Part shown: positions 1-64,000 of the stretch, piece by piece
How positions within the stretch are numbered: position 1 is the stretch's first letter
Layout of the letters: each line of letters starts with the position of its first letter
Origin: Nocardioides panzhihuensis
GTDB taxonomy: Bacteria; Actinomycetota; Actinomycetes; Propionibacteriales; Nocardioidaceae
Assembly: GCF_013408335.1 (NCBI RefSeq)
Contig: NZ_JACBZR010000001.1
Span: 4,131,501-4,195,500 of the forward strand
DNA length: 64,000 nucleotides
Direction of reading: 5' to 3'
Notes under the pieces: generated by a model
Told to the model about the DNA's origin: nothing
What the model saw: only the letters and a program-made list of their open reading frames with translations
Database searches by the model: none
Program-made: the position numbers and the translations under genes

Positions 1-112
1 GGTCGTCGGGGCGAGCCGCCTCGAAGACCGGCAGCACCTCGGCTGCGGACTCGGCGACGTAGCGGGCGACGACCCGCAGCTCGTCCGTCGTCAGCTCGAA
101 GTCGCCGGACAC
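1..112 (-). CDS. Imm-like conserved protein, N-terminal part
   Basis: The gene runs off the left edge, so only about 37 N-terminal residues are visible. From a GTG at 112 it reads a helical segment containing FELTTDELRVVARYVAESA followed by EVLPVFEAARPDD. This resembles the start of small actinobacterial proteins annotated as putative immunity proteins (Imm5-like), as far as I recall the family. It begins 22 bases after the prs stop on the same strand, so it is probably co-transcribed with prs. No strong ribosome binding site is visible, so the start is uncertain. The product assignment is recall-based and moderate. Confidence 0.5.
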   Translation of the reverse strand, partial: MSGDFELTTDELRVVARYVAESAAEVLPVFEAARPDD

Positions 113-134
113 AGGGACGCGAAAGAAGCGAGGC

Positions 135-1109
135 TCAGGCGTGACCGTCGAACATCGAGGTCACCGAGCCGTCCTCGAAGACCTCACGGATTGCGCGGGC
201 GAGCATGGGGGCGATGGAGAGCGTGGTGAGCTTGTCGAACTGCTTCTCCTCCGGCACCGGGAGTGTGTTGGTGATGACGACCTCGAGGGCCGTGGAGTTC
301 TTGAGCCGGTCGACGGCCGGGTCCGAGAGGATCGCGTGGGTGGCGCAGATGATCACACCGGCCGCACCCTCGGCCATGATCGCGTCGGCGGCCTTCACGA
401 TCGTGCCGCCGGTGTCGATCATGTCGTCGGTCAGGATGCAGATGCGGTCCTTGACCTCGCCCACGACACGGTTGGCGACGGTCTCGTTGGGCCGGTTGAT
501 GTCGCGGGTCTTGTGGATGAACGCCAGCGGCGCCCCACCGAGACGCGCCGCCCACCGCTCGGCGACCTTGATCCGGCCGGCGTCGGGCGACACGACCGCG
601 AGCGGCTGGTTGCCGTACTTGTCCTTGATGTAGTCGGTCAGCAGCGGCAGCGCCATCAGGTGGTCGACAGGGCCGTCGAAGTAGCCCTGGAGCTGGTCGG
701 CGTGGAGGTCGACGGAGATGATCCGGTCCGCACCCGCGGTCTTGAACATGTCAGCGACCAGACGCGCCGAGATCGGCTCGCGACCACGGTGCTTCTTGTC
801 CTGGCGGGAGTAGCCCCAGAACGGCATGACGACGGTGATCCGCTTGGCCGAGGCCCGCTTCAGCGCGTCGACCATGATCAGGTGCTCCATGAGCCACTGG
901 TTGATCGGCGCCGTGTGCGACTGGATGACGAACGCGTCCGAACCGCGCACCGACTCCTCGTAGCGTACGTAGATCTCGGAGTTAGCGAAGTCGTAGGCCG
1001 CGGTCGGTGTCAGCTTCGTCCCAAGCAGGTCAGCGACCTCCTCGGCCAAGACCGGGTGAGCCCGGCCGCTGAAGAGCATCAACTGCTTCTCGGTGGTGCG
1101 CTTGGTCAT
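135..1109 (-). CDS. prs: Ribose-phosphate pyrophosphokinase
   Basis: Makes PRPP from ribose 5-phosphate and ATP in the cytoplasm, feeding purine, pyrimidine, histidine, tryptophan and NAD synthesis. The 324-residue product has the usual length. It carries the family signature VDLHADQLQGYFD and the PRPP-binding loop DDMIDTGGT. I chose the ATG at 1109 (MTKRTTEKQLMLFSG) because it matches the conserved family N-terminus. An in-frame extension to 1187 is low-complexity and unlike the family. It follows glmU with a 74-base gap, and glmU-prs is the standard actinobacterial order. Identification is secure. Confidence 0.96.
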   Translation of the reverse strand: MTKRTTEKQLMLFSGRAHPVLAEEVADLLGTKLTPTAAYDFANSEIYVRYEESVRGSDAFVIQSHTAPINQWLMEHLIMVDALKRASAKRITVVMPFWGYSRQDKKHRGREPISARLVADMFKTAGADRIISVDLHADQLQGYFDGPVDHLMALPLLTDYIKDKYGNQPLAVVSPDAGRIKVAERWAARLGGAPLAFIHKTRDINRPNETVANRVVGEVKDRICILTDDMIDTGGTIVKAADAIMAEGAAGVIICATHAILSDPAVDRLKNSTALEVVITNTLPVPEEKQFDKLTTLSIAPMLARAIREVFEDGSVTSMFDGHA

Positions 1110-1183
1110 GTGCTGGCTCCTACCCCCGGGGTCACTGCTCTTGGATTCTCCATCAACTACACCGCCTGACCCAACCCCCGACG

Positions 1184-2650
1184 TCACTCCCCTGTCGCCA
1201 GGGGTTCACCGATGATGGGTACGCCGGCCTCGAGCGCCTCCTCGGCAGCGGCAGCCTGCGGCGTGCCTGCCCTCCTCGACAGCGCCCATCCCTCGATGGT
1301 CCGCTGCTGACCTGCAGAGACGGCCAGCGCACCGGCCGGCACGTCCTCCCGGATCAGGGCCTGGCCACCGGTCGCCGCACCGTCTCCGACGACCACCGGA
1401 GCGACGAAGGTCACACCAGACCCCGACTTCACGTGGCGTCCGATCCGGGTCTTGTGCTTGTTGACCCCGTCGTAGTTGGCGAAGATCGTCCCGGCCCCGA
1501 TGTTGGAGCCCTCCCCGATCGTCGCGTCTCCGACGTAGGACAGGTGCGGCACCTTGGCACCGACGCCGATCGTCGAGTTCTTGACCTCGACGAAGCCGCC
1601 GATCTTGCCCTCTTCGCCGAGCACCGTGCCCGGGCGCAGGTACGAGAACGGCCCGACCTCGGCACCGGGTCCGACGACGGCGAGCTCTGCCTGCGTACGC
1701 ACCACCCGGGCGCCGTGGCCGACCTCGGTGTCCTTCAGCGTGCAGTCGGGGCCGACCACCGCGTCCTCTTCGATCCGGGTGGCACCGATCAGCTGGGTGC
1801 CCGGCAGGATCGTGACGTCGGGCGAGAGCTCGACATCGGCGTCGATCCAGGTCGTGGCCGGGTCCATCACCGTGACCCCGTCCTTCATCCACCGGGTCAC
1901 GATCCGGTCGTTGAGGATCTTCCCCAGCGCGGCGAGCTGAGCCCGGTCGTTGGCACCCTCGGCCTCGCTGACGTCGTCGAGGACGTACGCGTCCACGCCC
2001 AGCCCGTCAGCGACGGCCAGCGCGATCGCGTCGGTGAGGTAGAACTCCTTCTTGGCGTTGTCGTTGCCGATCCTGGGCAGTACGCCGGCCAGGAAAGCCC
2101 CGTCGAAGGCGATGATCCCCGAGTTGATCTCGGTGATCGCCCGCTGCTCGTCGGTCGCGTCCTTCTCCTCGACGATCCCGCTGACCCCCGCACTGGGCCC
2201 ATCACTGGCACGCAGGAGCCGGCCGTAGCCGAAGGGCTCCGGGACGATCCCGCTCAGGATCGTCGCGGCGCGCCCGGCGGCCTCGTGGTCGGCCACCAGC
2301 GCGCGCAGCGACTCACCGCGCAGCAGGGGCGTGTCGCCGTACGTCACCACGACCGTCCCGGCAGTGACCGACGCCGTCTCGACCGCCATCCGCACCGCGT
2401 GCGCCGTGCCGAGCTGCTCCTCCTGGACCGCGATCGCGGCCTCGGGGAAGATCTCGGCGATGTGCGGCTCGACCAGCTCCCGCTGGTGGCCCACGACCGC
2501 GACGACCCGGGACGCTCCGGCCTCCGAGACCGCGGCCAGCACGTGGCCCACCAGACTCCGCCCTGCGATCTGGTGGAGCATCTTGGGAGTCTTGGACTTC
2601 ATCCGGGTGCCGCCCCCGGCGGCCAGCACGATCACGGTGAGCTCGCTCAT
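1184..2650 (-). CDS. glmU: Bifunctional N-acetylglucosamine-1-phosphate uridyltransferase / glucosamine-1-phosphate acetyltransferase
   Basis: Makes UDP-N-acetylglucosamine for peptidoglycan and other cell-wall polymers. The 488-residue protein has both expected domains. The N-terminal nucleotidyltransferase half starts VIVLAAGGGTRMKSKTPKML (LxxGxGTxM-type loop) and contains GTAHAVRMA and YGDTPLL. The C-terminal left-handed beta-helix acetyltransferase half begins near residue 250, with hexapeptide repeats and the segment GGFVEVKNSTIG. It lies directly upstream of prs on the same strand. Length and architecture are normal. Confidence 0.96.
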   Translation of the reverse strand: MSELTVIVLAAGGGTRMKSKTPKMLHQIAGRSLVGHVLAAVSEAGASRVVAVVGHQRELVEPHIAEIFPEAAIAVQEEQLGTAHAVRMAVETASVTAGTVVVTYGDTPLLRGESLRALVADHEAAGRAATILSGIVPEPFGYGRLLRASDGPSAGVSGIVEEKDATDEQRAITEINSGIIAFDGAFLAGVLPRIGNDNAKKEFYLTDAIALAVADGLGVDAYVLDDVSEAEGANDRAQLAALGKILNDRIVTRWMKDGVTVMDPATTWIDADVELSPDVTILPGTQLIGATRIEEDAVVGPDCTLKDTEVGHGARVVRTQAELAVVGPGAEVGPFSYLRPGTVLGEEGKIGGFVEVKNSTIGVGAKVPHLSYVGDATIGEGSNIGAGTIFANYDGVNKHKTRIGRHVKSGSGVTFVAPVVVGDGAATGGQALIREDVPAGALAVSAGQQRTIEGWALSRRAGTPQAAAAEEALEAGVPIIGEPLATGE

Positions 2651-2693
2651 GTTGGCTCAGTCTAGGGTCCCCGCCTCGGGATCCTGGACAGGG

Positions 2694-3452
2694 TCAGCGG
2701 ACCCGTTCCTCGGCGGCGTTGAGGACGCCGACGATCTGGTCGTAGTCGCCGCGGACCTCGGCGTAGCGCAGCAGCTTCACCTGCTCGACGAGCACCTCGC
2801 GGGCCTCGGGATCCGCCTCGAGGAGCGTCATCACCTCGTCGACGTACGCGTCGAGCGGCATCGCGTGATCGGCACTCTCGTGGCCCGGCATCAGCGCCGT
2901 CCGCACCGCCGGCGGAACCAGCTCGGTGACCTGGATCCCGATCGGAGCGAGCTGCATCCGGATCGACTCGGAGAGCTGGTGGATCGCCGCCTTGGTCGCG
3001 TTGTAGGTGGGCGTGAACCGCAACGGCGTGTGGGCCAGCCCCGAGGAGACGGTCACGATCGTGGCCCCGGGACGCTCACGCAGGTGCGGCACGAACGCGT
3101 CGATGAGCCGGATCGGGCCGAGCAGGTTCGTCACGACGGTCTCCTCGGCATCGGCGAGAAAGCCCGGCGTGGTCCAGTCCTCGGGGCGCATGATCCCGGC
3201 CATCGCGACGAGCACGTTCAGGTCGGGGAAGCGGCCGACCACATCGGCGGTCGCCTCCGCGATCGACGCGGCGTCGGCGGTATCGATGCGGACGGTCTCG
3301 AACCCGTGGGCCTCGGCCAGCTCGGCGAGCAGCGACGTACGCCGCCCGCCGATGATCACGGTGTTCCCACGCGACTTCAGGCGCAGGGCGAGAGCGAGAC
3401 CGATCCCGGACGTCGCTCCGGGGACGAAGATGGTGTTTCCGGTGATGTTCAT
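2694..3452 (-). CDS. SDR-family NAD(P)-dependent oxidoreductase
   Basis: A 252-residue short-chain dehydrogenase, probably cytoplasmic, with unknown substrate. It has the N-terminal cofactor loop GATSGIG (residues about 12-18) and the catalytic YNATKAA (YxxxK). The arginine pair GGRR after strand two suggests NADP preference. The C-terminus is short, as in DltE-like SDRs. It is divergent from the XRE-type regulator starting near 3546, with about 90 bases between them. Regulators of this MmyB-like class often control an adjacent oxidoreductase, so regulation by that neighbour is likely but inferred. Confidence 0.85.
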   Translation of the reverse strand: MNITGNTIFVPGATSGIGLALALRLKSRGNTVIIGGRRTSLLAELAEAHGFETVRIDTADAASIAEATADVVGRFPDLNVLVAMAGIMRPEDWTTPGFLADAEETVVTNLLGPIRLIDAFVPHLRERPGATIVTVSSGLAHTPLRFTPTYNATKAAIHQLSESIRMQLAPIGIQVTELVPPAVRTALMPGHESADHAMPLDAYVDEVMTLLEADPEAREVLVEQVKLLRYAEVRGDYDQIVGVLNAAEERVR

Positions 3453-3545
3453 GCCTCCACACTGCGGCGACTGATCCGTCTGCGGGAGAGACCTGACGAT
3501 CGTGGGATCGGCGATCCCTGGTTACGGGCGAGCCCGCACCGCATG

Positions 3546-4397
3546 ATGGATGCCATGGACCGTGCCTCGCTCGCCGATTTTCTCCGCCGCCGTCGGGAGA
3601 CGCTCCGCCCGCAGGACGTCGGTCTGGTGGTCGGGCCGCGCCGACGCACACCTGGCCTGCGCCGCGAGGAGGTCGCCGCCCTGACCGGGATGTCGACCGA
3701 CTACTACATACGTCTCGAGCAGCAGCGCGGTCCGCAGCCCTCCGACCAGATGCTGTCGGCGCTCGCCCGGAGCCTCCGGCTCACCGTCGACGAGCGCGAC
3801 CATCTCTATCGGTTGGCCGGCCACAACGCCCCGCGGCGTACGTTCGAGGACGGCCACGTCGCTCCGGCGCTGCTGCGCGTGCTGGACCGGCTCGAGGACA
3901 CCCCCGCCATGATCCTGTCCGCGCTCGGCGAGACGCTGGTCGCCAACAGTCTCGCGACCACGATCTTCGGCGACCGCCCGGCGCTGACCGGCTGGGACCG
4001 GTTCGAGTCCTATCAATGGTTCACCGACCCCTCGACCCGCGATGTCTACCCGCCGGAGTACCACGACAACCACGGCCGCGGCCTGGTCGCATCACTCAGG
4101 ATGGCCTACGGCGCTCTCGGCGAACGCTCTCGCGCCGACGAGCTCGTCCGCCTCCTGAGCACCCGGTCCGACGAGTTCCGCGAGCTGTGGGATCGGCACG
4201 AGGTCACCCACCGGTTCGAGGACCACAAGACACTCCTGCACCCGCAGGTGGGCCCGATCGACGTCGACTGCCAACTGCTGTTCACCCAGGACCAGGGTCA
4301 GGCCCTGCTGGTGCTGACCCCCGTGCCCGGAAGCGAGGCGGAGGAGAAGATCCGGCTGCTCGCCGTCCTCGGCCACGAGGAGTTCAGCGCGCCTTAG
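3546..4397 (+). CDS. XRE-family regulator with MmyB-like ligand domain
   Basis: A DNA-binding transcription regulator of about 283 residues. The N-terminal helix-turn-helix includes LADFLRRRRETLRP and the typical segment GLRREEVAALTGMSTDYYIRLEQ. The remainder matches the MmyB-like C-terminal domain (LYRLAGHNAP..., then a helical region with QWFTDPSTRDVYPPEYHDN). Possible starts are ATGs at 3543, 3546 and 3555; the last gives MDRASLADFLRRR, the usual family N-terminus. It is transcribed away from the SDR gene at 2694-3452, the likely target. Many homologues repress a divergent dehydrogenase; the inducer is unknown. Confidence 0.88.
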   Translation: MDAMDRASLADFLRRRRETLRPQDVGLVVGPRRRTPGLRREEVAALTGMSTDYYIRLEQQRGPQPSDQMLSALARSLRLTVDERDHLYRLAGHNAPRRTFEDGHVAPALLRVLDRLEDTPAMILSALGETLVANSLATTIFGDRPALTGWDRFESYQWFTDPSTRDVYPPEYHDNHGRGLVASLRMAYGALGERSRADELVRLLSTRSDEFRELWDRHEVTHRFEDHKTLLHPQVGPIDVDCQLLFTQDQGQALLVLTPVPGSEAEEKIRLLAVLGHEEFSAP

Positions 4398-4419
4398 AGA
4401 TCGTCCAAGCGGACCAGAC

Positions 4420-6561
4420 CTATCCCGGCAGGCCCTTGCCCAGATCGAGGACGAGGACGGCCATGTCGTCGGAGGGCGGCGTGGTGGAGAAGTCGGCGAC
4501 CGCGCGCAGCAGCCGGTCCGCGACGGCCTGCGCCCCGGTGCCGATGCCGGCGGCGAGCACGGCCTCGACCCCGGCCTCCTCGAACATCGACTCCACCGAC
4601 GCCTCTGCACGGCGCTCCAGGACACCGTCGGTGACGACGACGAACCGATCGCCGCGCTCCAGCGTCACCTCGTCCTCGATGTAGTCGACCGCGTCGAGCA
4701 CCCCGAGCAGAGCCTGCGGCCGGCCGACCCGGCGGGCCGGGACGCCCGGCCTGGCCCGGGTGACGAGGAACGGCGGCGGATGGCCGGCACAGACGAGCCG
4801 CAGTCGGAACCGGGAGGCCGCGGTGACCTCGATCGTCCCGCAGACCATCGTGATGAACCGGCCTCGCTGCCCCTCGTCGCAGATCGCGGCATTGAGCCGC
4901 TCCAGTGTCGGTGCGATCGGGATACCGGCCCGGATCAGCGCCCGTACGGTGTGGCGCGACATCCCGGCGACCGTGGCCGCCTCCGGCCCGACACCGCACA
5001 CGTCGCCCACCATGAAGCCCCAGCGCCCGGCTCCGAGCGCGAAGATGTCGTAGAAGTCGCCACCGGCGTCGTTGAACTCCCCCGTCGGCTCGTAGCCCAC
5101 CCCGATGTCGACGCCGGGGATCTCCGGGAGCACCGCCGGCAGCAGGCTGCGCTGCAGGGACTGGCCGATCTCGTGCAGCTCGGTGTGGGCGCGCGCGTTG
5201 TCGATGGCCAGCGCCGCCCGGCGGGCGATCGATTCGGCGACCATCAGTCGCTCTCGGCGCAGCGGCTCACCAGCGGGACGCCCGAGGGTCAGCCAGCCGA
5301 TGATCCGGTTGCGTGCCTCCAGCGGAAGGATCGCGACCTCGCCGGGAAAGTCGGGCTCGGTGGGCGTCTCTCGATCCTCAGGGGTGGCCTTCTCGAGGGC
5401 GTCCTGCAACGCGTCGAGCTGTTGCTCGTCGGCGTGCCAGGCGAACTGGAGCCGGGGCCGGTCCCGGGCATCGTTGAGGTGGATCCCGCACCAGGTGGCC
5501 AGTCGAGGCACGACGATCTGCCCGGTCATCGCCGCCGTCGTCTCCAGGTCCAGCGACCCTGCCAGCATCACGCTGGCTTCGCCCAGGAACGCCAGCCAGC
5601 CGCGTCGCTCGCCGTCGGCCGCCCGGGTGGATGCCCGGTCGACGCCCGCTGCCGCCCAGTCCGCGATCCGCTGGAGCTCGGCGCCGTCCTCGGTCGTGAA
5701 GCTGCTCGGCTCGGACCGTGCGACCGCCAAGGTCCCGATCACCCGGCCGTCGAAGGCCACCGGCGCGGTGACCAGCGAGCGCAGCTCGAGCCCCCGGAGC
5801 AGATCGACCGGCGTCGCCCGCAGGTCGACGATCGACAACGGCCGAAACGACGCCCTGAGACCAGGAGCGCCGGCTTCGCCGCGACGTACGTTCCGCCCCT
5901 GGACCGGCGCAGCGGAACCGCTCGTGGCGGCCACCACGAACTGGTCGTCCATCTCGTCCTCGAGCAGAAGGTACGCGGCATCGGCACCGAACCGCTCCCG
6001 GGTCTGCTCCACCACCAGGTCGAGCATGTCCGTGAGCGGGAGCTGGTTGAGCACCAACCCGCCCAGTCCCAGCGGATCCTGGCCGGCGGACTCGGCCCTG
6101 CGGCGGCGTACGTCCTGGACCTCCGGGCCGCCGGCTCCGGGAGCATCGGCGTCGAGAGTCTCCTCGACCAGCGCGAACGCCGCCCACACTCGCTTGTGAT
6201 TCTTGCGATACTCCACTCCCCAGGCCGTCGACAGCGCCGAGGTGATGAGGAGTCCGCGACCGTGCTCGCCGGCTCCGGGACGGGCGTTCACGCCGACCGG
6301 GAGCACCCGGTTGGGGTGCTGGTCGAACACGTCGATGCGGAGCCGGTCCGCCTCACGGACGACCGCCACCGTCATCGGCGTGCCGGCATGGGTGACCGCG
6401 TTGGTCACCAGCTCGCTGGTGAGCAGCACGGCATCGTCGAGGAGGTCGTCGAGACCCCATCCGGCCAGCACCGTCCGTGCGAAGTGGCGCGCTTCGGAGA
6501 CCGACGTGGGTGCCGGCTCAAAGGTGCGCGACAGCGTCTTGGCTCTGGTCCTCATGGCCAC
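4420..6561 (-). CDS. SpoIIE-family protein phosphatase with N-terminal anti-sigma-type ATPase domain and GAF domains
   Basis: A 713-residue multidomain signalling protein. Residues about 15-130 form a HATPase of the RsbW/anti-sigma kinase type (SELVTNAVTHAG N-box and HGRGLLI). Two GAF-like sensor regions follow (about 170-310 and 320-460). The C-terminal PP2C/SpoIIE phosphatase (about 480-710) has GGDFYDIF and MVGDVCGVGPEAA metal-binding motifs. Such fusions usually dephosphorylate STAS-domain anti-sigma antagonists in partner-switching pathways; no STAS gene is in the window. The start is GTG 6561 or ATG 6555. It is divergent from the poly-HAMP kinase at 6730, which suggests one signalling locus. 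Confidence 0.9.
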   Translation of the reverse strand: MAMRTRAKTLSRTFEPAPTSVSEARHFARTVLAGWGLDDLLDDAVLLTSELVTNAVTHAGTPMTVAVVREADRLRIDVFDQHPNRVLPVGVNARPGAGEHGRGLLITSALSTAWGVEYRKNHKRVWAAFALVEETLDADAPGAGGPEVQDVRRRRAESAGQDPLGLGGLVLNQLPLTDMLDLVVEQTRERFGADAAYLLLEDEMDDQFVVAATSGSAAPVQGRNVRRGEAGAPGLRASFRPLSIVDLRATPVDLLRGLELRSLVTAPVAFDGRVIGTLAVARSEPSSFTTEDGAELQRIADWAAAGVDRASTRAADGERRGWLAFLGEASVMLAGSLDLETTAAMTGQIVVPRLATWCGIHLNDARDRPRLQFAWHADEQQLDALQDALEKATPEDRETPTEPDFPGEVAILPLEARNRIIGWLTLGRPAGEPLRRERLMVAESIARRAALAIDNARAHTELHEIGQSLQRSLLPAVLPEIPGVDIGVGYEPTGEFNDAGGDFYDIFALGAGRWGFMVGDVCGVGPEAATVAGMSRHTVRALIRAGIPIAPTLERLNAAICDEGQRGRFITMVCGTIEVTAASRFRLRLVCAGHPPPFLVTRARPGVPARRVGRPQALLGVLDAVDYIEDEVTLERGDRFVVVTDGVLERRAEASVESMFEEAGVEAVLAAGIGTGAQAVADRLLRAVADFSTTPPSDDMAVLVLDLGKGLPG

Positions 6562-6729
6562 CGACGATTCTGCACCCGTTCGGCCCGGAAAGGCACTGAT
6601 CGGGCGAAGGTACCGGCGCGTAGGTCAGGGAACTATCAGAATCGGTGGTGAACGGCCGTTTCTCAGCCACTACGAGCCGGTGGGTGCGACACTTCAGAGG
6701 ACGCGCGATCCAGCGCGAGAGGAGGCGAG
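6562..6729. promoter_or_regulatory. Divergent promoter region, phosphatase / poly-HAMP kinase
   Basis: This 168-base gap separates two divergent signalling genes and must hold both promoters. The stretch around 6625-6660, with AACTATCAGAATCGG, is less GC-rich than the surroundings. A clear ribosome binding site (GAGAGGAGGCGAG) sits just before the kinase ATG at 6730. No convincing -35/-10 pair could be fixed by eye. Confidence 0.4.
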
Positions 6730-12050
<5,321 letters not shown>

Positions 12051-12054
<4 letters not shown>

Positions 12055-12683
12055 GCGAGCGCGAAGGGAGGGCGAAGATCCTGCTGGTGGACGACCGGCC
12101 GGCCAACCTGGTGGCCCTCGAGGCCATCCTCGGCTCGCTCAACGAGACCCTGATCCGCGCCGGTTCCGGGGAGGATGCCCTCCGTGCTCTGCTCCACGAC
12201 GACTTCGCGCTGATCCTCCTGGACGCGCAGATGCCTGGGATGGACGGGTTCGAGACGGCCACCCGCATCAAGGCGCGGGAGCGCACCAAGGACGTCCCGA
12301 TCATCTTCCTGACCGCCGGCGACTTCGACACCCATCTCGCCTATCGCGGCTACGCGACCGGCGCCGCAGACTTCCTCACCAAGCCGTTCGACCCGTGGCT
12401 GCTGCGCGCGAAGGTGCAGGTCTTCGTCGACCTGTGGCACGCGAGCCGCAAGCTCAGCACACAAGCAGACCTGCTACGCCGGTCTCTGGACGGGCGCCAC
12501 GCCTCGGCGCCGGGGCGGGTCGACGTCGACCTCGTCGCGGATCTCCGTTCGCGGCTCACCGGCGTGGAGGAGGCGGTGGCAGACCTGGACAACGGTGCCG
12601 ACATGGGCCCCGGGGGCGATGCCCGCCGTCGGCTCGGACAGCGGATCGACGACCTCAGACAGGCCCTCGACGCGCTGGGGTGA
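12051..12683 (+). CDS. Response regulator receiver protein
   Basis: A 210-residue protein with an N-terminal receiver domain (ILLVDDRPANLVALE, phosphoacceptor D58 in LILLDAQMPGMDG, conserved T in IFLTA, and TKPFDP lysine). A C-terminal helical region of about 80 residues with no recognisable DNA-binding domain follows. The ATG at 12051 overlaps the kinase stop in ATGA, so translation is probably coupled and the kinase at 6730 is its likely partner. It lacks an output domain, so it may act by protein contact, possibly on the phosphatase encoded upstream; that is inference. Confidence 0.9.
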
Positions 12684-12712
12684 TCAGACCGCGGTGATCG
12701 GGCCGGGGAGAC

Positions 12713-12949
12713 TCAGATCCGGGAGCGGTACTCCGCGAGGATCTTCTCCGCCTTCTCCTTGTCGGCGTCCTGCAGCGGGATGAGCAGCTCGGCGACCACG
12801 TCGGTCAGCTCGGCGACGCGCCGGTTGAGCTGACGCTGCTCCTGCACCTCGGCCTCGAGCGCCTCGATGCGGCGGACCAGCGAGGCACGCGTACGGGCCG
12901 CGTCGCGCGCACCGCGCGCGATGTTCTTGATGCTGGATTCGTCGGACAT
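12713..12949 (-). CDS. DUF6752-type small coiled-coil protein
   Basis: A 78-residue acidic/helical protein starting MSDESSIKNIARG, with a heptad-like stretch VRRIEALEAEVQEQRQLNRR and ending LAEYRSRI. It resembles the DUF6752 family of Nocardioides-type genomes, which is recall-based. Function is unknown. The ATG at 12949 follows the stop of the LicD-like/methyltransferase gene by one base, with an AGAAGGAAA ribosome binding site inside that gene. It is therefore the last gene of a coupled three-gene operon. Confidence 0.75.
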   Translation of the reverse strand: MSDESSIKNIARGARDAARTRASLVRRIEALEAEVQEQRQLNRRVAELTDVVAELLIPLQDADKEKAEKILAEYRSRI

Positions 12950-12950
12950 G

Positions 12951-14555
12951 TCAGTTTCCTTCTGCACGGTGTCTGGGGGAAGGCCACGAGGCGCGCAGCC
13001 GCGCGACGCCCGGCAGCGGGTCGCCGAGCATGTCCTGCCCGTCGTTGATCTCGAGGTGCTCGACCACTCCGCCGGCCGCCTCGATCTCGGCCTGGACGAC
13101 GGCGGGGTCGACGCGACGTACGAGGCCTTCGGGCTTCGGCTCGGGGAGCTCCTCCTCCCCGGTGACCGCGAACTCGAGATAGAGCTTGCCGTCGCCGGGA
13201 CGCAGCGCCATCTTCGACAGGGTCCAGAGCTGGCTTCGCGCGGCCTTGTCGAGGCAGCCGATCAGGTCGCGGGCGTAGAGGTGGTGCGGGTCGCGGGCCA
13301 GCCGCGCGCCCAGCGTCAACGTCTGCCGGAGCTCGCCGAGGATGAGCTGGTCGGCGTTCATCGAAAGCTTGTTGCGGTTGGCCCGTCGGCGAATGGCCGC
13401 GACAGCGGCGCGGGAGAAGTCCATGGCCTGCACCTGGTGACCCTTGCGGGCGAAGTAACGCGCATCGCGCCCGACCGCACCGGCCCCGATGTCGACCACC
13501 TTGGCGTCCTCGGGCAGCTGCTCGAGGACCCATTCACCGAAGGACGACTGCTTGCCCTCGAGGTCACCGCCGCGGTTGCCGTGGAACTCGGTCCAGTGCC
13601 CCATGTCGGTGCGGAAACCCCGCAGCCAGCCGTCCAGGCGACGTACGCCGGCGGGCGGGTCCGCGTACTTGAACGACGGGTCCGGGGTGCGCCACTGCGG
13701 ACCGTAGATGAAGGCCAGCATCTCCTCGGGCTCGGCGGGAGCCGGGAAGTCGTAGCCGTGCAGGTTGATCGTCGACACGGGCACGATCGCCTCGCGGCGC
13801 AGCCGGCCGGAGCGGTTGCCGAGCTGGTAGAAGACCGGCTCGCCGACCTCGTCGGGCACGTAGAACGCCACGAAGATGTCGATGTGTACCTTGCGGCCGT
13901 CGGAGACCTGGTGCAGCACCTTGATGTCGCCACCGGACATCCGCAGGACGTTCCAGCCGCGCTCGCGCATGGTGCGCTCGATGGCGTACGACTCGGTGAT
14001 GATCTCGGCGGGCACGGTGTGCTTGGAGAGGTAGCAGACGTCGGTGTCGGAGTCGTGCCCGAGCATCCGGCCCTCGCGGATCGCGCCGAGGAGCGCGCCG
14101 TAGTTGAGGTAGGCCTCGACGCCGACCACGTCACGGAGGTCGGCGAGGACACGCTGGGTGCCGTCGAGGATCTCCTCGCGGATGCGGGTGTCGGTGGCCT
14201 CGAACGCGCGGGTCAGGTGGCCGACCTTGTCGACGCTGAGCGGATTGCCGCTGCCGTCGACGATCGAGATGACGCCCTCGTGGGTGCCGAGGGAGACCTT
14301 CTCCTCGAAGAGAACCTCGCCCTCGTAGTCGGCGATGGTGACCGTCGCCGAGCCGTTCAGGAAGCGGGTGAGGACGTTCGGCCACGGCACCAAGATGCCG
14401 CCGTCGGCCGGGTGGCCGTCACGCTCGGGAGTGAGGGACCAGACGTACTGGCCGTCGACGGAGAGGATCAGGACCTGCGTGGCGGAGTCCCGGACGAGGA
14501 CCCCCTCGTCGGAGATCTCGAACTGTTCGCCGGGCGTGAGGGCGCTGACGGTCAC
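12951..14555 (-). CDS. LicD-like nucleotidyltransferase-fold / SAM methyltransferase fusion
   Basis: A 534-residue fusion. After a beta-rich N-terminus of about 100 residues, the segment YLNYGALLGAIREGRMLGHD followed by SDTDVCYLS (about residues 145-175) is a LicD-type active-site signature, as in phosphocholine/polyol-phosphate transferases. The C-terminal part (about 320-500) carries a Rossmann methyltransferase motif VVDIGAGAVGRDARYFARKG. The gene starts at GTG 14555, overlapping the stop of the cytidylyltransferase gene by 4 bp. A CDP-activated donor made by that neighbour could be used here to decorate a cell-surface glycan or teichoic-type polymer, with methylation; this is inference. 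Confidence 0.78.
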   Translation of the reverse strand: MTVSALTPGEQFEISDEGVLVRDSATQVLILSVDGQYVWSLTPERDGHPADGGILVPWPNVLTRFLNGSATVTIADYEGEVLFEEKVSLGTHEGVISIVDGSGNPLSVDKVGHLTRAFEATDTRIREEILDGTQRVLADLRDVVGVEAYLNYGALLGAIREGRMLGHDSDTDVCYLSKHTVPAEIITESYAIERTMRERGWNVLRMSGGDIKVLHQVSDGRKVHIDIFVAFYVPDEVGEPVFYQLGNRSGRLRREAIVPVSTINLHGYDFPAPAEPEEMLAFIYGPQWRTPDPSFKYADPPAGVRRLDGWLRGFRTDMGHWTEFHGNRGGDLEGKQSSFGEWVLEQLPEDAKVVDIGAGAVGRDARYFARKGHQVQAMDFSRAAVAAIRRRANRNKLSMNADQLILGELRQTLTLGARLARDPHHLYARDLIGCLDKAARSQLWTLSKMALRPGDGKLYLEFAVTGEEELPEPKPEGLVRRVDPAVVQAEIEAAGGVVEHLEINDGQDMLGDPLPGVARLRASWPSPRHRAEGN

Positions 14556-14983
14556 GAGACCTGGGCACCTTCTCGCGCGATCGCCTTCCGCAGAGCGGTG
14601 CTGCTGGTCTGGAGGGTGTAGGGGAAGTAGACGACCTCGACGCCGACGGAGGCCATCTTCATCTCGAGGGCGTCACCCTTCTCGGTGCCCTTCCAGTCAT
14701 CGCCCTTGAAGAGGTGGGTGAACCCGACCTCGCGCCAGGAGTCGACCTTGTTGGTGGTGCGCTCGGCGTAGACCGCGTCCACGATGCCGATCGCCTCGAC
14801 GATCTCGAGCCTCTCGACGAGCGGGACGGTCGGGATGATCCCCTTGGCCGTCTCGCAGACCTCGTCGGAGACCACACCCGCGATCAACGTGTCGCAGCGC
14901 TCGCGCGCCTGGCGAAGCATGTTGAGGTGACCGATGTGGAAGAGATCGAACACGCCAGGTACGTAACCGATGACCGGTCCCAT
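14552..14983 (-). CDS. Cytidylyltransferase-like protein (TagD/GCT family)
   Basis: A 143-residue nucleotidyltransferase resembling glycerol-3-phosphate cytidylyltransferase. It has GVFDLFHIGHLNMLRQAR with the HxGH motif and ends ...YTLQTSSTALRKAI with the family's RTxGISTT-like region altered to QTSSTAL. The expected reaction is transfer of CMP to a phosphorylated polyol or amino alcohol. The ATG at 14983 is preceded by a GGAGGAAG ribosome binding site; a longer reading frame upstream lacks family similarity. It is the first gene of the operon with the LicD-like/methyltransferase and DUF6752 genes. The exact substrate is unknown. Confidence 0.85.
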   Translation of the reverse strand: MGPVIGYVPGVFDLFHIGHLNMLRQARERCDTLIAGVVSDEVCETAKGIIPTVPLVERLEIVEAIGIVDAVYAERTTNKVDSWREVGFTHLFKGDDWKGTEKGDALEMKMASVGVEVVYFPYTLQTSSTALRKAIAREGAQVS

Positions 14984-15283
14984 GCCCACGCTTCCTCCAA
15001 GTGTTTGTCGAGTAGTTTGGGCGACTTTACACCCTGTTCCCCCACGGCCCAGATACAGGCCAGTATCCATGTCTCCCCGCACATCTCCGGAATCACCAGC
15101 GCGACACGCGGACGTCCACAGGAAGCCCGGTGACCTTACCCGAAAGTGAACAGCGCATGGCCATTTCCGCCGGAACCCCGCTCACGCGGGCGGCATGACC
15201 CCGAGGATGACGAGCAGACCGGGGGTTCAGAGCGACACTCGATCTGGCGTCACCCATTCGACATCGTACGAGAGGATGCACGT
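14984..15283. other. Intergenic region, divergent
   Basis: This 300-base gap lies between the cytidylyltransferase operon on the minus strand and the FGE-fold gene on the plus strand, and must hold promoters for both. An open frame from 15146 runs into the FGE-fold gene but encodes an arginine/proline-rich stretch that does not look conserved. No RNA or repeat was recognised. Confidence 0.4.
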
Positions 15284-16009
15284 GTGCTGATCGACATGGT
15301 TCGACTGCCTTCCGGGGGCCCTGTCGCCGAGGCCATGGTGGACCGCCGGACCGGGCGGACCTGGACGGTCGAAGTCGATCCGATCGAGATCGCTACGACG
15401 GTCATCACCGTCCGGCAGTGGAACGCGGTGTTCGACACGGTGACCGCGCCGAGTGAGGGAGACCTCCCGAAGGTCGATGTCAGCTGGCGCCAAGCAGTCT
15501 CGTTCTGCAACGAGATGTCCCTGAGGGACGGGCTCACCCCGCCGTACGCCATCACGACGGTCGAGCCACCTGTCCGGCAGAACAGCACCTGGACTCCGCA
15601 CGACGAACCGGCACCCGACGACTGGTGCGTGACGTGGGACCGAGAGGCGAACGGGTATCGGCTACCCACGGACGCGGAATGGCAGGTCGTCTGCCGGGCA
15701 GGCTCGACCGGCCCTCGCTACGGCAACCTGGACGACATCGCCTGGTACGCGGACAACTCCCAAGGATCCCTGCACCCGGTCGCGAAGAAGATGCCCAACG
15801 CCTGGGGGCTGTTCGACACCTTGGGCGGGGTGTGGGAATGGTGCTGGGACCTCTATAACGCAGAGGTGTACGGGTCGTACCGCATCATCCGAGGCGGCGG
15901 CTGGAGCGACCCACACTGGAGCTGCCGGGCCGGCGTCCGCCGCAAGACCAACCCGCAGGCTGCCTTCGACGACCTGGGCTTACGCCTCGCCCGAACGATC
16001 ACCGGCTGA
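15284..16009 (+). CDS. Formylglycine-generating-enzyme-fold (SUMF1-like) protein lacking the catalytic cysteine pair
   Basis: A protein of about 241 residues with the FGE/SUMF1 fold. Family landmarks are SWRQAVSFCNEMS, GYRLPTDAEWQVVCRAGS, NAWGLFDTLGGVWEWCWDLY and RGGGWSDPHWSCRAGVRR, with a DDLGLRLAR ending. True FGE needs two cysteines in a CxxxxC-type segment after RGGS; here only the second position is Cys. It is therefore unlikely to oxidise sulfatase cysteines and may act as a binding or unrelated FGE-fold enzyme. The GTG at 15284 is chosen because AGAGGA lies seven bases upstream; an in-frame ATG at 15146 is possible. No sulfatase is nearby. Confidence 0.78.
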   Translation: MLIDMVRLPSGGPVAEAMVDRRTGRTWTVEVDPIEIATTVITVRQWNAVFDTVTAPSEGDLPKVDVSWRQAVSFCNEMSLRDGLTPPYAITTVEPPVRQNSTWTPHDEPAPDDWCVTWDREANGYRLPTDAEWQVVCRAGSTGPRYGNLDDIAWYADNSQGSLHPVAKKMPNAWGLFDTLGGVWEWCWDLYNAEVYGSYRIIRGGGWSDPHWSCRAGVRRKTNPQAAFDDLGLRLARTITG

Positions 16010-16052
16010 CGCCAGCGCTGCGCCCCTACCCGCCGTGCCCTCCTGCTCCCCC

Positions 16053-17279
16053 TCATTCGTGGCGAGCTGTACGGAATGGTGAGCCGAGCACGACCACTGC
16101 TGCGATCACGAAGATCGCGACAGCAACCCACAGGGCCTGCCGAAGCCCCAGCAGCTGGGCGACCAGACCACCAGCCAAGGCGCCGACCACAGCGCAGGTG
16201 CGGTTCGCGGACCGAATGGTCGCATTCATCCGCCCCTGGAGCGCATCCGGTGTCACCGCTTGTCGATAGCCCAGAGAGTTGGAGTTCCCGACGCCCATGC
16301 CGAACCCGGCGACCACCTGTGCGGCAGCCAGGATCACCATGCCAACTGCGGTCGGCGGCGCCAGTGCAGAAGCTCCCCAGGCCACCGGTGCGACAGTGAA
16401 GCCGAGCAACGTGGCGCCCCCAGCCCCCAGACGAAATCCGGCTTTGACGGCGATCAGGGCTCCGATCAGACCGCCGACGCCGGTGAACGCCATGACCACG
16501 CCATAGCCGAGTGCGGCGAGTCCCATCTCGCGCAGCGCGAACGGCGCGAACGCCGTCAGTGCCATCGCGTTGCCGATGAACCAGATGTGGGTGGAGATCG
16601 CGTGTGGGGCGATAGTGCGATGGCGGTAGATGTAGCGCACCCCGACGCCGATGTCCTCCAGCACCTGCCTCGGCGTGCTCGGCCGACGCGGCAGCGGAGG
16701 CTCCTCGACGCGTAGACGAGCGTTCATCACCGCCCCGAACCCACAGGTGAGGACATCAGCGACGACCGCAAAGGGAGCCCCGATCAACGCGACCAACCCG
16801 CCGCCCATGGCCGGTCCCGACGTCATCGCGACCGTGTCGCCTTGATCGATGCGCGCGTTCGCCGAGAGCAGCGCACTCTTCGGAACCAGCCGGGGAAGAA
16901 ATGACTGCCGCGCAGCGATCTCGAGAACAGAGAGAGCACCGACCACGAAGAGAACAGCAGCTACCACGACCAACGTGAGGGCGTCGGCCAACCAGAGCAC
17001 CGGGATGGCCAGCAGGGCAACCGCCTGCGCCGCGTTCGACCAGACCAAGAGCGGTTTGCGTCGGACCCTGTCAACGAGGACGCCCGCGAAGAGCCCCAAG
17101 AAGGCGTACGGCAGAACTCGGGCGGCGTTCACGATGCCGACCTCCGCAGGAGTGGCGACCAGCACTTGGACGACGAGCACCTGGACCGCGACGACCGAGA
17201 CGGCGGTGCCGAACGACCCCGTCGTCGACGCAGTCCAGTAGCGGACAAAGGCGGGGATCTTCATCGCCTCGTCGCTCAT
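16053..17279 (-). CDS. MFS transporter, drug/siderophore exporter type
   Basis: A 408-residue membrane protein with about 12 hydrophobic segments and the MFS loop between helices two and three (GVLVDRVRRKPLLVWSN, a DRxxRK motif). It resembles the EntS-like exporters with wide specificity, which work by proton antiport at the cytoplasmic membrane. No adjacent regulator is present. It ends 43 bases from the convergent FGE-fold gene and begins downstream of tRNA-Gln on the same strand. The substrate cannot be predicted. Confidence 0.88.
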   Translation of the reverse strand: MSDEAMKIPAFVRYWTASTTGSFGTAVSVVAVQVLVVQVLVATPAEVGIVNAARVLPYAFLGLFAGVLVDRVRRKPLLVWSNAAQAVALLAIPVLWLADALTLVVVAAVLFVVGALSVLEIAARQSFLPRLVPKSALLSANARIDQGDTVAMTSGPAMGGGLVALIGAPFAVVADVLTCGFGAVMNARLRVEEPPLPRRPSTPRQVLEDIGVGVRYIYRHRTIAPHAISTHIWFIGNAMALTAFAPFALREMGLAALGYGVVMAFTGVGGLIGALIAVKAGFRLGAGGATLLGFTVAPVAWGASALAPPTAVGMVILAAAQVVAGFGMGVGNSNSLGYRQAVTPDALQGRMNATIRSANRTCAVVGALAGGLVAQLLGLRQALWVAVAIFVIAAVVVLGSPFRTARHE

Positions 17280-17404
17280 GCGGAGCGAGCCTATGGTGCG
17301 ACCTCGGCCCGACCGCGCGGTTTCCGACGAAAGCGCCCATGTTCCGTGACCACCTCGACACGGCAGCGCTCCATGCCGAGCGACTAACTGGCGGGCTGTT
17401 TCTG

Positions 17405-17483
17405 CTCCCCGGGTAGGAGTCGAACCTACGTCGCTAGTCCTGATTCAAAGTCAGGCGGGCCCTGCCGGCAGACCAACCGGGGA
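17405..17483 (-). tRNA. tRNA-Gln (anticodon TTG)
   Basis: On the minus strand a 79-base cloverleaf can be drawn. The acceptor stem is TCCCCGG/CCGGGGA and the D arm GGTC/GGCC. The anticodon stem CCTGA/TCAGG encloses the loop CTTTGAA, giving anticodon TTG (Gln). The T arm GTAGG-TTCGACT-CCTAC is canonical. The variable region is about nine bases, longer than the usual four or five. A CCA end is not clearly encoded. Genes for tRNA are common integration sites, but no integrase is seen nearby. Confidence 0.8.
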
Positions 17484-17677
17484 ACGTACGCCGAAACGCA
17501 CGGGACAACTGTAGACGGCGAACGTCTCGCTCACCGCACTGACTCGTGCAGGGAGAGCTGCGATGTGATGCTCGGCCGCTCGCTTCGGGAGCCGTCGGTG
17601 GCGGCTGAGGCCTGACCCCGGGGTTTGCCGACGCTCGTCACGTGTTGGCGCCAGAATCGACGATTCCAGGCGGTTGG

Positions 17678-17956
17678 ATGCGATCCGTTGCCGACATGCT
17701 CATCCTCGCTCTCATCCTGTTCGGCATCGTCGCAGGCGGCGTGGCCCAGCTCATCCTCGGTCGCTCGATGAAGGACATCGATTGGACCACCGCCGTGGTG
17801 ACGGGCCTCCTGGACTCCTTCGTCGGTGGCCTGGGGCTCAGCCTCGCGACCGGCAACGGCCTCGATCTCCACGCGACCGGGCTGATCGGGTCGATCTTCG
17901 GCGCGCTGCCCCTCACCTGGGCGTGGGGCTTCTGGCGCCGTTCCCGCGAGGGCTGA
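17678..17956 (+). CDS. GlsB/YeaQ/YmgE-family small membrane protein
   Basis: A small integral membrane protein of about 92 residues with three hydrophobic helices. It has the family pattern LILFGIVAGGVAQLILG near the start, then a middle helix with a glycine-rich GLLDSFVGGLGLSL, and a final helix before the basic tail WRRSREG. Members are stress-associated membrane proteins of unknown activity (the transglycosylase-associated name is historical). The start is uncertain: ATG 17678, or ATG 17696 giving MLILALIL, or an upstream start at 17642. It stands between tRNA-Gln and the SHOCT gene. Confidence 0.75.
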   Translation: MRSVADMLILALILFGIVAGGVAQLILGRSMKDIDWTTAVVTGLLDSFVGGLGLSLATGNGLDLHATGLIGSIFGALPLTWAWGFWRRSREG

Positions 17957-18015
17957 GTCACCCCATACGGGTGAAGCGGCGCCCATAGGCTGCGATCAGA
18001 CTCCCCTCACTGATC

Positions 18016-18033
18016 ATCCTGCGTTCGCAGGAT
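18016..18033. other. Short hairpin before the SHOCT gene
   Basis: The sequence ATCCTGC-GTTC-GCAGGAT forms a perfect 7-bp stem with a tetraloop, 20 bases before the TTG start at 18054 and 60 bases after the GlsB-like gene. It could be a weak terminator for the upstream gene or a 5' UTR structure. Confidence 0.4.
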
Positions 18034-18053
18034 CACACGAAGAGGGGCTTGTC

Positions 18054-18458
18054 TTGGACGCCATATTGAAGGACTTCGGAACCGTGCTCCTCTGGACGCT
18101 CTGGTTCTTCATCTGGATCGCCGCGCTGACGGTCTGGATCCGCTGCATCTTCGACCTGTTCGGCGACACATCGCTCAGCGGCTGGGCCAAGGCCGGATGG
18201 GCGATCCTCCTCGTCCTGCTGCCCTGGGTCGGCGCGGTGATCTACCTGGTCGCCCGCGGCCGCAGCATGAACGAGCGCCAGCAGGCCAAGGTCGCTGAGC
18301 TGCAGGCAGCCCAGGCCGACTACATCAAGGAGGTCGCCGGCGGCCCGGCCGCACCGGTCTCCCCCGCCGATCAGATCGCCAGCGCCAAGGCGCTCCTCGA
18401 CGCCGGCACCATCGACCAGAGCGAGTTCGCAGCCCTGAAGGCCAAGGCACTCGCCTGA
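18054..18458 (+). CDS. PLDc_N/SHOCT-domain membrane protein
   Basis: A 134-residue protein. Two N-terminal hydrophobic helices (about residues 8-30 and 44-66) have the phospholipase D N-terminal-like pattern WIRCIFDLFGDTSLSGWAKAGW. The C-terminal SHOCT motif reads DQIASAKALLDAGTIDQSEFAALKAKAL, quoted here in two overlapping parts: DQIASAKALLDAGTI and QSEFAALKAKAL. The TTG start is supported by AGAGGGG upstream. Function is unknown; such proteins are common in actinobacteria as short membrane-anchored oligomerisation modules. A very strong hairpin follows the gene at 18483-18520. Confidence 0.8.
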   Translation: MDAILKDFGTVLLWTLWFFIWIAALTVWIRCIFDLFGDTSLSGWAKAGWAILLVLLPWVGAVIYLVARGRSMNERQQAKVAELQAAQADYIKEVAGGPAAPVSPADQIASAKALLDAGTIDQSEFAALKAKALA

Positions 18459-18482
18459 GGTCCCGGCGGTGATCGCCTCGAT

Positions 18483-18520
18483 CCCGATGCGGGTGGGGTA
18501 CGCACCCCACCCGCATCGGG
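18483..18520 (+). terminator. 17-bp perfect hairpin, likely intrinsic terminator without U-tract
   Basis: A perfect 17-bp inverted repeat (arms 18483-18499 and 18504-18520, beginning CCCGATGCGGG) encloses the loop ACGC. It starts 25 bases after the SHOCT gene and ends 60 bases before the DUF1269 gene. No run of T follows, which is usual for actinobacterial I-shaped terminators. It could also affect readthrough into DUF1269. Confidence 0.75.
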
Positions 18521-18579
18521 TGATGCCAGCAGGTCACGGCCGTTCGAGGGTGGAACCCCAACCACCAAGGAGCCCTGTC

Positions 18580-19149
18580 ATGGCAGACGAGACCAACGCC
18601 CCCGACCTCGAGGTGAACGCGGCCACCGTGTCCGACGGCGCCTACACCCTCCTCATCGCAGACTTCAGCGACACGGGCACCGCCTGGGAGGCGTACGAGG
18701 CTCTCAAGTCGGTCGAGGACGGCCACAGCGTCGAGATCGAGGGCGTCGTCGTGGTCAAGCGCTCGGCCGAGGGGAAGCTGGAGGTCCAGAAGGCCACCGA
18801 CCACAGCACGAAGTCGGGCCTCAAGTGGGGCCTCGTCGGCGGCATCGCGCTCGGCGTGATCTTCCCGCCGTCGATCCTGGGCAGTGCCGCGGTGGCCGGC
18901 GGCGCCGGAGCCATCGTCGGCAAGCTGCGGCAGCGTCACCACCGCGGCGAGCTCGAGGAGCAGCTCGAGAACGCGATCGAGCCAGGACACTCCGGCCTGC
19001 TCGCGCTGGTCTCCGACCCCGGTGAGATCAAGATCCGCAAGGCGCTCGAGCGGGCGGAGAACATCGTCGAGTCCACCGTCGAGAAGGTCGAGGCCGAAGA
19101 CATCAAGGCCGCGGCCAAGGAAGCCCAGGCGACCGACGCCACTGGATGA
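18580..19149 (+). CDS. DUF1269-family protein
   Basis: A 189-residue protein with the DUF1269 pattern. An alpha/beta N-terminal domain (LLIADFSDTGTAWEAYEALK...EIEGVVVVKRSAEGKLEVQ) is followed by a glycine/alanine-rich hydrophobic hairpin (WGLVGGIALGVIFPPSILGS, about residues 84-112). A helical C-terminal domain with charged residues follows. Function is unknown; the family is membrane-associated and often stress-linked. The ATG has an AAGGAG site eight bases upstream. Its stop lies immediately before a DNA-ligase remnant, so the C-terminus may sit next to a rearrangement junction. Confidence 0.82.
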   Translation: MADETNAPDLEVNAATVSDGAYTLLIADFSDTGTAWEAYEALKSVEDGHSVEIEGVVVVKRSAEGKLEVQKATDHSTKSGLKWGLVGGIALGVIFPPSILGSAAVAGGAGAIVGKLRQRHHRGELEEQLENAIEPGHSGLLALVSDPGEIKIRKALERAENIVESTVEKVEAEDIKAAAKEAQATDATG

Positions 19150-19195
19150 GGCAGCGGCCGGCTATGCGTTCGAGCCCAAGTGGGACGGGTTCAGG
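19142..19195 (+). pseudogene. ATP-dependent DNA ligase fragment (motif I only)
   Basis: This short frame reads LDEAAAGYAFEPKWDGFR, which contains the ligase motif I with the AMP-accepting lysine (EPKWDG). Ligase similarity stops abruptly at 19195, where the thiolase gene of the minus strand begins to be read. The last 24 bases are identical to positions 32571-32594 inside the intact ligase gene, including the unusual codons GGG and AGG. Upstream residues differ from the intact gene, so it is either a second ligase paralogue or a diverged copy. It is far too short to be functional. Confidence 0.72.
19172..19195. repeat. 24-bp direct repeat, left copy
   Basis: Exact copy of 32571-32594, encoding EPKWDGFR. 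Flanking bases differ on both sides. It marks the left edge of the catabolic island and supplies the stop codon and last base pair of the thiolase gene. Confidence 0.85.
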
Positions 19196-20336
19196 CCGAC
19201 TCGATGATGGTGGCGGTCGCGATTCCGCCGCCGCCGCACATCGTGGAGAGCCCGATGCCCCCGCCGGCGGCGCGCAGAGCGTGGGCGAGGTGGAGCAGCT
19301 GCCGGGCTCCGGTGGCGCCGAACGGGTGGCCGATGCTGATGGCGCCGCCGCCGAGGTTGACGCGGTCGAGGCTCACCCCGAAGTGCTCCTGCCAGATCAG
19401 GACCGGGACCGCGTAGGCCTCGTGGACGTCGATGAGCTTCATCTGGTCGAGGGTCAGCCCGGTGCGGTCGAGGATCTTGGCGGTCGCGTCGTTGGGACCG
19501 TCGAAGATGATGTCGGGGTCGTTACCCACGAAGGTGGTCGACCGGATCCAGGCCAGCGGGGTCAGGCCGAAGCGGGCGCAGGCCTCCTCGGATGCCAGGA
19601 TCATCGCGGCGCTGCCGTCGGAGAGCTGGCTGGAGTTGGCAGCGTTGTTCACACCGTCAGGCCGGTAGACCGATGGCAGCTTCCCCGCCTTCTCGACACT
19701 GGAGTCCGGCCTGATGCCCTCGTCGCGGTTCAGCAGGACGGTGCCGTCGACCGTGACGGGCACGGTCTCGTCGTCGAACGCCCCGCGTTCCCACGCCGCG
19801 TGCGCGGCGAGGTGCGAACGGACGCCGTACTCGTCGCACGCTTCCCGCGTGATGCCGTACTTGTCCGCGGCACGCTCCGCGGCCTCGCCCTGGTGCGGCA
19901 TGTCCCAGTGCGCGTGCAGGCTCTGCGAGATCGGGCCGTCTTCACCCACCGTTCCCGCGATGCCGGTGGGCACCCGGGTCAGCGACTCCACGCCTCCCGT
20001 GATGACGACCGATGCGTCCCCGGCCATGATCGAGGCGACGCCGAGGTGGGTGGCCAGCTGGCTCGAAGGGCACTGCGCGTCGAGCGTTGAGATGGGCACA
20101 GTCATCGGCAGGCCGGACGACAGCCAGGCGTTGCGGCCGATGTTCTGCGCCTGCCCACCTACTTGGCCGGTGGCACCAGCGAGGCCCATGTCGACGTTCG
20201 CAGGATCGATCCCAGCCGCAGCAAGGGCGCCGTCGAACGACGTCGCGAGCAGGTCGACGGGGTGGACGTCGCGGTAGGCCTTGTCCTTCTTCGCGATGGG
20301 GGTGCGGACACCGGAGACGATGGCAACGCGGGTCAT
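19191..20336 (-). CDS. Thiolase-family protein (acetyl-CoA acyltransferase type)
   Basis: A 381-residue thiolase. The nucleophilic Cys is C89 in DAQCPSSQL, replacing the usual RxCxSG context. The second region is VHEAYAV, where NEAFA is usual. The catalytic His is in GGAISIGHPFGATGARQL and the second Cys in TMCGGGGIAT. The likely reaction is thiolytic cleavage of a 3-ketoacyl-CoA, or Claisen condensation. The ATG at 20336 matches the family N-terminus MTRVAIVSGVRTPIAK. The stop TGA and part of the last codon lie in the 24-bp ligase-derived repeat, so the native end was probably altered by recombination. A terminator hairpin separates it from the dipeptidase gene. Confidence 0.9.
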   Translation of the reverse strand: MTRVAIVSGVRTPIAKKDKAYRDVHPVDLLATSFDGALAAAGIDPANVDMGLAGATGQVGGQAQNIGRNAWLSSGLPMTVPISTLDAQCPSSQLATHLGVASIMAGDASVVITGGVESLTRVPTGIAGTVGEDGPISQSLHAHWDMPHQGEAAERAADKYGITREACDEYGVRSHLAAHAAWERGAFDDETVPVTVDGTVLLNRDEGIRPDSSVEKAGKLPSVYRPDGVNNAANSSQLSDGSAAMILASEEACARFGLTPLAWIRSTTFVGNDPDIIFDGPNDATAKILDRTGLTLDQMKLIDVHEAYAVPVLIWQEHFGVSLDRVNLGGGAISIGHPFGATGARQLLHLAHALRAAGGGIGLSTMCGGGGIATATIIESA

Positions 20337-20424
20337 GAGGTTTCCAATCTGTTGGGATGGCTGCACGGAGGCAGCAGGACATGCGGACGCACACCGGTCG
20401 GCGGTGCCGCCCTTGCTCAGGGGG

Positions 20425-20466
20425 GACCGCGCGCAACGGGCATGGGGGTTCCCGTCGCGCGCGGTC
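20425..20466 (-). terminator. Hairpin terminator after the dipeptidase gene
   Basis: Arms of 16 bp (20425-20440 and 20451-20466, GACCGCGCGCAACGGG against its near-perfect complement with one mismatch) enclose a 10-base loop. It lies just past the stop of the M19 dipeptidase gene on the minus strand. This implies that the thiolase gene has its own promoter in 20337-20424. Confidence 0.7.
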
Positions 20467-20469
20467 GTC

Positions 20470-21480
20470 TCAGGACCAGACCTGGCCGTAGACCCGCAGC
20501 CAGTTCTCACCGAGGACGCCGCGGACCTCGTCGGCGGTGTAGCCGCGCTCGAGCATCCGCTCCGCGAGCTTGGGAAAGCCGCTCGGGCCGCCCTGGCCGA
20601 GGCCGTCGGGGAAGTTGAACGGCGGAGGCGGGTAGGTCTCCCGACGCCAGACCTGGGACTTGATGAGGCCCTCGTACTGCTCCATGGTCAGCGTCGCGTC
20701 ATCGTCGACCTGGGTGCCACGGCAGTAGTCGATGCCGAGGCCCACGTGGCCGGTGCCGACCAGGCTGTCCACGTGGACCATGTGGTCGATGAACTGGTCG
20801 AGCGTGGGAGCGGTGTCGGCCGCGACGAAGAACGGCAGGCCGTTCATCCCGATGACTCCCCCGCTGGCGGCGATGGCCTTGATGACGTCGTCCGGGATGT
20901 TGCGCGTGCTCGGGTGCACCGCGTGGGCGTTCGAGTGCGAGGCGATGACCGGTGCGGTCGACGCTTCGATGACCTCGAGCGCAGAGCGCCATCCGGTGTG
21001 GCTGACGTCGACCAGGATGCCGAGGCGGTTCAGTTCGGCAAGCATCTGCTCGCCGAGCTTGCTGAGCCCGGCGTCCTGCGGCTCCTCGCATCCGTCGCAC
21101 ATGATGCCGCGCCGGTTGTAGGCGACCTGCACGATCCGCAGGCCCATCCGCCAGTACGCCTCGATCAGCGAAGGCTCGTACTCGAGGGGTCGTGTGCCCT
21201 GGAAGTGGAACACCACCGCCATCTCACCGGCGGCCTTGGCCGCCCGGATCTCCTCCACGGAGGTCGCCAGCCGTAGGCCTGGGGTGTTGCGGATGAACTC
21301 GAAGCACCTGCCGAAGGCGGACAGCGCCTCCCTGGCAGCGCCGAGCGCCGAGACCGTGAGCACGCAGACGGTCGTGCCGCCCTTGCGCCAGTGGTCCAGG
21401 TGGGTGCGCCAGTAGTCGAACTCGCAGGCCGAGTCGATGACGACTGCGTCCTCGAAGACGAACGGGTTGATCTCAGTCAT
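20470..21480 (-). CDS. Membrane-dipeptidase-like protein (M19), atypical metal site
   Basis: A 336-residue member of the M19 (renal dipeptidase) family, predicted to cleave dipeptides or related amides. Conserved parts include H161 in LVDVSHTG, H182 in IASHSNAHAVHPSTRN and D251 in LGIDYCRG. The family's first zinc ligands HxD are absent (VIDSACEFD at residues 14-22). The bridging Glu is Gln94 (FHFQGTRPL). It may therefore bind one metal or use a different chemistry. No signal peptide is seen, so it is cytoplasmic. It lies downstream of a peptide ABC transporter and probably processes its imported substrate. Confidence 0.82.
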   Translation of the reverse strand: MTEINPFVFEDAVVIDSACEFDYWRTHLDHWRKGGTTVCVLTVSALGAAREALSAFGRCFEFIRNTPGLRLATSVEEIRAAKAAGEMAVVFHFQGTRPLEYEPSLIEAYWRMGLRIVQVAYNRRGIMCDGCEEPQDAGLSKLGEQMLAELNRLGILVDVSHTGWRSALEVIEASTAPVIASHSNAHAVHPSTRNIPDDVIKAIAASGGVIGMNGLPFFVAADTAPTLDQFIDHMVHVDSLVGTGHVGLGIDYCRGTQVDDDATLTMEQYEGLIKSQVWRRETYPPPPFNFPDGLGQGGPSGFPKLAERMLERGYTADEVRGVLGENWLRVYGQVWS

Positions 21481-21510
21481 GTGTTTGCCGCCTGTCTCTC
21501 ATGTTGGCCG

Positions 21511-23079
21511 TCAGCTGGTGCGGGTGATGTCGAGCGGCCACGGCGCGTTCCACCACGGCTGGGTGTAGTTCGCCCACTCGAACCCTGAGGCGATGCCCAG
21601 GTTGGCCTGGAGCGCCATGATCGGGATGTAGGGGACATCGGTGGCCAGTTGCGTGAGGAGCTCGGTGTAGGCCTCGAACTGCGCCTCCGGAGTATCAGCT
21701 TCGGAAGCCTTCTGGATGATGCTGTCCACCTTCTCGGGGCCGTAGCCGGCGAGGTTGCTGCCGCCCTCGACCAGGCCATCCGAGCCGAGCCAGTACGACG
21801 GCATGTAGCCCGGCGTCGGTGTGCAGCCGGCGCCTGCGGTGTAGACGGTCGGCCGCTTCTCGACTGCTGCTCCCACGTCGGCCACCCACTTCGCGATGGT
21901 CTGGTTCCTGACCGTCAGCTTGATGCCGATCTTGCCCAGCTGGTCGGCGAGGATCTGCGATCCGGTGATGTTGTTGGAGAAGTCGGTGGTCTGCAGATTG
22001 GCTTCGAAGCCGTCAGGGTAGGCCGACTTGGCCAGCTCCGCCTTCGCCTTGTCGAGGTCGTGTGGGTACTGCGGGAGCGAGTCGATCATCGTCTCGGCCT
22101 TCTCCGGCGACGTGATCGTCTCGAGCGACTGCGGCGGGATGAATGTGGTGATCGGGTCGGCGTGACCGTCGACGTCGTCCACGAATGCCGAACGGTCCAC
22201 TGCGTGAGCGACGGCGCGACGCACATGGATGTCGTTCCAGGGTGCCGCCTGCGTGTTGAGGGCAACGAAGCCCATGGAGCAGCTCGGGCTGCTGACGATC
22301 TCTGCCTTGGAGGTCGATTCGAACGACGTCGCGTTCGCGACGCTGGGCACCATGTCGATCGACTTGGCACGTAGGGCGATCGCGGCGTTGGTCTCGGTGT
22401 CGAAGAACTTGACGTCCATCTCGTCGAATTCGACGTCACCGCCCCAGTAGTCGGGGTTGGCCTTGAACTCTGCGCCGCCGGTCGGGTCGAGCTTGACGAT
22501 CTCATAGGGCCCGGTTCCCATCACGAGGGTGCCGGGGTTGCCGAAGTCATCCTCGTGCTCCTCATAGAACTTCTTCTGGATGATCTGGGAGGAGAACATC
22601 GACGCCTGGGTCGCCCAGTTGGAGTCCGGGGTCTTCAGCGTCACGGTCACCGTGTACTTGTCGGTGGCCTCAATGGTGTCGACGGTGCGGTACTTCGCCG
22701 CGGTGTAGGAGTTGGGGTCGCGGTAGCGTTCCAGAGAGAAGACCACGTCATCCGAGGTCAGCTCCTGGCCGTCCCAGAACTCCACTCCCTTCCTGAGGTG
22801 GTAGACGTATACCTTCGGGTCAGGGTTCTCGACCCTCTCCGCTAGGCGGGGCTCCAGACTTCCGTCCGGCTTGAGCCGGACGAGGCTCTCCAGGCTTGGA
22901 CTCACGACGAGGGGAGCCATCTGCGAGTCGACGATGTCGACCGTGCTCGTGCTGCCCACGATGCCGACTCGCAGGGCGCCTCCGTCCTCGGACTCGGATG
23001 GGGCCGCAGAGCTTCCGCAAGCACTGAGGCCCGCCATCGTCATGAGCGCCGCGGCTGCGATCGCACCTTGTCTCCGCAT
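21511..23079 (-). CDS. Peptide/nickel-type ABC transporter substrate-binding lipoprotein
   Basis: A family 5 extracellular solute-binding protein of about 522 residues. It has a lipoprotein signal (RRQGAIAAAALMTMAGLSAC, lipobox LSAC) and typical segments such as LRKGVEFWDGQELTSDDVVF. The ATG at 23079 is preferred because GAGG stands six bases upstream; GTG at 23091 is also in frame. It binds the imported oligopeptide or related solute at the cell surface. It sits downstream of the two permease and fused ATPase genes in the same operon, giving a complete importer. Confidence 0.92.
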   Translation of the reverse strand: MRRQGAIAAAALMTMAGLSACGSSAAPSESEDGGALRVGIVGSTSTVDIVDSQMAPLVVSPSLESLVRLKPDGSLEPRLAERVENPDPKVYVYHLRKGVEFWDGQELTSDDVVFSLERYRDPNSYTAAKYRTVDTIEATDKYTVTVTLKTPDSNWATQASMFSSQIIQKKFYEEHEDDFGNPGTLVMGTGPYEIVKLDPTGGAEFKANPDYWGGDVEFDEMDVKFFDTETNAAIALRAKSIDMVPSVANATSFESTSKAEIVSSPSCSMGFVALNTQAAPWNDIHVRRAVAHAVDRSAFVDDVDGHADPITTFIPPQSLETITSPEKAETMIDSLPQYPHDLDKAKAELAKSAYPDGFEANLQTTDFSNNITGSQILADQLGKIGIKLTVRNQTIAKWVADVGAAVEKRPTVYTAGAGCTPTPGYMPSYWLGSDGLVEGGSNLAGYGPEKVDSIIQKASEADTPEAQFEAYTELLTQLATDVPYIPIMALQANLGIASGFEWANYTQPWWNAPWPLDITRTS

Positions 23080-23206
23080 GAGCATCCTCACTTCATCTGT
23101 CGATTGATCGTTGGGGTCGAACCCATTGCCATGTCGTGCTTTGACGTCTGTCGTTCTCCGAGTCCGACTGCTGCTGGCGTGCCGTACATCCGCCGCGTCC
23201 AGACCA

Positions 23207-25141
23207 CTACGAGGCCCATCCGTCGGATCGAGGCACCGAGTCGATGAGTTTCCGGGTGTAGGCGTCCTTCGGCCGATCCAGTACGTCGCTGGTCTGGCCG
23301 TGCTCGACGACCCGTCCGCGGTGCATGACGTAGATGTAGTCCGAGATCTGCCGGACGATGGCGAGGTCGTGGGTGATGAAGAGAAAGCCGATGCCCTGCT
23401 CCTCGCGGAGCTTCCCGAAGAGGTTGAGGATCTGCGCCTGCACCGACATGTCGAGCGCCGATACCGATTCGTCGCAGATCAGCAGCCGCGGCTGGGTCGC
23501 GAGGGCCCGGCCGATGGCGACGCGCTGCCGCTCCCCACCGGAGAGAGCCACGGGCTTACGTTGGGCGTAGGACGCGGGCAGCCCGACCGTCTCGAGCAGG
23601 TCTGCGGCCCTGGCCGAGACGTCGGTCACCTTCGGATCGTGGGTTCGGATCGCCTCCTGGAGAGTCCAGCCGATGGTGCGCATCGGGTTCAGGCTCGAGT
23701 AGGGGTCCTGGAAGACCATCTGCACGGTGCTCCGGATCCGTCGGGCGTCACGGCGGCTCAGCGTGGACCAGTCGGTGACCGCGATGCCGTCGATCTCGAT
23801 GTCACCACCCGACGCGGTCTCCAGTCCGACGAGCATCCGGGCCAGCGTCGTCTTTCCGCTGCCGGACTCGCCCACGACCCCGACGCTCTGCCCGATCCCG
23901 ATGCCCATGGACACCCCGTCGACGGCACGGACGCCCTGCTTGCCGTTGTCGAACTGCTTGACGACATCGCGGACCTGAATCAGCTGACCGCGGGTGTCAC
24001 CGGAAACCTCGTCGACGCCGACCTCGATCCGCGCGCGGATCTCGGCCATCTCGTCGCGGATCTCCGCGAGCCGCAGGCACCGCGACCATCGCTGGTTGCC
24101 CAGGTCCACCAGCTCGGGCCGCGACTCGGTGCATCGTGCGCTCGCCCACCGGCAGCGTGGCGCGAAGGCGCAGCCACCGGCGACGTCGTCGGCCGCCGGT
24201 ACGGATCCCGGGATGGAGGCCATCTCGCGGAGCCTGCGGTCGGCCGGCGGCTCGGACAACAGCAACCCGTGGCTATAGGGATGCAACGGTTCCTGCTCGA
24301 GGTCGGCCGACGGGGCGACTTCGAGGAGCGAGCCGGCGTAGAGCACGTGGACCCGGTCGCAGGTTCCGAAGGCCAGCCTGAGGTCGTGGGTGATCAACAT
24401 GACACCCATGCCCCGGGAGCGTTGGAGGTCCTTGATCAGCGACAGGATCTCGCGCTGGGTGGTGACATCGAGCGCGGTCGACGGCTCATCGGCGATCAGC
24501 AGCTCGGGGTCGCATGCCAACGCTGCGGCGATGGCCACTCGCTGGCGCATGCCGCCCGAGAGCTGGAAGGGGTAGCGGTCGACCACCGACGGGTCGTGGA
24601 TGCCGACCTCGGCCAGACGCCGGATGGCTTCCTGCCGCTTCTCTCCGCGTGGACGCCGGGCGAGCTTCGGCGGCAACGACTCGACCAGGATGCGCCCCAC
24701 CCGCATCACGGGGTTCAGCATCGTGAAGGGGTCCTGGAGGATCATCCCGATCGCGTTGCCGCGCATCGCCCGCCGCTGGCGGGGCCCCAGGTCCATCAGG
24801 TCCTTGCCGTCGAAGGCGATCGTGCCGCTCGCGTGGAGTCCTTGCGGGAGCAGACCCATGATCGCCTTTGCGGTCACCGACTTCCCGCTGCCGCTCTCTC
24901 CGACGACCGCGACCATCTCACCAGGGGCGATGGACAGGTCGACCCCGGACACCACGGTGGAGGTGCTGGCCGGCGTCCTGTGCACGACCGAGAGGTCGGA
25001 CACCTTCAGAAGCGGCACCGCTGCGGGCCCCGTCAGGAGATCGACTCCGACGGAGGTCTCCCCGCTCTGTTCTTCTGCCGTCTTGGTCATGGTCTCGGTC
25101 ATGGTCTCCGCCGTGGTCCGGGTGCGATCTGTTCGCGTCAT
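23207..25141 (-). CDS. Fused dipeptide-type ABC transporter ATPase (DppD-DppF)
   Basis: A 644-residue protein with two complete nucleotide-binding domains. The first half has Walker A GESGSGKSV, signature LSGGMRQRVAIA and Walker B LLIADEPSTALD. The OppD-type cysteine-rich C-terminal segment is reduced (AFAPRCRWASARCTES). The second half has GESGSGKTT, LSGGERQRVAIG and LLICDESVSALD. It energises import by the permeases at 25138-25995 and 25992-26957. The ATG at 25141 overlaps the upstream permease stop by 4 bp. The serine in DES of the second Walker B is a common variant. Confidence 0.93.
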   Translation of the reverse strand: MTRTDRTRTTAETMTETMTKTAEEQSGETSVGVDLLTGPAAVPLLKVSDLSVVHRTPASTSTVVSGVDLSIAPGEMVAVVGESGSGKSVTAKAIMGLLPQGLHASGTIAFDGKDLMDLGPRQRRAMRGNAIGMILQDPFTMLNPVMRVGRILVESLPPKLARRPRGEKRQEAIRRLAEVGIHDPSVVDRYPFQLSGGMRQRVAIAAALACDPELLIADEPSTALDVTTQREILSLIKDLQRSRGMGVMLITHDLRLAFGTCDRVHVLYAGSLLEVAPSADLEQEPLHPYSHGLLLSEPPADRRLREMASIPGSVPAADDVAGGCAFAPRCRWASARCTESRPELVDLGNQRWSRCLRLAEIRDEMAEIRARIEVGVDEVSGDTRGQLIQVRDVVKQFDNGKQGVRAVDGVSMGIGIGQSVGVVGESGSGKTTLARMLVGLETASGGDIEIDGIAVTDWSTLSRRDARRIRSTVQMVFQDPYSSLNPMRTIGWTLQEAIRTHDPKVTDVSARAADLLETVGLPASYAQRKPVALSGGERQRVAIGRALATQPRLLICDESVSALDMSVQAQILNLFGKLREEQGIGFLFITHDLAIVRQISDYIYVMHRGRVVEHGQTSDVLDRPKDAYTRKLIDSVPRSDGWAS

Positions 25142-25995
25142 CGCGACGCTCCTCTCTCGGAAAGCCGCTCGTAGATCCAGTCGCCGAAGACGTTCATCGA
25201 CGCCGCGGTCATCACGATCATCAGGCCGGGCGCGAGCGCAGCCACCGGGCTGATGAACAGCAGATCCAGGTTCTCGGCGAGCATCAGACCCCAGTCCGGG
25301 GTGCCGGGGTTCACCCCGAGTCCGAGGAACGAGAGCCCGGACAGCGTTACCAGTGCTGTGGCGAAGATGAGGAAAGAGTTCGCCACCGCGACCGGAGCGA
25401 TGTTGGGCCAGATGTGCGAGACGAGGATCCTGATGTTCGACACGCCGAGGGTCTTCGCCGACTCGACGTAGGGGCGAGGCACCTGCTCGAGCGTGGCGCC
25501 GCGGACGACTCGTACATCCATCGGTACGACCAGGACGATCAGGAGGCCGATCGCGAGCCAGTAGCCTCCGCCGAATGCTCCGGCGACGACGATGATGACC
25601 AGCAGCGAGGGGATCGACCACATCAGGTCGACCCAGCGCATGATGAGCGAGTCGACCCATCCCCCGAAGTAGCCCGCGACGAGGCCGAGCAGGTCGCCGA
25701 TGACCAGCGAGCAGGCGGCGATGACAAGTGGGCCGACGAACGCCGTCTGGGCACCGACGATGAGCCGGGAGAAGATGTCACGGCCGAGCTGGTCGGTCCC
25801 CAGCCAGTGCTCGGCACTCGGGCCAGACATTCCCAGAGAGGTCATCTGGGCGTCAGGGGCCTGGGGGGCGATCAGCTCGCCTAGCAGCGCCAGCAGCCCG
25901 ACGACGATGATCACGGTCATGCACAGGATCACGGACCACGAGGCGCGTTGACGGCGCCGTAAGCGGCCCCTGCCGGTGTCCAGTGTGATGCTCAT
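25138..25995 (-). CDS. ABC transporter permease (DppC-like)
   Basis: A 285-residue permease with an N-terminal helix (VILCMTVIIVVGLLALLGEL) and a BPD_transp_1 core of about five further helices. The EAA-type loop reads EQVPRPYVESAKTLGVSNIR. It forms the membrane channel with the DppB-like partner. The start ATG at 25995 overlaps that gene's stop, and its own stop overlaps the ATPase start, so the operon is translationally coupled. Confidence 0.93.
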   Translation of the reverse strand: MSITLDTGRGRLRRRQRASWSVILCMTVIIVVGLLALLGELIAPQAPDAQMTSLGMSGPSAEHWLGTDQLGRDIFSRLIVGAQTAFVGPLVIAACSLVIGDLLGLVAGYFGGWVDSLIMRWVDLMWSIPSLLVIIVVAGAFGGGYWLAIGLLIVLVVPMDVRVVRGATLEQVPRPYVESAKTLGVSNIRILVSHIWPNIAPVAVANSFLIFATALVTLSGLSFLGLGVNPGTPDWGLMLAENLDLLFISPVAALAPGLMIVMTAASMNVFGDWIYERLSERGASR

Positions 25996-26957
25996 GCTGC
26001 GTTCCTTCCAAGGCGGATCCGGGGGTCGACTGCCATGTAGAGAAGGTCCGCGAGCAGATTCGCGACCATGATGACCACGGCGATCACCAGCGCGACGCCT
26101 TGGATCATGGGCAGGTCCTTGTTGATCGCGGCATCGACGAGGAGGGTCCCGATGCCGGGCAACGAGAACGTCACCTCGACCAGGAACGCGCTGGTGATCA
26201 AGGCTCCGAGCACCAACCCACTGATGGTGACGATCGGGATGAGGGCGTTGCGGAGCACGTAGGTGAGCAGGATCCGCGCCGACCCGAGGCCCCGCGCACG
26301 AGCGAACGTCACGTAGTCCTGGTCGATGACCCCGATCAGCGCGGCCCGGGTGTGCTTGAGCACGAACGCCGAGACCGTCAGCGCCAGTGCCACGGCAGGC
26401 AGAGTCAGGTGCCATGCCCGGTCGGCGAAGCCCTCTCCCGCACCTGCGGCCGGGAAGATCGGGACGACGATGGCGAACAGGAACAGCAGAAGTACGCCAC
26501 TGACGAACGCCGGCGTGCTCAGCGCAATCACCGTCGCGCCGACGATCCCGCGGTCGATGGCGGTCTTTCGCCGCAGCGCCGAGACCACCCCGAGACCGAC
26601 GCCGAGGACCATGGTGAGCGCGAAGGCGAAGACACCCAGGAACAGCGAGACCGGAAGTCGCGAGCTGATCTCCTCCTCGACCGGGAGAGTGGTCTGGATC
26701 GAGGTGCCGAAGTCCAGCTGTAGAGCCGACTGCGCCCAGATCCAGTACTGGGTCAGGAACGGCTCGTCGAGGTGGTAGCGCTCGTTGAGCAGCTGCACGG
26801 TCTCCGGCGTACGCGGCTGCGAACCGAGCAGGATGTCAACCGGGCTGCCGGGCGCGATGTAGAGGAGCGAGTAGATGACGAAGGACAAGATCGTCAGCAT
26901 CGCGAGCAACGCGCCGAGGCGTCGCATGAGGAACAGCGTCACGCGTTGAGCAGTCAT
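25992..26957 (-). CDS. ABC transporter permease (DppB-like)
   Basis: A 321-residue permease with an N-terminal helix (LGALLAMLTILSFVIYSLLY) and the family motif APGSPVDILLG. A large periplasmic loop and the core helices follow, with the EAA loop QDYVTFARARGLGSARI. The ATG at 26957 has GGGAGC upstream. It is the first gene of the transporter operon; the operator-like inverted repeat at 27035-27064 lies about 80 bases upstream, so this promoter is probably regulated. Confidence 0.93.
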   Translation of the reverse strand: MTAQRVTLFLMRRLGALLAMLTILSFVIYSLLYIAPGSPVDILLGSQPRTPETVQLLNERYHLDEPFLTQYWIWAQSALQLDFGTSIQTTLPVEEEISSRLPVSLFLGVFAFALTMVLGVGLGVVSALRRKTAIDRGIVGATVIALSTPAFVSGVLLLFLFAIVVPIFPAAGAGEGFADRAWHLTLPAVALALTVSAFVLKHTRAALIGVIDQDYVTFARARGLGSARILLTYVLRNALIPIVTISGLVLGALITSAFLVEVTFSLPGIGTLLVDAAINKDLPMIQGVALVIAVVIMVANLLADLLYMAVDPRIRLGRNAA

Positions 26958-27297
26958 ATGTGCTCCCTGGAGGTGCAGGTCGTCATGAACGCCGTCGGAT
27001 CTTGGTGGCGGCGTATTCCCACAATTACATGCACTACCAACTATCCGCAAGCCATCAGTTGGTAAATCATGAGATATTTCGGTGCCTCCGACACAGGGCG
27101 GAGCCGTCGACCATCAGGCTCCTTCGGGCGCGACGAACTGCCCGGCGAGTCCTGGAAGGATCTGGATGATTGGCGTCGTCAGGGCGCGTGCCAAGGCGAC
27201 GTGAAGCGCCTAGGACTTCCGGGACGCGCCAGACCGACGCGGGGAGCCGGGCCGGTACTGTGGCCGCGACGTCCGCGCGTCCCACCGAGCCAGCGGC
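26958..27297. other. 340-bp intergenic region with operator
   Basis: Between the transporter operon start and the MarR stop. It contains a less GC-rich segment at about 27015-27075 with the operator-like sequences listed separately. The rest, 27076-27297, shows no supported gene; short frames there lack a ribosome binding site and family similarity. Confidence 0.5.
27024..27064. promoter_or_regulatory. Operator-like site upstream of the transporter operon
   Basis: A perfect 8-bp inverted repeat, TACCAACT and AGTTGGTA, is separated by 14 bases (27035-27042 and 27057-27064). The 21 bases at 27024-27044 match 19 of 21 positions with 31589-31609, which lies at the other regulated promoter of the island. 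The MarR regulator encoded at 27298 is the obvious candidate to bind both, but this is inferred. Confidence 0.6.
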
Positions 27298-27801
27298 TCA
27301 GTCGGAACTGGCGATTCGCTCCTCGACGAGCAGCCGGACCTTTCGCAGCATCCCAGCGAGCTCGTCCAGCGAGTCCTCCGGAACTCCGGCGAGCCCGAAC
27401 TCGCTGTCGTCGAGCGAGGTGGCGACAGCCTCCTGGGCGGCCTCACCCGCAGGAAGCAGGGTGACGACGGTGACGCGCCGGTCGCTGCCCTGCGATCGCC
27501 GGACGAACTTGCTGCGCTCGAGCCGGTCGACGGTGCGGGTGATGGTCGTCGGGTGTGCCGCCACACGCAGTGCCAGCTTGGCAGTTGGCATCTGCTTGGC
27601 CGGATGAAAGCTGAGCGCGGTCAGCGCCTGCCAGCCGGCAAAGGTCAGGTTCTCTGCAGCAAGGGCCGGCTGAGCGGCCACTTGCACCAGGCGGTTGATC
27701 CGCTCCACCTCGAGGGATACGGCGAGCTGACGGTGGGAATGGGCACCACGACGCTCGAACTCCTGTTGCGTGACCTCGATGAGGTCGCGATCCAAGTCCA
27801 C
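27298..27801 (-). CDS. MarR-family transcription regulator
   Basis: A 167-residue winged-helix regulator. The DNA-recognition region reads LALRVAAHPTTITRTVDRLE and the wing includes RSQGSDRRVTVVTLLPAG, both typical of MarR. It probably represses the island and is relieved by an aromatic or acyl ligand, as is common in the family. The gene begins 25 bases after the serine hydrolase stop and is transcribed in the same direction. It may thus belong to the hydrolase-ligase-DUF2817 operon and control itself together with the transporter. Confidence 0.92.
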   Translation of the reverse strand: MDLDRDLIEVTQQEFERRGAHSHRQLAVSLEVERINRLVQVAAQPALAAENLTFAGWQALTALSFHPAKQMPTAKLALRVAAHPTTITRTVDRLERSKFVRRSQGSDRRVTVVTLLPAGEAAQEAVATSLDDSEFGLAGVPEDSLDELAGMLRKVRLLVEERIASSD

Positions 27802-27826
27802 TACGGCAGCCTATCGTTCTGGGATC

Positions 27827-28870
27827 TCAGCGCGGGCAGTACGGGAGGAGGTCGTCCATGTAGACGAGGTCGATCGGCTTGCCGTGGGCAACCGCCACGT
27901 GCTCGGGGAACGCGCCGAGCAGGTTGGTGAGCACGATCAGCGTCAGCCCGTCGGGATACCGGGCGATCTGGGCCTTTCCACCACCGCCCGGCGCCGGGAC
28001 CAGCCCTTGAGGTCGCTCGAAGACCAGCCAGCCGATCCCCCACAAGCCGGGGCTGCCGTCGTACGTGGGGACCGGGGTCCACAGCGTGTCGCGACTCGCC
28101 GGGGAGAGCAGCGCACCGCTCTCGAGGGCCGACATCCAGGCGGCCAGGTCGTCGGCGGTGCTATGGAGTCCCGCGGCGGTACGGAGCACGTGCGGCCAGT
28201 CCAGGCGGCTCCTGTCGATGCGCCCCGTGGGCTCACCCGAGGCATCGATGCTCATGTACGTGTCTGCCCTGTGGGGAATGAGGTCGTGGTCGTTGGCGTA
28301 GCGCGTGTGGGTCATCCCGGCGATGTCGAACTGGCGCTCGGCGATGAAGTCGACGAACGGCTTGCCACTGAGCCGGTCGATGACCTTACCGAGCAGGGCG
28401 TAGTTGGTCTGTACATAGTTGTAGCCTCGGCCGGGCTCGAACTCCATCGGCGCGGCGTGCACGACAGCCCAGGCGGCCTCCTCGTCCGCAGCGACCAGCC
28501 CGACCGAGCTGTCCGCGCCGTAGGCCATGATCTCCGGGAGCCCGGAGGTGAGGGTGGCGAGCTGTCGGATCGTGATCGGCTGCCAGGCCTCGGGCAGCGC
28601 GTCGAGGTAGCGCGAGACCGGGGCATCGAGGTCGAGGTCGCCGGACTCGACCAGCTGCATCAGGGCGATCCCGGTGAACGCCTTGGCCATGGAGTTGATG
28701 GAGAACACCGACTCCCGGGTCACCGCCACGTCGTGCTCGAGGTTGGCCACGCCGAGTGTCTCCGAAGCCACGATCTCGCCGTGATGCAGCACCACGGCCT
28801 GCAGCCCGGGCACGTGGCGCTCCTCCATCAGCCGAGCGAGCTGCTCGCGCAGTGCGTGTGTCGTGCTCAT
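27827..28870 (-). CDS. Serine hydrolase, class C beta-lactamase/esterase family
   Basis: A 347-residue serine hydrolase of the beta-lactamase-like (EstB/family VIII) group. The SxxK motif is S60-M-A-K63 in INSMAKAFTG and a YxN-like motif lies in YNYVQTNYALLG. The late KTG/HxG region is replaced by APGGGGKAQ. No signal peptide is visible, so it should act in the cytoplasm. Possible activities are esterase, amidase or D-aminopeptidase; true beta-lactamase action is less likely. Its ATG overlaps the acyl-CoA ligase stop by 4 bp. Confidence 0.85.
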   Translation of the reverse strand: MSTTHALREQLARLMEERHVPGLQAVVLHHGEIVASETLGVANLEHDVAVTRESVFSINSMAKAFTGIALMQLVESGDLDLDAPVSRYLDALPEAWQPITIRQLATLTSGLPEIMAYGADSSVGLVAADEEAAWAVVHAAPMEFEPGRGYNYVQTNYALLGKVIDRLSGKPFVDFIAERQFDIAGMTHTRYANDHDLIPHRADTYMSIDASGEPTGRIDRSRLDWPHVLRTAAGLHSTADDLAAWMSALESGALLSPASRDTLWTPVPTYDGSPGLWGIGWLVFERPQGLVPAPGGGGKAQIARYPDGLTLIVLTNLLGAFPEHVAVAHGKPIDLVYMDDLLPYCPR

Positions 28871-30453
28871 CGGGGTCCTCCGGTCGTAGTGGCTTGCGCC
28901 TGCTCGATGAACGCGCGTCTGAGCGCCTTCTTGTCACGCTTCCCGACCTGGGTCAGCGGGATGCTCTCGACGATGTCGATGCGCTTCGGAGTCTGTACGG
29001 AGCCCTTGCGCGCGCGTACGTGTGCCTTGAGGTCGTCGACCGTGACACCAGGATCGCGCACCTCGACCGCGGCGACGAGGATCTCGCCCCAGTAGTCGTC
29101 CGGGACACCGAAGACCGACGCAGCAGCCACAGCGGGGTGCTCCTCGAGTGCATCCTCGACACTGCGGGGGTAGACGTTGAAACCGCCGGTGATGACGAGA
29201 TCCTTGGCGCGGTCAACGATGCGCAGGAAGCCGTCCGGGTCTCGTACGGCGACGTCACCGGTGTGCACCCAACCGCCGCGCATCGCTTGAGCCGTGTCCT
29301 CAGGCAGGTTGAGATAGCCGCTCATCAGGAGGGGGCCGCGGACACACAGCTCGCCCGGCTGCCCGTCGGGGACCTCGACGTCGTCGTGGTCGACGAGGCG
29401 CACCTCGGCCTCGGCCACAGGCCGCCCGCAGGAGGCCATGCGGGCGTCGGAGGTGACGTCATGCTCCTCGCGCCGCATCACGCATACGGTGGTCGGCGCC
29501 TCGGCCTGGCCGTAGAACTGGAAGAAGATCGGCCCGAACCGGGCGATGGCGTCCCTGAGCCGCTGGGGGGAGATGGGCGAGGCGCCGTAGAACACGGTGG
29601 CGAGGCTGGAGGTGTCGTGCTTGCTCAGGTGCGGGTGGTCCAGGATTGCGCTGATCATCGTCGGCACGAGCAGCGCACACGTGATGCGATGCCGTTCGAC
29701 CGCAGCCAGGAACTCGCCCGCGTCGAAGTTCTGCTGGACGTAGAGGGTGCCGCCTTGGGCGATCGTCGGCACGAAGTTGACTCCGCCCGCATGGCTGAGC
29801 GGCGCGACCAGCAGGTTGCGGATCTCGTCGGGCCACTGCCAGTCCGCGAGCTGGATGCCATACATCGTCGACATGCTGCGGAAGCTGACCTGGCTCGCCT
29901 TCGGCACCCCGGTGGTGCCGCCGGTGTAGACGATGCGGCAGATCGCCTCGAGGTCGCTGGGACGCGGCTCGAGCACGGTCGCGGTCTCGGCCGCCATGAG
30001 CACCCGCAGGTCGTCGGCTCCCCCGCCCCCGATCCTCAGGACCTGCGCGCTGCTGCCCGCGATCTCGACCGCCTCGGTGATCTCGTCGATCCGCGCGCCG
30101 TCCACGACCACATGGGTCGCCGCGGCGTCGTCGAGGATGTGCGCGAAGTCGGCGGGGCTGCCCAAAGGGTGCAACGGCACGAAGACGCCGCCCAGCGCGG
30201 CAACGGCCTGCTGGACGAAGAGCACCTCGATGCGGTTGCCGGAGAGCAGCGCGACCCGGTCGCCTGACCGGAGACCGAGCCCGTCCAGAACTGCCGCGCA
30301 CCGCGCGATCGCGACCTCGAGCTGTGCCCCGGTCCAGGTCGTGCCGTCGGACTCGACGACGAGCGTCTTGCCCGAGTGCGTACGTAGCGCACGGACAAGC
30401 AGATCGTTGAGGTGCTCGAAGCGTCGGTCGGTAACCACTGGGTTCGTCACCAC
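28867..30453 (-). CDS. AMP-dependent acyl-CoA synthetase/ligase
   Basis: A 528-residue adenylate-forming enzyme. The P-loop-like motif is YTGGTTGVPKASQ, the aromatic/adenine motif QFYGQAEAPT, the ATP-binding aspartate motif HTGDVAVRDPDGFLRIVDR, and the C-terminal hinge and lysine region ITGGFNVYPRSVEDAL. It activates a carboxylic acid to its CoA ester. In the island it probably activates the acid released by the hydrolases before chain cleavage by the thiolase. Start GTG 30453 lies inside the end of the DUF2817 gene, so the two are coupled. Confidence 0.9.
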   Translation of the reverse strand: MVTNPVVTDRRFEHLNDLLVRALRTHSGKTLVVESDGTTWTGAQLEVAIARCAAVLDGLGLRSGDRVALLSGNRIEVLFVQQAVAALGGVFVPLHPLGSPADFAHILDDAAATHVVVDGARIDEITEAVEIAGSSAQVLRIGGGGADDLRVLMAAETATVLEPRPSDLEAICRIVYTGGTTGVPKASQVSFRSMSTMYGIQLADWQWPDEIRNLLVAPLSHAGGVNFVPTIAQGGTLYVQQNFDAGEFLAAVERHRITCALLVPTMISAILDHPHLSKHDTSSLATVFYGASPISPQRLRDAIARFGPIFFQFYGQAEAPTTVCVMRREEHDVTSDARMASCGRPVAEAEVRLVDHDDVEVPDGQPGELCVRGPLLMSGYLNLPEDTAQAMRGGWVHTGDVAVRDPDGFLRIVDRAKDLVITGGFNVYPRSVEDALEEHPAVAAASVFGVPDDYWGEILVAAVEVRDPGVTVDDLKAHVRARKGSVQTPKRIDIVESIPLTQVGKRDKKALRRAFIEQAQATTTGGPR

Positions 30454-31553
30454 TGGGTCAGCCCTTCAAGCATGCGCATCTGAGCGTCGATCCCATTCTT
30501 CATGGCTGCCGCGCGCCAAGCCGGCGAAGCCGGGTTGAGCCCTTCCATCATCAGGTCCAGCATCTCCTCGCGCGAGGTGTAGGTCTGTCCGGTGGCGTAC
30601 TTCAACCACCGGTCGATGCGCACGGTGTTGAGCACGGTCAGGTTGTCGTAGGTGCCGACCTCGATCAGGAGTCCGGCCCACTCCGCCCACGGCGCGGTGC
30701 TGGGCAGCCAGGCGGAGAAGAATCCGGTGTAGGACGGCGTGTGCCCCTCCGACATCCGGGCAGAGGAGGAGAAGCTCGTGCGCGCCGACTCCCCTAGCCA
30801 GTCGACCACCCGCTCATGCCCGGGCGAGCCGGCCGGAAGGCTGCAGATGTGCGCGAGCTCGCCCCACTCGCCGATGCCGGTGTGCCACTCGATGAAGGCG
30901 ATCTTCTCGGCGTTGGCCAGCACATGTGGCAGGAGCTCGGCGACGACCGTGTGCGACCAGGCCGGGCGGTCCCCGACGTAGGTGATGCCCGTCGGCTCTA
31001 CAGCCTGTCCGCCCGAGAGGGCAGTGATCATCTGCTGCGGCCCATGGGCACGCACCATCTCGTCGAGGACACCGCTCCAGTCGCTCGTCTCCTCCGTCCA
31101 GCCCTCAGGGCACAGCGTCGGAAACAGCTCGCGATAGAGCTCGTTGCGAGGAAACGGGTCCTCGTGGTCGAGGAAGTTGCGATTGAGGTCGATGTTGTCC
31201 TCGTCGGTGCGCGAGTGGTGCGAGAAGCCCCACGGATTCAGCGCATGCAGCGCCACGATGTTGACCCCATCGGGAATCTCGAGTTCGCGGAGCAGCTCGA
31301 GCTGGAGGGCCGAGCCGAGGAAGCCCTCCTGACCATGCGTCCCCGAGACGACGAGAAAGCTCTTGGCCGCCTCGGGATCACCGAACGTGGCCACGTCGAT
31401 GGCCAGCTCCTCACCGTCAGCACCGCGCTCGGTCGGATGTGGCACTGACTCGAGCTGCGCGCCCCGCTCAGCCACCAAGTCGAGGAACCGGCGACGCGCC
31501 TCGGCATACGTATCGCTGAACGCTTCGCTCACAGCCACCTCCGATTTCGCCAC
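30447..31553 (-). CDS. DUF2817 / M14-like metallohydrolase
   Basis: A protein of 361-368 residues in the M14-like DUF2817 group (related to carboxypeptidases and succinylglutamate desuccinylase/aspartoacylase). Zinc ligands are suggested by SGTHGQEGFLGS (HxxE), and the substrate region by DLNRNF. A later histidine lies in FIEWHTGIGEW, and the catalytic Glu is likely in LLIEVGTYDN. It should hydrolyse an amide or peptide bond at a carboxyl terminus. GTG 31553 is the longest start, but GTG 31532 (VSEAFSDTYAEARR) has a CGGAGG site five bases upstream and may be the true one. First gene of its operon. Confidence 0.82.
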   Translation of the reverse strand: MAKSEVAVSEAFSDTYAEARRRFLDLVAERGAQLESVPHPTERGADGEELAIDVATFGDPEAAKSFLVVSGTHGQEGFLGSALQLELLRELEIPDGVNIVALHALNPWGFSHHSRTDEDNIDLNRNFLDHEDPFPRNELYRELFPTLCPEGWTEETSDWSGVLDEMVRAHGPQQMITALSGGQAVEPTGITYVGDRPAWSHTVVAELLPHVLANAEKIAFIEWHTGIGEWGELAHICSLPAGSPGHERVVDWLGESARTSFSSSARMSEGHTPSYTGFFSAWLPSTAPWAEWAGLLIEVGTYDNLTVLNTVRIDRWLKYATGQTYTSREEMLDLMMEGLNPASPAWRAAAMKNGIDAQMRMLEGLTQW

Positions 31554-31588
31554 GGCGTCGATCGTCTCATCGATTTCATGGATCGATG

Positions 31589-31618
31589 ATTACATGCATT
31601 ACCATCTATTGGCAATGC
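31589..31618. promoter_or_regulatory. Operator-like site between DUF2817 and SDR genes
   Basis: Positions 31589-31609 match the upstream transporter site at 27024-27044 in 19 of 21 bases. An inverted repeat, GCATTACCA and TGGCAATGC (one mismatch), lies at 31596-31604 and 31610-31618 with a 5-base centre. It is in the divergent promoter gap serving both the metallohydrolase operon and the SDR. Confidence 0.6.
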
Positions 31619-31671
31619 GTCTTTCTTGGGTATTGAACCACCCACCGCTCACATACAGACCAGGAGAACAG

Positions 31672-32421
31672 ATGGACATCCACGGCACCTCCGCAATCGT
31701 CACCGGCGCAGCGTCGGGGCTGGGAGCAGCGACCGCTCGCGCACTGGCCGACGCCGGCGCACACGTCGTCGCGCTGGACCTCGCCTTCGACGGCGTCGAG
31801 CCGGTCTCCGGCGTGACCCACGTCTCGACCGACGTCACAGACCCGATCCAGGTACGGCGCGCGGTGGCCGAGGCCGCCACCGCCGCGCCGCTACGGATCG
31901 CGGTGAACTGCGCCGGGATCGGCCCCTCGGCCCGCATTGTCGGGCGTGCCGGAGTCCACGACTTCGACCTCTTCGCGAAGGTCGTGTCGGTCAACCTGGT
32001 CGGCACCTTCACGGTGCTGGCGCTGGCGGCCGAGGAGATGGCGCGCAGCACCGAGCTCGAGCATGGCCAGCGCGGCGTCGTGATCAACACCGCCTCGATC
32101 GCCGCCTACGATGGCCAGGTCGGGCAGACCGCGTACGCCTCCTCGAAGGGCGGCGTGGTCTCGATGACCCTCCCGGCAGCCAGGGACCTCGCCCGGCACG
32201 GCATCCGCGTCAACACCATCGCACCCGGCATCGTCGAGACCCCGATGCTCGCCACCGTGAGCGAGGAATATCGCGCCGGGCTCGCGGAAGGCGTGCCCTT
32301 CCCGCAGCGCTTGGCCAGGCCCGAGGAGTTCGCTCTGCTGGTGACCCAGCTCATCGCGCACGACTATATCAACGGCGAGGTCGTCCGGATGGATGGTGCC
32401 CTCCGGATGGCGCCCCGCTGA
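31672..32421 (+). CDS. SDR-family 3-hydroxyacyl-CoA dehydrogenase-like protein
   Basis: A 249-residue short-chain dehydrogenase. The cofactor loop is TGAASGLG, an acidic residue in LDLAFDG favours NAD, catalytic Ser lies in NTASIAAYDG and YASSK gives the YxxxK pair. The pattern is that of type 2 3-hydroxyacyl-CoA dehydrogenases (HSD17B10-like). It would oxidise a 3-hydroxyacyl-CoA to the 3-keto form for the thiolase at the far end of the island. The ATG has AGGAGA upstream. It is divergent from the metallohydrolase operon. Confidence 0.9.
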   Translation: MDIHGTSAIVTGAASGLGAATARALADAGAHVVALDLAFDGVEPVSGVTHVSTDVTDPIQVRRAVAEAATAAPLRIAVNCAGIGPSARIVGRAGVHDFDLFAKVVSVNLVGTFTVLALAAEEMARSTELEHGQRGVVINTASIAAYDGQVGQTAYASSKGGVVSMTLPAARDLARHGIRVNTIAPGIVETPMLATVSEEYRAGLAEGVPFPQRLARPEEFALLVTQLIAHDYINGEVVRMDGALRMAPR

Positions 32422-32477
32422 CTCGTCCGAAACCTCGGTCGCCCACGTAGCGCACATCGATCCCCTACGGTTGGCAT

Positions 32478-33599
32478 GTGGACCTTCCAGTGATGCCGCC
32501 GATCCTGCCGATGCTGGCCAAGCCGGCATCGCTCGAGAAGGTGCTTTCGATGGCGCCCAACGTCCAACTGGAGCCCAAGTGGGACGGGTTCAGGTGCATC
32601 GTGTTCAAGGACGGCGACGAGGTGGAGCTGGCCTCGCGCAATACCAAACCGCTGACTCGCTACTTCCCCGAGGTGGTCGAGGCGCTTCGCGAGGTGCTGC
32701 CGGAGAAGATCGTGCTCGACGGAGAGATCTTCGTGGCGGTCGGCGACCGGCTGGAGTTCGAGGTTCTGCAGCAGCGGATCCACCCGGCCGAGTCGCGGAT
32801 CAACCTGCTGGCGGAGGAGACGCCCGCTGCGTACGCGGCCTTCGATCTGCTCGCGCTGGGCGACAGGTCGTTCCTCGACGAACCGCTGTCGGAGCGGCGG
32901 GCCGCGCTCGAGGACGTCTTCGCGGGTCTCGACGAGCTCGACCACCGGAAGCGAAGCGTGCATCTGTGCACGACGACGACCGACCCCGAGGTCGCCCAGG
33001 ACTGGTTCACCCGGTTCGAGGGCGCCGGGCTGGACGGGGTGATGGCCAAGCCGCTGGACGCCCCCTACGTCCCCGACAAGCGGACGATGCTGAAGATCAA
33101 GCACTCGCGTACGGCTGACGTGGTCGTAGCGGGCTATCGCGAGCACAAGACCTCGACGCCGGAGAACCCGTTGCTCGGGAGCCTGCTGCTGGGTCTGTAC
33201 GCACCCGGGGAGGACGGCCGGCCGGAGCTGCAGCACATCGGGGTCTCAGCCTCGTTCACCGCCGCGCGACGCGCCGAGCTGTGGCAGGAGCTCCAGGAGC
33301 TGGTCGTTCCGATCGAGGAGCACCCGTGGGGACGCTGGAGCGAGTGGCTGACCGCCAACCCCGACCGCGTCCCCGGCACCCAGAGCCGCTGGTCACAGGG
33401 GAAGGACTTGTCCTTCACCCCGCTGCGTCCCGAGCGGGTCGTCGAGGTCGGCTACGACCACATGGAGGGACGCCGGTTCCGGCACACTGCCCAGTTCAAG
33501 CGCTGGCGTCCCGACCGCGAGCCGGAGTCGTGCGGGTACGACCAGCTCGAGGAACCCGTGGCGTACGAGCTGGCGGAAGTGCTCGGAGTGCCCCGCTGA
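32478..33599 (+). CDS. ligC: ATP-dependent DNA ligase, LigC type
   Basis: A 373-residue ATP-dependent DNA ligase. The N-terminus VMPPILPMLAKPAS matches the LigC family. Motif I with the adenylated lysine is EPKWDGFR. Motif III lies in AYAAFDLLAL, motif IV in GLDGVMAKPL and motif V in MLKIKHSRT. The OB-fold domain fills the C-terminal third. It seals nicks in excision or end-joining repair. The GTG at 32478 agrees with the family N-terminus. A LigD-type polymerase lies 1.9 kb away on the other strand. Positions 32571-32594 are the right-hand copy of the 24-bp repeat. Confidence 0.93.
   Translation: MDLPVMPPILPMLAKPASLEKVLSMAPNVQLEPKWDGFRCIVFKDGDEVELASRNTKPLTRYFPEVVEALREVLPEKIVLDGEIFVAVGDRLEFEVLQQRIHPAESRINLLAEETPAAYAAFDLLALGDRSFLDEPLSERRAALEDVFAGLDELDHRKRSVHLCTTTTDPEVAQDWFTRFEGAGLDGVMAKPLDAPYVPDKRTMLKIKHSRTADVVVAGYREHKTSTPENPLLGSLLLGLYAPGEDGRPELQHIGVSASFTAARRAELWQELQELVVPIEEHPWGRWSEWLTANPDRVPGTQSRWSQGKDLSFTPLRPERVVEVGYDHMEGRRFRHTAQFKRWRPDREPESCGYDQLEEPVAYELAEVLGVPR
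32571..32594. repeat. 24-bp direct repeat, right copy
   Basis: Exact copy of 19172-19195, here inside the intact ligase gene at motif I. The 13.4 kb between the copies holds the catabolic island. Confidence 0.85.
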
Positions 33600-33631
33600 A
33601 CAGCCCAGTTAAATCCGGATAAGGTCAAGGC

Positions 33632-34156
33632 ATGAGCTACGACGTCGTACTCCTGGTCGAGCAGGCACTCACTCTCGACGACGCGACCCGGGTCCACTCC
33701 CTCCACGAGGGAGTCGAGGACCCGGTCTACCACGTGCTGTTGCCCTTGGAGGACGCCGCTGCTCGGATCGAGTCGGCGATGGGCACTCTCAGCGCGGCCG
33801 AATACCTCGGCTCGGCCATGATCATGAACGAGGTCGACCTCGACGCGGTGCGCGAAGAGGCCAGGGAGGGTGCCGAGAAGGCTCTCGCTCAGACGCTGCA
33901 GGTCCTGAAGAGCTCCGGAGCCTCCGCCAACGGAGAGCTCGTCCAGGACCCGGTCAAGGCGCTACGCGCGAAGGTCACAGCGGTCGACGGTCGAGAGGCG
34001 ATCATCATGACCCGCCCGCACGTGGTCGCCGAGTTCTTCCACGTCGACTGGACCCATCAGGCCCGCCGCCACCTCGACGTCCCGGTGCTGCACCTGATCG
34101 AGCACGAGAACTTCGACGAGCAGGCCGGCGAAGGCGAAGGAATCAGCGGCATGTGA
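33632..34156 (+). CDS. Conserved actinobacterial protein of unknown function
   Basis: A 174-residue protein beginning MSYDVVLLVEQALT, with HVLLPLEDAAARIESAMG and a C-terminal part RPHVVAEFFHVDWTHQARR followed by VPVLHLIEHENFDE. I recall similar proteins across actinobacteria, sometimes misnamed indole-3-glycerol phosphate synthase; there is no catalytic motif to support that. Alternating strands and helices suggest an alpha/beta nucleotide-binding-like fold (universal-stress-like), which is a guess. It lies 32 bases after ligC and may be co-transcribed with it. Confidence 0.72.
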   Translation: MSYDVVLLVEQALTLDDATRVHSLHEGVEDPVYHVLLPLEDAAARIESAMGTLSAAEYLGSAMIMNEVDLDAVREEAREGAEKALAQTLQVLKSSGASANGELVQDPVKALRAKVTAVDGREAIIMTRPHVVAEFFHVDWTHQARRHLDVPVLHLIEHENFDEQAGEGEGISGM

Positions 34157-34262
34157 GGCGTGTCGTCGTCATTACCGCTGAATCTGCGGAAGTGACGGCG
34201 AACACACCAAAGGTTACCGCTCTGTTACCGGCTTCGCATGGCAGTTGTGGCCCGCATTCCCC

Positions 34263-34268
34263 TAGGAT
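34263..34268 (+). promoter_or_regulatory. -10-like element for the small RNA candidate
   Basis: TAGGAT lies 7 bases before the first base of the hairpin pair at 34275, with TGGCAG 18 bases upstream as a weak -35. Two GTTACCG copies stand about 50-65 bases upstream (34213-34231). The fit suggests transcription to the right from about 34274. Confidence 0.45.
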
Positions 34269-34274
34269 CTTGGG

Positions 34275-34358
34275 GTCCGCTGTTCTGGGGGGATCCAGCG
34301 GACAAGAAGTGCCTGCTCGTGCGATCGGGGGATCCGCGCTGAGCAGGCACTTCTGTCA
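34275..34358 (+). ncRNA. Candidate two-hairpin small RNA with G/C-run loops (6C-like)
   Basis: Two adjacent perfect stem-loops fill the gap between the conserved protein gene and the polymerase gene. Hairpin one has arms GTCCGCTG and CAGCGGAC (34275-34282, 34296-34303). Hairpin two has 14-bp arms starting AGAAGTGCC (34305-34318, 34341-34354). Each loop holds a run of six or five G next to GATC. On the minus strand these are C runs, like the actinobacterial 6C RNA, which has two hairpins with C-rich loops. A -10-like TAGGAT favours plus-strand transcription; 6C resemblance favours minus. Hairpin two could also terminate the convergent polymerase gene. Confidence 0.45.
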
Positions 34359-35441
34359 TTTGTCGTCGATCCGGTTGCCGTCCTCGTCCCAGTGGGAGGC
34401 GACCTTCTTGCTCGGCTGCACGCGCGGTGGCTCGCCGGGCATCTTCGGGTAGTCGGGCGGGAAGTTCAGCTCGCCTCCGGGCAGCTTCTCCCAGAGCTCG
34501 AGCAGGGGCCCGAGGTCGTACGCCTCGTCGTCGATCTCCGCCCAGCGGTCGCCGTCGGCGAGGAGCTCGGGGACTGTGAAGAGGTTGAGCTCTCGTGGGT
34601 CGTCGAGGTCGGCGAGCTCGTCCCAGGTGAGCGGGGTGGAAACCGGAGCGCCGGGCTTGGGGCGCAGCGAGTAGGCGCTGGCGATCGTCCGATCCCGGTT
34701 GTTCTGGTTGAAGTCGACGAAGATGCGCTCCCCGCGCTCCTCCTTCCACCACGCGGTGGTCACTCCCCCGTCGCGACGCTCCAGCTCACGGCCGAAGCCG
34801 ATCGCGGCGTGGCGCAGCTCCTCGAAGGTCCACTCCGGCCGGATGCGTACGTAGATGTGCACGCCGCGGTTGCCGCTGGTCTTCGCGAAACCGCGCAGGC
34901 CGAGCTCCGCCAGGGTCTCGCGGGCGATCGCTGCGACGCGCTTGACGTCGCTGAAGTCGGTGCCGGGCTGCGGGTCGAGGTCGATGCGCAGCTCGTCGGG
35001 GTGGTCGACGTCATCCTTGCGCACCGGCCAGGGGTGAAAGGTGAGGGTGCCCATCTGGGCGCACCAGACCGGGATCGCGGGCTCGGTGGGACAGACCTCC
35101 CGCGCCTTACGTCCGCTCGGGAAGGTGATCTCGACCTCCTCGAGGTAGTCGGGAGCACCCTTGGGCGTGCGCTTCTGGTAGAAGCCGTCGCCTTCCTTGT
35201 CTGTGGGTCCGGTGGCCAGCTTCATGCCTTCGCGCCAGCCGTCGGGCCAGCGCTCCAGGGCGGTGGGGCGCTCGCGCAGCGCCCGCATCAGCGGGTCGCC
35301 GACGGAGGCGAAGAACTCCGCGACCATCAGCTTGGTCACCTCGGGGGTCCGGTCGGTGGCCTCGTAGATCACCCGGTCAGGGCTGGAGATCCGCACCTCG
35401 CGCTCGCCTACCTGCACATGTGCGGCCGGTGTCTTCGCCAT
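34356..35441 (-). CDS. LigD-type primase-polymerase (PrimPol) domain protein
   Basis: A 361-residue stand-alone polymerase of the LigD/AEP class. Landmarks are WPDGWREGMKLATG, FYQKRTPKGAPDYL, the metal-binding LRIDLDPQPGTDFSDVK, KTSGNRGVHIYVRI and the third acidic site in RIFVDFNQNNRDRTIASAYS. It fills gaps with a preference for ribonucleotides. Stand-alone members work with LigC in excision repair in mycobacteria, and here ligC is close by. No Ku gene is in the window. The tail QPSKKVASHWDEDGNRID is unique to this sub-branch. Confidence 0.92.
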   Translation of the reverse strand: MAKTPAAHVQVGEREVRISSPDRVIYEATDRTPEVTKLMVAEFFASVGDPLMRALRERPTALERWPDGWREGMKLATGPTDKEGDGFYQKRTPKGAPDYLEEVEITFPSGRKAREVCPTEPAIPVWCAQMGTLTFHPWPVRKDDVDHPDELRIDLDPQPGTDFSDVKRVAAIARETLAELGLRGFAKTSGNRGVHIYVRIRPEWTFEELRHAAIGFGRELERRDGGVTTAWWKEERGERIFVDFNQNNRDRTIASAYSLRPKPGAPVSTPLTWDELADLDDPRELNLFTVPELLADGDRWAEIDDEAYDLGPLLELWEKLPGGELNFPPDYPKMPGEPPRVQPSKKVASHWDEDGNRIDDK

Positions 35442-35582
35442 GGCGCCAACCTAGCCGCTTCAAGCCCCTCCCCCAGCGAAATCGCCCGGACGAAATCCGC
35501 AACTCACTGGCCAGTACATCTTGAGACCGGCATGATCCGCTCCAACGTACGGCGACCGCTGCGATCTCGGAGGACCCCCAAC

Positions 35583-36848
35583 ATGTCGACTCGAACCACG
35601 GCCCTGACCGCCGCTACGGCGGCCCTGGCCGCCGCCATCACCCTCGGCCTCACCGGCGCTCCCTCGACCGCGAGCACCAACCCGGCCTGCGGGACGGTCG
35701 CCTCGCCCGACACCCGGGTGGAGCACACCCGGCTCACCGACCCGACGGTGACCGACATCCTGGCCCGCTCCGGGTTCGACGACGTCGCCGGCGCGGTGAG
35801 GACGGCCGTCTGCGACGCCGGCAGCAGCAGGGCCGCCACCGCTGCGGCACGGCTCGCCGGCCAGGCGCTGTGGCAGCGTGCGGTCGACCGCGTACAGGGC
35901 CGCGGCGACGCCGGTGGCGACCTGCCGCGCAGCGACGACCGGCCGCTCTACTGGGCCCGGCTCGCGGGCGAGCTGGAGATCGCGCGAGTCGCTCCCGCGT
36001 ACCGGACCTGGTCCGAGGACGCCCGGGCGAAAGTGCTGGCGGCCTTCGACCGGAGCTCGCGCGGGATCGAGTCGACCGCCTTCGCCCGCGGCGAGTCCGG
36101 CCGGTCCCGGCAGGTGCTGGCCTCCGGCTTCGACCCGTTCACCCTTGATCGCAACATCCGCCAGTCGAACCCGTCCGGGGCGACGGCGCTGGCGATGGAC
36201 GGGCGCGTCGTCCAGACGGCGAAGGGTCCGGTCGAGATCCAGACCGTGGTGTTCCCGGTGCTGTGGGAGCCGTTCGCGCAGGGCACCGTCGAGCGCGCGT
36301 TCCTGCCACACCTGGTCCCCGGCAAGCGCGACGTGGACACCGCCATCACCATCAGCCAGGGCCGCGCGGGCCGTTTCGACCTGGAGGTCTGGAACGGCGC
36401 CCATCGCGGCACCTTCCCCGACAACGACCGCGTCAGCGTCAACGAGACGATCCCGATTCCCGAGGACGTACCTCATGCCGACCCGCAGCCGCAGTGGACC
36501 CGGACCACGCTGCCGGTCGAGGCGATGAAGGCGGCCGTGCCCGGCACCTACCCGGTGAACATCAACCGGACCATCACCGAGATCCCGGCCGGATCGACCG
36601 CGCCGGTCACCCGCGAGGACCCGACGCCGGGCTCCACGGCGGTCGCCGGCGGCGGCGGTGACTACCTGTCCAACGAGTCGGCCTACCGCACCACCGCCCT
36701 CCGCGACGCGCTCCAGGCCGACACCAAGCAGGGTCACATCCACGTACCGATCCTCGACGGGGACGCCAGCGGTGAACCGCTGGCCGACATGCGGGCAGAC
36801 ATCGTGGCCCAGGCTCTCGATCTCGTGGCGGCTGCGGCGACGAGCTGA
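35583..36848 (+). CDS. Secreted C15 (pyroglutamyl peptidase)-like protein lacking the catalytic cysteine
   Basis: A 421-residue exported protein with a signal peptide (TALTAATAALAAAITLGLTG, cleavage after STA). A helical N-terminal domain of about 150 residues precedes a domain recalling pyroglutamyl peptidase I. This has VLASGFDPFTLD at its start and GHIHVPIL with H387 near the end. The family's nucleophile motif GxYxCN is GTYPVN here, with V325 in the cysteine position. It is therefore unlikely to be a cysteine peptidase and may bind ligands. The ATG at 35583 has GGAGGA upstream. It stands alone between repair genes and a lipoprotein gene. Confidence 0.7.
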   Translation: MSTRTTALTAATAALAAAITLGLTGAPSTASTNPACGTVASPDTRVEHTRLTDPTVTDILARSGFDDVAGAVRTAVCDAGSSRAATAAARLAGQALWQRAVDRVQGRGDAGGDLPRSDDRPLYWARLAGELEIARVAPAYRTWSEDARAKVLAAFDRSSRGIESTAFARGESGRSRQVLASGFDPFTLDRNIRQSNPSGATALAMDGRVVQTAKGPVEIQTVVFPVLWEPFAQGTVERAFLPHLVPGKRDVDTAITISQGRAGRFDLEVWNGAHRGTFPDNDRVSVNETIPIPEDVPHADPQPQWTRTTLPVEAMKAAVPGTYPVNINRTITEIPAGSTAPVTREDPTPGSTAVAGGGGDYLSNESAYRTTALRDALQADTKQGHIHVPILDGDASGEPLADMRADIVAQALDLVAAAATS

Positions 36849-36901
36849 TCCGGAGATGGCCAGAAGGAGATGGCCCGAAAGAACTAGCCGTCTCCCGCAC
36901 C

Positions 36902-36938
36902 GTTTTCATGCCCCCGGGCGTACTGAGGGCATGAAAAC
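36902..36938. promoter_or_regulatory. Hairpin or operator overlapping the DUF4349 start codon
   Basis: A perfect 12-bp inverted repeat, GTTTTCATGCCC (36902-36913) and GGGCATGAAAAC (36927-36938), has a 13-base spacer. The right arm contains the ribosome binding GAGGG end and the ATG start at 36931. In RNA it would mask the start codon; in DNA it could be a repressor site. Confidence 0.6.
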
Positions 36939-37860
36939 AGCAAAGGTCAGGCCTATCTCGGGTGCGGCCCTTGTGATCAGCATCGTCAGCATCTTCGCCC
37001 TCGGCGCCTGCGGCGGGTCGGACGGATCGGGCGGCTCCTCCGCCGACTCCGGCTCGGTCGAGTCGCTCGCCGACCAATCAGCCGGGAAGGCGGCAGGTCC
37101 GGAGATGGCCGCGGAGGATGCAGATGCCGCCGCCCCGAAGCAGGCCGTCACGAAAGCATCGATCATCTCCACCGGCTCGGCCTCGCTCCGTGCGAAAGAT
37201 GTCGCGAAGACCCGTTCGCAGGTCCAGCACATCACCGATCGGTACGCCGGCCAGGTCACCCAGCAGGAGACCAGCGACAGCGACGACGACGGCCCGAGCC
37301 ATGCCCGGATGGTCCTCCGGATCCCGTCGAAGTCGTTCGACGCTGCGATGGCCGACCTCGAGGAGACCGCCACCCTGGTGGACTCCAACACCACGACCAC
37401 CGACGTCACCACCGAGGTCGTCGACACCGAGGTGCGGGTGAAGAACGCCCGAACGAGCATCGAGAGGATCCGTACGCTCCTCTCCCGCGCCGATGCGATC
37501 GGTGACGTCATCGCGATCGAGTCCGAGCTCGCCCGCCGCGAGGCCGATCTCAACTCGCTGCTCGCCCAGCAGGCGGCCCTCGAGGACCAGACCTCGCTCT
37601 CGACGATCACGGTGAGCATCGACCGGGCCGGCCCCGGCGGCTCCTCCGGGGACGACCCCGGCTTCCTGGCCGGTCTGAGCGCCGGCTGGGACGCGCTCGG
37701 GGCCTCGGCTCGGGTGCTCGCGGTCGCCTTCGGCGCCATCCTTCCGTGGACGCCGGTCGTCCTGCTCCTCATCGCGCCCGTCTGGCTCCTTCGGCGGCGG
37801 AAGGCGGTCGTCACGCCGGCTCCGGTCCCGGCCACGGCCACGGGCTCGGCAGAGGAATAA
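36931..37860 (+). CDS. DUF4349-domain lipoprotein
   Basis: A 309-residue membrane lipoprotein. The signal peptide ends in the lipobox FALGAC (Cys near residue 27), followed by a Gly/Ser linker. The DUF4349 domain spans about 75-270, with a central coiled coil (TEVRVKNARTSIERIRTLL, then DVIAIESELARREADLNSLL). A C-terminal transmembrane helix (about 272-297) precedes the basic tail LLRRRKAVV. Function is unknown; related proteins are envelope-anchored and may respond to stress. The start codon lies within a perfect inverted repeat, which suggests control at translation or by an operator. Confidence 0.85.
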   Translation: MKTAKVRPISGAALVISIVSIFALGACGGSDGSGGSSADSGSVESLADQSAGKAAGPEMAAEDADAAAPKQAVTKASIISTGSASLRAKDVAKTRSQVQHITDRYAGQVTQQETSDSDDDGPSHARMVLRIPSKSFDAAMADLEETATLVDSNTTTTDVTTEVVDTEVRVKNARTSIERIRTLLSRADAIGDVIAIESELARREADLNSLLAQQAALEDQTSLSTITVSIDRAGPGGSSGDDPGFLAGLSAGWDALGASARVLAVAFGAILPWTPVVLLLIAPVWLLRRRKAVVTPAPVPATATGSAEE

Positions 37861-37900
37861 CCAGTCGAGATCGGGTTGCTCGACGGCGTACGTTCTGATC

Positions 37901-39196
37901 ATGAGCGCGCTCGAGCACCCCGGTCTCGTCTTTCGCAGTCTCGACCCGTTCGACGGGGACGATGCCCTGCTGAAGGGATGGTACGAAGCGACTCGACGTG
38001 GCTTCCACCAGACCCGAGGCAGCGACGACGGGCTGCAGGTCTGGCGCGACCACATCCGCGCCGACTCGGTGACGCTCCGAGGCGCATGGGCGGAGAGCTC
38101 GGAGTTCTCCTCCGCCACGATCCCGGTCGCGACCTTCTCGTCCTGGACGTCGCCGGTCAACGTCGGTGGCGGCGCCAGCCTGCCGGCTCTGCTGATCAGC
38201 GACGTGACCGTCTCCCCCACCCACCGGCGCCAGGGGCTGCTGCGCAAGCTGATGACCGTCGCACTCGCCGACGCGGTCGCCGCGGGGGTGCCGCTGGCGG
38301 CGCTGACCGTCTCGGAGGGTTCGATCTACGGTCGTTTCGGGTTCGGCACGGCCACACATCTGCGCCAGATCGAGGTCGATGTGACCTCGAAGTTCCGCTA
38401 CCGTCCGGAGGTCCCCGTCGACGATGGCTCGGTGACGCTGGTCGAGCCGGGCGAGGCGTGGAAGACGGTCGCCGAGATCTACGGCACCTTCCAGGAACGC
38501 ACCCGCGGGTCGGTCACCAGGCCACAGTTCTACGAGCCGTGGCTCTCCAGCGCCTACGACTTCGACGGCGACTCGAAGGGCGAGTCGAAGCAGCGGGCCG
38601 CGCTGCACCTGGACGCCTCCGGCACGCCCGACGGCTACGCGATCTACAAGACCGCCGACGAGCGCAACGACTCCGGACTGCGGATGGCGCGGGTCATCGA
38701 CCTGGTGGCCCTGACCCCGGCGGCCTATCTGCGACTGTGGCGATTCCTCGCCGACATCGACCTCGTCGAGCGGGTCATGTGGCGCAAAGCGCCGCTCCAG
38801 GACCCGCTCTACTGGGCGCTCGCCGAGCCGTTCGCGGTCAAGAGCGCCGAGCTCGACGACATGCTGTGGGTGCGCCTGCTCGACGTGCCGGCGGCCCTAC
38901 AGGCACGACCCTGGTACGCCGCGGGCGAGGTCGTCATCGGTGTCGACGACGCGCTCGGACACGCTGCCGGTGCCTGGCGGGTCGCGGTGAGGGACGGGGT
39001 CGCCGAGGTCACCCCGACCGACGCCACCCCCACCGTCGAGCTGGCCGCGGACACCCTCGGTGCCCTGTATCTCGGTGGCGTCGACGTCCGCACCCTGGTG
39101 GCGGCCGGCCGGATCACCGGCTCGCCCGAGGCGATCGAGACCTGGGCCGCGATGGCCGACGGCGGTCCGCCGCCCTACTGCATCACCGGTTTCTGA
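37901..39196 (+). CDS. Eis-like GNAT N-acetyltransferase
   Basis: A 431-residue acetyltransferase of the Eis group. The GNAT core contains LLISDVTVSPTHRRQGLLRKL (acetyl-CoA loop, quoted in part: SPTHRRQGLLRKLM). A second degenerate GNAT domain and an SCP2-like C-terminal domain (about 330-431, ending YCITGF) follow. Eis proteins acetylate amines such as aminoglycosides or lysines and end in a free C-terminal carboxylate used in catalysis; the terminal F matches that pattern. It stands 40 bases after the DUF4349 gene. Substrate here is unknown. Confidence 0.88.
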   Translation: MSALEHPGLVFRSLDPFDGDDALLKGWYEATRRGFHQTRGSDDGLQVWRDHIRADSVTLRGAWAESSEFSSATIPVATFSSWTSPVNVGGGASLPALLISDVTVSPTHRRQGLLRKLMTVALADAVAAGVPLAALTVSEGSIYGRFGFGTATHLRQIEVDVTSKFRYRPEVPVDDGSVTLVEPGEAWKTVAEIYGTFQERTRGSVTRPQFYEPWLSSAYDFDGDSKGESKQRAALHLDASGTPDGYAIYKTADERNDSGLRMARVIDLVALTPAAYLRLWRFLADIDLVERVMWRKAPLQDPLYWALAEPFAVKSAELDDMLWVRLLDVPAALQARPWYAAGEVVIGVDDALGHAAGAWRVAVRDGVAEVTPTDATPTVELAADTLGALYLGGVDVRTLVAAGRITGSPEAIETWAAMADGGPPPYCITGF

Positions 39197-39199
39197 GCC

Positions 39200-39640
39200 T
39201 CAGGGGCGTCCGGGCTCGGCGCCGATCAGGTCGATCCGGTCGCCGAGAAAGCGGTAGTGGTGCATCGCGTCCAACCTCGGTGCGTACGCATGCAGGCTGA
39301 TCGCCGGGCGGGAGCCGACGTTGCGTACGTCATGGACGTGACCGGCGTCGTGCGCCCGGGCGTCGCCGGGGCCGACGTCGGCGATCTGCAGGCCACCGAG
39401 CCAGTTGTGCTCGACCAGGCTGCCGGTGAGCACGGTGAACGCGGTGGTCGCGGTGCCGTGGTCATGGAAGCCGGTGCTGGCGCCCGGCGACCAGGCGATC
39501 AGCCAGATCTCGACCTCGTCGTCGCGGTGGAGCAGGTGGAACTCGCGGCCGGTCTCGGGCACCTGAACCCGCGCGAGCAGGTCGTCCTCGGCGTAAGTGC
39601 GGATGGCGTCCAGCAGAGGCTGTGTGGCAAGGGCGGTCAA
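39200..39640 (-). CDS. Cysteine dioxygenase family protein
   Basis: A 146-residue cupin enzyme that converts cysteine or a related thiol to the sulfinate. Iron ligands are in STGFHDHGTATTAFTVL (two His) and a third His in HDAGHVHDV. The TTG at 39640 is chosen because GGAGGAGG lies five bases upstream and the promoter at 39672-39699 places the transcript start just before it. A longer frame to 39739 overlaps that promoter. It is divergent from msrB, another sulfur-redox gene. Confidence 0.88.
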   Translation of the reverse strand: MTALATQPLLDAIRTYAEDDLLARVQVPETGREFHLLHRDDEVEIWLIAWSPGASTGFHDHGTATTAFTVLTGSLVEHNWLGGLQIADVGPGDARAHDAGHVHDVRNVGSRPAISLHAYAPRLDAMHHYRFLGDRIDLIGAEPGRP

Positions 39641-39671
39641 GGTGGCCTCCTCCAGAAGCGTCGTGAACTTA

Positions 39672-39699
39672 AGTATAGTAGATTGCTCGATTTTGGCAA
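39672..39699 (-). promoter_or_regulatory. Housekeeping-sigma promoter of the cysteine dioxygenase gene
   Basis: On the minus strand TTGCCA (39694-39699) is followed after 16 bases by TATACT (39672-39677). Both are close to consensus, in an AT-rich patch that stands out from its surroundings. The transcript should start near 39665, 25 bases before the TTG codon. Confidence 0.75.
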
Positions 39700-39737
39700 T
39701 GGAGTTGTGCTCCCACCTCAGACGTACCATTTCAACC

Positions 39738-40136
39738 ATGGGTTACAACGTGGAGAAGTCCGACGAGGAGTGGCGTGCAGAGCTGACGCCTGAGGAGTAC
39801 GCGGTGCTGCGCCAGGCGGGCACCGAGCGGGCGTTCACGGGCGAATACACCGACACCGAGGCCAAGGGCGTCTACTCGTGCAAGGCCTGCAAGGCCAAGC
39901 TCTTCGAGTCCGACACCAAGTTCCACTCCGGCTGCGGCTGGCCGTCGTTCTACCAGCCGATCAGCGACACGATCGAATACATCGAGGACAAGACCCACGG
40001 GATGGACCGGGTCGAGGTCCGCTGCGCCAACTGCGGCTCCCACCTCGGTCACGTCTTCCCCGACGGCTACGGCACGCCGACCGGCGACCGGTTCTGCATC
40101 AACTCGATCTCGATCTCCTTGGATGCGACTGAGTGA
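39738..40136 (+). CDS. msrB: Peptide-methionine (R)-S-oxide reductase
   Basis: A 132-residue MsrB that reduces methionine-R-sulfoxide in proteins. Zinc-binding cysteine pairs are in VYSCKACKAKLF and VRCANCGSHLGHVF. The catalytic Cys is in GDRFCINSISI, and the substrate region is HSGCGWPSFY. The start ATG at 39738 has no clear ribosome binding site, so the mRNA may be leaderless or weakly initiated. A hairpin at 40141-40165 follows the stop. Confidence 0.95.
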   Translation: MGYNVEKSDEEWRAELTPEEYAVLRQAGTERAFTGEYTDTEAKGVYSCKACKAKLFESDTKFHSGCGWPSFYQPISDTIEYIEDKTHGMDRVEVRCANCGSHLGHVFPDGYGTPTGDRFCINSISISLDATE

Positions 40137-40140
40137 GGTC

Positions 40141-40165
40141 GAGCGGCGAGCTTGCTCGTCCGCTC
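40141..40165 (+). terminator. GC-rich hairpin after msrB
   Basis: GAGCGG and CCGCTC form outer arms, with GAG/CTC pairing inside and a small bulge. It lies immediately after the msrB stop and would act as a weak intrinsic terminator. The following 40166-40320 contains further GCGC-rich short palindromes and no gene. Confidence 0.45.
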
Positions 40166-40320
40166 GCGCCGAGCGAGGGAGCGACCGCGCGCAGCGCGGA
40201 GCCTGACGACCAGGCCTGACCCGGCTGGCGTTGCGCCGTGACAGTTCGGATCGCGATGTGGTCAGGACCGAGAAACCTCGACCATCCCGGGCGTGACGCG
40301 GTGCTCGCCTCGGCGAACGG

Positions 40321-41085
40321 TCAGGCGCCGACCGAGTCGCGCCAGGAGACGAGGTCCTCGAGCGGCTTGAGGTCGTAGTCGGGACCGTTGACGCCGTAGG
40401 TGAACAACCTGGCGCCGGCGTCGTAGAGCGGCTTGGCGGCCTCCGCGCTGTCAGCGGCGGTCGAGATCTCGATCTCGTTCACGTCGCGGCCGATCGCCTC
40501 GCAGTGACCGGCGAGCACACCGCGCTTGCGCTCCAGGGTCTCCACGTCGGAGAAGGAGTGCCAGATGTCAGCGTGCTTGGCGACGTACTTCAGGGTCTTC
40601 TTCTCCCCGCCACCACCGATCAGGACGGGGATCTTGCGGGTCGGGGCGGGGTTGAGCTTCTCCCAGCGCGCCTCGATCTGCGGGAGGGCCTCGCCGAGGG
40701 CGTCGAGGCGGCCACCGGCGGTGCCGAACTCGTAGCCGTACTCGGTGTAGTCCCTCTCGAACCAGCCCGAGCCGATGCCGAAGACCAGGCGCCCACCGGA
40801 GATGTGGTCGACGGTGCGGGCCATGTCGGCGAGCAGCTCGGGGTTGCGGTAGGAGTTGCAGGTCACCAGGCAGCCGATCTCGGCGCGCGAGGTCTGCTCG
40901 GCCCACGCCGCGAGCATGGTCCACGCCTCGAAGTGCTTGCCGTCGGGCTCCCCGTAGAGCGGATAGAAGTGGTCCCAGTTGAAGATCACGTCGACACCGA
41001 TCTCCTCGGCGCGGCGCGCGGCGTCGCGGATCTGGTCGTAGTCGGCGTGCTGGGGCTGGATCTGGACTCCGATGCGGATCGTCAT
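40321..41085 (-). CDS. LLM-class F420-dependent oxidoreductase
   Basis: A 254-residue luciferase-like TIM-barrel enzyme. It has FNWDHFYPLYG near the N-terminus, LVTCNSYRNPELLADMART, the glycine-rich GRLVFGIGSGWFERDYTEYG and VLIGGGGEKKTLKYVAKHAD. These are typical of F420-dependent members rather than FMN enzymes. The ATG at 41085 gives MTIRIGVQIQPQ, matching the family. Substrate unknown. It stands alone, divergent from the uracil permease gene. Confidence 0.9.
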   Translation of the reverse strand: MTIRIGVQIQPQHADYDQIRDAARRAEEIGVDVIFNWDHFYPLYGEPDGKHFEAWTMLAAWAEQTSRAEIGCLVTCNSYRNPELLADMARTVDHISGGRLVFGIGSGWFERDYTEYGYEFGTAGGRLDALGEALPQIEARWEKLNPAPTRKIPVLIGGGGEKKTLKYVAKHADIWHSFSDVETLERKRGVLAGHCEAIGRDVNEIEISTAADSAEAAKPLYDAGARLFTYGVNGPDYDLKPLEDLVSWRDSVGA

Positions 41086-41188
41086 GTCCTCAACATTACG
41101 GAGCGTCTGGCCTTTGTCCACGCGTCAATCGGTCCTATCGTTCGGCAGGCGGCGGATCGTGCCGTACGAGAGCTGAAGAGGGTGCGAG

Positions 41189-42472
41189 ATGCGATTCGGT
41201 TGGGACCTGCACGAAGACGGCAAGAACGTACGAGACGGCGCGATCGTCAAGCCCGGCGAGCGGTTGAACTGGCCGCGGACCATCGGGTTCGGCGGCCAGC
41301 ACGTGGTGGCGATGTTCGGCGCCACGTTCCTGGTGCCTCTGCTGACCGGCTTCCCGCCGACCACGACGCTGTTCTTCTCCGGCCTCGGCACGCTGCTGTT
41401 CCTGCTCATCACGCGCAACCGGCTGCCCAGCTACCTCGGCTCCTCGTTCGCCTTCATCGCGCCGATCGGCGCCGCGATGGGTGGCGGCGGGATGGGAACG
41501 GCGCTCTTCGGCATCCTGATCACCGGCGCGCTGCTGGCCCTGGTCGGCGTGATCGTGATGGTCACCGGCACCGGCTGGATCGAGGCGCTGATGCCACCGG
41601 TGGTGACCGGTGCGATCGTCGCGCTGATCGGCCTCAACCTGGCCTCTGCTGCGACCAACAACGTGGTCGGTGGTGACCCGGCCAACCCGGACAACGGCGC
41701 GGTGCTGGTCGCGGCGATCACCCTGGCGACCGTGCTGATCGTCGCGGTCGCCTTCCGTGGTCTGGTCGCGCGGCTCTCGATCCTGGTCGGTGTCGTCGTG
41801 GGCTACGTGGCCGCGCTGATCACCGGCCAGATCGACACCTCGGCGTTCCAGGAGGCTGCCTGGTTCGGACTCCCCGACTTCGCCACGCCGACGGTGTCCT
41901 GGTCCGTCGTGCCCATGTTCCTGCCGGTCGTGCTCGTCCTCGTCGCCGAGAACGTCGGCCACGTACGCAGCGTCGCCCACCTCGCCGGCGACGACTCCAT
42001 CAACCGCGAGACCGGGCGGGCCCTCTTCGCCGATGGCCTCGCGACGACCATCGCCGGTGGCTTCGGCGGCTCGGCGACGACGACGTACGGCGAGAACATC
42101 GGCGTCATGACCGCGACCCGGGTCTTCTCCACGGCCGCCTACTGGGTGGCCGGTGTCGTCGCGATCCTGCTCTCGCTCTCCCCGAAGTTCGGGGCGCTGC
42201 TCAACACCGTCCCCGCCGGCGTGCTCGGCGGGATCACGGTCGCGCTCTACGGCCTCATCGGCCTGATCGGCATCCGGATCTGGCTCGACAACCGGGTCGA
42301 CTTCTCCCAGCCGGTCAACCAGTTCACCGCCGCCGTCGCCCTGGTCATCGGCATCGGCAACCTGACCCTGACCTTCGGCGACCTGACCTTCACCGGGATC
42401 GCCCTCGGCACCATCGCCGCGGTCGTGATCTACCACGGGATGAGCGCGCTGGCGCGCCTGCGTGGCCGCTGA
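41189..42472 (+). CDS. uraA: Uracil/xanthine permease (NCS2 family)
   Basis: A 427-residue nucleobase:proton symporter with about 14 hydrophobic segments. Typical regions are FGGQHVVAMFGATFLVPLLT, the YLGSSFAFIAPIGAA pore motif, LVLVAENVGHVRSV (with the substrate-binding Glu in AENVGH) and GGSATTTYGENIGVMTATRV. It imports uracil or a similar base. The symbol is by family resemblance; other NCS2 substrates remain possible. Standalone gene. Confidence 0.88.
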   Translation: MRFGWDLHEDGKNVRDGAIVKPGERLNWPRTIGFGGQHVVAMFGATFLVPLLTGFPPTTTLFFSGLGTLLFLLITRNRLPSYLGSSFAFIAPIGAAMGGGGMGTALFGILITGALLALVGVIVMVTGTGWIEALMPPVVTGAIVALIGLNLASAATNNVVGGDPANPDNGAVLVAAITLATVLIVAVAFRGLVARLSILVGVVVGYVAALITGQIDTSAFQEAAWFGLPDFATPTVSWSVVPMFLPVVLVLVAENVGHVRSVAHLAGDDSINRETGRALFADGLATTIAGGFGGSATTTYGENIGVMTATRVFSTAAYWVAGVVAILLSLSPKFGALLNTVPAGVLGGITVALYGLIGLIGIRIWLDNRVDFSQPVNQFTAAVALVIGIGNLTLTFGDLTFTGIALGTIAAVVIYHGMSALARLRGR

Positions 42473-42514
42473 GAGCTAGCCACTCCCTCGAACGCGCGGA
42501 GCGGGCGACCTGCG

Positions 42515-43501
42515 TCACCTCGGGCGCTGCCCCTCGCCGAAGAGCGCGGCCTCCATGTCGACGGCGTACGGTTGCTCCCACTCGGCAAGATTGACGACGA
42601 CGAACGGTGTCCCGTCGGGTAGCAGCACGTTCACCTCGTCCATCAGCCGACGGAGCCCCTTCGCGGCGCCGCTGCTGCCGCGGCCGTCCTGGGCCTCCAG
42701 CCAGCCGGCTGCCTTCTCGACCACGTCGGCCGGCTCCAAGATCACCCGAACGTGCGGATCCTCTGGCCACGACACGTCCGCCATCGTGCACGTGCGGAAG
42801 CCGGTGAACATCAGCCTGCTCCGCGAAAGGTCCACCCGCCGCATCGCGACCGACTCCTGCTCGGGGAACGGCAGGTCGCGTGCCAGACCCGAGCGCTTGC
42901 CGTCGAAGATCACCTCGCTCAGGTCGGTGGCGAACGTCGTGTCGCTGATCGAGCAACGGTAGAACTCGGTGCCCTTCATCTTGGTGTCGGTGAAGGTGCA
43001 CCCGGTGATCGCGACCCCGGACCACATCCGACGACCGAGCTTGGCCTTGCTGAAGTCGACGTCGATCCACGTTGGCCACGAGTCGGCCGTCGCTCCGCCC
43101 ACGGTGGCCTGGTGCAGATCAGCACCGACGAGGCTCGTCCGACTGCACTCGACCCCCAGCAGACGGGAGTTCTTCAGGCTCGTCTGGTCGAGGATGCAGT
43201 CCTCGACCACGACGTCGAAGAACCACAGACCCGAAAGATCTGCGTACGTCAGGTCGAGACCGCTCCAGCGCACGCCCCGCAGCTCGCGCACGTCACCCGC
43301 AGGAAACGTCGGCAGGCCACGCAGATCGACGCGCCCGTCGAGCGTCCCGATGCCCTCCGGCAGCGGCGCCGCCGTGTCCGACAGCCAGCGCACAGCAGCC
43401 GCGGCCAGCCCAGGCTGATCCTTCCAGCGCTGCGTGACCTGCGTCCTACTCACGTGGAGCGTCCAGCTCGCGTATATCTGGTGTCGGCCCAGCATGTGCA
43501 A
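42515..43501 (-). CDS. Pentapeptide-repeat protein
   Basis: A protein of about 328 residues with a central beta-helix of pentapeptide repeats (about 75-230). Repeats include LDLTYADLSGLWFF, SRTSLVGADLHQATVGG, CTFTDTKMKGTEFY and CSISDTTFATDLSEV. The C-terminal 90 residues are helical with no recognised domain. Pentapeptide proteins can mimic DNA or act as scaffolds; no specific target can be given. The start could be ATG 43501 or GTG 43453 (VSRTQVTQRWKDQ). It lies just beyond the Rhs immunity candidate on the same strand. Confidence 0.78.
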   Translation of the reverse strand: MHMLGRHQIYASWTLHVSRTQVTQRWKDQPGLAAAAVRWLSDTAAPLPEGIGTLDGRVDLRGLPTFPAGDVRELRGVRWSGLDLTYADLSGLWFFDVVVEDCILDQTSLKNSRLLGVECSRTSLVGADLHQATVGGATADSWPTWIDVDFSKAKLGRRMWSGVAITGCTFTDTKMKGTEFYRCSISDTTFATDLSEVIFDGKRSGLARDLPFPEQESVAMRRVDLSRSRLMFTGFRTCTMADVSWPEDPHVRVILEPADVVEKAAGWLEAQDGRGSSGAAKGLRRLMDEVNVLLPDGTPFVVVNLAEWEQPYAVDMEAALFGEGQRPR

Positions 43502-43570
43502 GGCATCATCATCGCCCCAACCTCAACGCCCGAGATAAAGGTGGACCCTACGTGCGACTGAAAACGCGGT

Positions 43571-43879
43571 TCACTCCAGAAGAGCGTCTGCGATCAGTTG
43601 TTGTAGCTCATACGCTGCTTCGTCGATCTGCGATGCCTGCGAACTGCCGCGCTCTCGGTATGCGGCGGCATTCGCCTCGGTCGCCGGGAACATCTCAATC
43701 AGCAGGGCAGCGACAGACTTGGGCACTCGCTCCTGCGCTGACCACTCATCCTTGAGAGCTGCAAGAGCGGCCTTCACAGATTCCAGGGCGTCCGGATTCA
43801 GACCGTTTCCCTCCCAGAGGGAGGTGTCGAAGGCTGCCCATGCCTCGAAGAGCTGGTCTGTTGGGGTCTTGTCAGTCAT
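43571..43879 (-). CDS. Candidate immunity protein for the Rhs toxin
   Basis: A 102-residue acidic, probably all-helical protein (TDQLFEAWAAFDTSLWEGNG...EAAYELQQLIADALLE) with no recognised domain. Its ATG at 43879 overlaps the Rhs gene stop in the arrangement TGATG, so it is translated with the toxin. Position immediately after the variable toxin tip is the classic place of a cognate immunity gene. Base composition is visibly less GC-rich than the flanking genes, as is the toxin tip. Function is inferred from context only. Confidence 0.62.
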   Translation of the reverse strand: MTDKTPTDQLFEAWAAFDTSLWEGNGLNPDALESVKAALAALKDEWSAQERVPKSVAALLIEMFPATEANAAAYRERGSSQASQIDEAAYELQQLIADALLE

Positions 43880-46800
43880 CACGGTCCTCCACGTACCCAG
43901 GTTATAGCCTCAGCAGGGATGTGCCCGGTGAGCAGGACCTCCTGCGAAGACTTCGTTCGGTTGATCGCTGTGAACCCGCGGATGTCATGCGTGTTTCGCC
44001 CAGCGTCGGTTGAAAGGTCGAAGATCTGCGATGGATCCAGCTTGCTGAGATCGATCGCAACGACGCACTCACTTGCCCATTGGGACTCCAGCGCCACCTG
44101 TCGACTCCGGGTCGTCGAGATGAACTGTGATCTCCAGGTCGGCTTGCTGCCGTGCAGTACGTGCCCAGAAGGCTTGTAGGTGGCATCCGGGTTCTTTGCA
44201 TCAAGGCCACGAGACGGATCCTCGTCGTCACGTAGGTTTCTATAGACCACGTCCCTGCATTCCTCCCCCTGGAGCCCTGCGGGGTCGGACCAGGTGGTCG
44301 GATTGTGGACGTAGTTGTTTGGGTTCGGAGCGGGCGCGAGGCCGAGCGGGTCCTGGCTGAGATAGCGCCCAGTTCTGGGGTCGTAGTAGCGGTGGTGGTT
44401 GTAGTGAAGGCCGCTCTCGGCATCGGCGTACTGCCCGGCAAACCGAAGAGGTGTCGGCGATTCCTCATCGCCAGCTCCCCAGATGGTGCGTTGGGCGTGC
44501 CAATGAAGGTCACCGTCGGGTGTGACCAATTCTGCGGGCGCGCCAGCAAGATCTGTGACGATCGAGTAGAAGCGGGCATCGACATCGGCTTGGGAGAGCT
44601 CGTCGCCCACCTCGCCGCGAAGCTCGACCTGGGCCAGCGGTTCGTAGCCTTGGTACGTCCAGGAAAGAGTGTCACCACCAGTATCTCCACCGGAGCCAGT
44701 CTGCTCGAGGAGAGTGCTCCCTGCCCACGCAAAGTGCGTGGTCTCGGCGACTGTGCCATCGGAGGCGTGGCGGCGCTTGGCAACGCGACGACCGAGGGCG
44801 TCGTACAGATAGGACCAGACCGTTCCGTCGGGGGTGCGAAGCGTGGTCAGGTGGTCTTCGGCATCCCATTCGTAGAGCCAGGTTTCAGCTTTTTGGGAGA
44901 TCCTGGTGCGGGTGTGCCTCGTCAGGCGGCCCTGCCCGTCGTAGGAGTATCGATCCCGGCCGGAACGAGTGAGCAACGTGCCCGTGTACTCACGACGTTC
45001 TGCATCGTCTCCACCCGTGGCCGCGCTAGTGATGTTGCCGAGCGGGTCGTATGCATAGCGCTCTGACCTCGAGCCATCGAGTGCAACCGTCGTGATCCGA
45101 TCGGCGAGGTCGAGTTCGAATCGGCGAGCGCCGGTGAGGCGGTCTTCAACACCGACGAGCCGGCCAGCGGACTCGTAGGTGTACGTGCGCTCCTGGAGCA
45201 CATCGGACGGCCTTGAGGCGCCAGGCCCCGCACCTAGGTCAACAGAGGTGCGGTTCAACCTCTGAGTCAGCGGCTGCCCCAGCAGATCCCAGGTCTGCTC
45301 GAGCACCAGAGCGCCGGCGCTACGCCTGGTCTCGCGGCCGGCGACGTCGCGCTCGAAGGTGATCTGCTGACCCGCGAAGGTCACAGACTCCGGCTCCGCT
45401 CCCATCCCGTAGGCCCACGTGGTCTCCACACCTGCTGGGGTGACCCTGTATTCCGGGCGCCCGATGGCGTCGTACGCGGTGGTGACGGTGCGACCGTTGA
45501 CTGACTCGGCCAGCACACGACCGAGCGGGTCACGTCGCAGCACCAGGTCAACCTCAGGGCCGGCGGCCCGCAGCAGCCTACCCACCGGGTCGTAGGCCAG
45601 CTCAGTGGTGATCCCATCGGCGTCGCTGCGCACGACGTTACCCAGTTCGTCGTAGGCGAAGTGCATCCGCTGGCCGACGCCGTTGATGCGACCGGTGACC
45701 TGCCCAGCGGCGTCGTACTCGTATGCCAACGTGGACCCGTTGTAGTCGGTCTCTGTCCGGAGGCGGCCCGCTTCGTCGTAGGTATAAAGCCAGGACTCAC
45801 CTCGCGGGTTGGTGACGCTAGTCAGGCGCAACTCGGGGTCGTAGGCGTACAGCGTGGTCGACCCATCGGGGGTGGTGACCTCGGCGGGCATGTCGAAGTG
45901 GGTAAACGTGGTCGTGGTGGTGTGTCCGACCGGGTCGGTGTAGGAGGCTGGATTGCCCTCGCTGTCGTACGTCCAGGACTCGGTAGAGCCGTCAGGGAGT
46001 CGACGGGAGGCGAGTTCGCCTCCCACTGTCCAGGAGTATTCCGTGCGTGCACCCAGTGCATCCGTGCTGGCAATAACTCGGCCGAAGTGATCGCGGTAGA
46101 ACTCATTGACTGCTCCGTCGGGCTCGACCACCCGCCACGGCAGACCAGCCGGGTCGTTCTCGATGCTGCGCACCCGACCGAGCGCATCGATGATTGTGGC
46201 CAGGTGCCCATCGCCGTCGTAACCGAACGCCGTGGTATCCCCGGTCGCATCGGTGATCGAGGTGCGTCGGCCGGCGTCGTCGTAGCCGAACGTCGTCGCT
46301 GATCCATCAGGCAGGACCTGACGCGCAAGACGCGGCCCGGCGATCGTGTCGACCCACTCCATGATCGCCTGGCTGCCATCAGGACGGGTCACCATGGTGA
46401 GGTTCCCGGCTGCGTCGTAACCGAAGGTGGTCCGCCGTCCAAGCGCGTCCGTCCGCGCTAGCAGCCGGTTCTGCTCGCTCCACTCGGAGCGGGTCGCGCC
46501 GCCGAGCGGGTCGATCGTGGCGATAACCTGGAAGCGGGCATTGATCTTGAACGTCGTGGTGAGCTCGCGCGAGTCGGTGACCCGAGTCTCACGCAGACCG
46601 CTCGCGTTGGGCTCGCCATATTCGAAGGTGTTGCGCATGACCCCATCGGAGCCACCCTGGCTCACACAGCGGCCCTGGGCGTCGTAGACATAGTCGTAGA
46701 AGGTCCCATTGCGGTCGACCCACCGGGTGATGCGGTGGTGTTCGTAGCCGAACTCCAACTCCACACCGGAGTCATTGAGGATCCCGACCAGGTCGCCGTG

Positions 46801-47631
46801 ATCGTCGTAGCGGTAGCCCTTCACCTGCATCGGGTCGCTGCCGTCAGGACGGGTCACGCTCAGACCGGTGATCCGGTGCCCGGCCGTGGCCACCTGCACG
46901 CGATACCCGGAACTGTGGGTGACCTCCGCGGGCGCACCCTGCTCGTCACGAGCGAACCGGATCCAATCGCCCGAGGCGTTCGTGATCGACGTCAGCCAAG
47001 CGGTGCCACCCGCATCGCTGGGGGTGTAGTGGCGGGTCTCCCCGGTCGCCGCGTCGAGCAGACGGTATTCGCCGGCCTCGCTGACGTGAAGCCGCAGTGC
47101 CCCACCCGCGACCGGTCGGGCGTCCTGGCCGGCCGTCAGGTTCTTGAAGACGTGCGCTCTGGTGTCAGCAGCCACCACGACCGCTGAACGCCGACCAACC
47201 ACATCGGTGTGGACATCGATCCGCTCGTCGAAAGTGGAGGACCATGAGGGACCGAACCAATGACCATAGGTCCAGTCGCTCGAATGCTTCCGGCTCAGGA
47301 TCAGCGGGAGGTCACCCGGGAGCGTCAGGTCGGTCTGCTGCAGAAAAACTGCGCCCGTGGCCACGTCGACCGGGTCACCACAACCTTGCTGGTCACGGCT
47401 TCCGTCTTTGTTCGTACCGCTCTTGTCCGAGGGCAAGCTGTCGGTCCGACCGGGCTTGTCGGAGCCGGACCTGGCCATATCGCTGTCCAGGTCGCGGCGA
47501 GCTTCCGCCTGCTTCCGGATCCCGTCGGCGACATCGTCGGCATTCTTCTTCAACGCCTGTCCGACGTCGCTGACAGTCTTGGTCGCCGCCTCGCGGAGCT
47601 CCTCGACGACGTCATCCATCTTTCTGGCCAT
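43879..47631 (-). CDS. Rhs polymorphic toxin with predicted ADP-ribosyltransferase C-terminus
   Basis: A 1250-residue Rhs protein. The N-terminal 80 residues are helical and charged, then a DUF6531-like segment (GCGDPVDVATGAVFLQQTDL, about 83-170). More than a dozen YD repeats make the shell, and the core ends near 1062-1120 with RFAGQYADAESGLHYNHHRY and DPLGL. The variable tip (1125-1250) has VVYRNL (R1131), QFISTTRS (S1172) and SSQEVLLTG (E1231). This fits an R-S-E ADP-ribosyltransferase fold. It follows a WXG-like carrier gene by 10 bases, implying type VII export, and precedes a likely immunity gene. Confidence 0.86.
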   Translation of the reverse strand: MARKMDDVVEELREAATKTVSDVGQALKKNADDVADGIRKQAEARRDLDSDMARSGSDKPGRTDSLPSDKSGTNKDGSRDQQGCGDPVDVATGAVFLQQTDLTLPGDLPLILSRKHSSDWTYGHWFGPSWSSTFDERIDVHTDVVGRRSAVVVAADTRAHVFKNLTAGQDARPVAGGALRLHVSEAGEYRLLDAATGETRHYTPSDAGGTAWLTSITNASGDWIRFARDEQGAPAEVTHSSGYRVQVATAGHRITGLSVTRPDGSDPMQVKGYRYDDHGDLVGILNDSGVELEFGYEHHRITRWVDRNGTFYDYVYDAQGRCVSQGGSDGVMRNTFEYGEPNASGLRETRVTDSRELTTTFKINARFQVIATIDPLGGATRSEWSEQNRLLARTDALGRRTTFGYDAAGNLTMVTRPDGSQAIMEWVDTIAGPRLARQVLPDGSATTFGYDDAGRRTSITDATGDTTAFGYDGDGHLATIIDALGRVRSIENDPAGLPWRVVEPDGAVNEFYRDHFGRVIASTDALGARTEYSWTVGGELASRRLPDGSTESWTYDSEGNPASYTDPVGHTTTTTFTHFDMPAEVTTPDGSTTLYAYDPELRLTSVTNPRGESWLYTYDEAGRLRTETDYNGSTLAYEYDAAGQVTGRINGVGQRMHFAYDELGNVVRSDADGITTELAYDPVGRLLRAAGPEVDLVLRRDPLGRVLAESVNGRTVTTAYDAIGRPEYRVTPAGVETTWAYGMGAEPESVTFAGQQITFERDVAGRETRRSAGALVLEQTWDLLGQPLTQRLNRTSVDLGAGPGASRPSDVLQERTYTYESAGRLVGVEDRLTGARRFELDLADRITTVALDGSRSERYAYDPLGNITSAATGGDDAERREYTGTLLTRSGRDRYSYDGQGRLTRHTRTRISQKAETWLYEWDAEDHLTTLRTPDGTVWSYLYDALGRRVAKRRHASDGTVAETTHFAWAGSTLLEQTGSGGDTGGDTLSWTYQGYEPLAQVELRGEVGDELSQADVDARFYSIVTDLAGAPAELVTPDGDLHWHAQRTIWGAGDEESPTPLRFAGQYADAESGLHYNHHRYYDPRTGRYLSQDPLGLAPAPNPNNYVHNPTTWSDPAGLQGEECRDVVYRNLRDDEDPSRGLDAKNPDATYKPSGHVLHGSKPTWRSQFISTTRSRQVALESQWASECVVAIDLSKLDPSQIFDLSTDAGRNTHDIRGFTAINRTKSSQEVLLTGHIPAEAITWVRGGP

Positions 47632-47641
47632 CGAAGGTCTC

Positions 47642-48358
47642 CTAGGACTCGAAGAACGGCAGGGCGGACACTTCGGCCGCGAACGTTGCGCACAGGTCGT
47701 ACTGATCGGCGCCGCAGTCGCTGAGGGCCGAGGCGATCTGCTCCATCAGGTCGTAGCTGAGCTTGGTCGCCGCGGTCGCCTCGCCGTCGGTCACGATCGG
47801 AGCATCTGCGACCGCCATGGCCAGCTCGGTGATCGTTCCGGTCAGCGGTTCGATCACCATGCTCGCGACCTGACCGATCACCTCTTCCACCGCCATGTCG
47901 GTGGCGATGTCGAGCGCCTTCTTTCGAATGGCGATGATCGCTGCGTTGCCGGCCACGCTGAGGCCGGCCGTGACCACAGCGGTCGCCGCCGCGGCCGCGA
48001 TCTGCGCAGCGGTGATCGTCAGCTCGGCGATCACCTTCACCTTCAGCCCGACGACCGCATCAGCGGCGAGGTCGATCCCCGCTGCGACTCCGGGCAGCGC
48101 GTCGAGCACCCCGTCCATGTTGGCCGTGCGGTTATCGGTCCACGCCCTGATCAGCGCGTTCACCGACTGCGCCTCGGCACCGCCGCCGCCGAGCTCGTTG
48201 ACCCGGATCTCCAGCTCATCGAGTGTGCCGCGAAGGTTCGACTCCAGACCGCGCAGCAGCTGCGCGGCATCGCGGACCGCGTCTTCGTTGACGTTCGGCC
48301 ACTCGTAGCCGAGCAGGTCGAGTACGAAGTCCAGCTCCCCTGGGATGGTCATCCCCAC
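47642..48358 (-). CDS. WXG100-like / CpnT-N-type carrier protein
   Basis: A 238-residue mostly helical protein. It begins GMTIPGELDFVLDLLGYEWPNVNEDAV, quoted in part as GELDFVLDLLGYEWPNVNED, a pattern of the WXG100-related N-terminal domains attached to or encoded beside secreted toxins. A central hydrophobic alanine-rich stretch (ITAAQIAAAAATAVVTAGLS) follows. It lies 10 bases before the Rhs gene on the same strand. It probably forms a helical pair used to guide the Rhs toxin to a type VII secretion machine, which is not in this window. Confidence 0.7.
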   Translation of the reverse strand: MGMTIPGELDFVLDLLGYEWPNVNEDAVRDAAQLLRGLESNLRGTLDELEIRVNELGGGGAEAQSVNALIRAWTDNRTANMDGVLDALPGVAAGIDLAADAVVGLKVKVIAELTITAAQIAAAAATAVVTAGLSVAGNAAIIAIRKKALDIATDMAVEEVIGQVASMVIEPLTGTITELAMAVADAPIVTDGEATAATKLSYDLMEQIASALSDCGADQYDLCATFAAEVSALPFFES

Positions 48359-48515
48359 GTCTCAGCCCTCCCAGCGTCATGCGGACATGTCAGCAGCCCG
48401 TGACGGGATCGGCACACGAACCCGAGCAGGAGCCACCGCGACGCACGAGGCTAGTGGAGACCGCACGAGGCCGGACAGTGAATTACCGAGATGTTCCGAC
48501 CGGGTCAACCAGGTG

Positions 48516-49235
48516 TCAGGGCAGGCGCTCCAGGAGATCCCCGATCTCGACGCGGGCACCGGTGTAGAACGGCACCTCCTCGCGTACGTGGCGGCGGGTC
48601 TCCGACCCACGCAGGTGACGCATCAGGTCGACGATGCGGGAGAGGTCGTCGGCCTCGAAGGCGAGCATCCACTCGTAGTCGCCGAGAGCGAAGGAGGGGA
48701 CGGTGTTGGCCCGCACGTCGGGGTAGTCGCGCGCCATCTGGCCGTGCTCGGCGAGGAGGCGGCGGCGCTCCTTGTCGTCGAGGAGATACCACTCGTAGGA
48801 GCGGATGAACGGGTAGACCGCGACGTAGTCGTGGGTGCGCTCGTCGGCGAGGAACGCCGGCAGGTGGCTCCGGTTGAACTCCGCGGGGCGGTGCAGCGCC
48901 ATCTGCGACCAGACCGGGACGAGCCGGCCACCGAAAGCGGTGCGGCGGAGCCGGTGGTAGGCCGACTGCAGCTTGTCGGAGGAGTCGGCGTGCAGCCAGA
49001 ACATCACGTCGGCGTCGGCGCGCAGGCCGGCCACGTCGTAGGTGCCACGCACCACGATGTCCTCGCCGGCGAGGGCTGCGAAGAGCTCCTCGACCTCGAC
49101 GGCCTCGGCCTTGCGGTCGGCGTCACCGAGGGTCTCCTCGAGGGAGAAGACCGACCACATCGTGTAGCGGATGGTCTCGTTGAGCTCGTTGATCTTGGCT
49201 GCGTTGGACTTGATGTCGGCCTGCGGATCGGTCAT
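48516..49235 (-). CDS. hemQ: Coproheme decarboxylase / heme synthase HemQ
   Basis: A 239-residue chlorite-dismutase-family enzyme that converts coproheme to heme b with hydrogen peroxide, the last step of the Gram-positive heme route. It has the N-terminal [12 protein letters not shown], central [19 protein letters not shown], the [12 protein letters not shown] region with the essential Tyr, and the C-terminal [20 protein letters not shown]. The 5' partner genes hemG/hemY (53229) and hemE (62557) are in the same orientation but separated by accessory genes. A ribosome binding site is not striking; divergent lipase gene starts at 49306. Confidence 0.94.
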
Positions 49236-49293
49236 GCCCCCATTTTGCGCTACCGCCGGTCGCCGACCCCCGCCGGGCTCTGTCTCCGGCCTC

Positions 49294-49299
49294 TATGGT
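49294..49299 (+). promoter_or_regulatory. -10 element of a leaderless lipase transcript
   Basis: TATGGT ends 6 bases before the ATG at 49306, so a transcript starting about 7 bases downstream would begin at or next to the start codon. No ribosome binding site is present, which agrees with leaderless initiation. Confidence 0.5.
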
Positions 49300-49305
49300 G
49301 TGGGC

Positions 49306-50226
49306 ATGCTGCCGCTGCGTACCCGCGTCTTCGCCTTCCTCCAGGAGCGCCTGGTCAAGACACCGCTGAACGCTGAGGAGATGGTCGCCCTGCGCGCCCA
49401 GCGCGAGGGGCTCCGGACCGGACCGGTCACCGCGTTCCTCTTCGGCCGGCCCGCGGACGTGGAGATCAAGGAGACGTACGTCGACGGGCGCCGGTTCGCG
49501 ATCTACACCCCGCGCGACCTCAGCGGGCCTGCGCCGGTCGTCATCAACTTCCACGGCGGTGGCTGGTGCCTCGGGACCCCGGAGCAGAGCGCGTGGGTCT
49601 CCTCGCACGTGGCCGCGGGGACCGGGTCGATCGTGATCGCGCCGTCGTACCGGCTGGCGCCGGAGAATCCGTTTCCGGCAGCCGTCGAGGACGCCTGGGT
49701 GGCAGTGGAATGGGTCGCGAAGAACGCCGCCGACCTGGGCGGAGACCCGGCTCGGCTCGCCGTGATGGGCGACAGCGCCGGCGGAAACCTGGCGGCTGTG
49801 GTCTCGCTGATGGCACGTGACGCCGGCGGGCCCGCGATCGGTGCGCAGGTGCTGATCTACCCGGCGGTGGAGATGTACGAGAAGTTCCCCTCCGAGGCGG
49901 CCAACGCCAACGGGCCGGTGCTCACCTCGACGCAGATGAGCACCTTCGGCCACCTCTACATGGGCGAGCGCTACGGGGACGAGTCCTGGCAGGCCTCTCC
50001 CCTGCGTGCCGCGTCGCATGCCGACCTGCCGCCGGCCCACATCATCACCGCGCTGCACGACCCGATCCGTGACCACGGCACCCGGTACGCCGATGCGCTC
50101 CGCGCGGCCGGCACACCGGTCTCGCTCGTCGACTACGACACAGCGTTCCACGGGTTCATGGCGCTGCCCGGGGTCGCCCCGGCCGCCGCCGAGGCGCTCG
50201 ACGGGATCATCGCGTTCCTACGGTGA
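49306..50226 (+). CDS. Alpha/beta-hydrolase, hormone-sensitive-lipase family
   Basis: A 306-residue esterase. The oxyanion motif is VINFHGGGWCLG, the nucleophile elbow GDSAGGN, and later ALHDPIRD and AFHGFMALPG supply the Asp and His of the triad. No signal peptide is evident. It would hydrolyse short-chain esters. It stands between hemQ (divergent) and the second WXG-like cluster and does not seem part of either. Confidence 0.9.
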   Translation: MLPLRTRVFAFLQERLVKTPLNAEEMVALRAQREGLRTGPVTAFLFGRPADVEIKETYVDGRRFAIYTPRDLSGPAPVVINFHGGGWCLGTPEQSAWVSSHVAAGTGSIVIAPSYRLAPENPFPAAVEDAWVAVEWVAKNAADLGGDPARLAVMGDSAGGNLAAVVSLMARDAGGPAIGAQVLIYPAVEMYEKFPSEAANANGPVLTSTQMSTFGHLYMGERYGDESWQASPLRAASHADLPPAHIITALHDPIRDHGTRYADALRAAGTPVSLVDYDTAFHGFMALPGVAPAAAEALDGIIAFLR

Positions 50227-50421
50227 AATCATCAACAGCTCTCAACGTTCGATTGGGAGTTTGTTAACCCTCCGCGCCAGGCCGTGTTGTAACGTTCCAC
50301 TTGGGTGTCCATCGCCAGGTTTCTCGGGTCGTGTGCCACCTCGATCCCCCAACTCGCCTGCGGCTGAGAGCGCTCTCGCGTCTCCTCGGCGAGCCTGCGC
50401 ACACCGGAAAGGCGTAGCTAC

Positions 50422-50718
50422 GTGCCAGACGTCTCCATCAAGATCGACATCCTTGATCAGACGGTCAAGAAGCTGGAGTCGATCATCGACGAGTTCGACC
50501 ACGCGGTCGGCAACTCCGACGCGCTCGAAGGCGCCATCGGGAACCCGTTCCACCGCGGCGAGCTGCGCAGTCAGGCCGACGACTTCGAACAGCGCTGGGA
50601 CATGAAGCGCAAGGATCTCAAGGACGAGCTATCCAAGGTGCGAGACCACATCAAGGGCGTCGTCGAGGGCTTCCAGAACTGGGACAGCGAGACAGCTCTC
50701 CTGTTCCAGCAGAAATAG
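50422..50718 (+). CDS. WXG100-like small secreted-type protein
   Basis: A 98-residue helical-hairpin protein (KIDILDQTVKKLESIIDEFD..., then FEQRWDMKRKDLKDELSKVR) of the size of WXG100/ESX substrates. The exact W-x-G turn is not present; GNPFHRGELRSQ occupies the middle. GTG start at 50422 with GGAAAGG upstream. It opens a four-gene cluster with a large WXG-like membrane protein and two unknown proteins. It is likely a substrate or partner for type VII secretion, inferred from size and context. Confidence 0.65.
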   Translation: MPDVSIKIDILDQTVKKLESIIDEFDHAVGNSDALEGAIGNPFHRGELRSQADDFEQRWDMKRKDLKDELSKVRDHIKGVVEGFQNWDSETALLFQQK

Positions 50719-50734
50719 ACGGATGGAGTGAGTC

Positions 50735-51943
50735 ATGGATCAGTCACCCAAGGGTCGGGAGATCCAACCCGTCACCGGCGACTCTGCGGTGATCGTCGCG
50801 CGCGGGAACAAGATCGAGGAGCTCGGCGAGCAGATGTCCGAGGCGGCCAACGTCCTCGAGCAAATCGCCACCAGCGAGCTGGCCGACGGCCAGATGCAGG
50901 GAAAGGCCGTCGCTGAGCTTCAGGACAAGATCGGGTCCTCCTACGAGACGTTGCGGGAGGCCAGCGAGCTGTACACGCCCGTCGGGCCACTGATCGCGGC
51001 GTACGGTCAGAGTCTCGGGGAGCTCCAAACCAAGATGGGACCGTTGGTCGAGTCCTGCACGGACAAGTGGACCACCTACGAGGGGCTTCCGGGAGACCGC
51101 GACGAGGACGACGCCGAGGGGCAGGCGAAGAAAGCCGCGTACGACGAATGGCATGACGACGCGGAGAGCTGGGACGCCCAGTACGACACCTGGGAAGACG
51201 CCTACGACCTCGCGGTCAACGGCATCGGCAACGAGATGGCCGGCAGCATCAAGGATGGCTTCTGGGAGATCTTCGGTTTCCTCATCAAGATTCTCGAGGT
51301 CATCGCCATGGTGTTCATGCTCGCCGGACTCTTCCTCGGTGGCATCGTCGCCGTCATCGGATTCGCCCTCGGAGCCTTGGTGCTGATCGGGAAGATCGTC
51401 CAGGCGTCAGCCGGCAAGGCCACGGTCACGGATGTGCTCCTAGCGGTCGTCGCGATTCTCCCCTTCGGAAAGCTCGGTCAGATCGGCAAGGCCTGGGGCC
51501 AGCTGGGAAAGGGTGCCGCCTCCGGCGGAAAAACCGCCGGCGCAGCCGGACGAGGCTACCGAAACTTTGCTCTGAAACGAGCGGCGCCACTGAACCCACC
51601 TCCCGTGAATGTCACGTTCGGCGCCAAGTTCAAGACCGCTCTCTCCATCTCCACCGGCTTTAGGGACGTCCCCCGCACCAGGGCTGCTTGGATGGCCAAC
51701 CCGTTCAAACCCCCAAAGGACATTCCCGTGGGCATTATGAGCGGCTCCGACATCGCTACCGGGATGGCCCTCTACGGGTCGATGCGCACAGGGGCCTGGG
51801 GCGAAAAGGTCGGGGCTGCCTTCGACGGGCTCAGCGGACTGGGGAAGTGGGCAGGCGAGTGGTACGGCACCACCTCGACGAGCCAGGGGCTGAACGAGCG
51901 GCGTATCAATGACCAGCAGAGCGCACAGCCCTCGGAGGGATGA
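50735..51943 (+). CDS. Large WXG-like protein with membrane segments, putative type VII effector
   Basis: A 402-residue protein. An N-terminal helical WXG-like region (about 20-165, with SYETLREASELYTPVGPLIA and DKWTTYEGL) is followed by hydrophobic helices at about 188-245 (LEVIAMVFMLAGLFLGGIVA and VIGFALGALVLIGKIV). A basic C-terminal region with no recognised toxin domain (ALKRAAPLNPPPVNVTFGAK...) ends the protein. This organisation is seen in type VII-associated LXG/WXG toxins. Its stop overlaps the next gene's ATG by coupling TGATG. The toxin function, if any, is unproven. Confidence 0.65.
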   Translation: MDQSPKGREIQPVTGDSAVIVARGNKIEELGEQMSEAANVLEQIATSELADGQMQGKAVAELQDKIGSSYETLREASELYTPVGPLIAAYGQSLGELQTKMGPLVESCTDKWTTYEGLPGDRDEDDAEGQAKKAAYDEWHDDAESWDAQYDTWEDAYDLAVNGIGNEMAGSIKDGFWEIFGFLIKILEVIAMVFMLAGLFLGGIVAVIGFALGALVLIGKIVQASAGKATVTDVLLAVVAILPFGKLGQIGKAWGQLGKGAASGGKTAGAAGRGYRNFALKRAAPLNPPPVNVTFGAKFKTALSISTGFRDVPRTRAAWMANPFKPPKDIPVGIMSGSDIATGMALYGSMRTGAWGEKVGAAFDGLSGLGKWAGEWYGTTSTSQGLNERRINDQQSAQPSEG

Positions 51944-52584
51944 TGCCGGAGACATGGCAAGCTGAGATCGCCCAGCCGTCAGAGCGATGGATCCTGGTCC
52001 CGAACGCGGGCGAGGTCGACGCCACAGGTGCGGAGACCTGGGTCGAGGGCGTGCTCGACACGCTCCTCGACACCTGGGACGGCGAGTGGAGCGACGAGGT
52101 CTACCCCGGCGCGCGTGCCCTGCTCGCCCACCACCTCGCCAGCGACCTCCACCCCGGGACGATGGCCTCGATGCTCCACTGGCCGCTGCCCGCGCCCGTC
52201 GTCAGCCGGGTGCGGGTCGTACTCGGGGGCGGCGAGCCGACCTCACCCGAGGAGTGGCGGCAGCAGGGCTTCGATGTCGATGCGTACGCGGGTGCTGCTC
52301 TTGGTCCCGGACTGCGATGTCTCGCGTCCAAGACCGGCGAGATCGACGGTGAGACCGTCGAGTTCCTCACCGGCATCTTCGTCTTCTCGACGCAGGAGAT
52401 CAGCGTGATGGTCGTGGTCGAGGCAGGCGGACCCGAGATCTTCGGTCTCACCTTCGCTGAGATGCCGCTCTTGCTCGCGGAGCTCGAGGTCTTCGGCCCC
52501 GATGGCACACCCTTCTCGGCACAGCCGGTCCCCGGCGTGACGAGCGACCCGTTCGACATATGGGAGGACTCGTCCTTTGTCTGA
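51940..52584 (+). CDS. Unknown protein, type VII-cluster partner
   Basis: A 214-residue soluble protein (MMPETWQAEIAQPSERWILV..., ESA-like beta-rich C-terminus with IFVFSTQEISVMVVVEAGG). I do not recognise a family. The ATG at 51940 overlaps the stop of the preceding gene, with CGGAGGG upstream. It may be an immunity protein or chaperone for the putative effector, judged only from coupling and the neighbouring WXG-like genes. Its stop lies 8 bases past the start of the next gene, so all are one transcript. Confidence 0.65.
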   Translation: MMPETWQAEIAQPSERWILVPNAGEVDATGAETWVEGVLDTLLDTWDGEWSDEVYPGARALLAHHLASDLHPGTMASMLHWPLPAPVVSRVRVVLGGGEPTSPEEWRQQGFDVDAYAGAALGPGLRCLASKTGEIDGETVEFLTGIFVFSTQEISVMVVVEAGGPEIFGLTFAEMPLLLAELEVFGPDGTPFSAQPVPGVTSDPFDIWEDSSFV

Positions 52585-53215
52585 GACAGCACCCGCCCCG
52601 CAGTCCTCGCTACGCGAGGTGCTCGGTGGCGCCAAGGACCCGGATTTCAAGCTGAGGCTCCTCCCCGGCTGGGAACGACACTCCCCAGATGAGGCCGACC
52701 GGACCGCGATGGACGCGGCGCTGAAGAAGCGCTTCATGAGCATCAACCGGCCCGAGCTCCATGCCTCCATGCGGGCGCAGCTCGATCAGGCGTACACGCT
52801 CATGAAGCAGCAGCAGGTCAAGGCCTACTTCGCCGCGACCGCCCAGACCGACAGTCTCGCCATCATCCCGGCGGCGATCGTCGCGACGACGTTCCACGCC
52901 CACGGCGGTGGGACTCTCGACACCCACGTCGCCGGGATGATCCGTGACCACGGCGCCAAGCCGCTGTTCGGCGACAAGCGGTTCATCCGATACGAGCGCG
53001 AGTCGACCCGAACCGCCGAGGGCGACGAGCCCATTGTCGTGACCTCGATCGTCTACATGACCCCGATCCCTGGCTCGAAACGGCGCCGGGGGCTTCAGCT
53101 CACCGCCACCCTGGCGCGGCCGATGGAGATGGCGGCGACCGACGAGAAGTTCGTGGCATGGAAGCTGGCGCTGGACGTCTGCGTCTCGACGCTGCGGTGG
53201 GTGCCGGCGGCCTGA
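52577..53215 (+). CDS. Unknown protein, type VII-cluster partner
   Basis: A 212-residue protein with a TTG start (MSETAPAPQSSLREVLGG) overlapping the previous gene. A hydrophobic patch lies near 85-105 (DSLAIIPAAIVATTFHAHGG) and the C-terminal part is beta-rich (IVVTSIVYMTPIPGSKRRRG). I do not recognise it. It closes the WXG-like cluster and is convergent with hemG/hemY, 13 bases apart. Immunity, regulatory or chaperone roles are all possible. Confidence 0.65.
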   Translation: MSETAPAPQSSLREVLGGAKDPDFKLRLLPGWERHSPDEADRTAMDAALKKRFMSINRPELHASMRAQLDQAYTLMKQQQVKAYFAATAQTDSLAIIPAAIVATTFHAHGGGTLDTHVAGMIRDHGAKPLFGDKRFIRYERESTRTAEGDEPIVVTSIVYMTPIPGSKRRRGLQLTATLARPMEMAATDEKFVAWKLALDVCVSTLRWVPAA

Positions 53216-53228
53216 GAAAGCATCCGCG

Positions 53229-54539
53229 TCAGCCGCGCGTCAGTTCCGTGGCCGCTCGATGGGCCGAACCGATCGTGGCGGGGATGCCGACGCCGTCGTA
53301 GGAGGCCCCGGCGAGAGCGAGGCCTGGGACGGCCCGAAGGCCCTGCCGGATGCGGGCGACGCGGTCGAGGTGGCCGACGGGATACTGCGGGAGCGCGTCG
53401 GTCCAGCGCTGGACGTGCACGTCGGTGGGCTTCGCGGTGATGCCGGCGATCCGCTCGAGGGCGGCCAGGGAGTCGGCGACCAGGCGGTCGTCGTCGTCCG
53501 CGGGCGGCTCGCCGTGGCGCCCGATGGACGTACGCAGGTAGTTGCCGCGCTCCCCCACCCATGCCCACTTGGCGAAGGAGAAGGTGGAGGCCTTGATCGC
53601 GCACTCCTCGACGGGCGGGACCAGGAATCCGGACTTGCCGGCCAACGAGGCCGGCAGCTCGGGGAAGGCGAAGGTCACCACGGCCACGCTCGCGGTCTCG
53701 ATCCCGGACAGCTCGCGGGCGACCGACGGGGCGGTCGAGCGGAGCAGCCTCGCGGCGACCGGTGCAGGAGTGGCGACCACCACGGCGTCGGCCGCTTCGA
53801 CCTCGTCGCCGATCTCGACCAGGAAGCCCTGCAGCGTGCGCGTGACCATGTCGACAGGGGTGTCGAGCCGGACGTCCAGTCCCTCGGCGAGCGCCTCGGG
53901 CAGCCCTGACATCCCACCCTTGATCCCGGCGAACACCGGGACGGTCGAGTTCGGGAGCGCTGCTGCGGCCTCCAGCAGCGACCCCTTCTCGGCCAGCATG
54001 AACAGCTGCGGTGCGGCCGCCTTCACCGAGATCGCGCGGGCGTGGCCGGCGTAGACCCCCGCCAGCAACGGGTCTGCCAGCCGGTCGGCCGTCTCGTCCC
54101 CGAACCGGGACGCGATGAAGTCGCCGACGGAGATGTCCTCATCGGTCTTGGCGGGTGGAAGGGTGGGTTCGCGGCGTACGACCTCCAGGGTCTCCTCGGA
54201 GAGGACACCGGACGCCTCCAGCGCGGCCAGGTCGAGTGGCACTCCCATGATCGAGCGCGGGATCGGCCGCAGCGCCCCACGCGACCAGATCGACGACTTG
54301 GCATCCGTGGGGTGCACCACCTCGAGCCCGAGCTCTTGGGCGAGCGAGACCCCTTCGGGCCGACGGTTGAGCATCGCCTCGGCCCCGACGTCGACCGTCC
54401 GCCCGGCGACCGACTCTCCGCGGATCTTTCCGCCGACACGGTCAGAGGCCTCCAGCACCGTGACCCGGTGGCCCTTCAGGGACAGATCGCGGGCCGCGGT
54501 CAGCCCGGCGATCCCCGCTCCGACAACGATGACACGCAC
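53229..54539 (-). CDS. hemG: Coproporphyrinogen III / protoporphyrinogen oxidase
   Basis: A 436-residue FAD-dependent oxidase of the HemY/CgoX group. FAD binding is shown by [16 protein letters not shown] and [13 protein letters not shown]. The C-terminal [12 protein letters not shown] and [17 protein letters not shown] complete the cofactor fold. In actinobacteria this enzyme makes coproporphyrin III for the coproheme route ending at HemQ, so it may be better named cgoX/hemY. It lies between hemQ (48516) and hemE (62557), which share its orientation. Length is normal. Confidence 0.92.
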
Positions 54540-54572
54540 AGGAGAAGTCTCGCACCCGGGTGATCACCGGGG

Positions 54573-54707
54573 TCAGGTGAGCCACTCGACCGCTTCCTTC
54601 GCCTCGGCCAGCCCGGCGCCGGTCGCCTCCCGGTACACCTTGATCGCCTCGATCTTCTTGCCAGGTGCCGAGGCGTCACTCCCGTCGGCCGAGTTGGCAC
54701 CGGCGTG
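54573..54707 (-). pseudogene. Fragment of an L7/L12 C-terminal-domain-like protein
   Basis: On the minus strand a frame reads PGKKIEAIKVYREATGAGL and then EAKEAVEWLT before a TGA at 54573. This is the pattern of the ribosomal L7/L12 C-terminal-like domain found in small actinobacterial proteins. The frame is closed upstream by a stop at 54708 and has no ATG; the only GTG lies inside the domain. It is a decayed or truncated gene, directly downstream of a 21-bp tandem repeat. Confidence 0.65.
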
Positions 54708-54710
54708 TCA

Positions 54711-54761
54711 TCTCGGCCGACGTAGGTGACGTCTCGGCCGACGTAGGTGACGCCTCGGCTG
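54711..54761. repeat. 21-bp tandem repeat
   Basis: Two exact copies of a 21-base unit (TCTCGGCCGACGTAGGTGAC plus G) at 54711-54731 and 54732-54752, then a partial copy starting CCTCGGC. It lies between the L7/L12-like fragment and the flavin reductase gene. Too short and too few copies for CRISPR. Confidence 0.8.
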
Positions 54762-54769
54762 GGGTGCGG

Positions 54770-55267
54770 TCAGCCGGCCAGCTTCCCGAAGTTGGAGCGG
54801 TGGAAGACCAGCGGCTGGCCGGCGCCGTGGTCGGCGGCGTGGAGACGGAGGAGTACGACGATGTGGTCGCCTGCCTCGACCTCGCGGTAGATGGTGCAGT
54901 CGAACTGGGCCAGGCCCTCGTCCAGGGTGAGCGCACCATCACCGGACGAGCTCACCACGAGGCCGTCGAATCGCGACTCGACCGGACCGGCGAGCTGGCG
55001 GCAGACCTCGCCGTGGTGCTCGGCGAGGACGGTGACACCCAGGTGCGCGGAGCGCCGCAGGTCGGGCCACGTCTTCGAGGTGTTGGCCACCGAGAAGGAG
55101 ACCAGCGGCGGATCCAGGGACACCGAGGTGAACGAGGACGCGGCCAGCCCGACCGGGCGGTGGTCGACGACCGCGGCGACCGCCACCACCCCGCTGGGGA
55201 AGACCCCGAAGGCCTGCCGCAGCGCGGCCGGGTCGAGATCCTGGTTCGTACGCAGCGGACTGGTCAT
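54770..55267 (-). CDS. Flavin reductase (NADH:FMN) family protein
   Basis: A 165-residue flavin reductase of the HpaC/SsuE-like split-barrel type. It has the N-terminal FGVFPSGVVAVAAVV, VGLAASSFTSVSLDPPLVSF and VFHRSNFGKLAG near the end. It supplies reduced FMN to the two-component monooxygenases encoded upstream (SsuD- and SfnG-like, and the SfnB/DszC-like enzymes). The ATG at 55267 overlaps the transporter stop by 4 bp. It is the last gene of the sulfur cluster. Confidence 0.9.
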   Translation of the reverse strand: MTSPLRTNQDLDPAALRQAFGVFPSGVVAVAAVVDHRPVGLAASSFTSVSLDPPLVSFSVANTSKTWPDLRRSAHLGVTVLAEHHGEVCRQLAGPVESRFDGLVVSSSGDGALTLDEGLAQFDCTIYREVEAGDHIVVLLRLHAADHGAGQPLVFHRSNFGKLAG

Positions 55268-56601
55268 CGTGCCACCACCGATCGCGCGGGCACTGCCCGC
55301 GCCTCGTCCACCGCCGTGTCCCGCAGCCTCTCGCCACGAGTCTCCGGCAGCAGCCACATGCAGGTCAGACTGATCACGGCGACCACGACGTTGTAGCCGG
55401 CGACCCACCACAGCGAGCGGTCGTCGGAGAGCGCCACCAGGGCAGCCGCGATCAACGGCGTCAGCCCCGAGGCCACCACTCCGGAGATCTGGTAGAGGGC
55501 GTTGAGCGCGGAGAACCGGTAGCGCGTGTCGAAGAGCTCGCTCCAGAATGCCGCCAACGGCCCGTAGACGGTGCCGTAGACCAGGCCGAGGCCGCCGACG
55601 AACGCCGCCACCGACGGCACCACCGCCCCCGACTGCACCGCGGCCGCGGCCGGGAAGGCGATCAGCAGCCCGAGCAGGGCACCGACCGTATAAACCGGTC
55701 GTCGGCCGAACCGGTCGCTCAGCGCCCCGGCGACGACCGTCGTTCCCACGCCCACCAGCGCGCCGGCCATGATCGCGTTGAGCACCACCGACCGGCTCAG
55801 ACCGGCGTCCGCCACCGCGTAGGAGAGCAGGAAGACCGAGTAGAGGTTGTAGGTGAACCCCTCCACGAACCGCGTGCCCATCCCGAGCAGAAGCGTGCGC
55901 GGCTGCCGCCGGAAGAGCTCGGCGACCGGCAGCTTGGAGACCTTCTTCTCCGCCTGGACCTCCTGGAACGACGGCGTCTCCATGATCGCGAGCCGGATCC
56001 AGGCGCCGATGGCGAGCAGCACGATCGAGATCAGGAAGCAGACCCGCCAGCCCCACGCCAGGAACGCCTCGTCCGGCAGCTGCGAGGCCACCGCGAACGC
56101 CCCCGAGGCGAGCACCAGCCCACCCGGGACGCCGATGTGCGCGAAGCTTCCATAGAGCCCACGGCGCCCGGCGGGGGCGTACTCGGTGGCCAGCAGGACA
56201 GCACCCCCGTACTCGCCTCCGACGCCGATCCCCTGCAGGATCCGCAGCACCACGAGCGCGATCGGGGCGAGCACCCCAATGGAGTCGTACGTCGGGAGCA
56301 GCCCGACCAGCGACGTACCCACGCCCATGATCACGAGCGTCCAGATCAGCATGGTCTTACGACCGATCCGGTCCCCGAAGTGCCCGAAGATCAGCCCTCC
56401 GACCGGGCGGGCCAGGAACCCGACGGCGAAGGTGCCGAAGGAGGCGAAGGTCGCGGCGGTGCCGCTGAGTCCGTTGAAGTAGAGCTTGTCGAAGACGAGG
56501 CCGGCAGCGGTGCCGTAGAGGAAGAAGTCGTACCACTCGATGGTGGCGCCGACCGAGGCCGCGAGCGCGACCCGTTTGGGATTGGCAGCGGTGGCTGACA
56601 T
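55264..56601 (-). CDS. MFS transporter, metabolite:H+ symporter type
   Basis: A 445-residue transporter of the MHS group (shikimate/alpha-ketoglutarate type). It has AASVGATIEWYDFFLYGTAA near the N-terminus, GHFGDRIGRKTMLIWTL, LQGIGVGGEYGGAVLLATEY and a second GxxxDRxGRR (GALSDRFGRRPVY). Within the sulfur cluster it probably imports an organosulfur acid (sulfonate or sulfone). About 12 helices are visible. Confidence 0.9.
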   Translation of the reverse strand: MSATAANPKRVALAASVGATIEWYDFFLYGTAAGLVFDKLYFNGLSGTAATFASFGTFAVGFLARPVGGLIFGHFGDRIGRKTMLIWTLVIMGVGTSLVGLLPTYDSIGVLAPIALVVLRILQGIGVGGEYGGAVLLATEYAPAGRRGLYGSFAHIGVPGGLVLASGAFAVASQLPDEAFLAWGWRVCFLISIVLLAIGAWIRLAIMETPSFQEVQAEKKVSKLPVAELFRRQPRTLLLGMGTRFVEGFTYNLYSVFLLSYAVADAGLSRSVVLNAIMAGALVGVGTTVVAGALSDRFGRRPVYTVGALLGLLIAFPAAAAVQSGAVVPSVAAFVGGLGLVYGTVYGPLAAFWSELFDTRYRFSALNALYQISGVVASGLTPLIAAALVALSDDRSLWWVAGYNVVVAVISLTCMWLLPETRGERLRDTAVDEARAVPARSVVAR

Positions 56602-56610
56602 CTTCGCCTC

Positions 56611-57759
56611 CTACTGGGCCGCGGCACCGAATGGCACCGCCGCCCCTCGGCCGGCGACAGGTGCAGGGTGGGACCACAGGCCGCGGCGGGCGAGCTCGGG
56701 CAGGACCCCTTCGCCGAACCAGTAGGACTCCTCCAGGTGCGGGTAGCCCGAGAGCACGAACTCCGAGATCCCGACGGAGTGGTAGTCCTCGATCAGATCG
56801 GCGATCTCGGTGTAGGACCCGACCAGCGCCGTCCCGGCACCGCCTCGGACCAGCCCGATGCCGGCCCACAGGTTGGGGTGGACCTCGAGCCCGTCGCGCG
56901 AGCCCTGGTTGAGCTCGAGCATCCGCTGCTGTCCCTCGGAGACGCTGCGGGACAGCCCCGCCTGGACACGCTCGATGTCCGCGTCTGAGATGTTCTCCAG
57001 CAGCCGGTCGGCCTCCGCCCAGGCGGCCGCGGAGGTGTCTCGCGCGATCGAGTGCAGGCGGATCCCGAACCGGAGCTCGCGGCCGCGGTCGGCGGCCAGC
57101 TTCTGCACCTTCGCGATCTTCTCCGCCACCGCGGCCGGCGGCTCGCCCCAGGTCAGGTAGACGTCGGCATGCTCGGCGGCGACGTCCAGTGCCGCAGGCG
57201 AGGAGCCGCCGAAGTAGACGTCCGGGACCGGCGTCGGCCGTTGCTCGAGGCGCGCGTTCTCCACCGAGAGGTGCTTGCCGGAGAAGGTCACGGTCTCACC
57301 TGCCCACAGCCGGCGGACGATGTGCAGGAACTCCCCGCACCGCTCATATCTCTCGTCCTTGGAGAGGAAGTCGCCGTACATCCGCTGCTCATGATCCTCA
57401 CCACCCGTGACGACGTTGAGCAGCAGCCGCTGCCCCGACAGGTTCTGGAAGGTGCCCGCCATCTGCGCGGCCAGGTAGGGCGAGACCGAGTCGGGCCGGA
57501 AGGCGACCAGGAACTTCAGCCGCTCCGAGAGGGAGCTGAGCATCGCGGTCGTCACCCAGGCGTCCTCGCACCACGCGCCGGTCGGCGTCAGCGCCGCCTC
57601 GAAGCCGAGCTGCTCGGCGCTGCGGGCGATCTGGCCGAGGTAGGGCACCGTCGCCGGACGGCCCGACGCCAGCGCGCTGACGCCGTGACCGCCGCCGATC
57701 ACGTGACGGCCGTCGCCGCCGTTGGTCGGGAGGAACCAGTGGAACTTGAGCGTGCTCAT
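56611..57759 (-). CDS. ssuD: Alkanesulfonate monooxygenase (FMNH2-dependent)
   Basis: A 382-residue luciferase-like enzyme that cleaves alkanesulfonates to sulfite and an aldehyde. Typical regions are FHWFLPTNGGDGRHV, FEAALTPTGAWCEDAW, VAFRPDSVSPYLAAQMAGT, NLSGQRLLLNVVTGGEDHEQ and VYFGGSSPAALDVAAEHADV. It needs reduced flavin from the reductase at 54770. It is transcribed with the transporter and SfnB-like genes. Confidence 0.92.
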   Translation of the reverse strand: MSTLKFHWFLPTNGGDGRHVIGGGHGVSALASGRPATVPYLGQIARSAEQLGFEAALTPTGAWCEDAWVTTAMLSSLSERLKFLVAFRPDSVSPYLAAQMAGTFQNLSGQRLLLNVVTGGEDHEQRMYGDFLSKDERYERCGEFLHIVRRLWAGETVTFSGKHLSVENARLEQRPTPVPDVYFGGSSPAALDVAAEHADVYLTWGEPPAAVAEKIAKVQKLAADRGRELRFGIRLHSIARDTSAAAWAEADRLLENISDADIERVQAGLSRSVSEGQQRMLELNQGSRDGLEVHPNLWAGIGLVRGGAGTALVGSYTEIADLIEDYHSVGISEFVLSGYPHLEESYWFGEGVLPELARRGLWSHPAPVAGRGAAVPFGAAAQ

Positions 57760-57787
57760 CTCTGCCTTTCAAGGGGTGTGGGGGGTG

Positions 57788-58996
57788 TCAGATCTGCCCG
57801 TGCCGTGGTGGCGGCGTGCCGTCGACGGCCCACCGCCCGAGGTGCTGCACCTTCCAGGCGGCCGGGTCGTGGAGGGTGTGGGTGCGCGCGTTGCGCCAGT
57901 GGCGGTCGAGGTTGGTGGCTGCCAGTGCGGCCCGGGTGCCGGAGACCTCGAGCAGCCGGCTGGAGACGTCCACCGACACCTTGGCGGTCGACGCGCGGGC
58001 GGCCGCCACGGCCAGGCTCGCCTCTGCGGCCGACTCGGCGGTGAGGTCCGCGTCGGCCTCATCCACGCGTCTCGCCGCCTCGGCGAGGAGCGCCTCGGCG
58101 CTGCGTACGGCCAGCTCCATCTCGCCGAAGGCATGGACGACCAGCGGGTCCTGAACGGCCGCCTCGACCCCGGCGAGCGCGACGGCGTCGGCGTAGGGAC
58201 GGGACTTGGTGCATACGAACTCGGATGCCTCGTCGAGAGCGCGCCGAGCGATCCCGGCGTCGATGGCCGCGTGCAGCAGCTGCGCGAAGGCGCCGTAGGT
58301 AGTCGGTTTCTCGAAGGTGACGGCGAACGGTGTCACCCACTCCTCCGCCACGGAGACATCGGCGAGCCGCACCGTGCCGGACCCGGTCGTACGCTGCCCG
58401 ACGGCGTCCCAGTCGTCGATGATCTCGACTCCGGGAGTCTCGGTGCGGACCCACGCCACGGTCAGCGGCCCGTCGGCTTCGCGACGGGCGAGCACGGCGA
58501 GGTAGTCGGCGAAGAGCGAGCCCGTGCAGTAGAACTTCTCCCCGTTCAGCAGCCACTCGCCCTCCTCCCGAGCGGGTGTGAGGGTCGTACGGATGTCCCG
58601 CCCGTGCCGGGTCCCGAACTCCGACTGCGCGTTGGCGACCAGAGCTCCTGCCCGAACCTCGCTGTAGATCCGCTGCTGCTGCTCACGGGTGCCGTTCAGC
58701 CGCAGCTGGTTGAGGAAGACGAAGTGGCTGTGCGGCACCTGGCCGACGTTCGGGTCGCCCCACGAGACCAGCCGGAACACCTCTGCCACCGTTGCGGCCG
58801 GGAGCGCGGGACCGCCGAACTCGAGGGGAACTGTCAGCGCGCCGAGCCCCGCGGCGGCGTACGACCTGACCTGGTCGTGGGGCAGCGCCCGGTCCCGGTC
58901 GCGGGCACCGTCGCCGAGCGCGAGCTCATCGGCCAGCCGCCGTGCCACCAGCGGTGCGGTCTCGGCATCGAGGCGGGCGATCTCGATGGTGCTCAA
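57788..58996 (-). CDS. sfnB: Acyl-CoA-dehydrogenase-fold sulfur acquisition oxidoreductase (SfnB-like)
   Basis: A 402-residue enzyme with the acyl-CoA dehydrogenase fold, but of the SfnB/DszC group that uses flavin to attack sulfur compounds. It has AGLGALTVPLEFGGPALPAA, GDPNVGQVPHSHF, FYCTGSLFADYLAVL and THTLHDPAAWKVQHLGRW at the end (HTLHDP motif). It probably oxidises dimethyl sulfone or related sulfur compounds together with SfnG. Start ATG at 58996 overlaps the SfnG stop by 4 bp. Confidence 0.88.
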   Translation of the reverse strand: MSTIEIARLDAETAPLVARRLADELALGDGARDRDRALPHDQVRSYAAAGLGALTVPLEFGGPALPAATVAEVFRLVSWGDPNVGQVPHSHFVFLNQLRLNGTREQQQRIYSEVRAGALVANAQSEFGTRHGRDIRTTLTPAREEGEWLLNGEKFYCTGSLFADYLAVLARREADGPLTVAWVRTETPGVEIIDDWDAVGQRTTGSGTVRLADVSVAEEWVTPFAVTFEKPTTYGAFAQLLHAAIDAGIARRALDEASEFVCTKSRPYADAVALAGVEAAVQDPLVVHAFGEMELAVRSAEALLAEAARRVDEADADLTAESAAEASLAVAAARASTAKVSVDVSSRLLEVSGTRAALAATNLDRHWRNARTHTLHDPAAWKVQHLGRWAVDGTPPPRHGQI

Positions 58997-60099
58997 GCCA
59001 CGTGCTCCAGCTGCTGTGCCTCGAGCTCGCGCACGATCGGCAGCACCCGCTCACCGAAGTACGCCACGTCCTCGAGGTAGTGCAGGAAGCCGGCCAGGAT
59101 CAGGTCGGCGCCGGCACGCTTGAGCTCCACGATCCGCTCGGCGACCTGCTCGGGCGTGCCGATCAGCCCGGTCCGGAAGCCGTCGTTGTACTGGACCAGG
59201 TCCTCGAAGCCGGAGTCCTGCCACATCCCGGTCTTGTCGCCGGTCGACTGGCCGGCCTGCTTGACCGCAGACCCGAAGCCCTCGACGGCCTCACGGTCGG
59301 CCTTGTCGATGATCTCCCTGAGGGTGTCGCGCGCCTCCTCCTCGGTGTCGCGGGCGACGATGAAGCCGTTGATCCCGAACCGGACCCGGCGCCCCAGCGG
59401 CCCGGCGACCGCGTTGACGTCCTGGATCTGCGCGGCGAGGCCCTCGGGGGTGTTGCCGTTGGCGAAGTACCAGTCCGAGACGCGGCCGGCCATCGCCTTG
59501 GCATCGGAGGAGTTGCCGCCCTGGAAGATCTCCGGGTGCGGACGGCCCTCGCTGGCCAGCGGCTTCGGCTTCAGGTCGAAGTCGTGCAGCCGGTAGAAGT
59601 CGCCGTTGAGCTCGGCGGCGTCGCTCGTCCAGATCTCGCGGAGGTAGCGGATGAACTCCTCCGAGCGGCGGTAGCGCTCGCCGTGCTCGAGCCAGGGCTC
59701 GCCGAGCTGGGTGAACTCGTCCTTGAACCAGCCCGAGACGACGTTGACTGCCGCTCGCCCGCCGGAGATGTGGTCCGCGGTGGCCAGGAACTTGGCGAGT
59801 ACGCCGGGCTGCCACAGCCCCGGGTGTACGGCGGCAATCACCTTGAGCCGCTCGGTCGCCAGCAGCAGCGCGAGCGAGAACGACGTGGACTCGTGTTGGT
59901 AGGCCGCGCCGTAGGAGGCCATGTAGCGCACCTGTGAGAGGGCGTACTCGAAGCCGTTGTTCTCGGCCAGCTGCGCGAGCCTCTTGTTGTAGTCGTAGCT
60001 CCAGTCGGTGCGCTGCTCGATCTTGCTCACCACGAGGCCGCCACTGACGTTGGGCACCCAGTAGGCGAACTTCAGGGGCTCGGTTGCCGGTGAAGTCAT
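58993..60099 (-). CDS. sfnG: Dimethylsulfone monooxygenase (SfnG-like)
   Basis: A 368-residue LLM enzyme that splits dimethyl sulfone to methanesulfinate with reduced FMN. It reads KFAYWVPNVSGGLVVSKIEQ, DWSYDYNKRLAQLAENNGFE, SGGRAAVNVVSGWFKDEF and HPEIFQGGNSSDAKAMAG. The ATG at 60099 has AAGGAG upstream. It is the first gene of the sulfur operon. The promoter should lie in 60110-60160, an AT-rich patch, with a LysR-type site further upstream. Confidence 0.92.
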   Translation of the reverse strand: MTSPATEPLKFAYWVPNVSGGLVVSKIEQRTDWSYDYNKRLAQLAENNGFEYALSQVRYMASYGAAYQHESTSFSLALLLATERLKVIAAVHPGLWQPGVLAKFLATADHISGGRAAVNVVSGWFKDEFTQLGEPWLEHGERYRRSEEFIRYLREIWTSDAAELNGDFYRLHDFDLKPKPLASEGRPHPEIFQGGNSSDAKAMAGRVSDWYFANGNTPEGLAAQIQDVNAVAGPLGRRVRFGINGFIVARDTEEEARDTLREIIDKADREAVEGFGSAVKQAGQSTGDKTGMWQDSGFEDLVQYNDGFRTGLIGTPEQVAERIVELKRAGADLILAGFLHYLEDVAYFGERVLPIVRELEAQQLEHVA

Positions 60100-60198
60100 G
60101 CTGGTCTCCTTGGATCGCTAATGTCTACTAAATTTATCTTATTAAACAGGCGACGGGACCGGATCTCCCGATGTGGACCACCGGTAGACCCGATCCCG

Positions 60199-60217
60199 TG
60201 ATAGGCGGCACCTATCA
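60199..60217. promoter_or_regulatory. LysR-type box upstream of sfnG
   Basis: A perfect inverted repeat, TGATAGG-CGGCA-CCTATCA, lies 100 bases before sfnG. It contains ATA-N9-TAT, which gives the T-N11-A pattern of LysR-type regulators. The LysR gene at 61664 is the likely binder. Confidence 0.6.
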
Positions 60218-60261
60218 GGCGGCGTCCGGGCGAGAGGCCATGCTGGTCGCCCAGGGCCGGC

Positions 60262-61518
60262 TCACGTGTACCAGGTCGGCGCCGGGATCTGGCCGAGGAG
60301 CGCATAGCGCCCGACCTCGGCCCGCTTGTGCGCCACCGGGTCGTGCAGCGAGTGGGTGCGAATGTTGCGCCACGCGATGTCCAGGCCGACCTTGTTGGAG
60401 GTCGCCCGGGCGCCGGTGAGGTCGTACACCTTGGTGCCGACCTCGAGGCCGACGTCGATCGCGACCTGCTTTGCCGCGGCGATCACGACCGCCGCCTCGC
60501 CGCGCTCCTGCTCGGTGACCTCGTCGGCATGGGAGTTGATGGCCTCGATCAACCCGGCTGCCCGCTCGGCCAGCGCCTGGGCCGCCCACAGCTTCGAGGT
60601 CAGGTCGCCGTACGTCTCCTGGATGTAGAACTCCTCGCTCGCCGTCTCCTTGACGTCGCCGGCATAGGGCCAGGCGCGAGTGGTGTCGCGGGTGTAGGTC
60701 GCGGCGGTCGCCAGGGCGCCCTCCGCGATCCCGAGGTAGAAGTTGGTGAAGATGAGCTGGATGATCGGCACGTTGAGGGTGTTGTAGACCCGCGGGACGA
60801 ACTCGTACGTCCCGTCCTGCTGCTTCACGTAGCCGGCTGCGGACTCCCAGGGGACCCGGACGCCGTTGATCTCGACGCCGCCGGACTCGGTGAGCCGCTG
60901 GCCGAGGTTGTCCCAGTCGCCGGCGAAGACGATTGCCTCCTGCTGTGTCGGGACGATCGCGAAGACGTGCTTCCCCTCGCTTCGCTCGGTTACTCCCTCG
61001 ATGACGCCTTCGAGCACGGTCAGGTCGGAGATCCTGCCGCCGGTCGAGAACGACTTGCGGCCGGTGAAGACGAGCTCGTCGCCCTCGACCTCGATCACCA
61101 GATCGTCGTCGCGCGGGTTCACCGCGCCACCGAAGAAGAAGTTGTTCTCGGTGTAGAGCTCCTCGACGGCGGCGATCTGCTCCGGGGTGCCGACCAGCCG
61201 CGCCGCCCAGGCCCACAGGTAGTGATAGCCGAGCAGCTGCCCGATCGAGCCGTCGCCCGCCGCGACCGCGCGGACCACGCGCAGCGCGGTCGTCCAGTCC
61301 TGGCCGGCGCCACCGTGCTCGGCGGGGCCGAGCAGGGTGACCAGGCCGCTCTCCTTGAGCAGGTTCACCTCGTACGTCGGGACCTGGTTGGCCCGGTCGC
61401 GGGCGACCGCGTCTGCGGAGAGCCTGGTGGCCACCTCGCGGGCACGGTCGACCCAGCCCTCCGAGGTCGTGGGTGCCGCGCCGAACTCCGCGGCGTTGCG
61501 TACAGCTTCGGTTGTCAT
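60262..61518 (-). CDS. DszC/SfnB-like flavin-dependent monooxygenase
   Basis: A 418-residue acyl-CoA-dehydrogenase-fold enzyme close to DszC/SoxC, which oxidise sulfur heterocycles or sulfides with FMNH2. It has VTLLGPAEHGGAGQDWTTAL, GDGSIGQLLGYHYLWAWAAR, FTGRKSFSTGGRISDLTVLE and the end HSLHDPVAHKRAEVGRYALL. It is in the sulfur cluster but separated from sfnG by 162 bases with the LysR box. GAGAGGG precedes its ATG. The substrate is unknown. Confidence 0.86.
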   Translation of the reverse strand: MTTEAVRNAAEFGAAPTTSEGWVDRAREVATRLSADAVARDRANQVPTYEVNLLKESGLVTLLGPAEHGGAGQDWTTALRVVRAVAAGDGSIGQLLGYHYLWAWAARLVGTPEQIAAVEELYTENNFFFGGAVNPRDDDLVIEVEGDELVFTGRKSFSTGGRISDLTVLEGVIEGVTERSEGKHVFAIVPTQQEAIVFAGDWDNLGQRLTESGGVEINGVRVPWESAAGYVKQQDGTYEFVPRVYNTLNVPIIQLIFTNFYLGIAEGALATAATYTRDTTRAWPYAGDVKETASEEFYIQETYGDLTSKLWAAQALAERAAGLIEAINSHADEVTEQERGEAAVVIAAAKQVAIDVGLEVGTKVYDLTGARATSNKVGLDIAWRNIRTHSLHDPVAHKRAEVGRYALLGQIPAPTWYT

Positions 61519-61663
61519 CGCGCCCTCTCAGTCTTGCGTCTTGAACGTTTCCGTCTTTAGTCGATCAAGTTACCGGAGAATAAACATGGTGAGGCGGGCT
61601 GGACGCTCGCGATCACCGATCACCCGCTCGGGATGACCGATCACCGACTGACGAGAGGACAGC

Positions 61664-62578
61664 GTGAGGATCGAGCAGCTGGAGTACGTCGCGGCCGTGA
61701 CACAGCACGGCTCGCTGCGCCGCGCGAGTGAGCAGCTCCACATCTCGCAGCCCGCGCTCAGCGAGGCGATCACGAAGCTCGAGCGGGAGCTCGGCGTGAC
61801 CCTTCTGGACCGCCGGCGGTCGGGCGCGAAGATCAGCCGCGAGGGCCAGGAGCTGCTCCACTCGATGTCCGATGTGCTGGAGGCTGTCGACCGCCTCCGC
61901 CTGGCTGCGGGCGACCGGAGCGCGGGGATCAGCTCGGTGCGGGTCGGGACTGTCCATGCCGGCACCTCGACGGTGCTGCTACCGGCGTTGCGGAGATTCG
62001 GCGACGAGCACCCACGGACGAGCGTCGAGGTGCGCACCATGGTTCAGGAGGACATCTACCTCGCCCTGACCGAGGGCACCATCGACGTCGGCCTGGTCAA
62101 CCTGCTCGACGGCGACGACCTACCGCCGACGGTCGACGGCACCGCGCTTCTCCACGGTCGTCCGATCGTGGCGCTGCCCGCGGCCCACCGACTCACCTCT
62201 CGTGACGAGGTCACCGTCGAGGAGCTCCGCGAGGAACCGTTCGTCGGCATGCGCTCGGGCTACCTGATGCATCGCTTCGCCCACCGCGTCTTCGGCCGCG
62301 ACCTCCCCCACCACTGGCACGCCACCGATGGCGCCGAGATGGGCAAGATGATGGTCGGCGAGGGCCTCGGACTCACCCTTCTCCCCGACTACAGCGTCGT
62401 CGGGGACCCGCGCGAGACCGGCGGGCACATCACCGTACGTCCTCTTGCCGGAGATCGCTCCCGAGTGACGATGGTCGCGGTGCAACGGCACAACGCACGC
62501 ACGACCGCGGGCACGCGCAGTCTCCTCGGCCTGCTGGCCGAGACCGCTGCCCGCGCTCAGCCCTCGGCCGGCTCGTAG
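61664..62578 (+). CDS. LysR-family regulator of the sulfur cluster
   Basis: A 304-residue LysR regulator. The N-terminal helix-turn-helix is LRRASEQLHISQPALSEAIT and the effector domain spans about 88-300. GTG start at 61664 with GAGGA upstream. It is divergent from the sulfur operon, whose box at 60199-60217 fits LysR, so it probably activates it under sulfate limitation. Its last 22 bases overlap the end of hemE on the other strand. Confidence 0.9.
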   Translation: MRIEQLEYVAAVTQHGSLRRASEQLHISQPALSEAITKLERELGVTLLDRRRSGAKISREGQELLHSMSDVLEAVDRLRLAAGDRSAGISSVRVGTVHAGTSTVLLPALRRFGDEHPRTSVEVRTMVQEDIYLALTEGTIDVGLVNLLDGDDLPPTVDGTALLHGRPIVALPAAHRLTSRDEVTVEELREEPFVGMRSGYLMHRFAHRVFGRDLPHHWHATDGAEMGKMMVGEGLGLTLLPDYSVVGDPRETGGHITVRPLAGDRSRVTMVAVQRHNARTTAGTRSLLGLLAETAARAQPSAGS

Positions 62579-63627
62579 CTCTGCACGAACTCCGTGAGCC
62601 GGGCGAGCTGGTCGGGGTCGGTGGTCGGGATGACGCCGTGGCCGAGGTTGAAGACGTGACCCTTGGCCGTACGCCCCGTCTCGATGATCTTCCCGGCCTG
62701 CTCGAGCATCACCTCGGTGGGCGCGAAGACGAGGGCGGGGTCGAGGTTGCCCTGGACACCGAAGCCGTCGCCGAGCTGTCCGATCGCCCAGTCCAGCGGC
62801 GTACGCCAGTCGACACCGACGACCTCGGCACCGGCCGAGCCCATCAGGGGCAGCAGCATGGCGGAGTTGACGCCGAAGTGGATCCGCGGGACGCCGAGCT
62901 CACCGACGCGGGCCAGCACATCCTTGGAGTAGGGCAGCACGTGGCGCTCGTAGTCGGCGGGCGTGCAGGCGCCGGCCCAGGAGTCGAAGAGCTGCACCGC
63001 GGAGGCACCCGCGCGGACCTGGACCTCCAGGAACGCACCGGAGATGCCGGCGATCTTGCGCATCAGGGCGTCCCACACGTCGGGGGCACCGAACATCATC
63101 GCCTTGGTCTTGGCGTACTCCTTCGAGGGGCCACCCTCGACCAGGTAGGAGGCGACGGTGAACGGGGCACCGGCGAAGCCGATCAGCGGGGTGCCGCCGT
63201 TGATGCCGGCCAGCTCGCCGGTGAGGTTCTGGACGGCCTCGGTGATGTAGGTGACGTGCTCCGGCGTCAGGTCCGGGATCGCCGCCACGTCGGCCAGGGT
63301 GCGCACCGGGTTGGCGATGACCGGGCCGACACCGGGCTTGATGTCGAGGTCGACCCCGACCGCCTTCAGCGGCAGCACGATGTCGGAGAAGAAGATGGCC
63401 GCGTCGACCCCGTAGCGACGTACGGGCTGGAGGGTGATCTCGGTGATCAGCTCGGCGTTCTGGCAGGACTCGAGCATGCCGATGCCCTCGCGCACCTTCA
63501 GGTACTCAGGCAGCGAACGGCCGGCCTGGCGCATGAACCACACCGGCGTACGGCTCGGCTTCTGCCCTGCCAGCGCCTGCAGGAACGGGGAGGATGCGAG
63601 CGCGTCGGAGGTGCTGATCTCAACCAC
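62557..63627 (-). CDS. hemE: Uroporphyrinogen decarboxylase
   Basis: A 356-residue enzyme making coproporphyrinogen III. It has TPVWFMRQAGRSLPEYL (substrate-binding Arg), FFSDIVLPLKAVGVDLDIKP, IGFAGAPFTVASYLVEGG and HFGVNSAMLLPLMGSAGAEV. The GTG at 63627 gives the family-like N-terminus VVEISTSDALASSPF. An upstream frame to 63663 is less likely. It is the first of the heme genes hemE-hemG-hemQ, which here are dispersed over 15 kb. It is divergent from the DUF3000 gene. Confidence 0.94.
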   Translation of the reverse strand: MVEISTSDALASSPFLQALAGQKPSRTPVWFMRQAGRSLPEYLKVREGIGMLESCQNAELITEITLQPVRRYGVDAAIFFSDIVLPLKAVGVDLDIKPGVGPVIANPVRTLADVAAIPDLTPEHVTYITEAVQNLTGELAGINGGTPLIGFAGAPFTVASYLVEGGPSKEYAKTKAMMFGAPDVWDALMRKIAGISGAFLEVQVRAGASAVQLFDSWAGACTPADYERHVLPYSKDVLARVGELGVPRIHFGVNSAMLLPLMGSAGAEVVGVDWRTPLDWAIGQLGDGFGVQGNLDPALVFAPTEVMLEQAGKIIETGRTAKGHVFNLGHGVIPTTDPDQLARLTEFVQSYEPAEG

Positions 63628-63697
63628 ACGGCAATGGTCCCACCCGGTGCGGCGTGTACGCACATCGCGAATCGTGGAGAAGACATACGCTGTTCAC

Positions 63698-64000
63698 ATG
63701 GTCGTCCGTGGAGAGTCGCGTCCCACCGCGGGGCCGGAGAGCGGCCCGGCCGCGTTCCGGTCCGCCGCGGAGGGCATGCGCGCCGCGACCTTCCGGCCCG
63801 AGCTGCTGGTCGAGGAGATGCCGGCGCCGCAGCGGATCGCTCCGCACGCCGCGGCGTTGTCGGCCGACGTGACCGTCGACGACGTGGATGTGGCGACCGG
63901 ACGTCTGATCCTGCTGCACGACCCAGACGGCAACGACGCCTGGGGCACGGTGCGCGGGCTGCCCGGAATGTTCCGGCTGGTGGCGTACGTACGGGCCGAC
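63698..64000 (+). CDS. DUF3000-family protein, N-terminal part
   Basis: The gene runs off the right edge; 101 residues are visible. It reads FRSAAEGMRAATFRPELLVE, then EEMPAPQRIAPHAAALSADV and GRLILLHDPDGNDAW, which matches the DUF3000 family common in actinobacteria beside hemE. Function is unknown. The ATG at 63698 follows an AGACATACGC stretch and lacks a strong ribosome binding site, so it may be nearly leaderless. Confidence 0.85.
   Translation, partial: MVVRGESRPTAGPESGPAAFRSAAEGMRAATFRPELLVEEMPAPQRIAPHAAALSADVTVDDVDVATGRLILLHDPDGNDAWGTVRGLPGMFRLVAYVRAD

What the first reader, a model, noticed from the sequence alone, without database searches (positions are those of the whole stretch)
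19142..32594. A 13.4-kb catabolic island lies between two exact 24-bp pieces of a DNA ligase gene
Positions 19172-19195 and 32571-32594 are identical and both encode EPKWDGFR of ligase motif I, including the codons GGG and AGG that are uncommon in this GC-rich context. The right copy is in an intact ligC. The left copy belongs to a fragment that stops at once, where the thiolase gene begins. The thiolase stop codon lies inside the ligase-derived bases. This fits insertion, or recombination between two ligase paralogues, using motif I as crossover point. Chance agreement of eight codons is unlikely given rare codons.
Basis: partly seen in the sequence, partly recalled or inferred. Interest (0 to 1): 0.72.

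Follow-up and report, generated by a model that had tools for sequence, protein, structure and literature searches.

The report
Mobile-element scar inside a DNA ligase
In Nocardioides soil bacteria, a family of mobile DNA elements inserts at the catalytic-site codons of a DNA-repair ligase gene and supplies a substitute front end so that the gene stays whole, and the gene island found here sits at what looks like a worn-out copy of such an insertion.

Summary
The 24-bp repeat is real (19172-19195 = 32571-32594) and unique to these two places in the genome. It is better explained by a mobile element than by two ligase paralogues. In 6 of 215 Nocardioides genomes a large serine integrase starts about 45 bp from a ligC 5' fragment cut inside EPKWDG. 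The far end of each element (about 8.8-32.8 kb) carries its own ligC start and first 35 codons, joined in frame to the host's remaining ligC. Two elements are each shared by two species at 99.97-99.98% identity. Inferred attP sites are palindromic about TGGG|ACG (7 of 7; 5 distinct), so one attP arm is also ligase coding sequence.

The window's right ligC has this element-type front end: same protein as two integrase-bearing elements, 10 synonymous and 0 nonsynonymous differences. The left copy is 36 bp of native-type ligC. No integrase or relaxase was found in the window. I read it as a decayed attR with a rebuilt left edge around 13.4 kb of catabolic genes; how the left edge formed, and whether the genes were cargo, is unresolved. 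The 24-bp identity alone is weak evidence (24 of 136 native ligC pairs also match over it); only the shared AGG codon is unusual.

The parts
17404..17483 (-). tRNA-Gln(ttg), conserved upstream neighbour of ligC
   Evidence: ARAGORN; tRNA-Gln near ligC in sister genomes
18580..19149 (+). DUF1269 gene; its 3' end abuts the ligC remnant and replaces the start of native ligC
   Evidence: PF06897; sequence
19160..19195 (+). remnant of native-type ligC (GYAFEPKWDGFR), spanning the insertion point without an attP arm
   Evidence: 36 bp at 97% to native ligC of G011
19172..19195 (+). left copy of the 24-bp direct repeat
19191..20510 (-). thiolase; stop codon inside the left repeat; matches thiolases to their C-terminal end
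   Evidence: PF00108/PF02803
20470..21480 (-). M19 membrane dipeptidase family
   Evidence: PF01244
21511..23091 (-). family 5 solute-binding protein
   Evidence: PF00496
23207..25660 (-). ORF with two ABC ATPase domains, oligopeptide type
   Evidence: PF00005, PF08352
25138..26415 (-). ABC permease (domain in the C-terminal part of the ORF)
   Evidence: PF00528
25992..27050 (-). ABC permease
   Evidence: PF00528/PF19300
27298..27801 (-). MarR-type regulator
   Evidence: PF01047
27827..28870 (-). serine hydrolase of the beta-lactamase/esterase fold (far below the curated beta-lactamase cut-offs)
   Evidence: PF00144
28867..30453 (-). acyl-CoA ligase (AMP-binding)
   Evidence: PF00501/PF13193
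30447..31553 (-). DUF2817, zinc-peptidase/deacylase-like
   Evidence: PF10994; 1 of 391 order genomes (own)
31672..32421 (+). short-chain dehydrogenase next to ligC
   Evidence: PF00106/PF13561
32478..32583 (+). element-type 5' end of ligC (VDLPVMPPILPMLAKPASLEKVLSMAPNVQL-EPKW) up to the inferred crossover: attR-like
   Evidence: same protein as elements in G001 and G209
32571..32594 (+). right copy of the 24-bp repeat; inferred crossover TGGG|ACG at 32583/32584
32478..33599 (+). intact chimeric ligC (ATP-dependent DNA ligase)
   Evidence: PF01068/PF04679; NF006078 511 bits, cut-off 296
34356..35441 (-). LigD-type primase-polymerase (Prim-Pol) gene near ligC
   Evidence: PF21686

Best explanation
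ligC motif I is the attB of a Nocardioides family of integrative mobilizable elements with a large serine integrase. The integrase recombines attP with attB inside the codons EPKWDG (centre TGGG|ACG, so the exchanged dinucleotide is probably GA of the Asp codon). The host's native ligC 5' end is left behind as a stub beside the integrase. The other end of the element brings its own promoter region, start codon and first 35 ligC codons, which fuse in frame to the rest of the host ligC. One attP arm is therefore read both by the integrase and by the ribosome. The window is a decayed case: the right ligC is the product of such an insertion (attR), integrase and relaxase are gone, and the left end was rebuilt so that a 36-bp piece of native-type ligC now abuts a catabolic gene cluster. 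Shown by comparison: the element family, its ends, the in-frame restoration and the element-type 5' end in the window. Inferred: the recombination chemistry, the function of the chimeric ligase, and the route by which the left edge and the 13.4-kb cluster arose (deletion of the integrase end plus a short gene conversion or templated repair between the two ligC copies is my preferred route).
For: Integrase homologues (E<=1e-60) in 6 of 215 genus genomes, and in 6 of 6 the integrase gene starts next to a ligC 5' fragment cut at GAGCCSAAGTGGGACG (42-44 bp from the centre in the sequences I counted). attL pattern in 7 of 215, reversed-pattern control 0. Element-type ligC 5' ends in 11 of 215 (6, 5), 10 of them in intact ligC genes. 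Each of the six integrase genomes has one intact chimeric ligC at the other end. Mosaic break at the crossover: G001/G209 196 of 196 bases identical before, 188 of 200 after; G016/G149 196 of 196, then 173 of 200. Whole elements 99.979% over 32,653 bp and 99.965% over 8,665 bp. attP symmetry peaks at the same centre in 7 of 7 inferred sites, 5 distinct. TrwC relaxase in all six integrase-bearing elements. pN below pS in 28 of 28 pairs of 8 distinct element-type 5' ends; window versus G001 10 synonymous, 0 nonsynonymous. Empty-site relatives G011, G015.
Against: The left copy is not an ordinary attL: it continues as ligC across the crossover, has no attP arm (TGTACGT) and lacks the first part of ligC. 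No integrase in G000 at E<=1e-60; none of the integrase or TrwC queries hits the 64-kb window at 1e-5. DNA upstream of the right ligC is not like that of G001 (33 of 90). attB symmetry at the same centre is weak (best or tied-best centre in 3 of 7). GC of the island equals its surroundings. No other genome was seen with this cluster at ligC, so the history rests on one case.
Confidence: 0.8

Rival explanations
1. Recombination between two host ligase paralogues at motif I.
For: Two different ligC 5' ends flank the island and agree over 24 bp. Two LigC-like proteins on one contig of N. conyzicola (P0134, P0136) show that paralogues can exist in the genus.
Against: The right 5' end type recurs at the ends of integrase-bearing elements. 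The one other own-genome ligase motif I that I could read is EVKWDGIR. G011 and G015 have a single ligC at this place.
Confidence: 0.06
2. The catabolic cluster was never cargo of the ligC element: an old element was lost, leaving a chimeric ligC, and the cluster arrived later next to it (for example on DNA from a relative, by homologous recombination on the ligC side and an illegitimate join in native ligC on the left).
For: No mobility gene found between the repeats. Left copy is native-type across the crossover. The rest of the cluster has no strong DNA match in 214 other genus genomes, only the dehydrogenase does.
Against: It needs an independent second insertion within a few bases of the first. 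Both copies share the AGG codon seen in no other ligC in hand, which suggests that the two copies have exchanged sequence in this strain.
Confidence: 0.3
3. The 24-bp block is the core of a second, tyrosine-type integrase that also uses ligC motif I; the window holds its attL and attR.
For: A 24-bp perfect direct repeat is more typical of tyrosine integrases than of serine integrases (recalled). In G127 a decayed element-type ligC 5' end lies about 20 bp from the end of a tyrosine integrase gene, with a TrwC relaxase 71% identical to that of G149 nearby.
Against: That G127 copy is not in ligC, and its genome has an intact native ligC elsewhere. No tyrosine integrase hit in the window. One case only.
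Confidence: 0.1
4. The match is only codon constraint on a conserved motif, with no shared history between the two copies.
For: 24 of 136 native ligC pairs are identical over the 24 bp.
Against: The left copy has 12 further native ligC bases and sits in ligC's conserved place beside tRNA-Gln; AGG in both.
Confidence: 0.03

Closest known systems
Serine-integrase integrative (mobilizable or conjugative) elements inserting inside genes such as rumA, hsdM, mutT, traG in streptococci (PMC5704250, PMC4701971; passages read)
   Same: One large serine integrase at one end, site-specific insertion inside a conserved protein gene, a few identical bases at the crossover, mobilization genes.
   Different: Those papers state that the insertions disrupt the target gene (all 29 streptococcal serine-integrase ICEs). 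Here the element carries a substitute 5' end and the gene is made whole again; the host is an actinobacterium.
SXT/R391 ICEs in the 5' end of prfC (PMC4344509, passages)
   Same: Insertion in the 5' end of a housekeeping gene; that the element supplies a new 5' end is recalled, not read here.
   Different: Unrelated integrase type (SXT int is a tyrosine recombinase, recalled), different gene, and no insertion in catalytic-motif codons.
Genomic islands that reconstitute their target gene (general statement in PMC12884075, passages)
   Same: Gene function preserved by an element-borne gene part.
   Different: The passages seen do not name ligC or this design; the integrase family had no match in the phage and plasmid collections at 1e-20.
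LigC/Prim-PolC excision-repair pair (PMC5663958, abstract and outline)
   Same: The target gene is ligC (PRK08224) and a Prim-Pol gene lies close by.
   Different: That work is on mycobacteria; whether the chimeric Nocardioides LigC is active is untested.

Membership tests
ligC-targeting serine-integrase IME family (defined here) | element-type 5' end on the intact ligC | tested here: met
   Same 31-residue leader as G001 and G209; 0 nonsynonymous, 10 synonymous differences
ligC-targeting serine-integrase IME family (defined here) | native ligC stub at the other end, cut at TGGG|ACG and followed by an attP arm | tested here: not met
   Native stub present but only 36 bp, and it runs past the crossover; attL pattern absent from G000
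ligC-targeting serine-integrase IME family (defined here) | large serine integrase beside the stub | tested here: not met
   No hit in G000 at 1e-60, none in the window at 1e-5
ligC-targeting serine-integrase IME family (defined here) | TrwC-type relaxase inside the element | tested here: not met
   Two TrwC queries, no hit in the window; Pfam of the ORFs tested
Large serine recombinases (for the G001 integrase) | Resolvase domain followed by Recombinase domain, about 500 aa | tested here: met
   PF00239 and PF07508 (on a 490-aa part); 536 aa in full
Large serine recombinases (for the G001 integrase) | catalytic activity on attP x attB | not testable with these tools
   bench assay needed
Integrative and mobilizable element (G001, G149, G166, G084 and their near-copies) | own integrase plus relaxase, no complete conjugation machinery | tested here: inconclusive
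   Integrase and TrwC relaxase found; not every ORF was scanned for conjugation genes
LigC (PRK08224) | score above the NCBIfam cut-off over the full length | tested here: met
   511.2 bits against cut-off 296, residues 1-370

The most novel reading that the evidence does not exclude
The element family has a dual-coding attP: one half-site (TACGTACAA[C/A]TAGARCC) is under selection both as integrase-binding DNA and as the ligase codons YVQ[L/I]EP, so host repair ligases in part of the genus now run with an element-designed N-terminal segment. This keeps the target gene alive (and would punish deletions that lose the element's ligC end), and may retune the LigC/Prim-PolC repair enzyme.
Probability: 0.4. 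Interest if true: 0.75.

Novelty: new variant of a known kind. Interest (0 to 1): 0.6.

Why it matters
Serine integrases are generally described as breaking the genes they enter. Here a family of them crosses over in the nucleotidyl-lysine motif (KWDG) of a DNA-repair ligase and rebuilds the enzyme with an element-encoded N-terminus. It gives a ready attB in a conserved gene of Nocardioides, a natural set of chimeric ligases, and a marker (VQ[L/I]EPKWDGFR) for past insertions when the integrase is gone, as in this window. It also shows how a catabolic cluster can end up bounded by two ligase fragments.

Tried and rejected
Paralogue recombination was tested through the genome's ligase genes and sister loci and set aside. 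A phage or plasmid source of the integrase: no match in either collection at 1e-20, and no viral contig with the attP-left pattern. Wider host range: at order level 2 of 391 sampled genomes match, both in the same genus, one of them only a 158-residue piece not shown to be at ligC; genome contigs gave two loci, the same contigs as G016 and G149 by length. Composition did not mark the island. The source of the catabolic cluster was not found: in 215 genus genomes only the dehydrogenase gene matched at 1e-100 (37 genomes, own included; the tool scored 2 candidates per genome), and DUF2817 was found only in the own genome among 391. A test of att-site decay gave mixed results: the TAGA of the attP-left arm is kept in 6 of 6 integrase-bearing elements and lost in the window and G054, but kept in G127, G158 and G195, where no integrase was found. 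A first Pfam scan of the dehydrogenase used a wrong frame, as did the NCBIfam scan; one search used the right one.
Full report
Observation. The repeat is exact, 24 bp, and occurs twice in the genome. The left copy is part of a 36-bp stretch of native-type ligC (19160-19195) whose start is replaced by the end of a DUF1269 gene and whose continuation is replaced by the end of a thiolase gene; the thiolase stop codon lies in it. The right copy is in an intact ligC. Identity over these 24 bases is not rare between ligC genes of different species (24 of 136 pairs of 17 native genes; contexts counted only where EPKWDGFR is followed by a TGY codon). The AGG codon is the unusual point: it stands in both window copies and in none of the other 26 contexts.

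Empty site. In sister genomes G011 and G015 the tRNA-Gln and an uninterrupted ligC are about 0.7 and 1.2 kb apart, and the genes downstream of ligC are collinear with the window. Their ligC reads VDLPVMPPILPMLAKPVKGVPTDGGYAF-EPKWDGFR. The window's left piece has GYAF-EPKWDGFR; its right ligC reads VDLPVMPPILPMLAKPASLEKVLSMAPNVQL-EPKWDGFR.

The element family. In G001 ligC is cut at the same motif: a 5' stub, then about 32.8 kb, then an intact ligC with the same leader as the window's right copy. The 32.8 kb begin with a large serine recombinase whose gene starts 44 bp from the break, and hold copper-resistance genes and a TrwC relaxase. Homologues of the integrase at E<=1e-60 occur in 6 of 215 genus genomes and 6 of 6 lie beside a ligC stub cut at the same place (in G084 the integrase is split into two frames). 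A pattern for stub plus attP arm finds 7 of 215, the seventh being G054, whose integrase is missing apart from its first codons. The element-type 5' end (VQL or VQI before EPKWDGF) is in 11 of 215: G000 (window), G001, G054, G084, G127, G209, G016, G149, G158, G166, G195; in G127 it is a decayed orphan outside ligC. Sizes from crossover to crossover, by my arithmetic on the coordinates: 32.8 (G001, G209), 14.3 (G084), 11.2 (G166), 8.8 (G016, G149) and 9.6 kb (G054). The TrwC relaxase is found in all six integrase-bearing elements (Pfam for four of them). The genus is Nocardioides by the titles of two records.

Mobility. The G001 and G209 elements are 99.979% identical over 32,653 bp, and the G016 and G149 elements 99.965% over 8,665 bp, although the genomes stand for different species. 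Identity stops at the crossover: 196 of 196 bases before it, then 188 of 200 and 173 of 200. This is the signature of insertion with replacement of the ligC 5' end.

Attachment sites. Joining attR-left to attL-right gives seven attP sites (five distinct). Among 25 even centres within 12 bases, two-fold symmetry is highest at TGGG|ACG in 7 of 7 (15-17 of 30 positions), and no odd centre tested reaches this. The arms are of the form TACGTACAA.TAGA and ..TTGTACGTA, so the left arm is read as YVQ[L/I]EP in ligC. The inferred attB is only weakly symmetric there (best or tied-best centre in 3 of 7). The exchanged dinucleotide GA is inferred from the centre, not shown.

Function of the rebuilt gene. 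Eight distinct element-type 5' ends all have 31 residues before EPKW, no stop, and pN below pS in 28 of 28 pairs; window against G001 is 10 synonymous and 0 nonsynonymous changes. The orphan in G127, outside ligC, has lost conserved residues (VDFP, PILAK). In public proteins 39 of the 120 listed LigC hits (of 7841; the query is itself element-type, so the sample is biased) end in VQ[LIVM] before EPKWDGFR, and 87 integrase relatives pass 1e-60 among 8000 scored candidates, three of the named ones being Nocardioides sp. NPDC057772, N. ultimimeridianus and N. humi. The next-but-one gene to ligC in the window is a Prim-Pol gene, as in the LigC/Prim-PolC repair pair of mycobacteria (PMC5663958, abstract and outline only).

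The window as a decayed case. Its right ligC fits attR. Its left copy does not fit an attL: it is native-type across the crossover and has no attP arm. The thiolase matches solved thiolases up to its C-terminus, so its own end (GCC TGA) could account for the left AGG; if so, the right AGG would come from the left copy by a short gene conversion, which would also explain why the right copy has lost the A-rich element codons (CTA GAA CCA AAA in G001; CTG GAG CCC AAG here). This is inference. No integrase, tyrosine integrase of the G127 type or TrwC relaxase is found in the window. The cluster between the repeats (thiolase, M19 dipeptidase, oligopeptide-type ABC transporter, MarR regulator, beta-lactamase-fold hydrolase, acyl-CoA ligase, DUF2817, dehydrogenase) looks like uptake and breakdown of an amide or peptide-like substrate, but the substrate is a guess. 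Whether it was cargo or came later is open (rival 2).

Literature. Passages of two papers on serine-integrase ICEs and IMEs say that their insertions disrupt genes (PMC5704250; PMC4701971); one paper says that many islands, integrase type not stated, reconstitute their target (PMC12884075, passages). My searches (open-licence papers only) listed no paper on insertion into ligC; one search returned none at all. For most listed papers I saw only titles and abstract openings. The passages seen of PMC10083194 mention ligase only as a reagent.

Noticed in passing
L102:8290-16541 (G127 C16): A relative of the ligC element (TrwC relaxase 71% identical to that of G149, decayed element-type ligC 5' end) stands beside a tyrosine integrase, outside ligC: a possible integrase swap. 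Its ligC-like piece also ends right after EPKWDGFR, as the window's left copy does.
   Followed up: partly
window 7256-9464, within ORF 6730-12054: Coding repeat with a 276-bp period (92 residues) in a large ORF; the C-terminal part of the ORF has an 82% identical relative in G011.
   Followed up: no
L038:16661-16716 (G001 C1:1154660-1154715): A second, 56-bp partial copy of the tRNA-Gln region 4 kb from the full one (86% to the window), probably a tRNA-targeted island next to the ligC element.
   Followed up: no
L120 (G015 C22:301278-301751): Partial relative (60%, residues 100-257) of the ligC integrase in a genome whose ligC is uninterrupted.
   Followed up: no
   Followed up: no
L097:13113-14378 (G084 element): Fic-domain protein matching the PADLOC candidate PDC-S04 (1.7e-49): possible defence-type cargo.
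   Followed up: no
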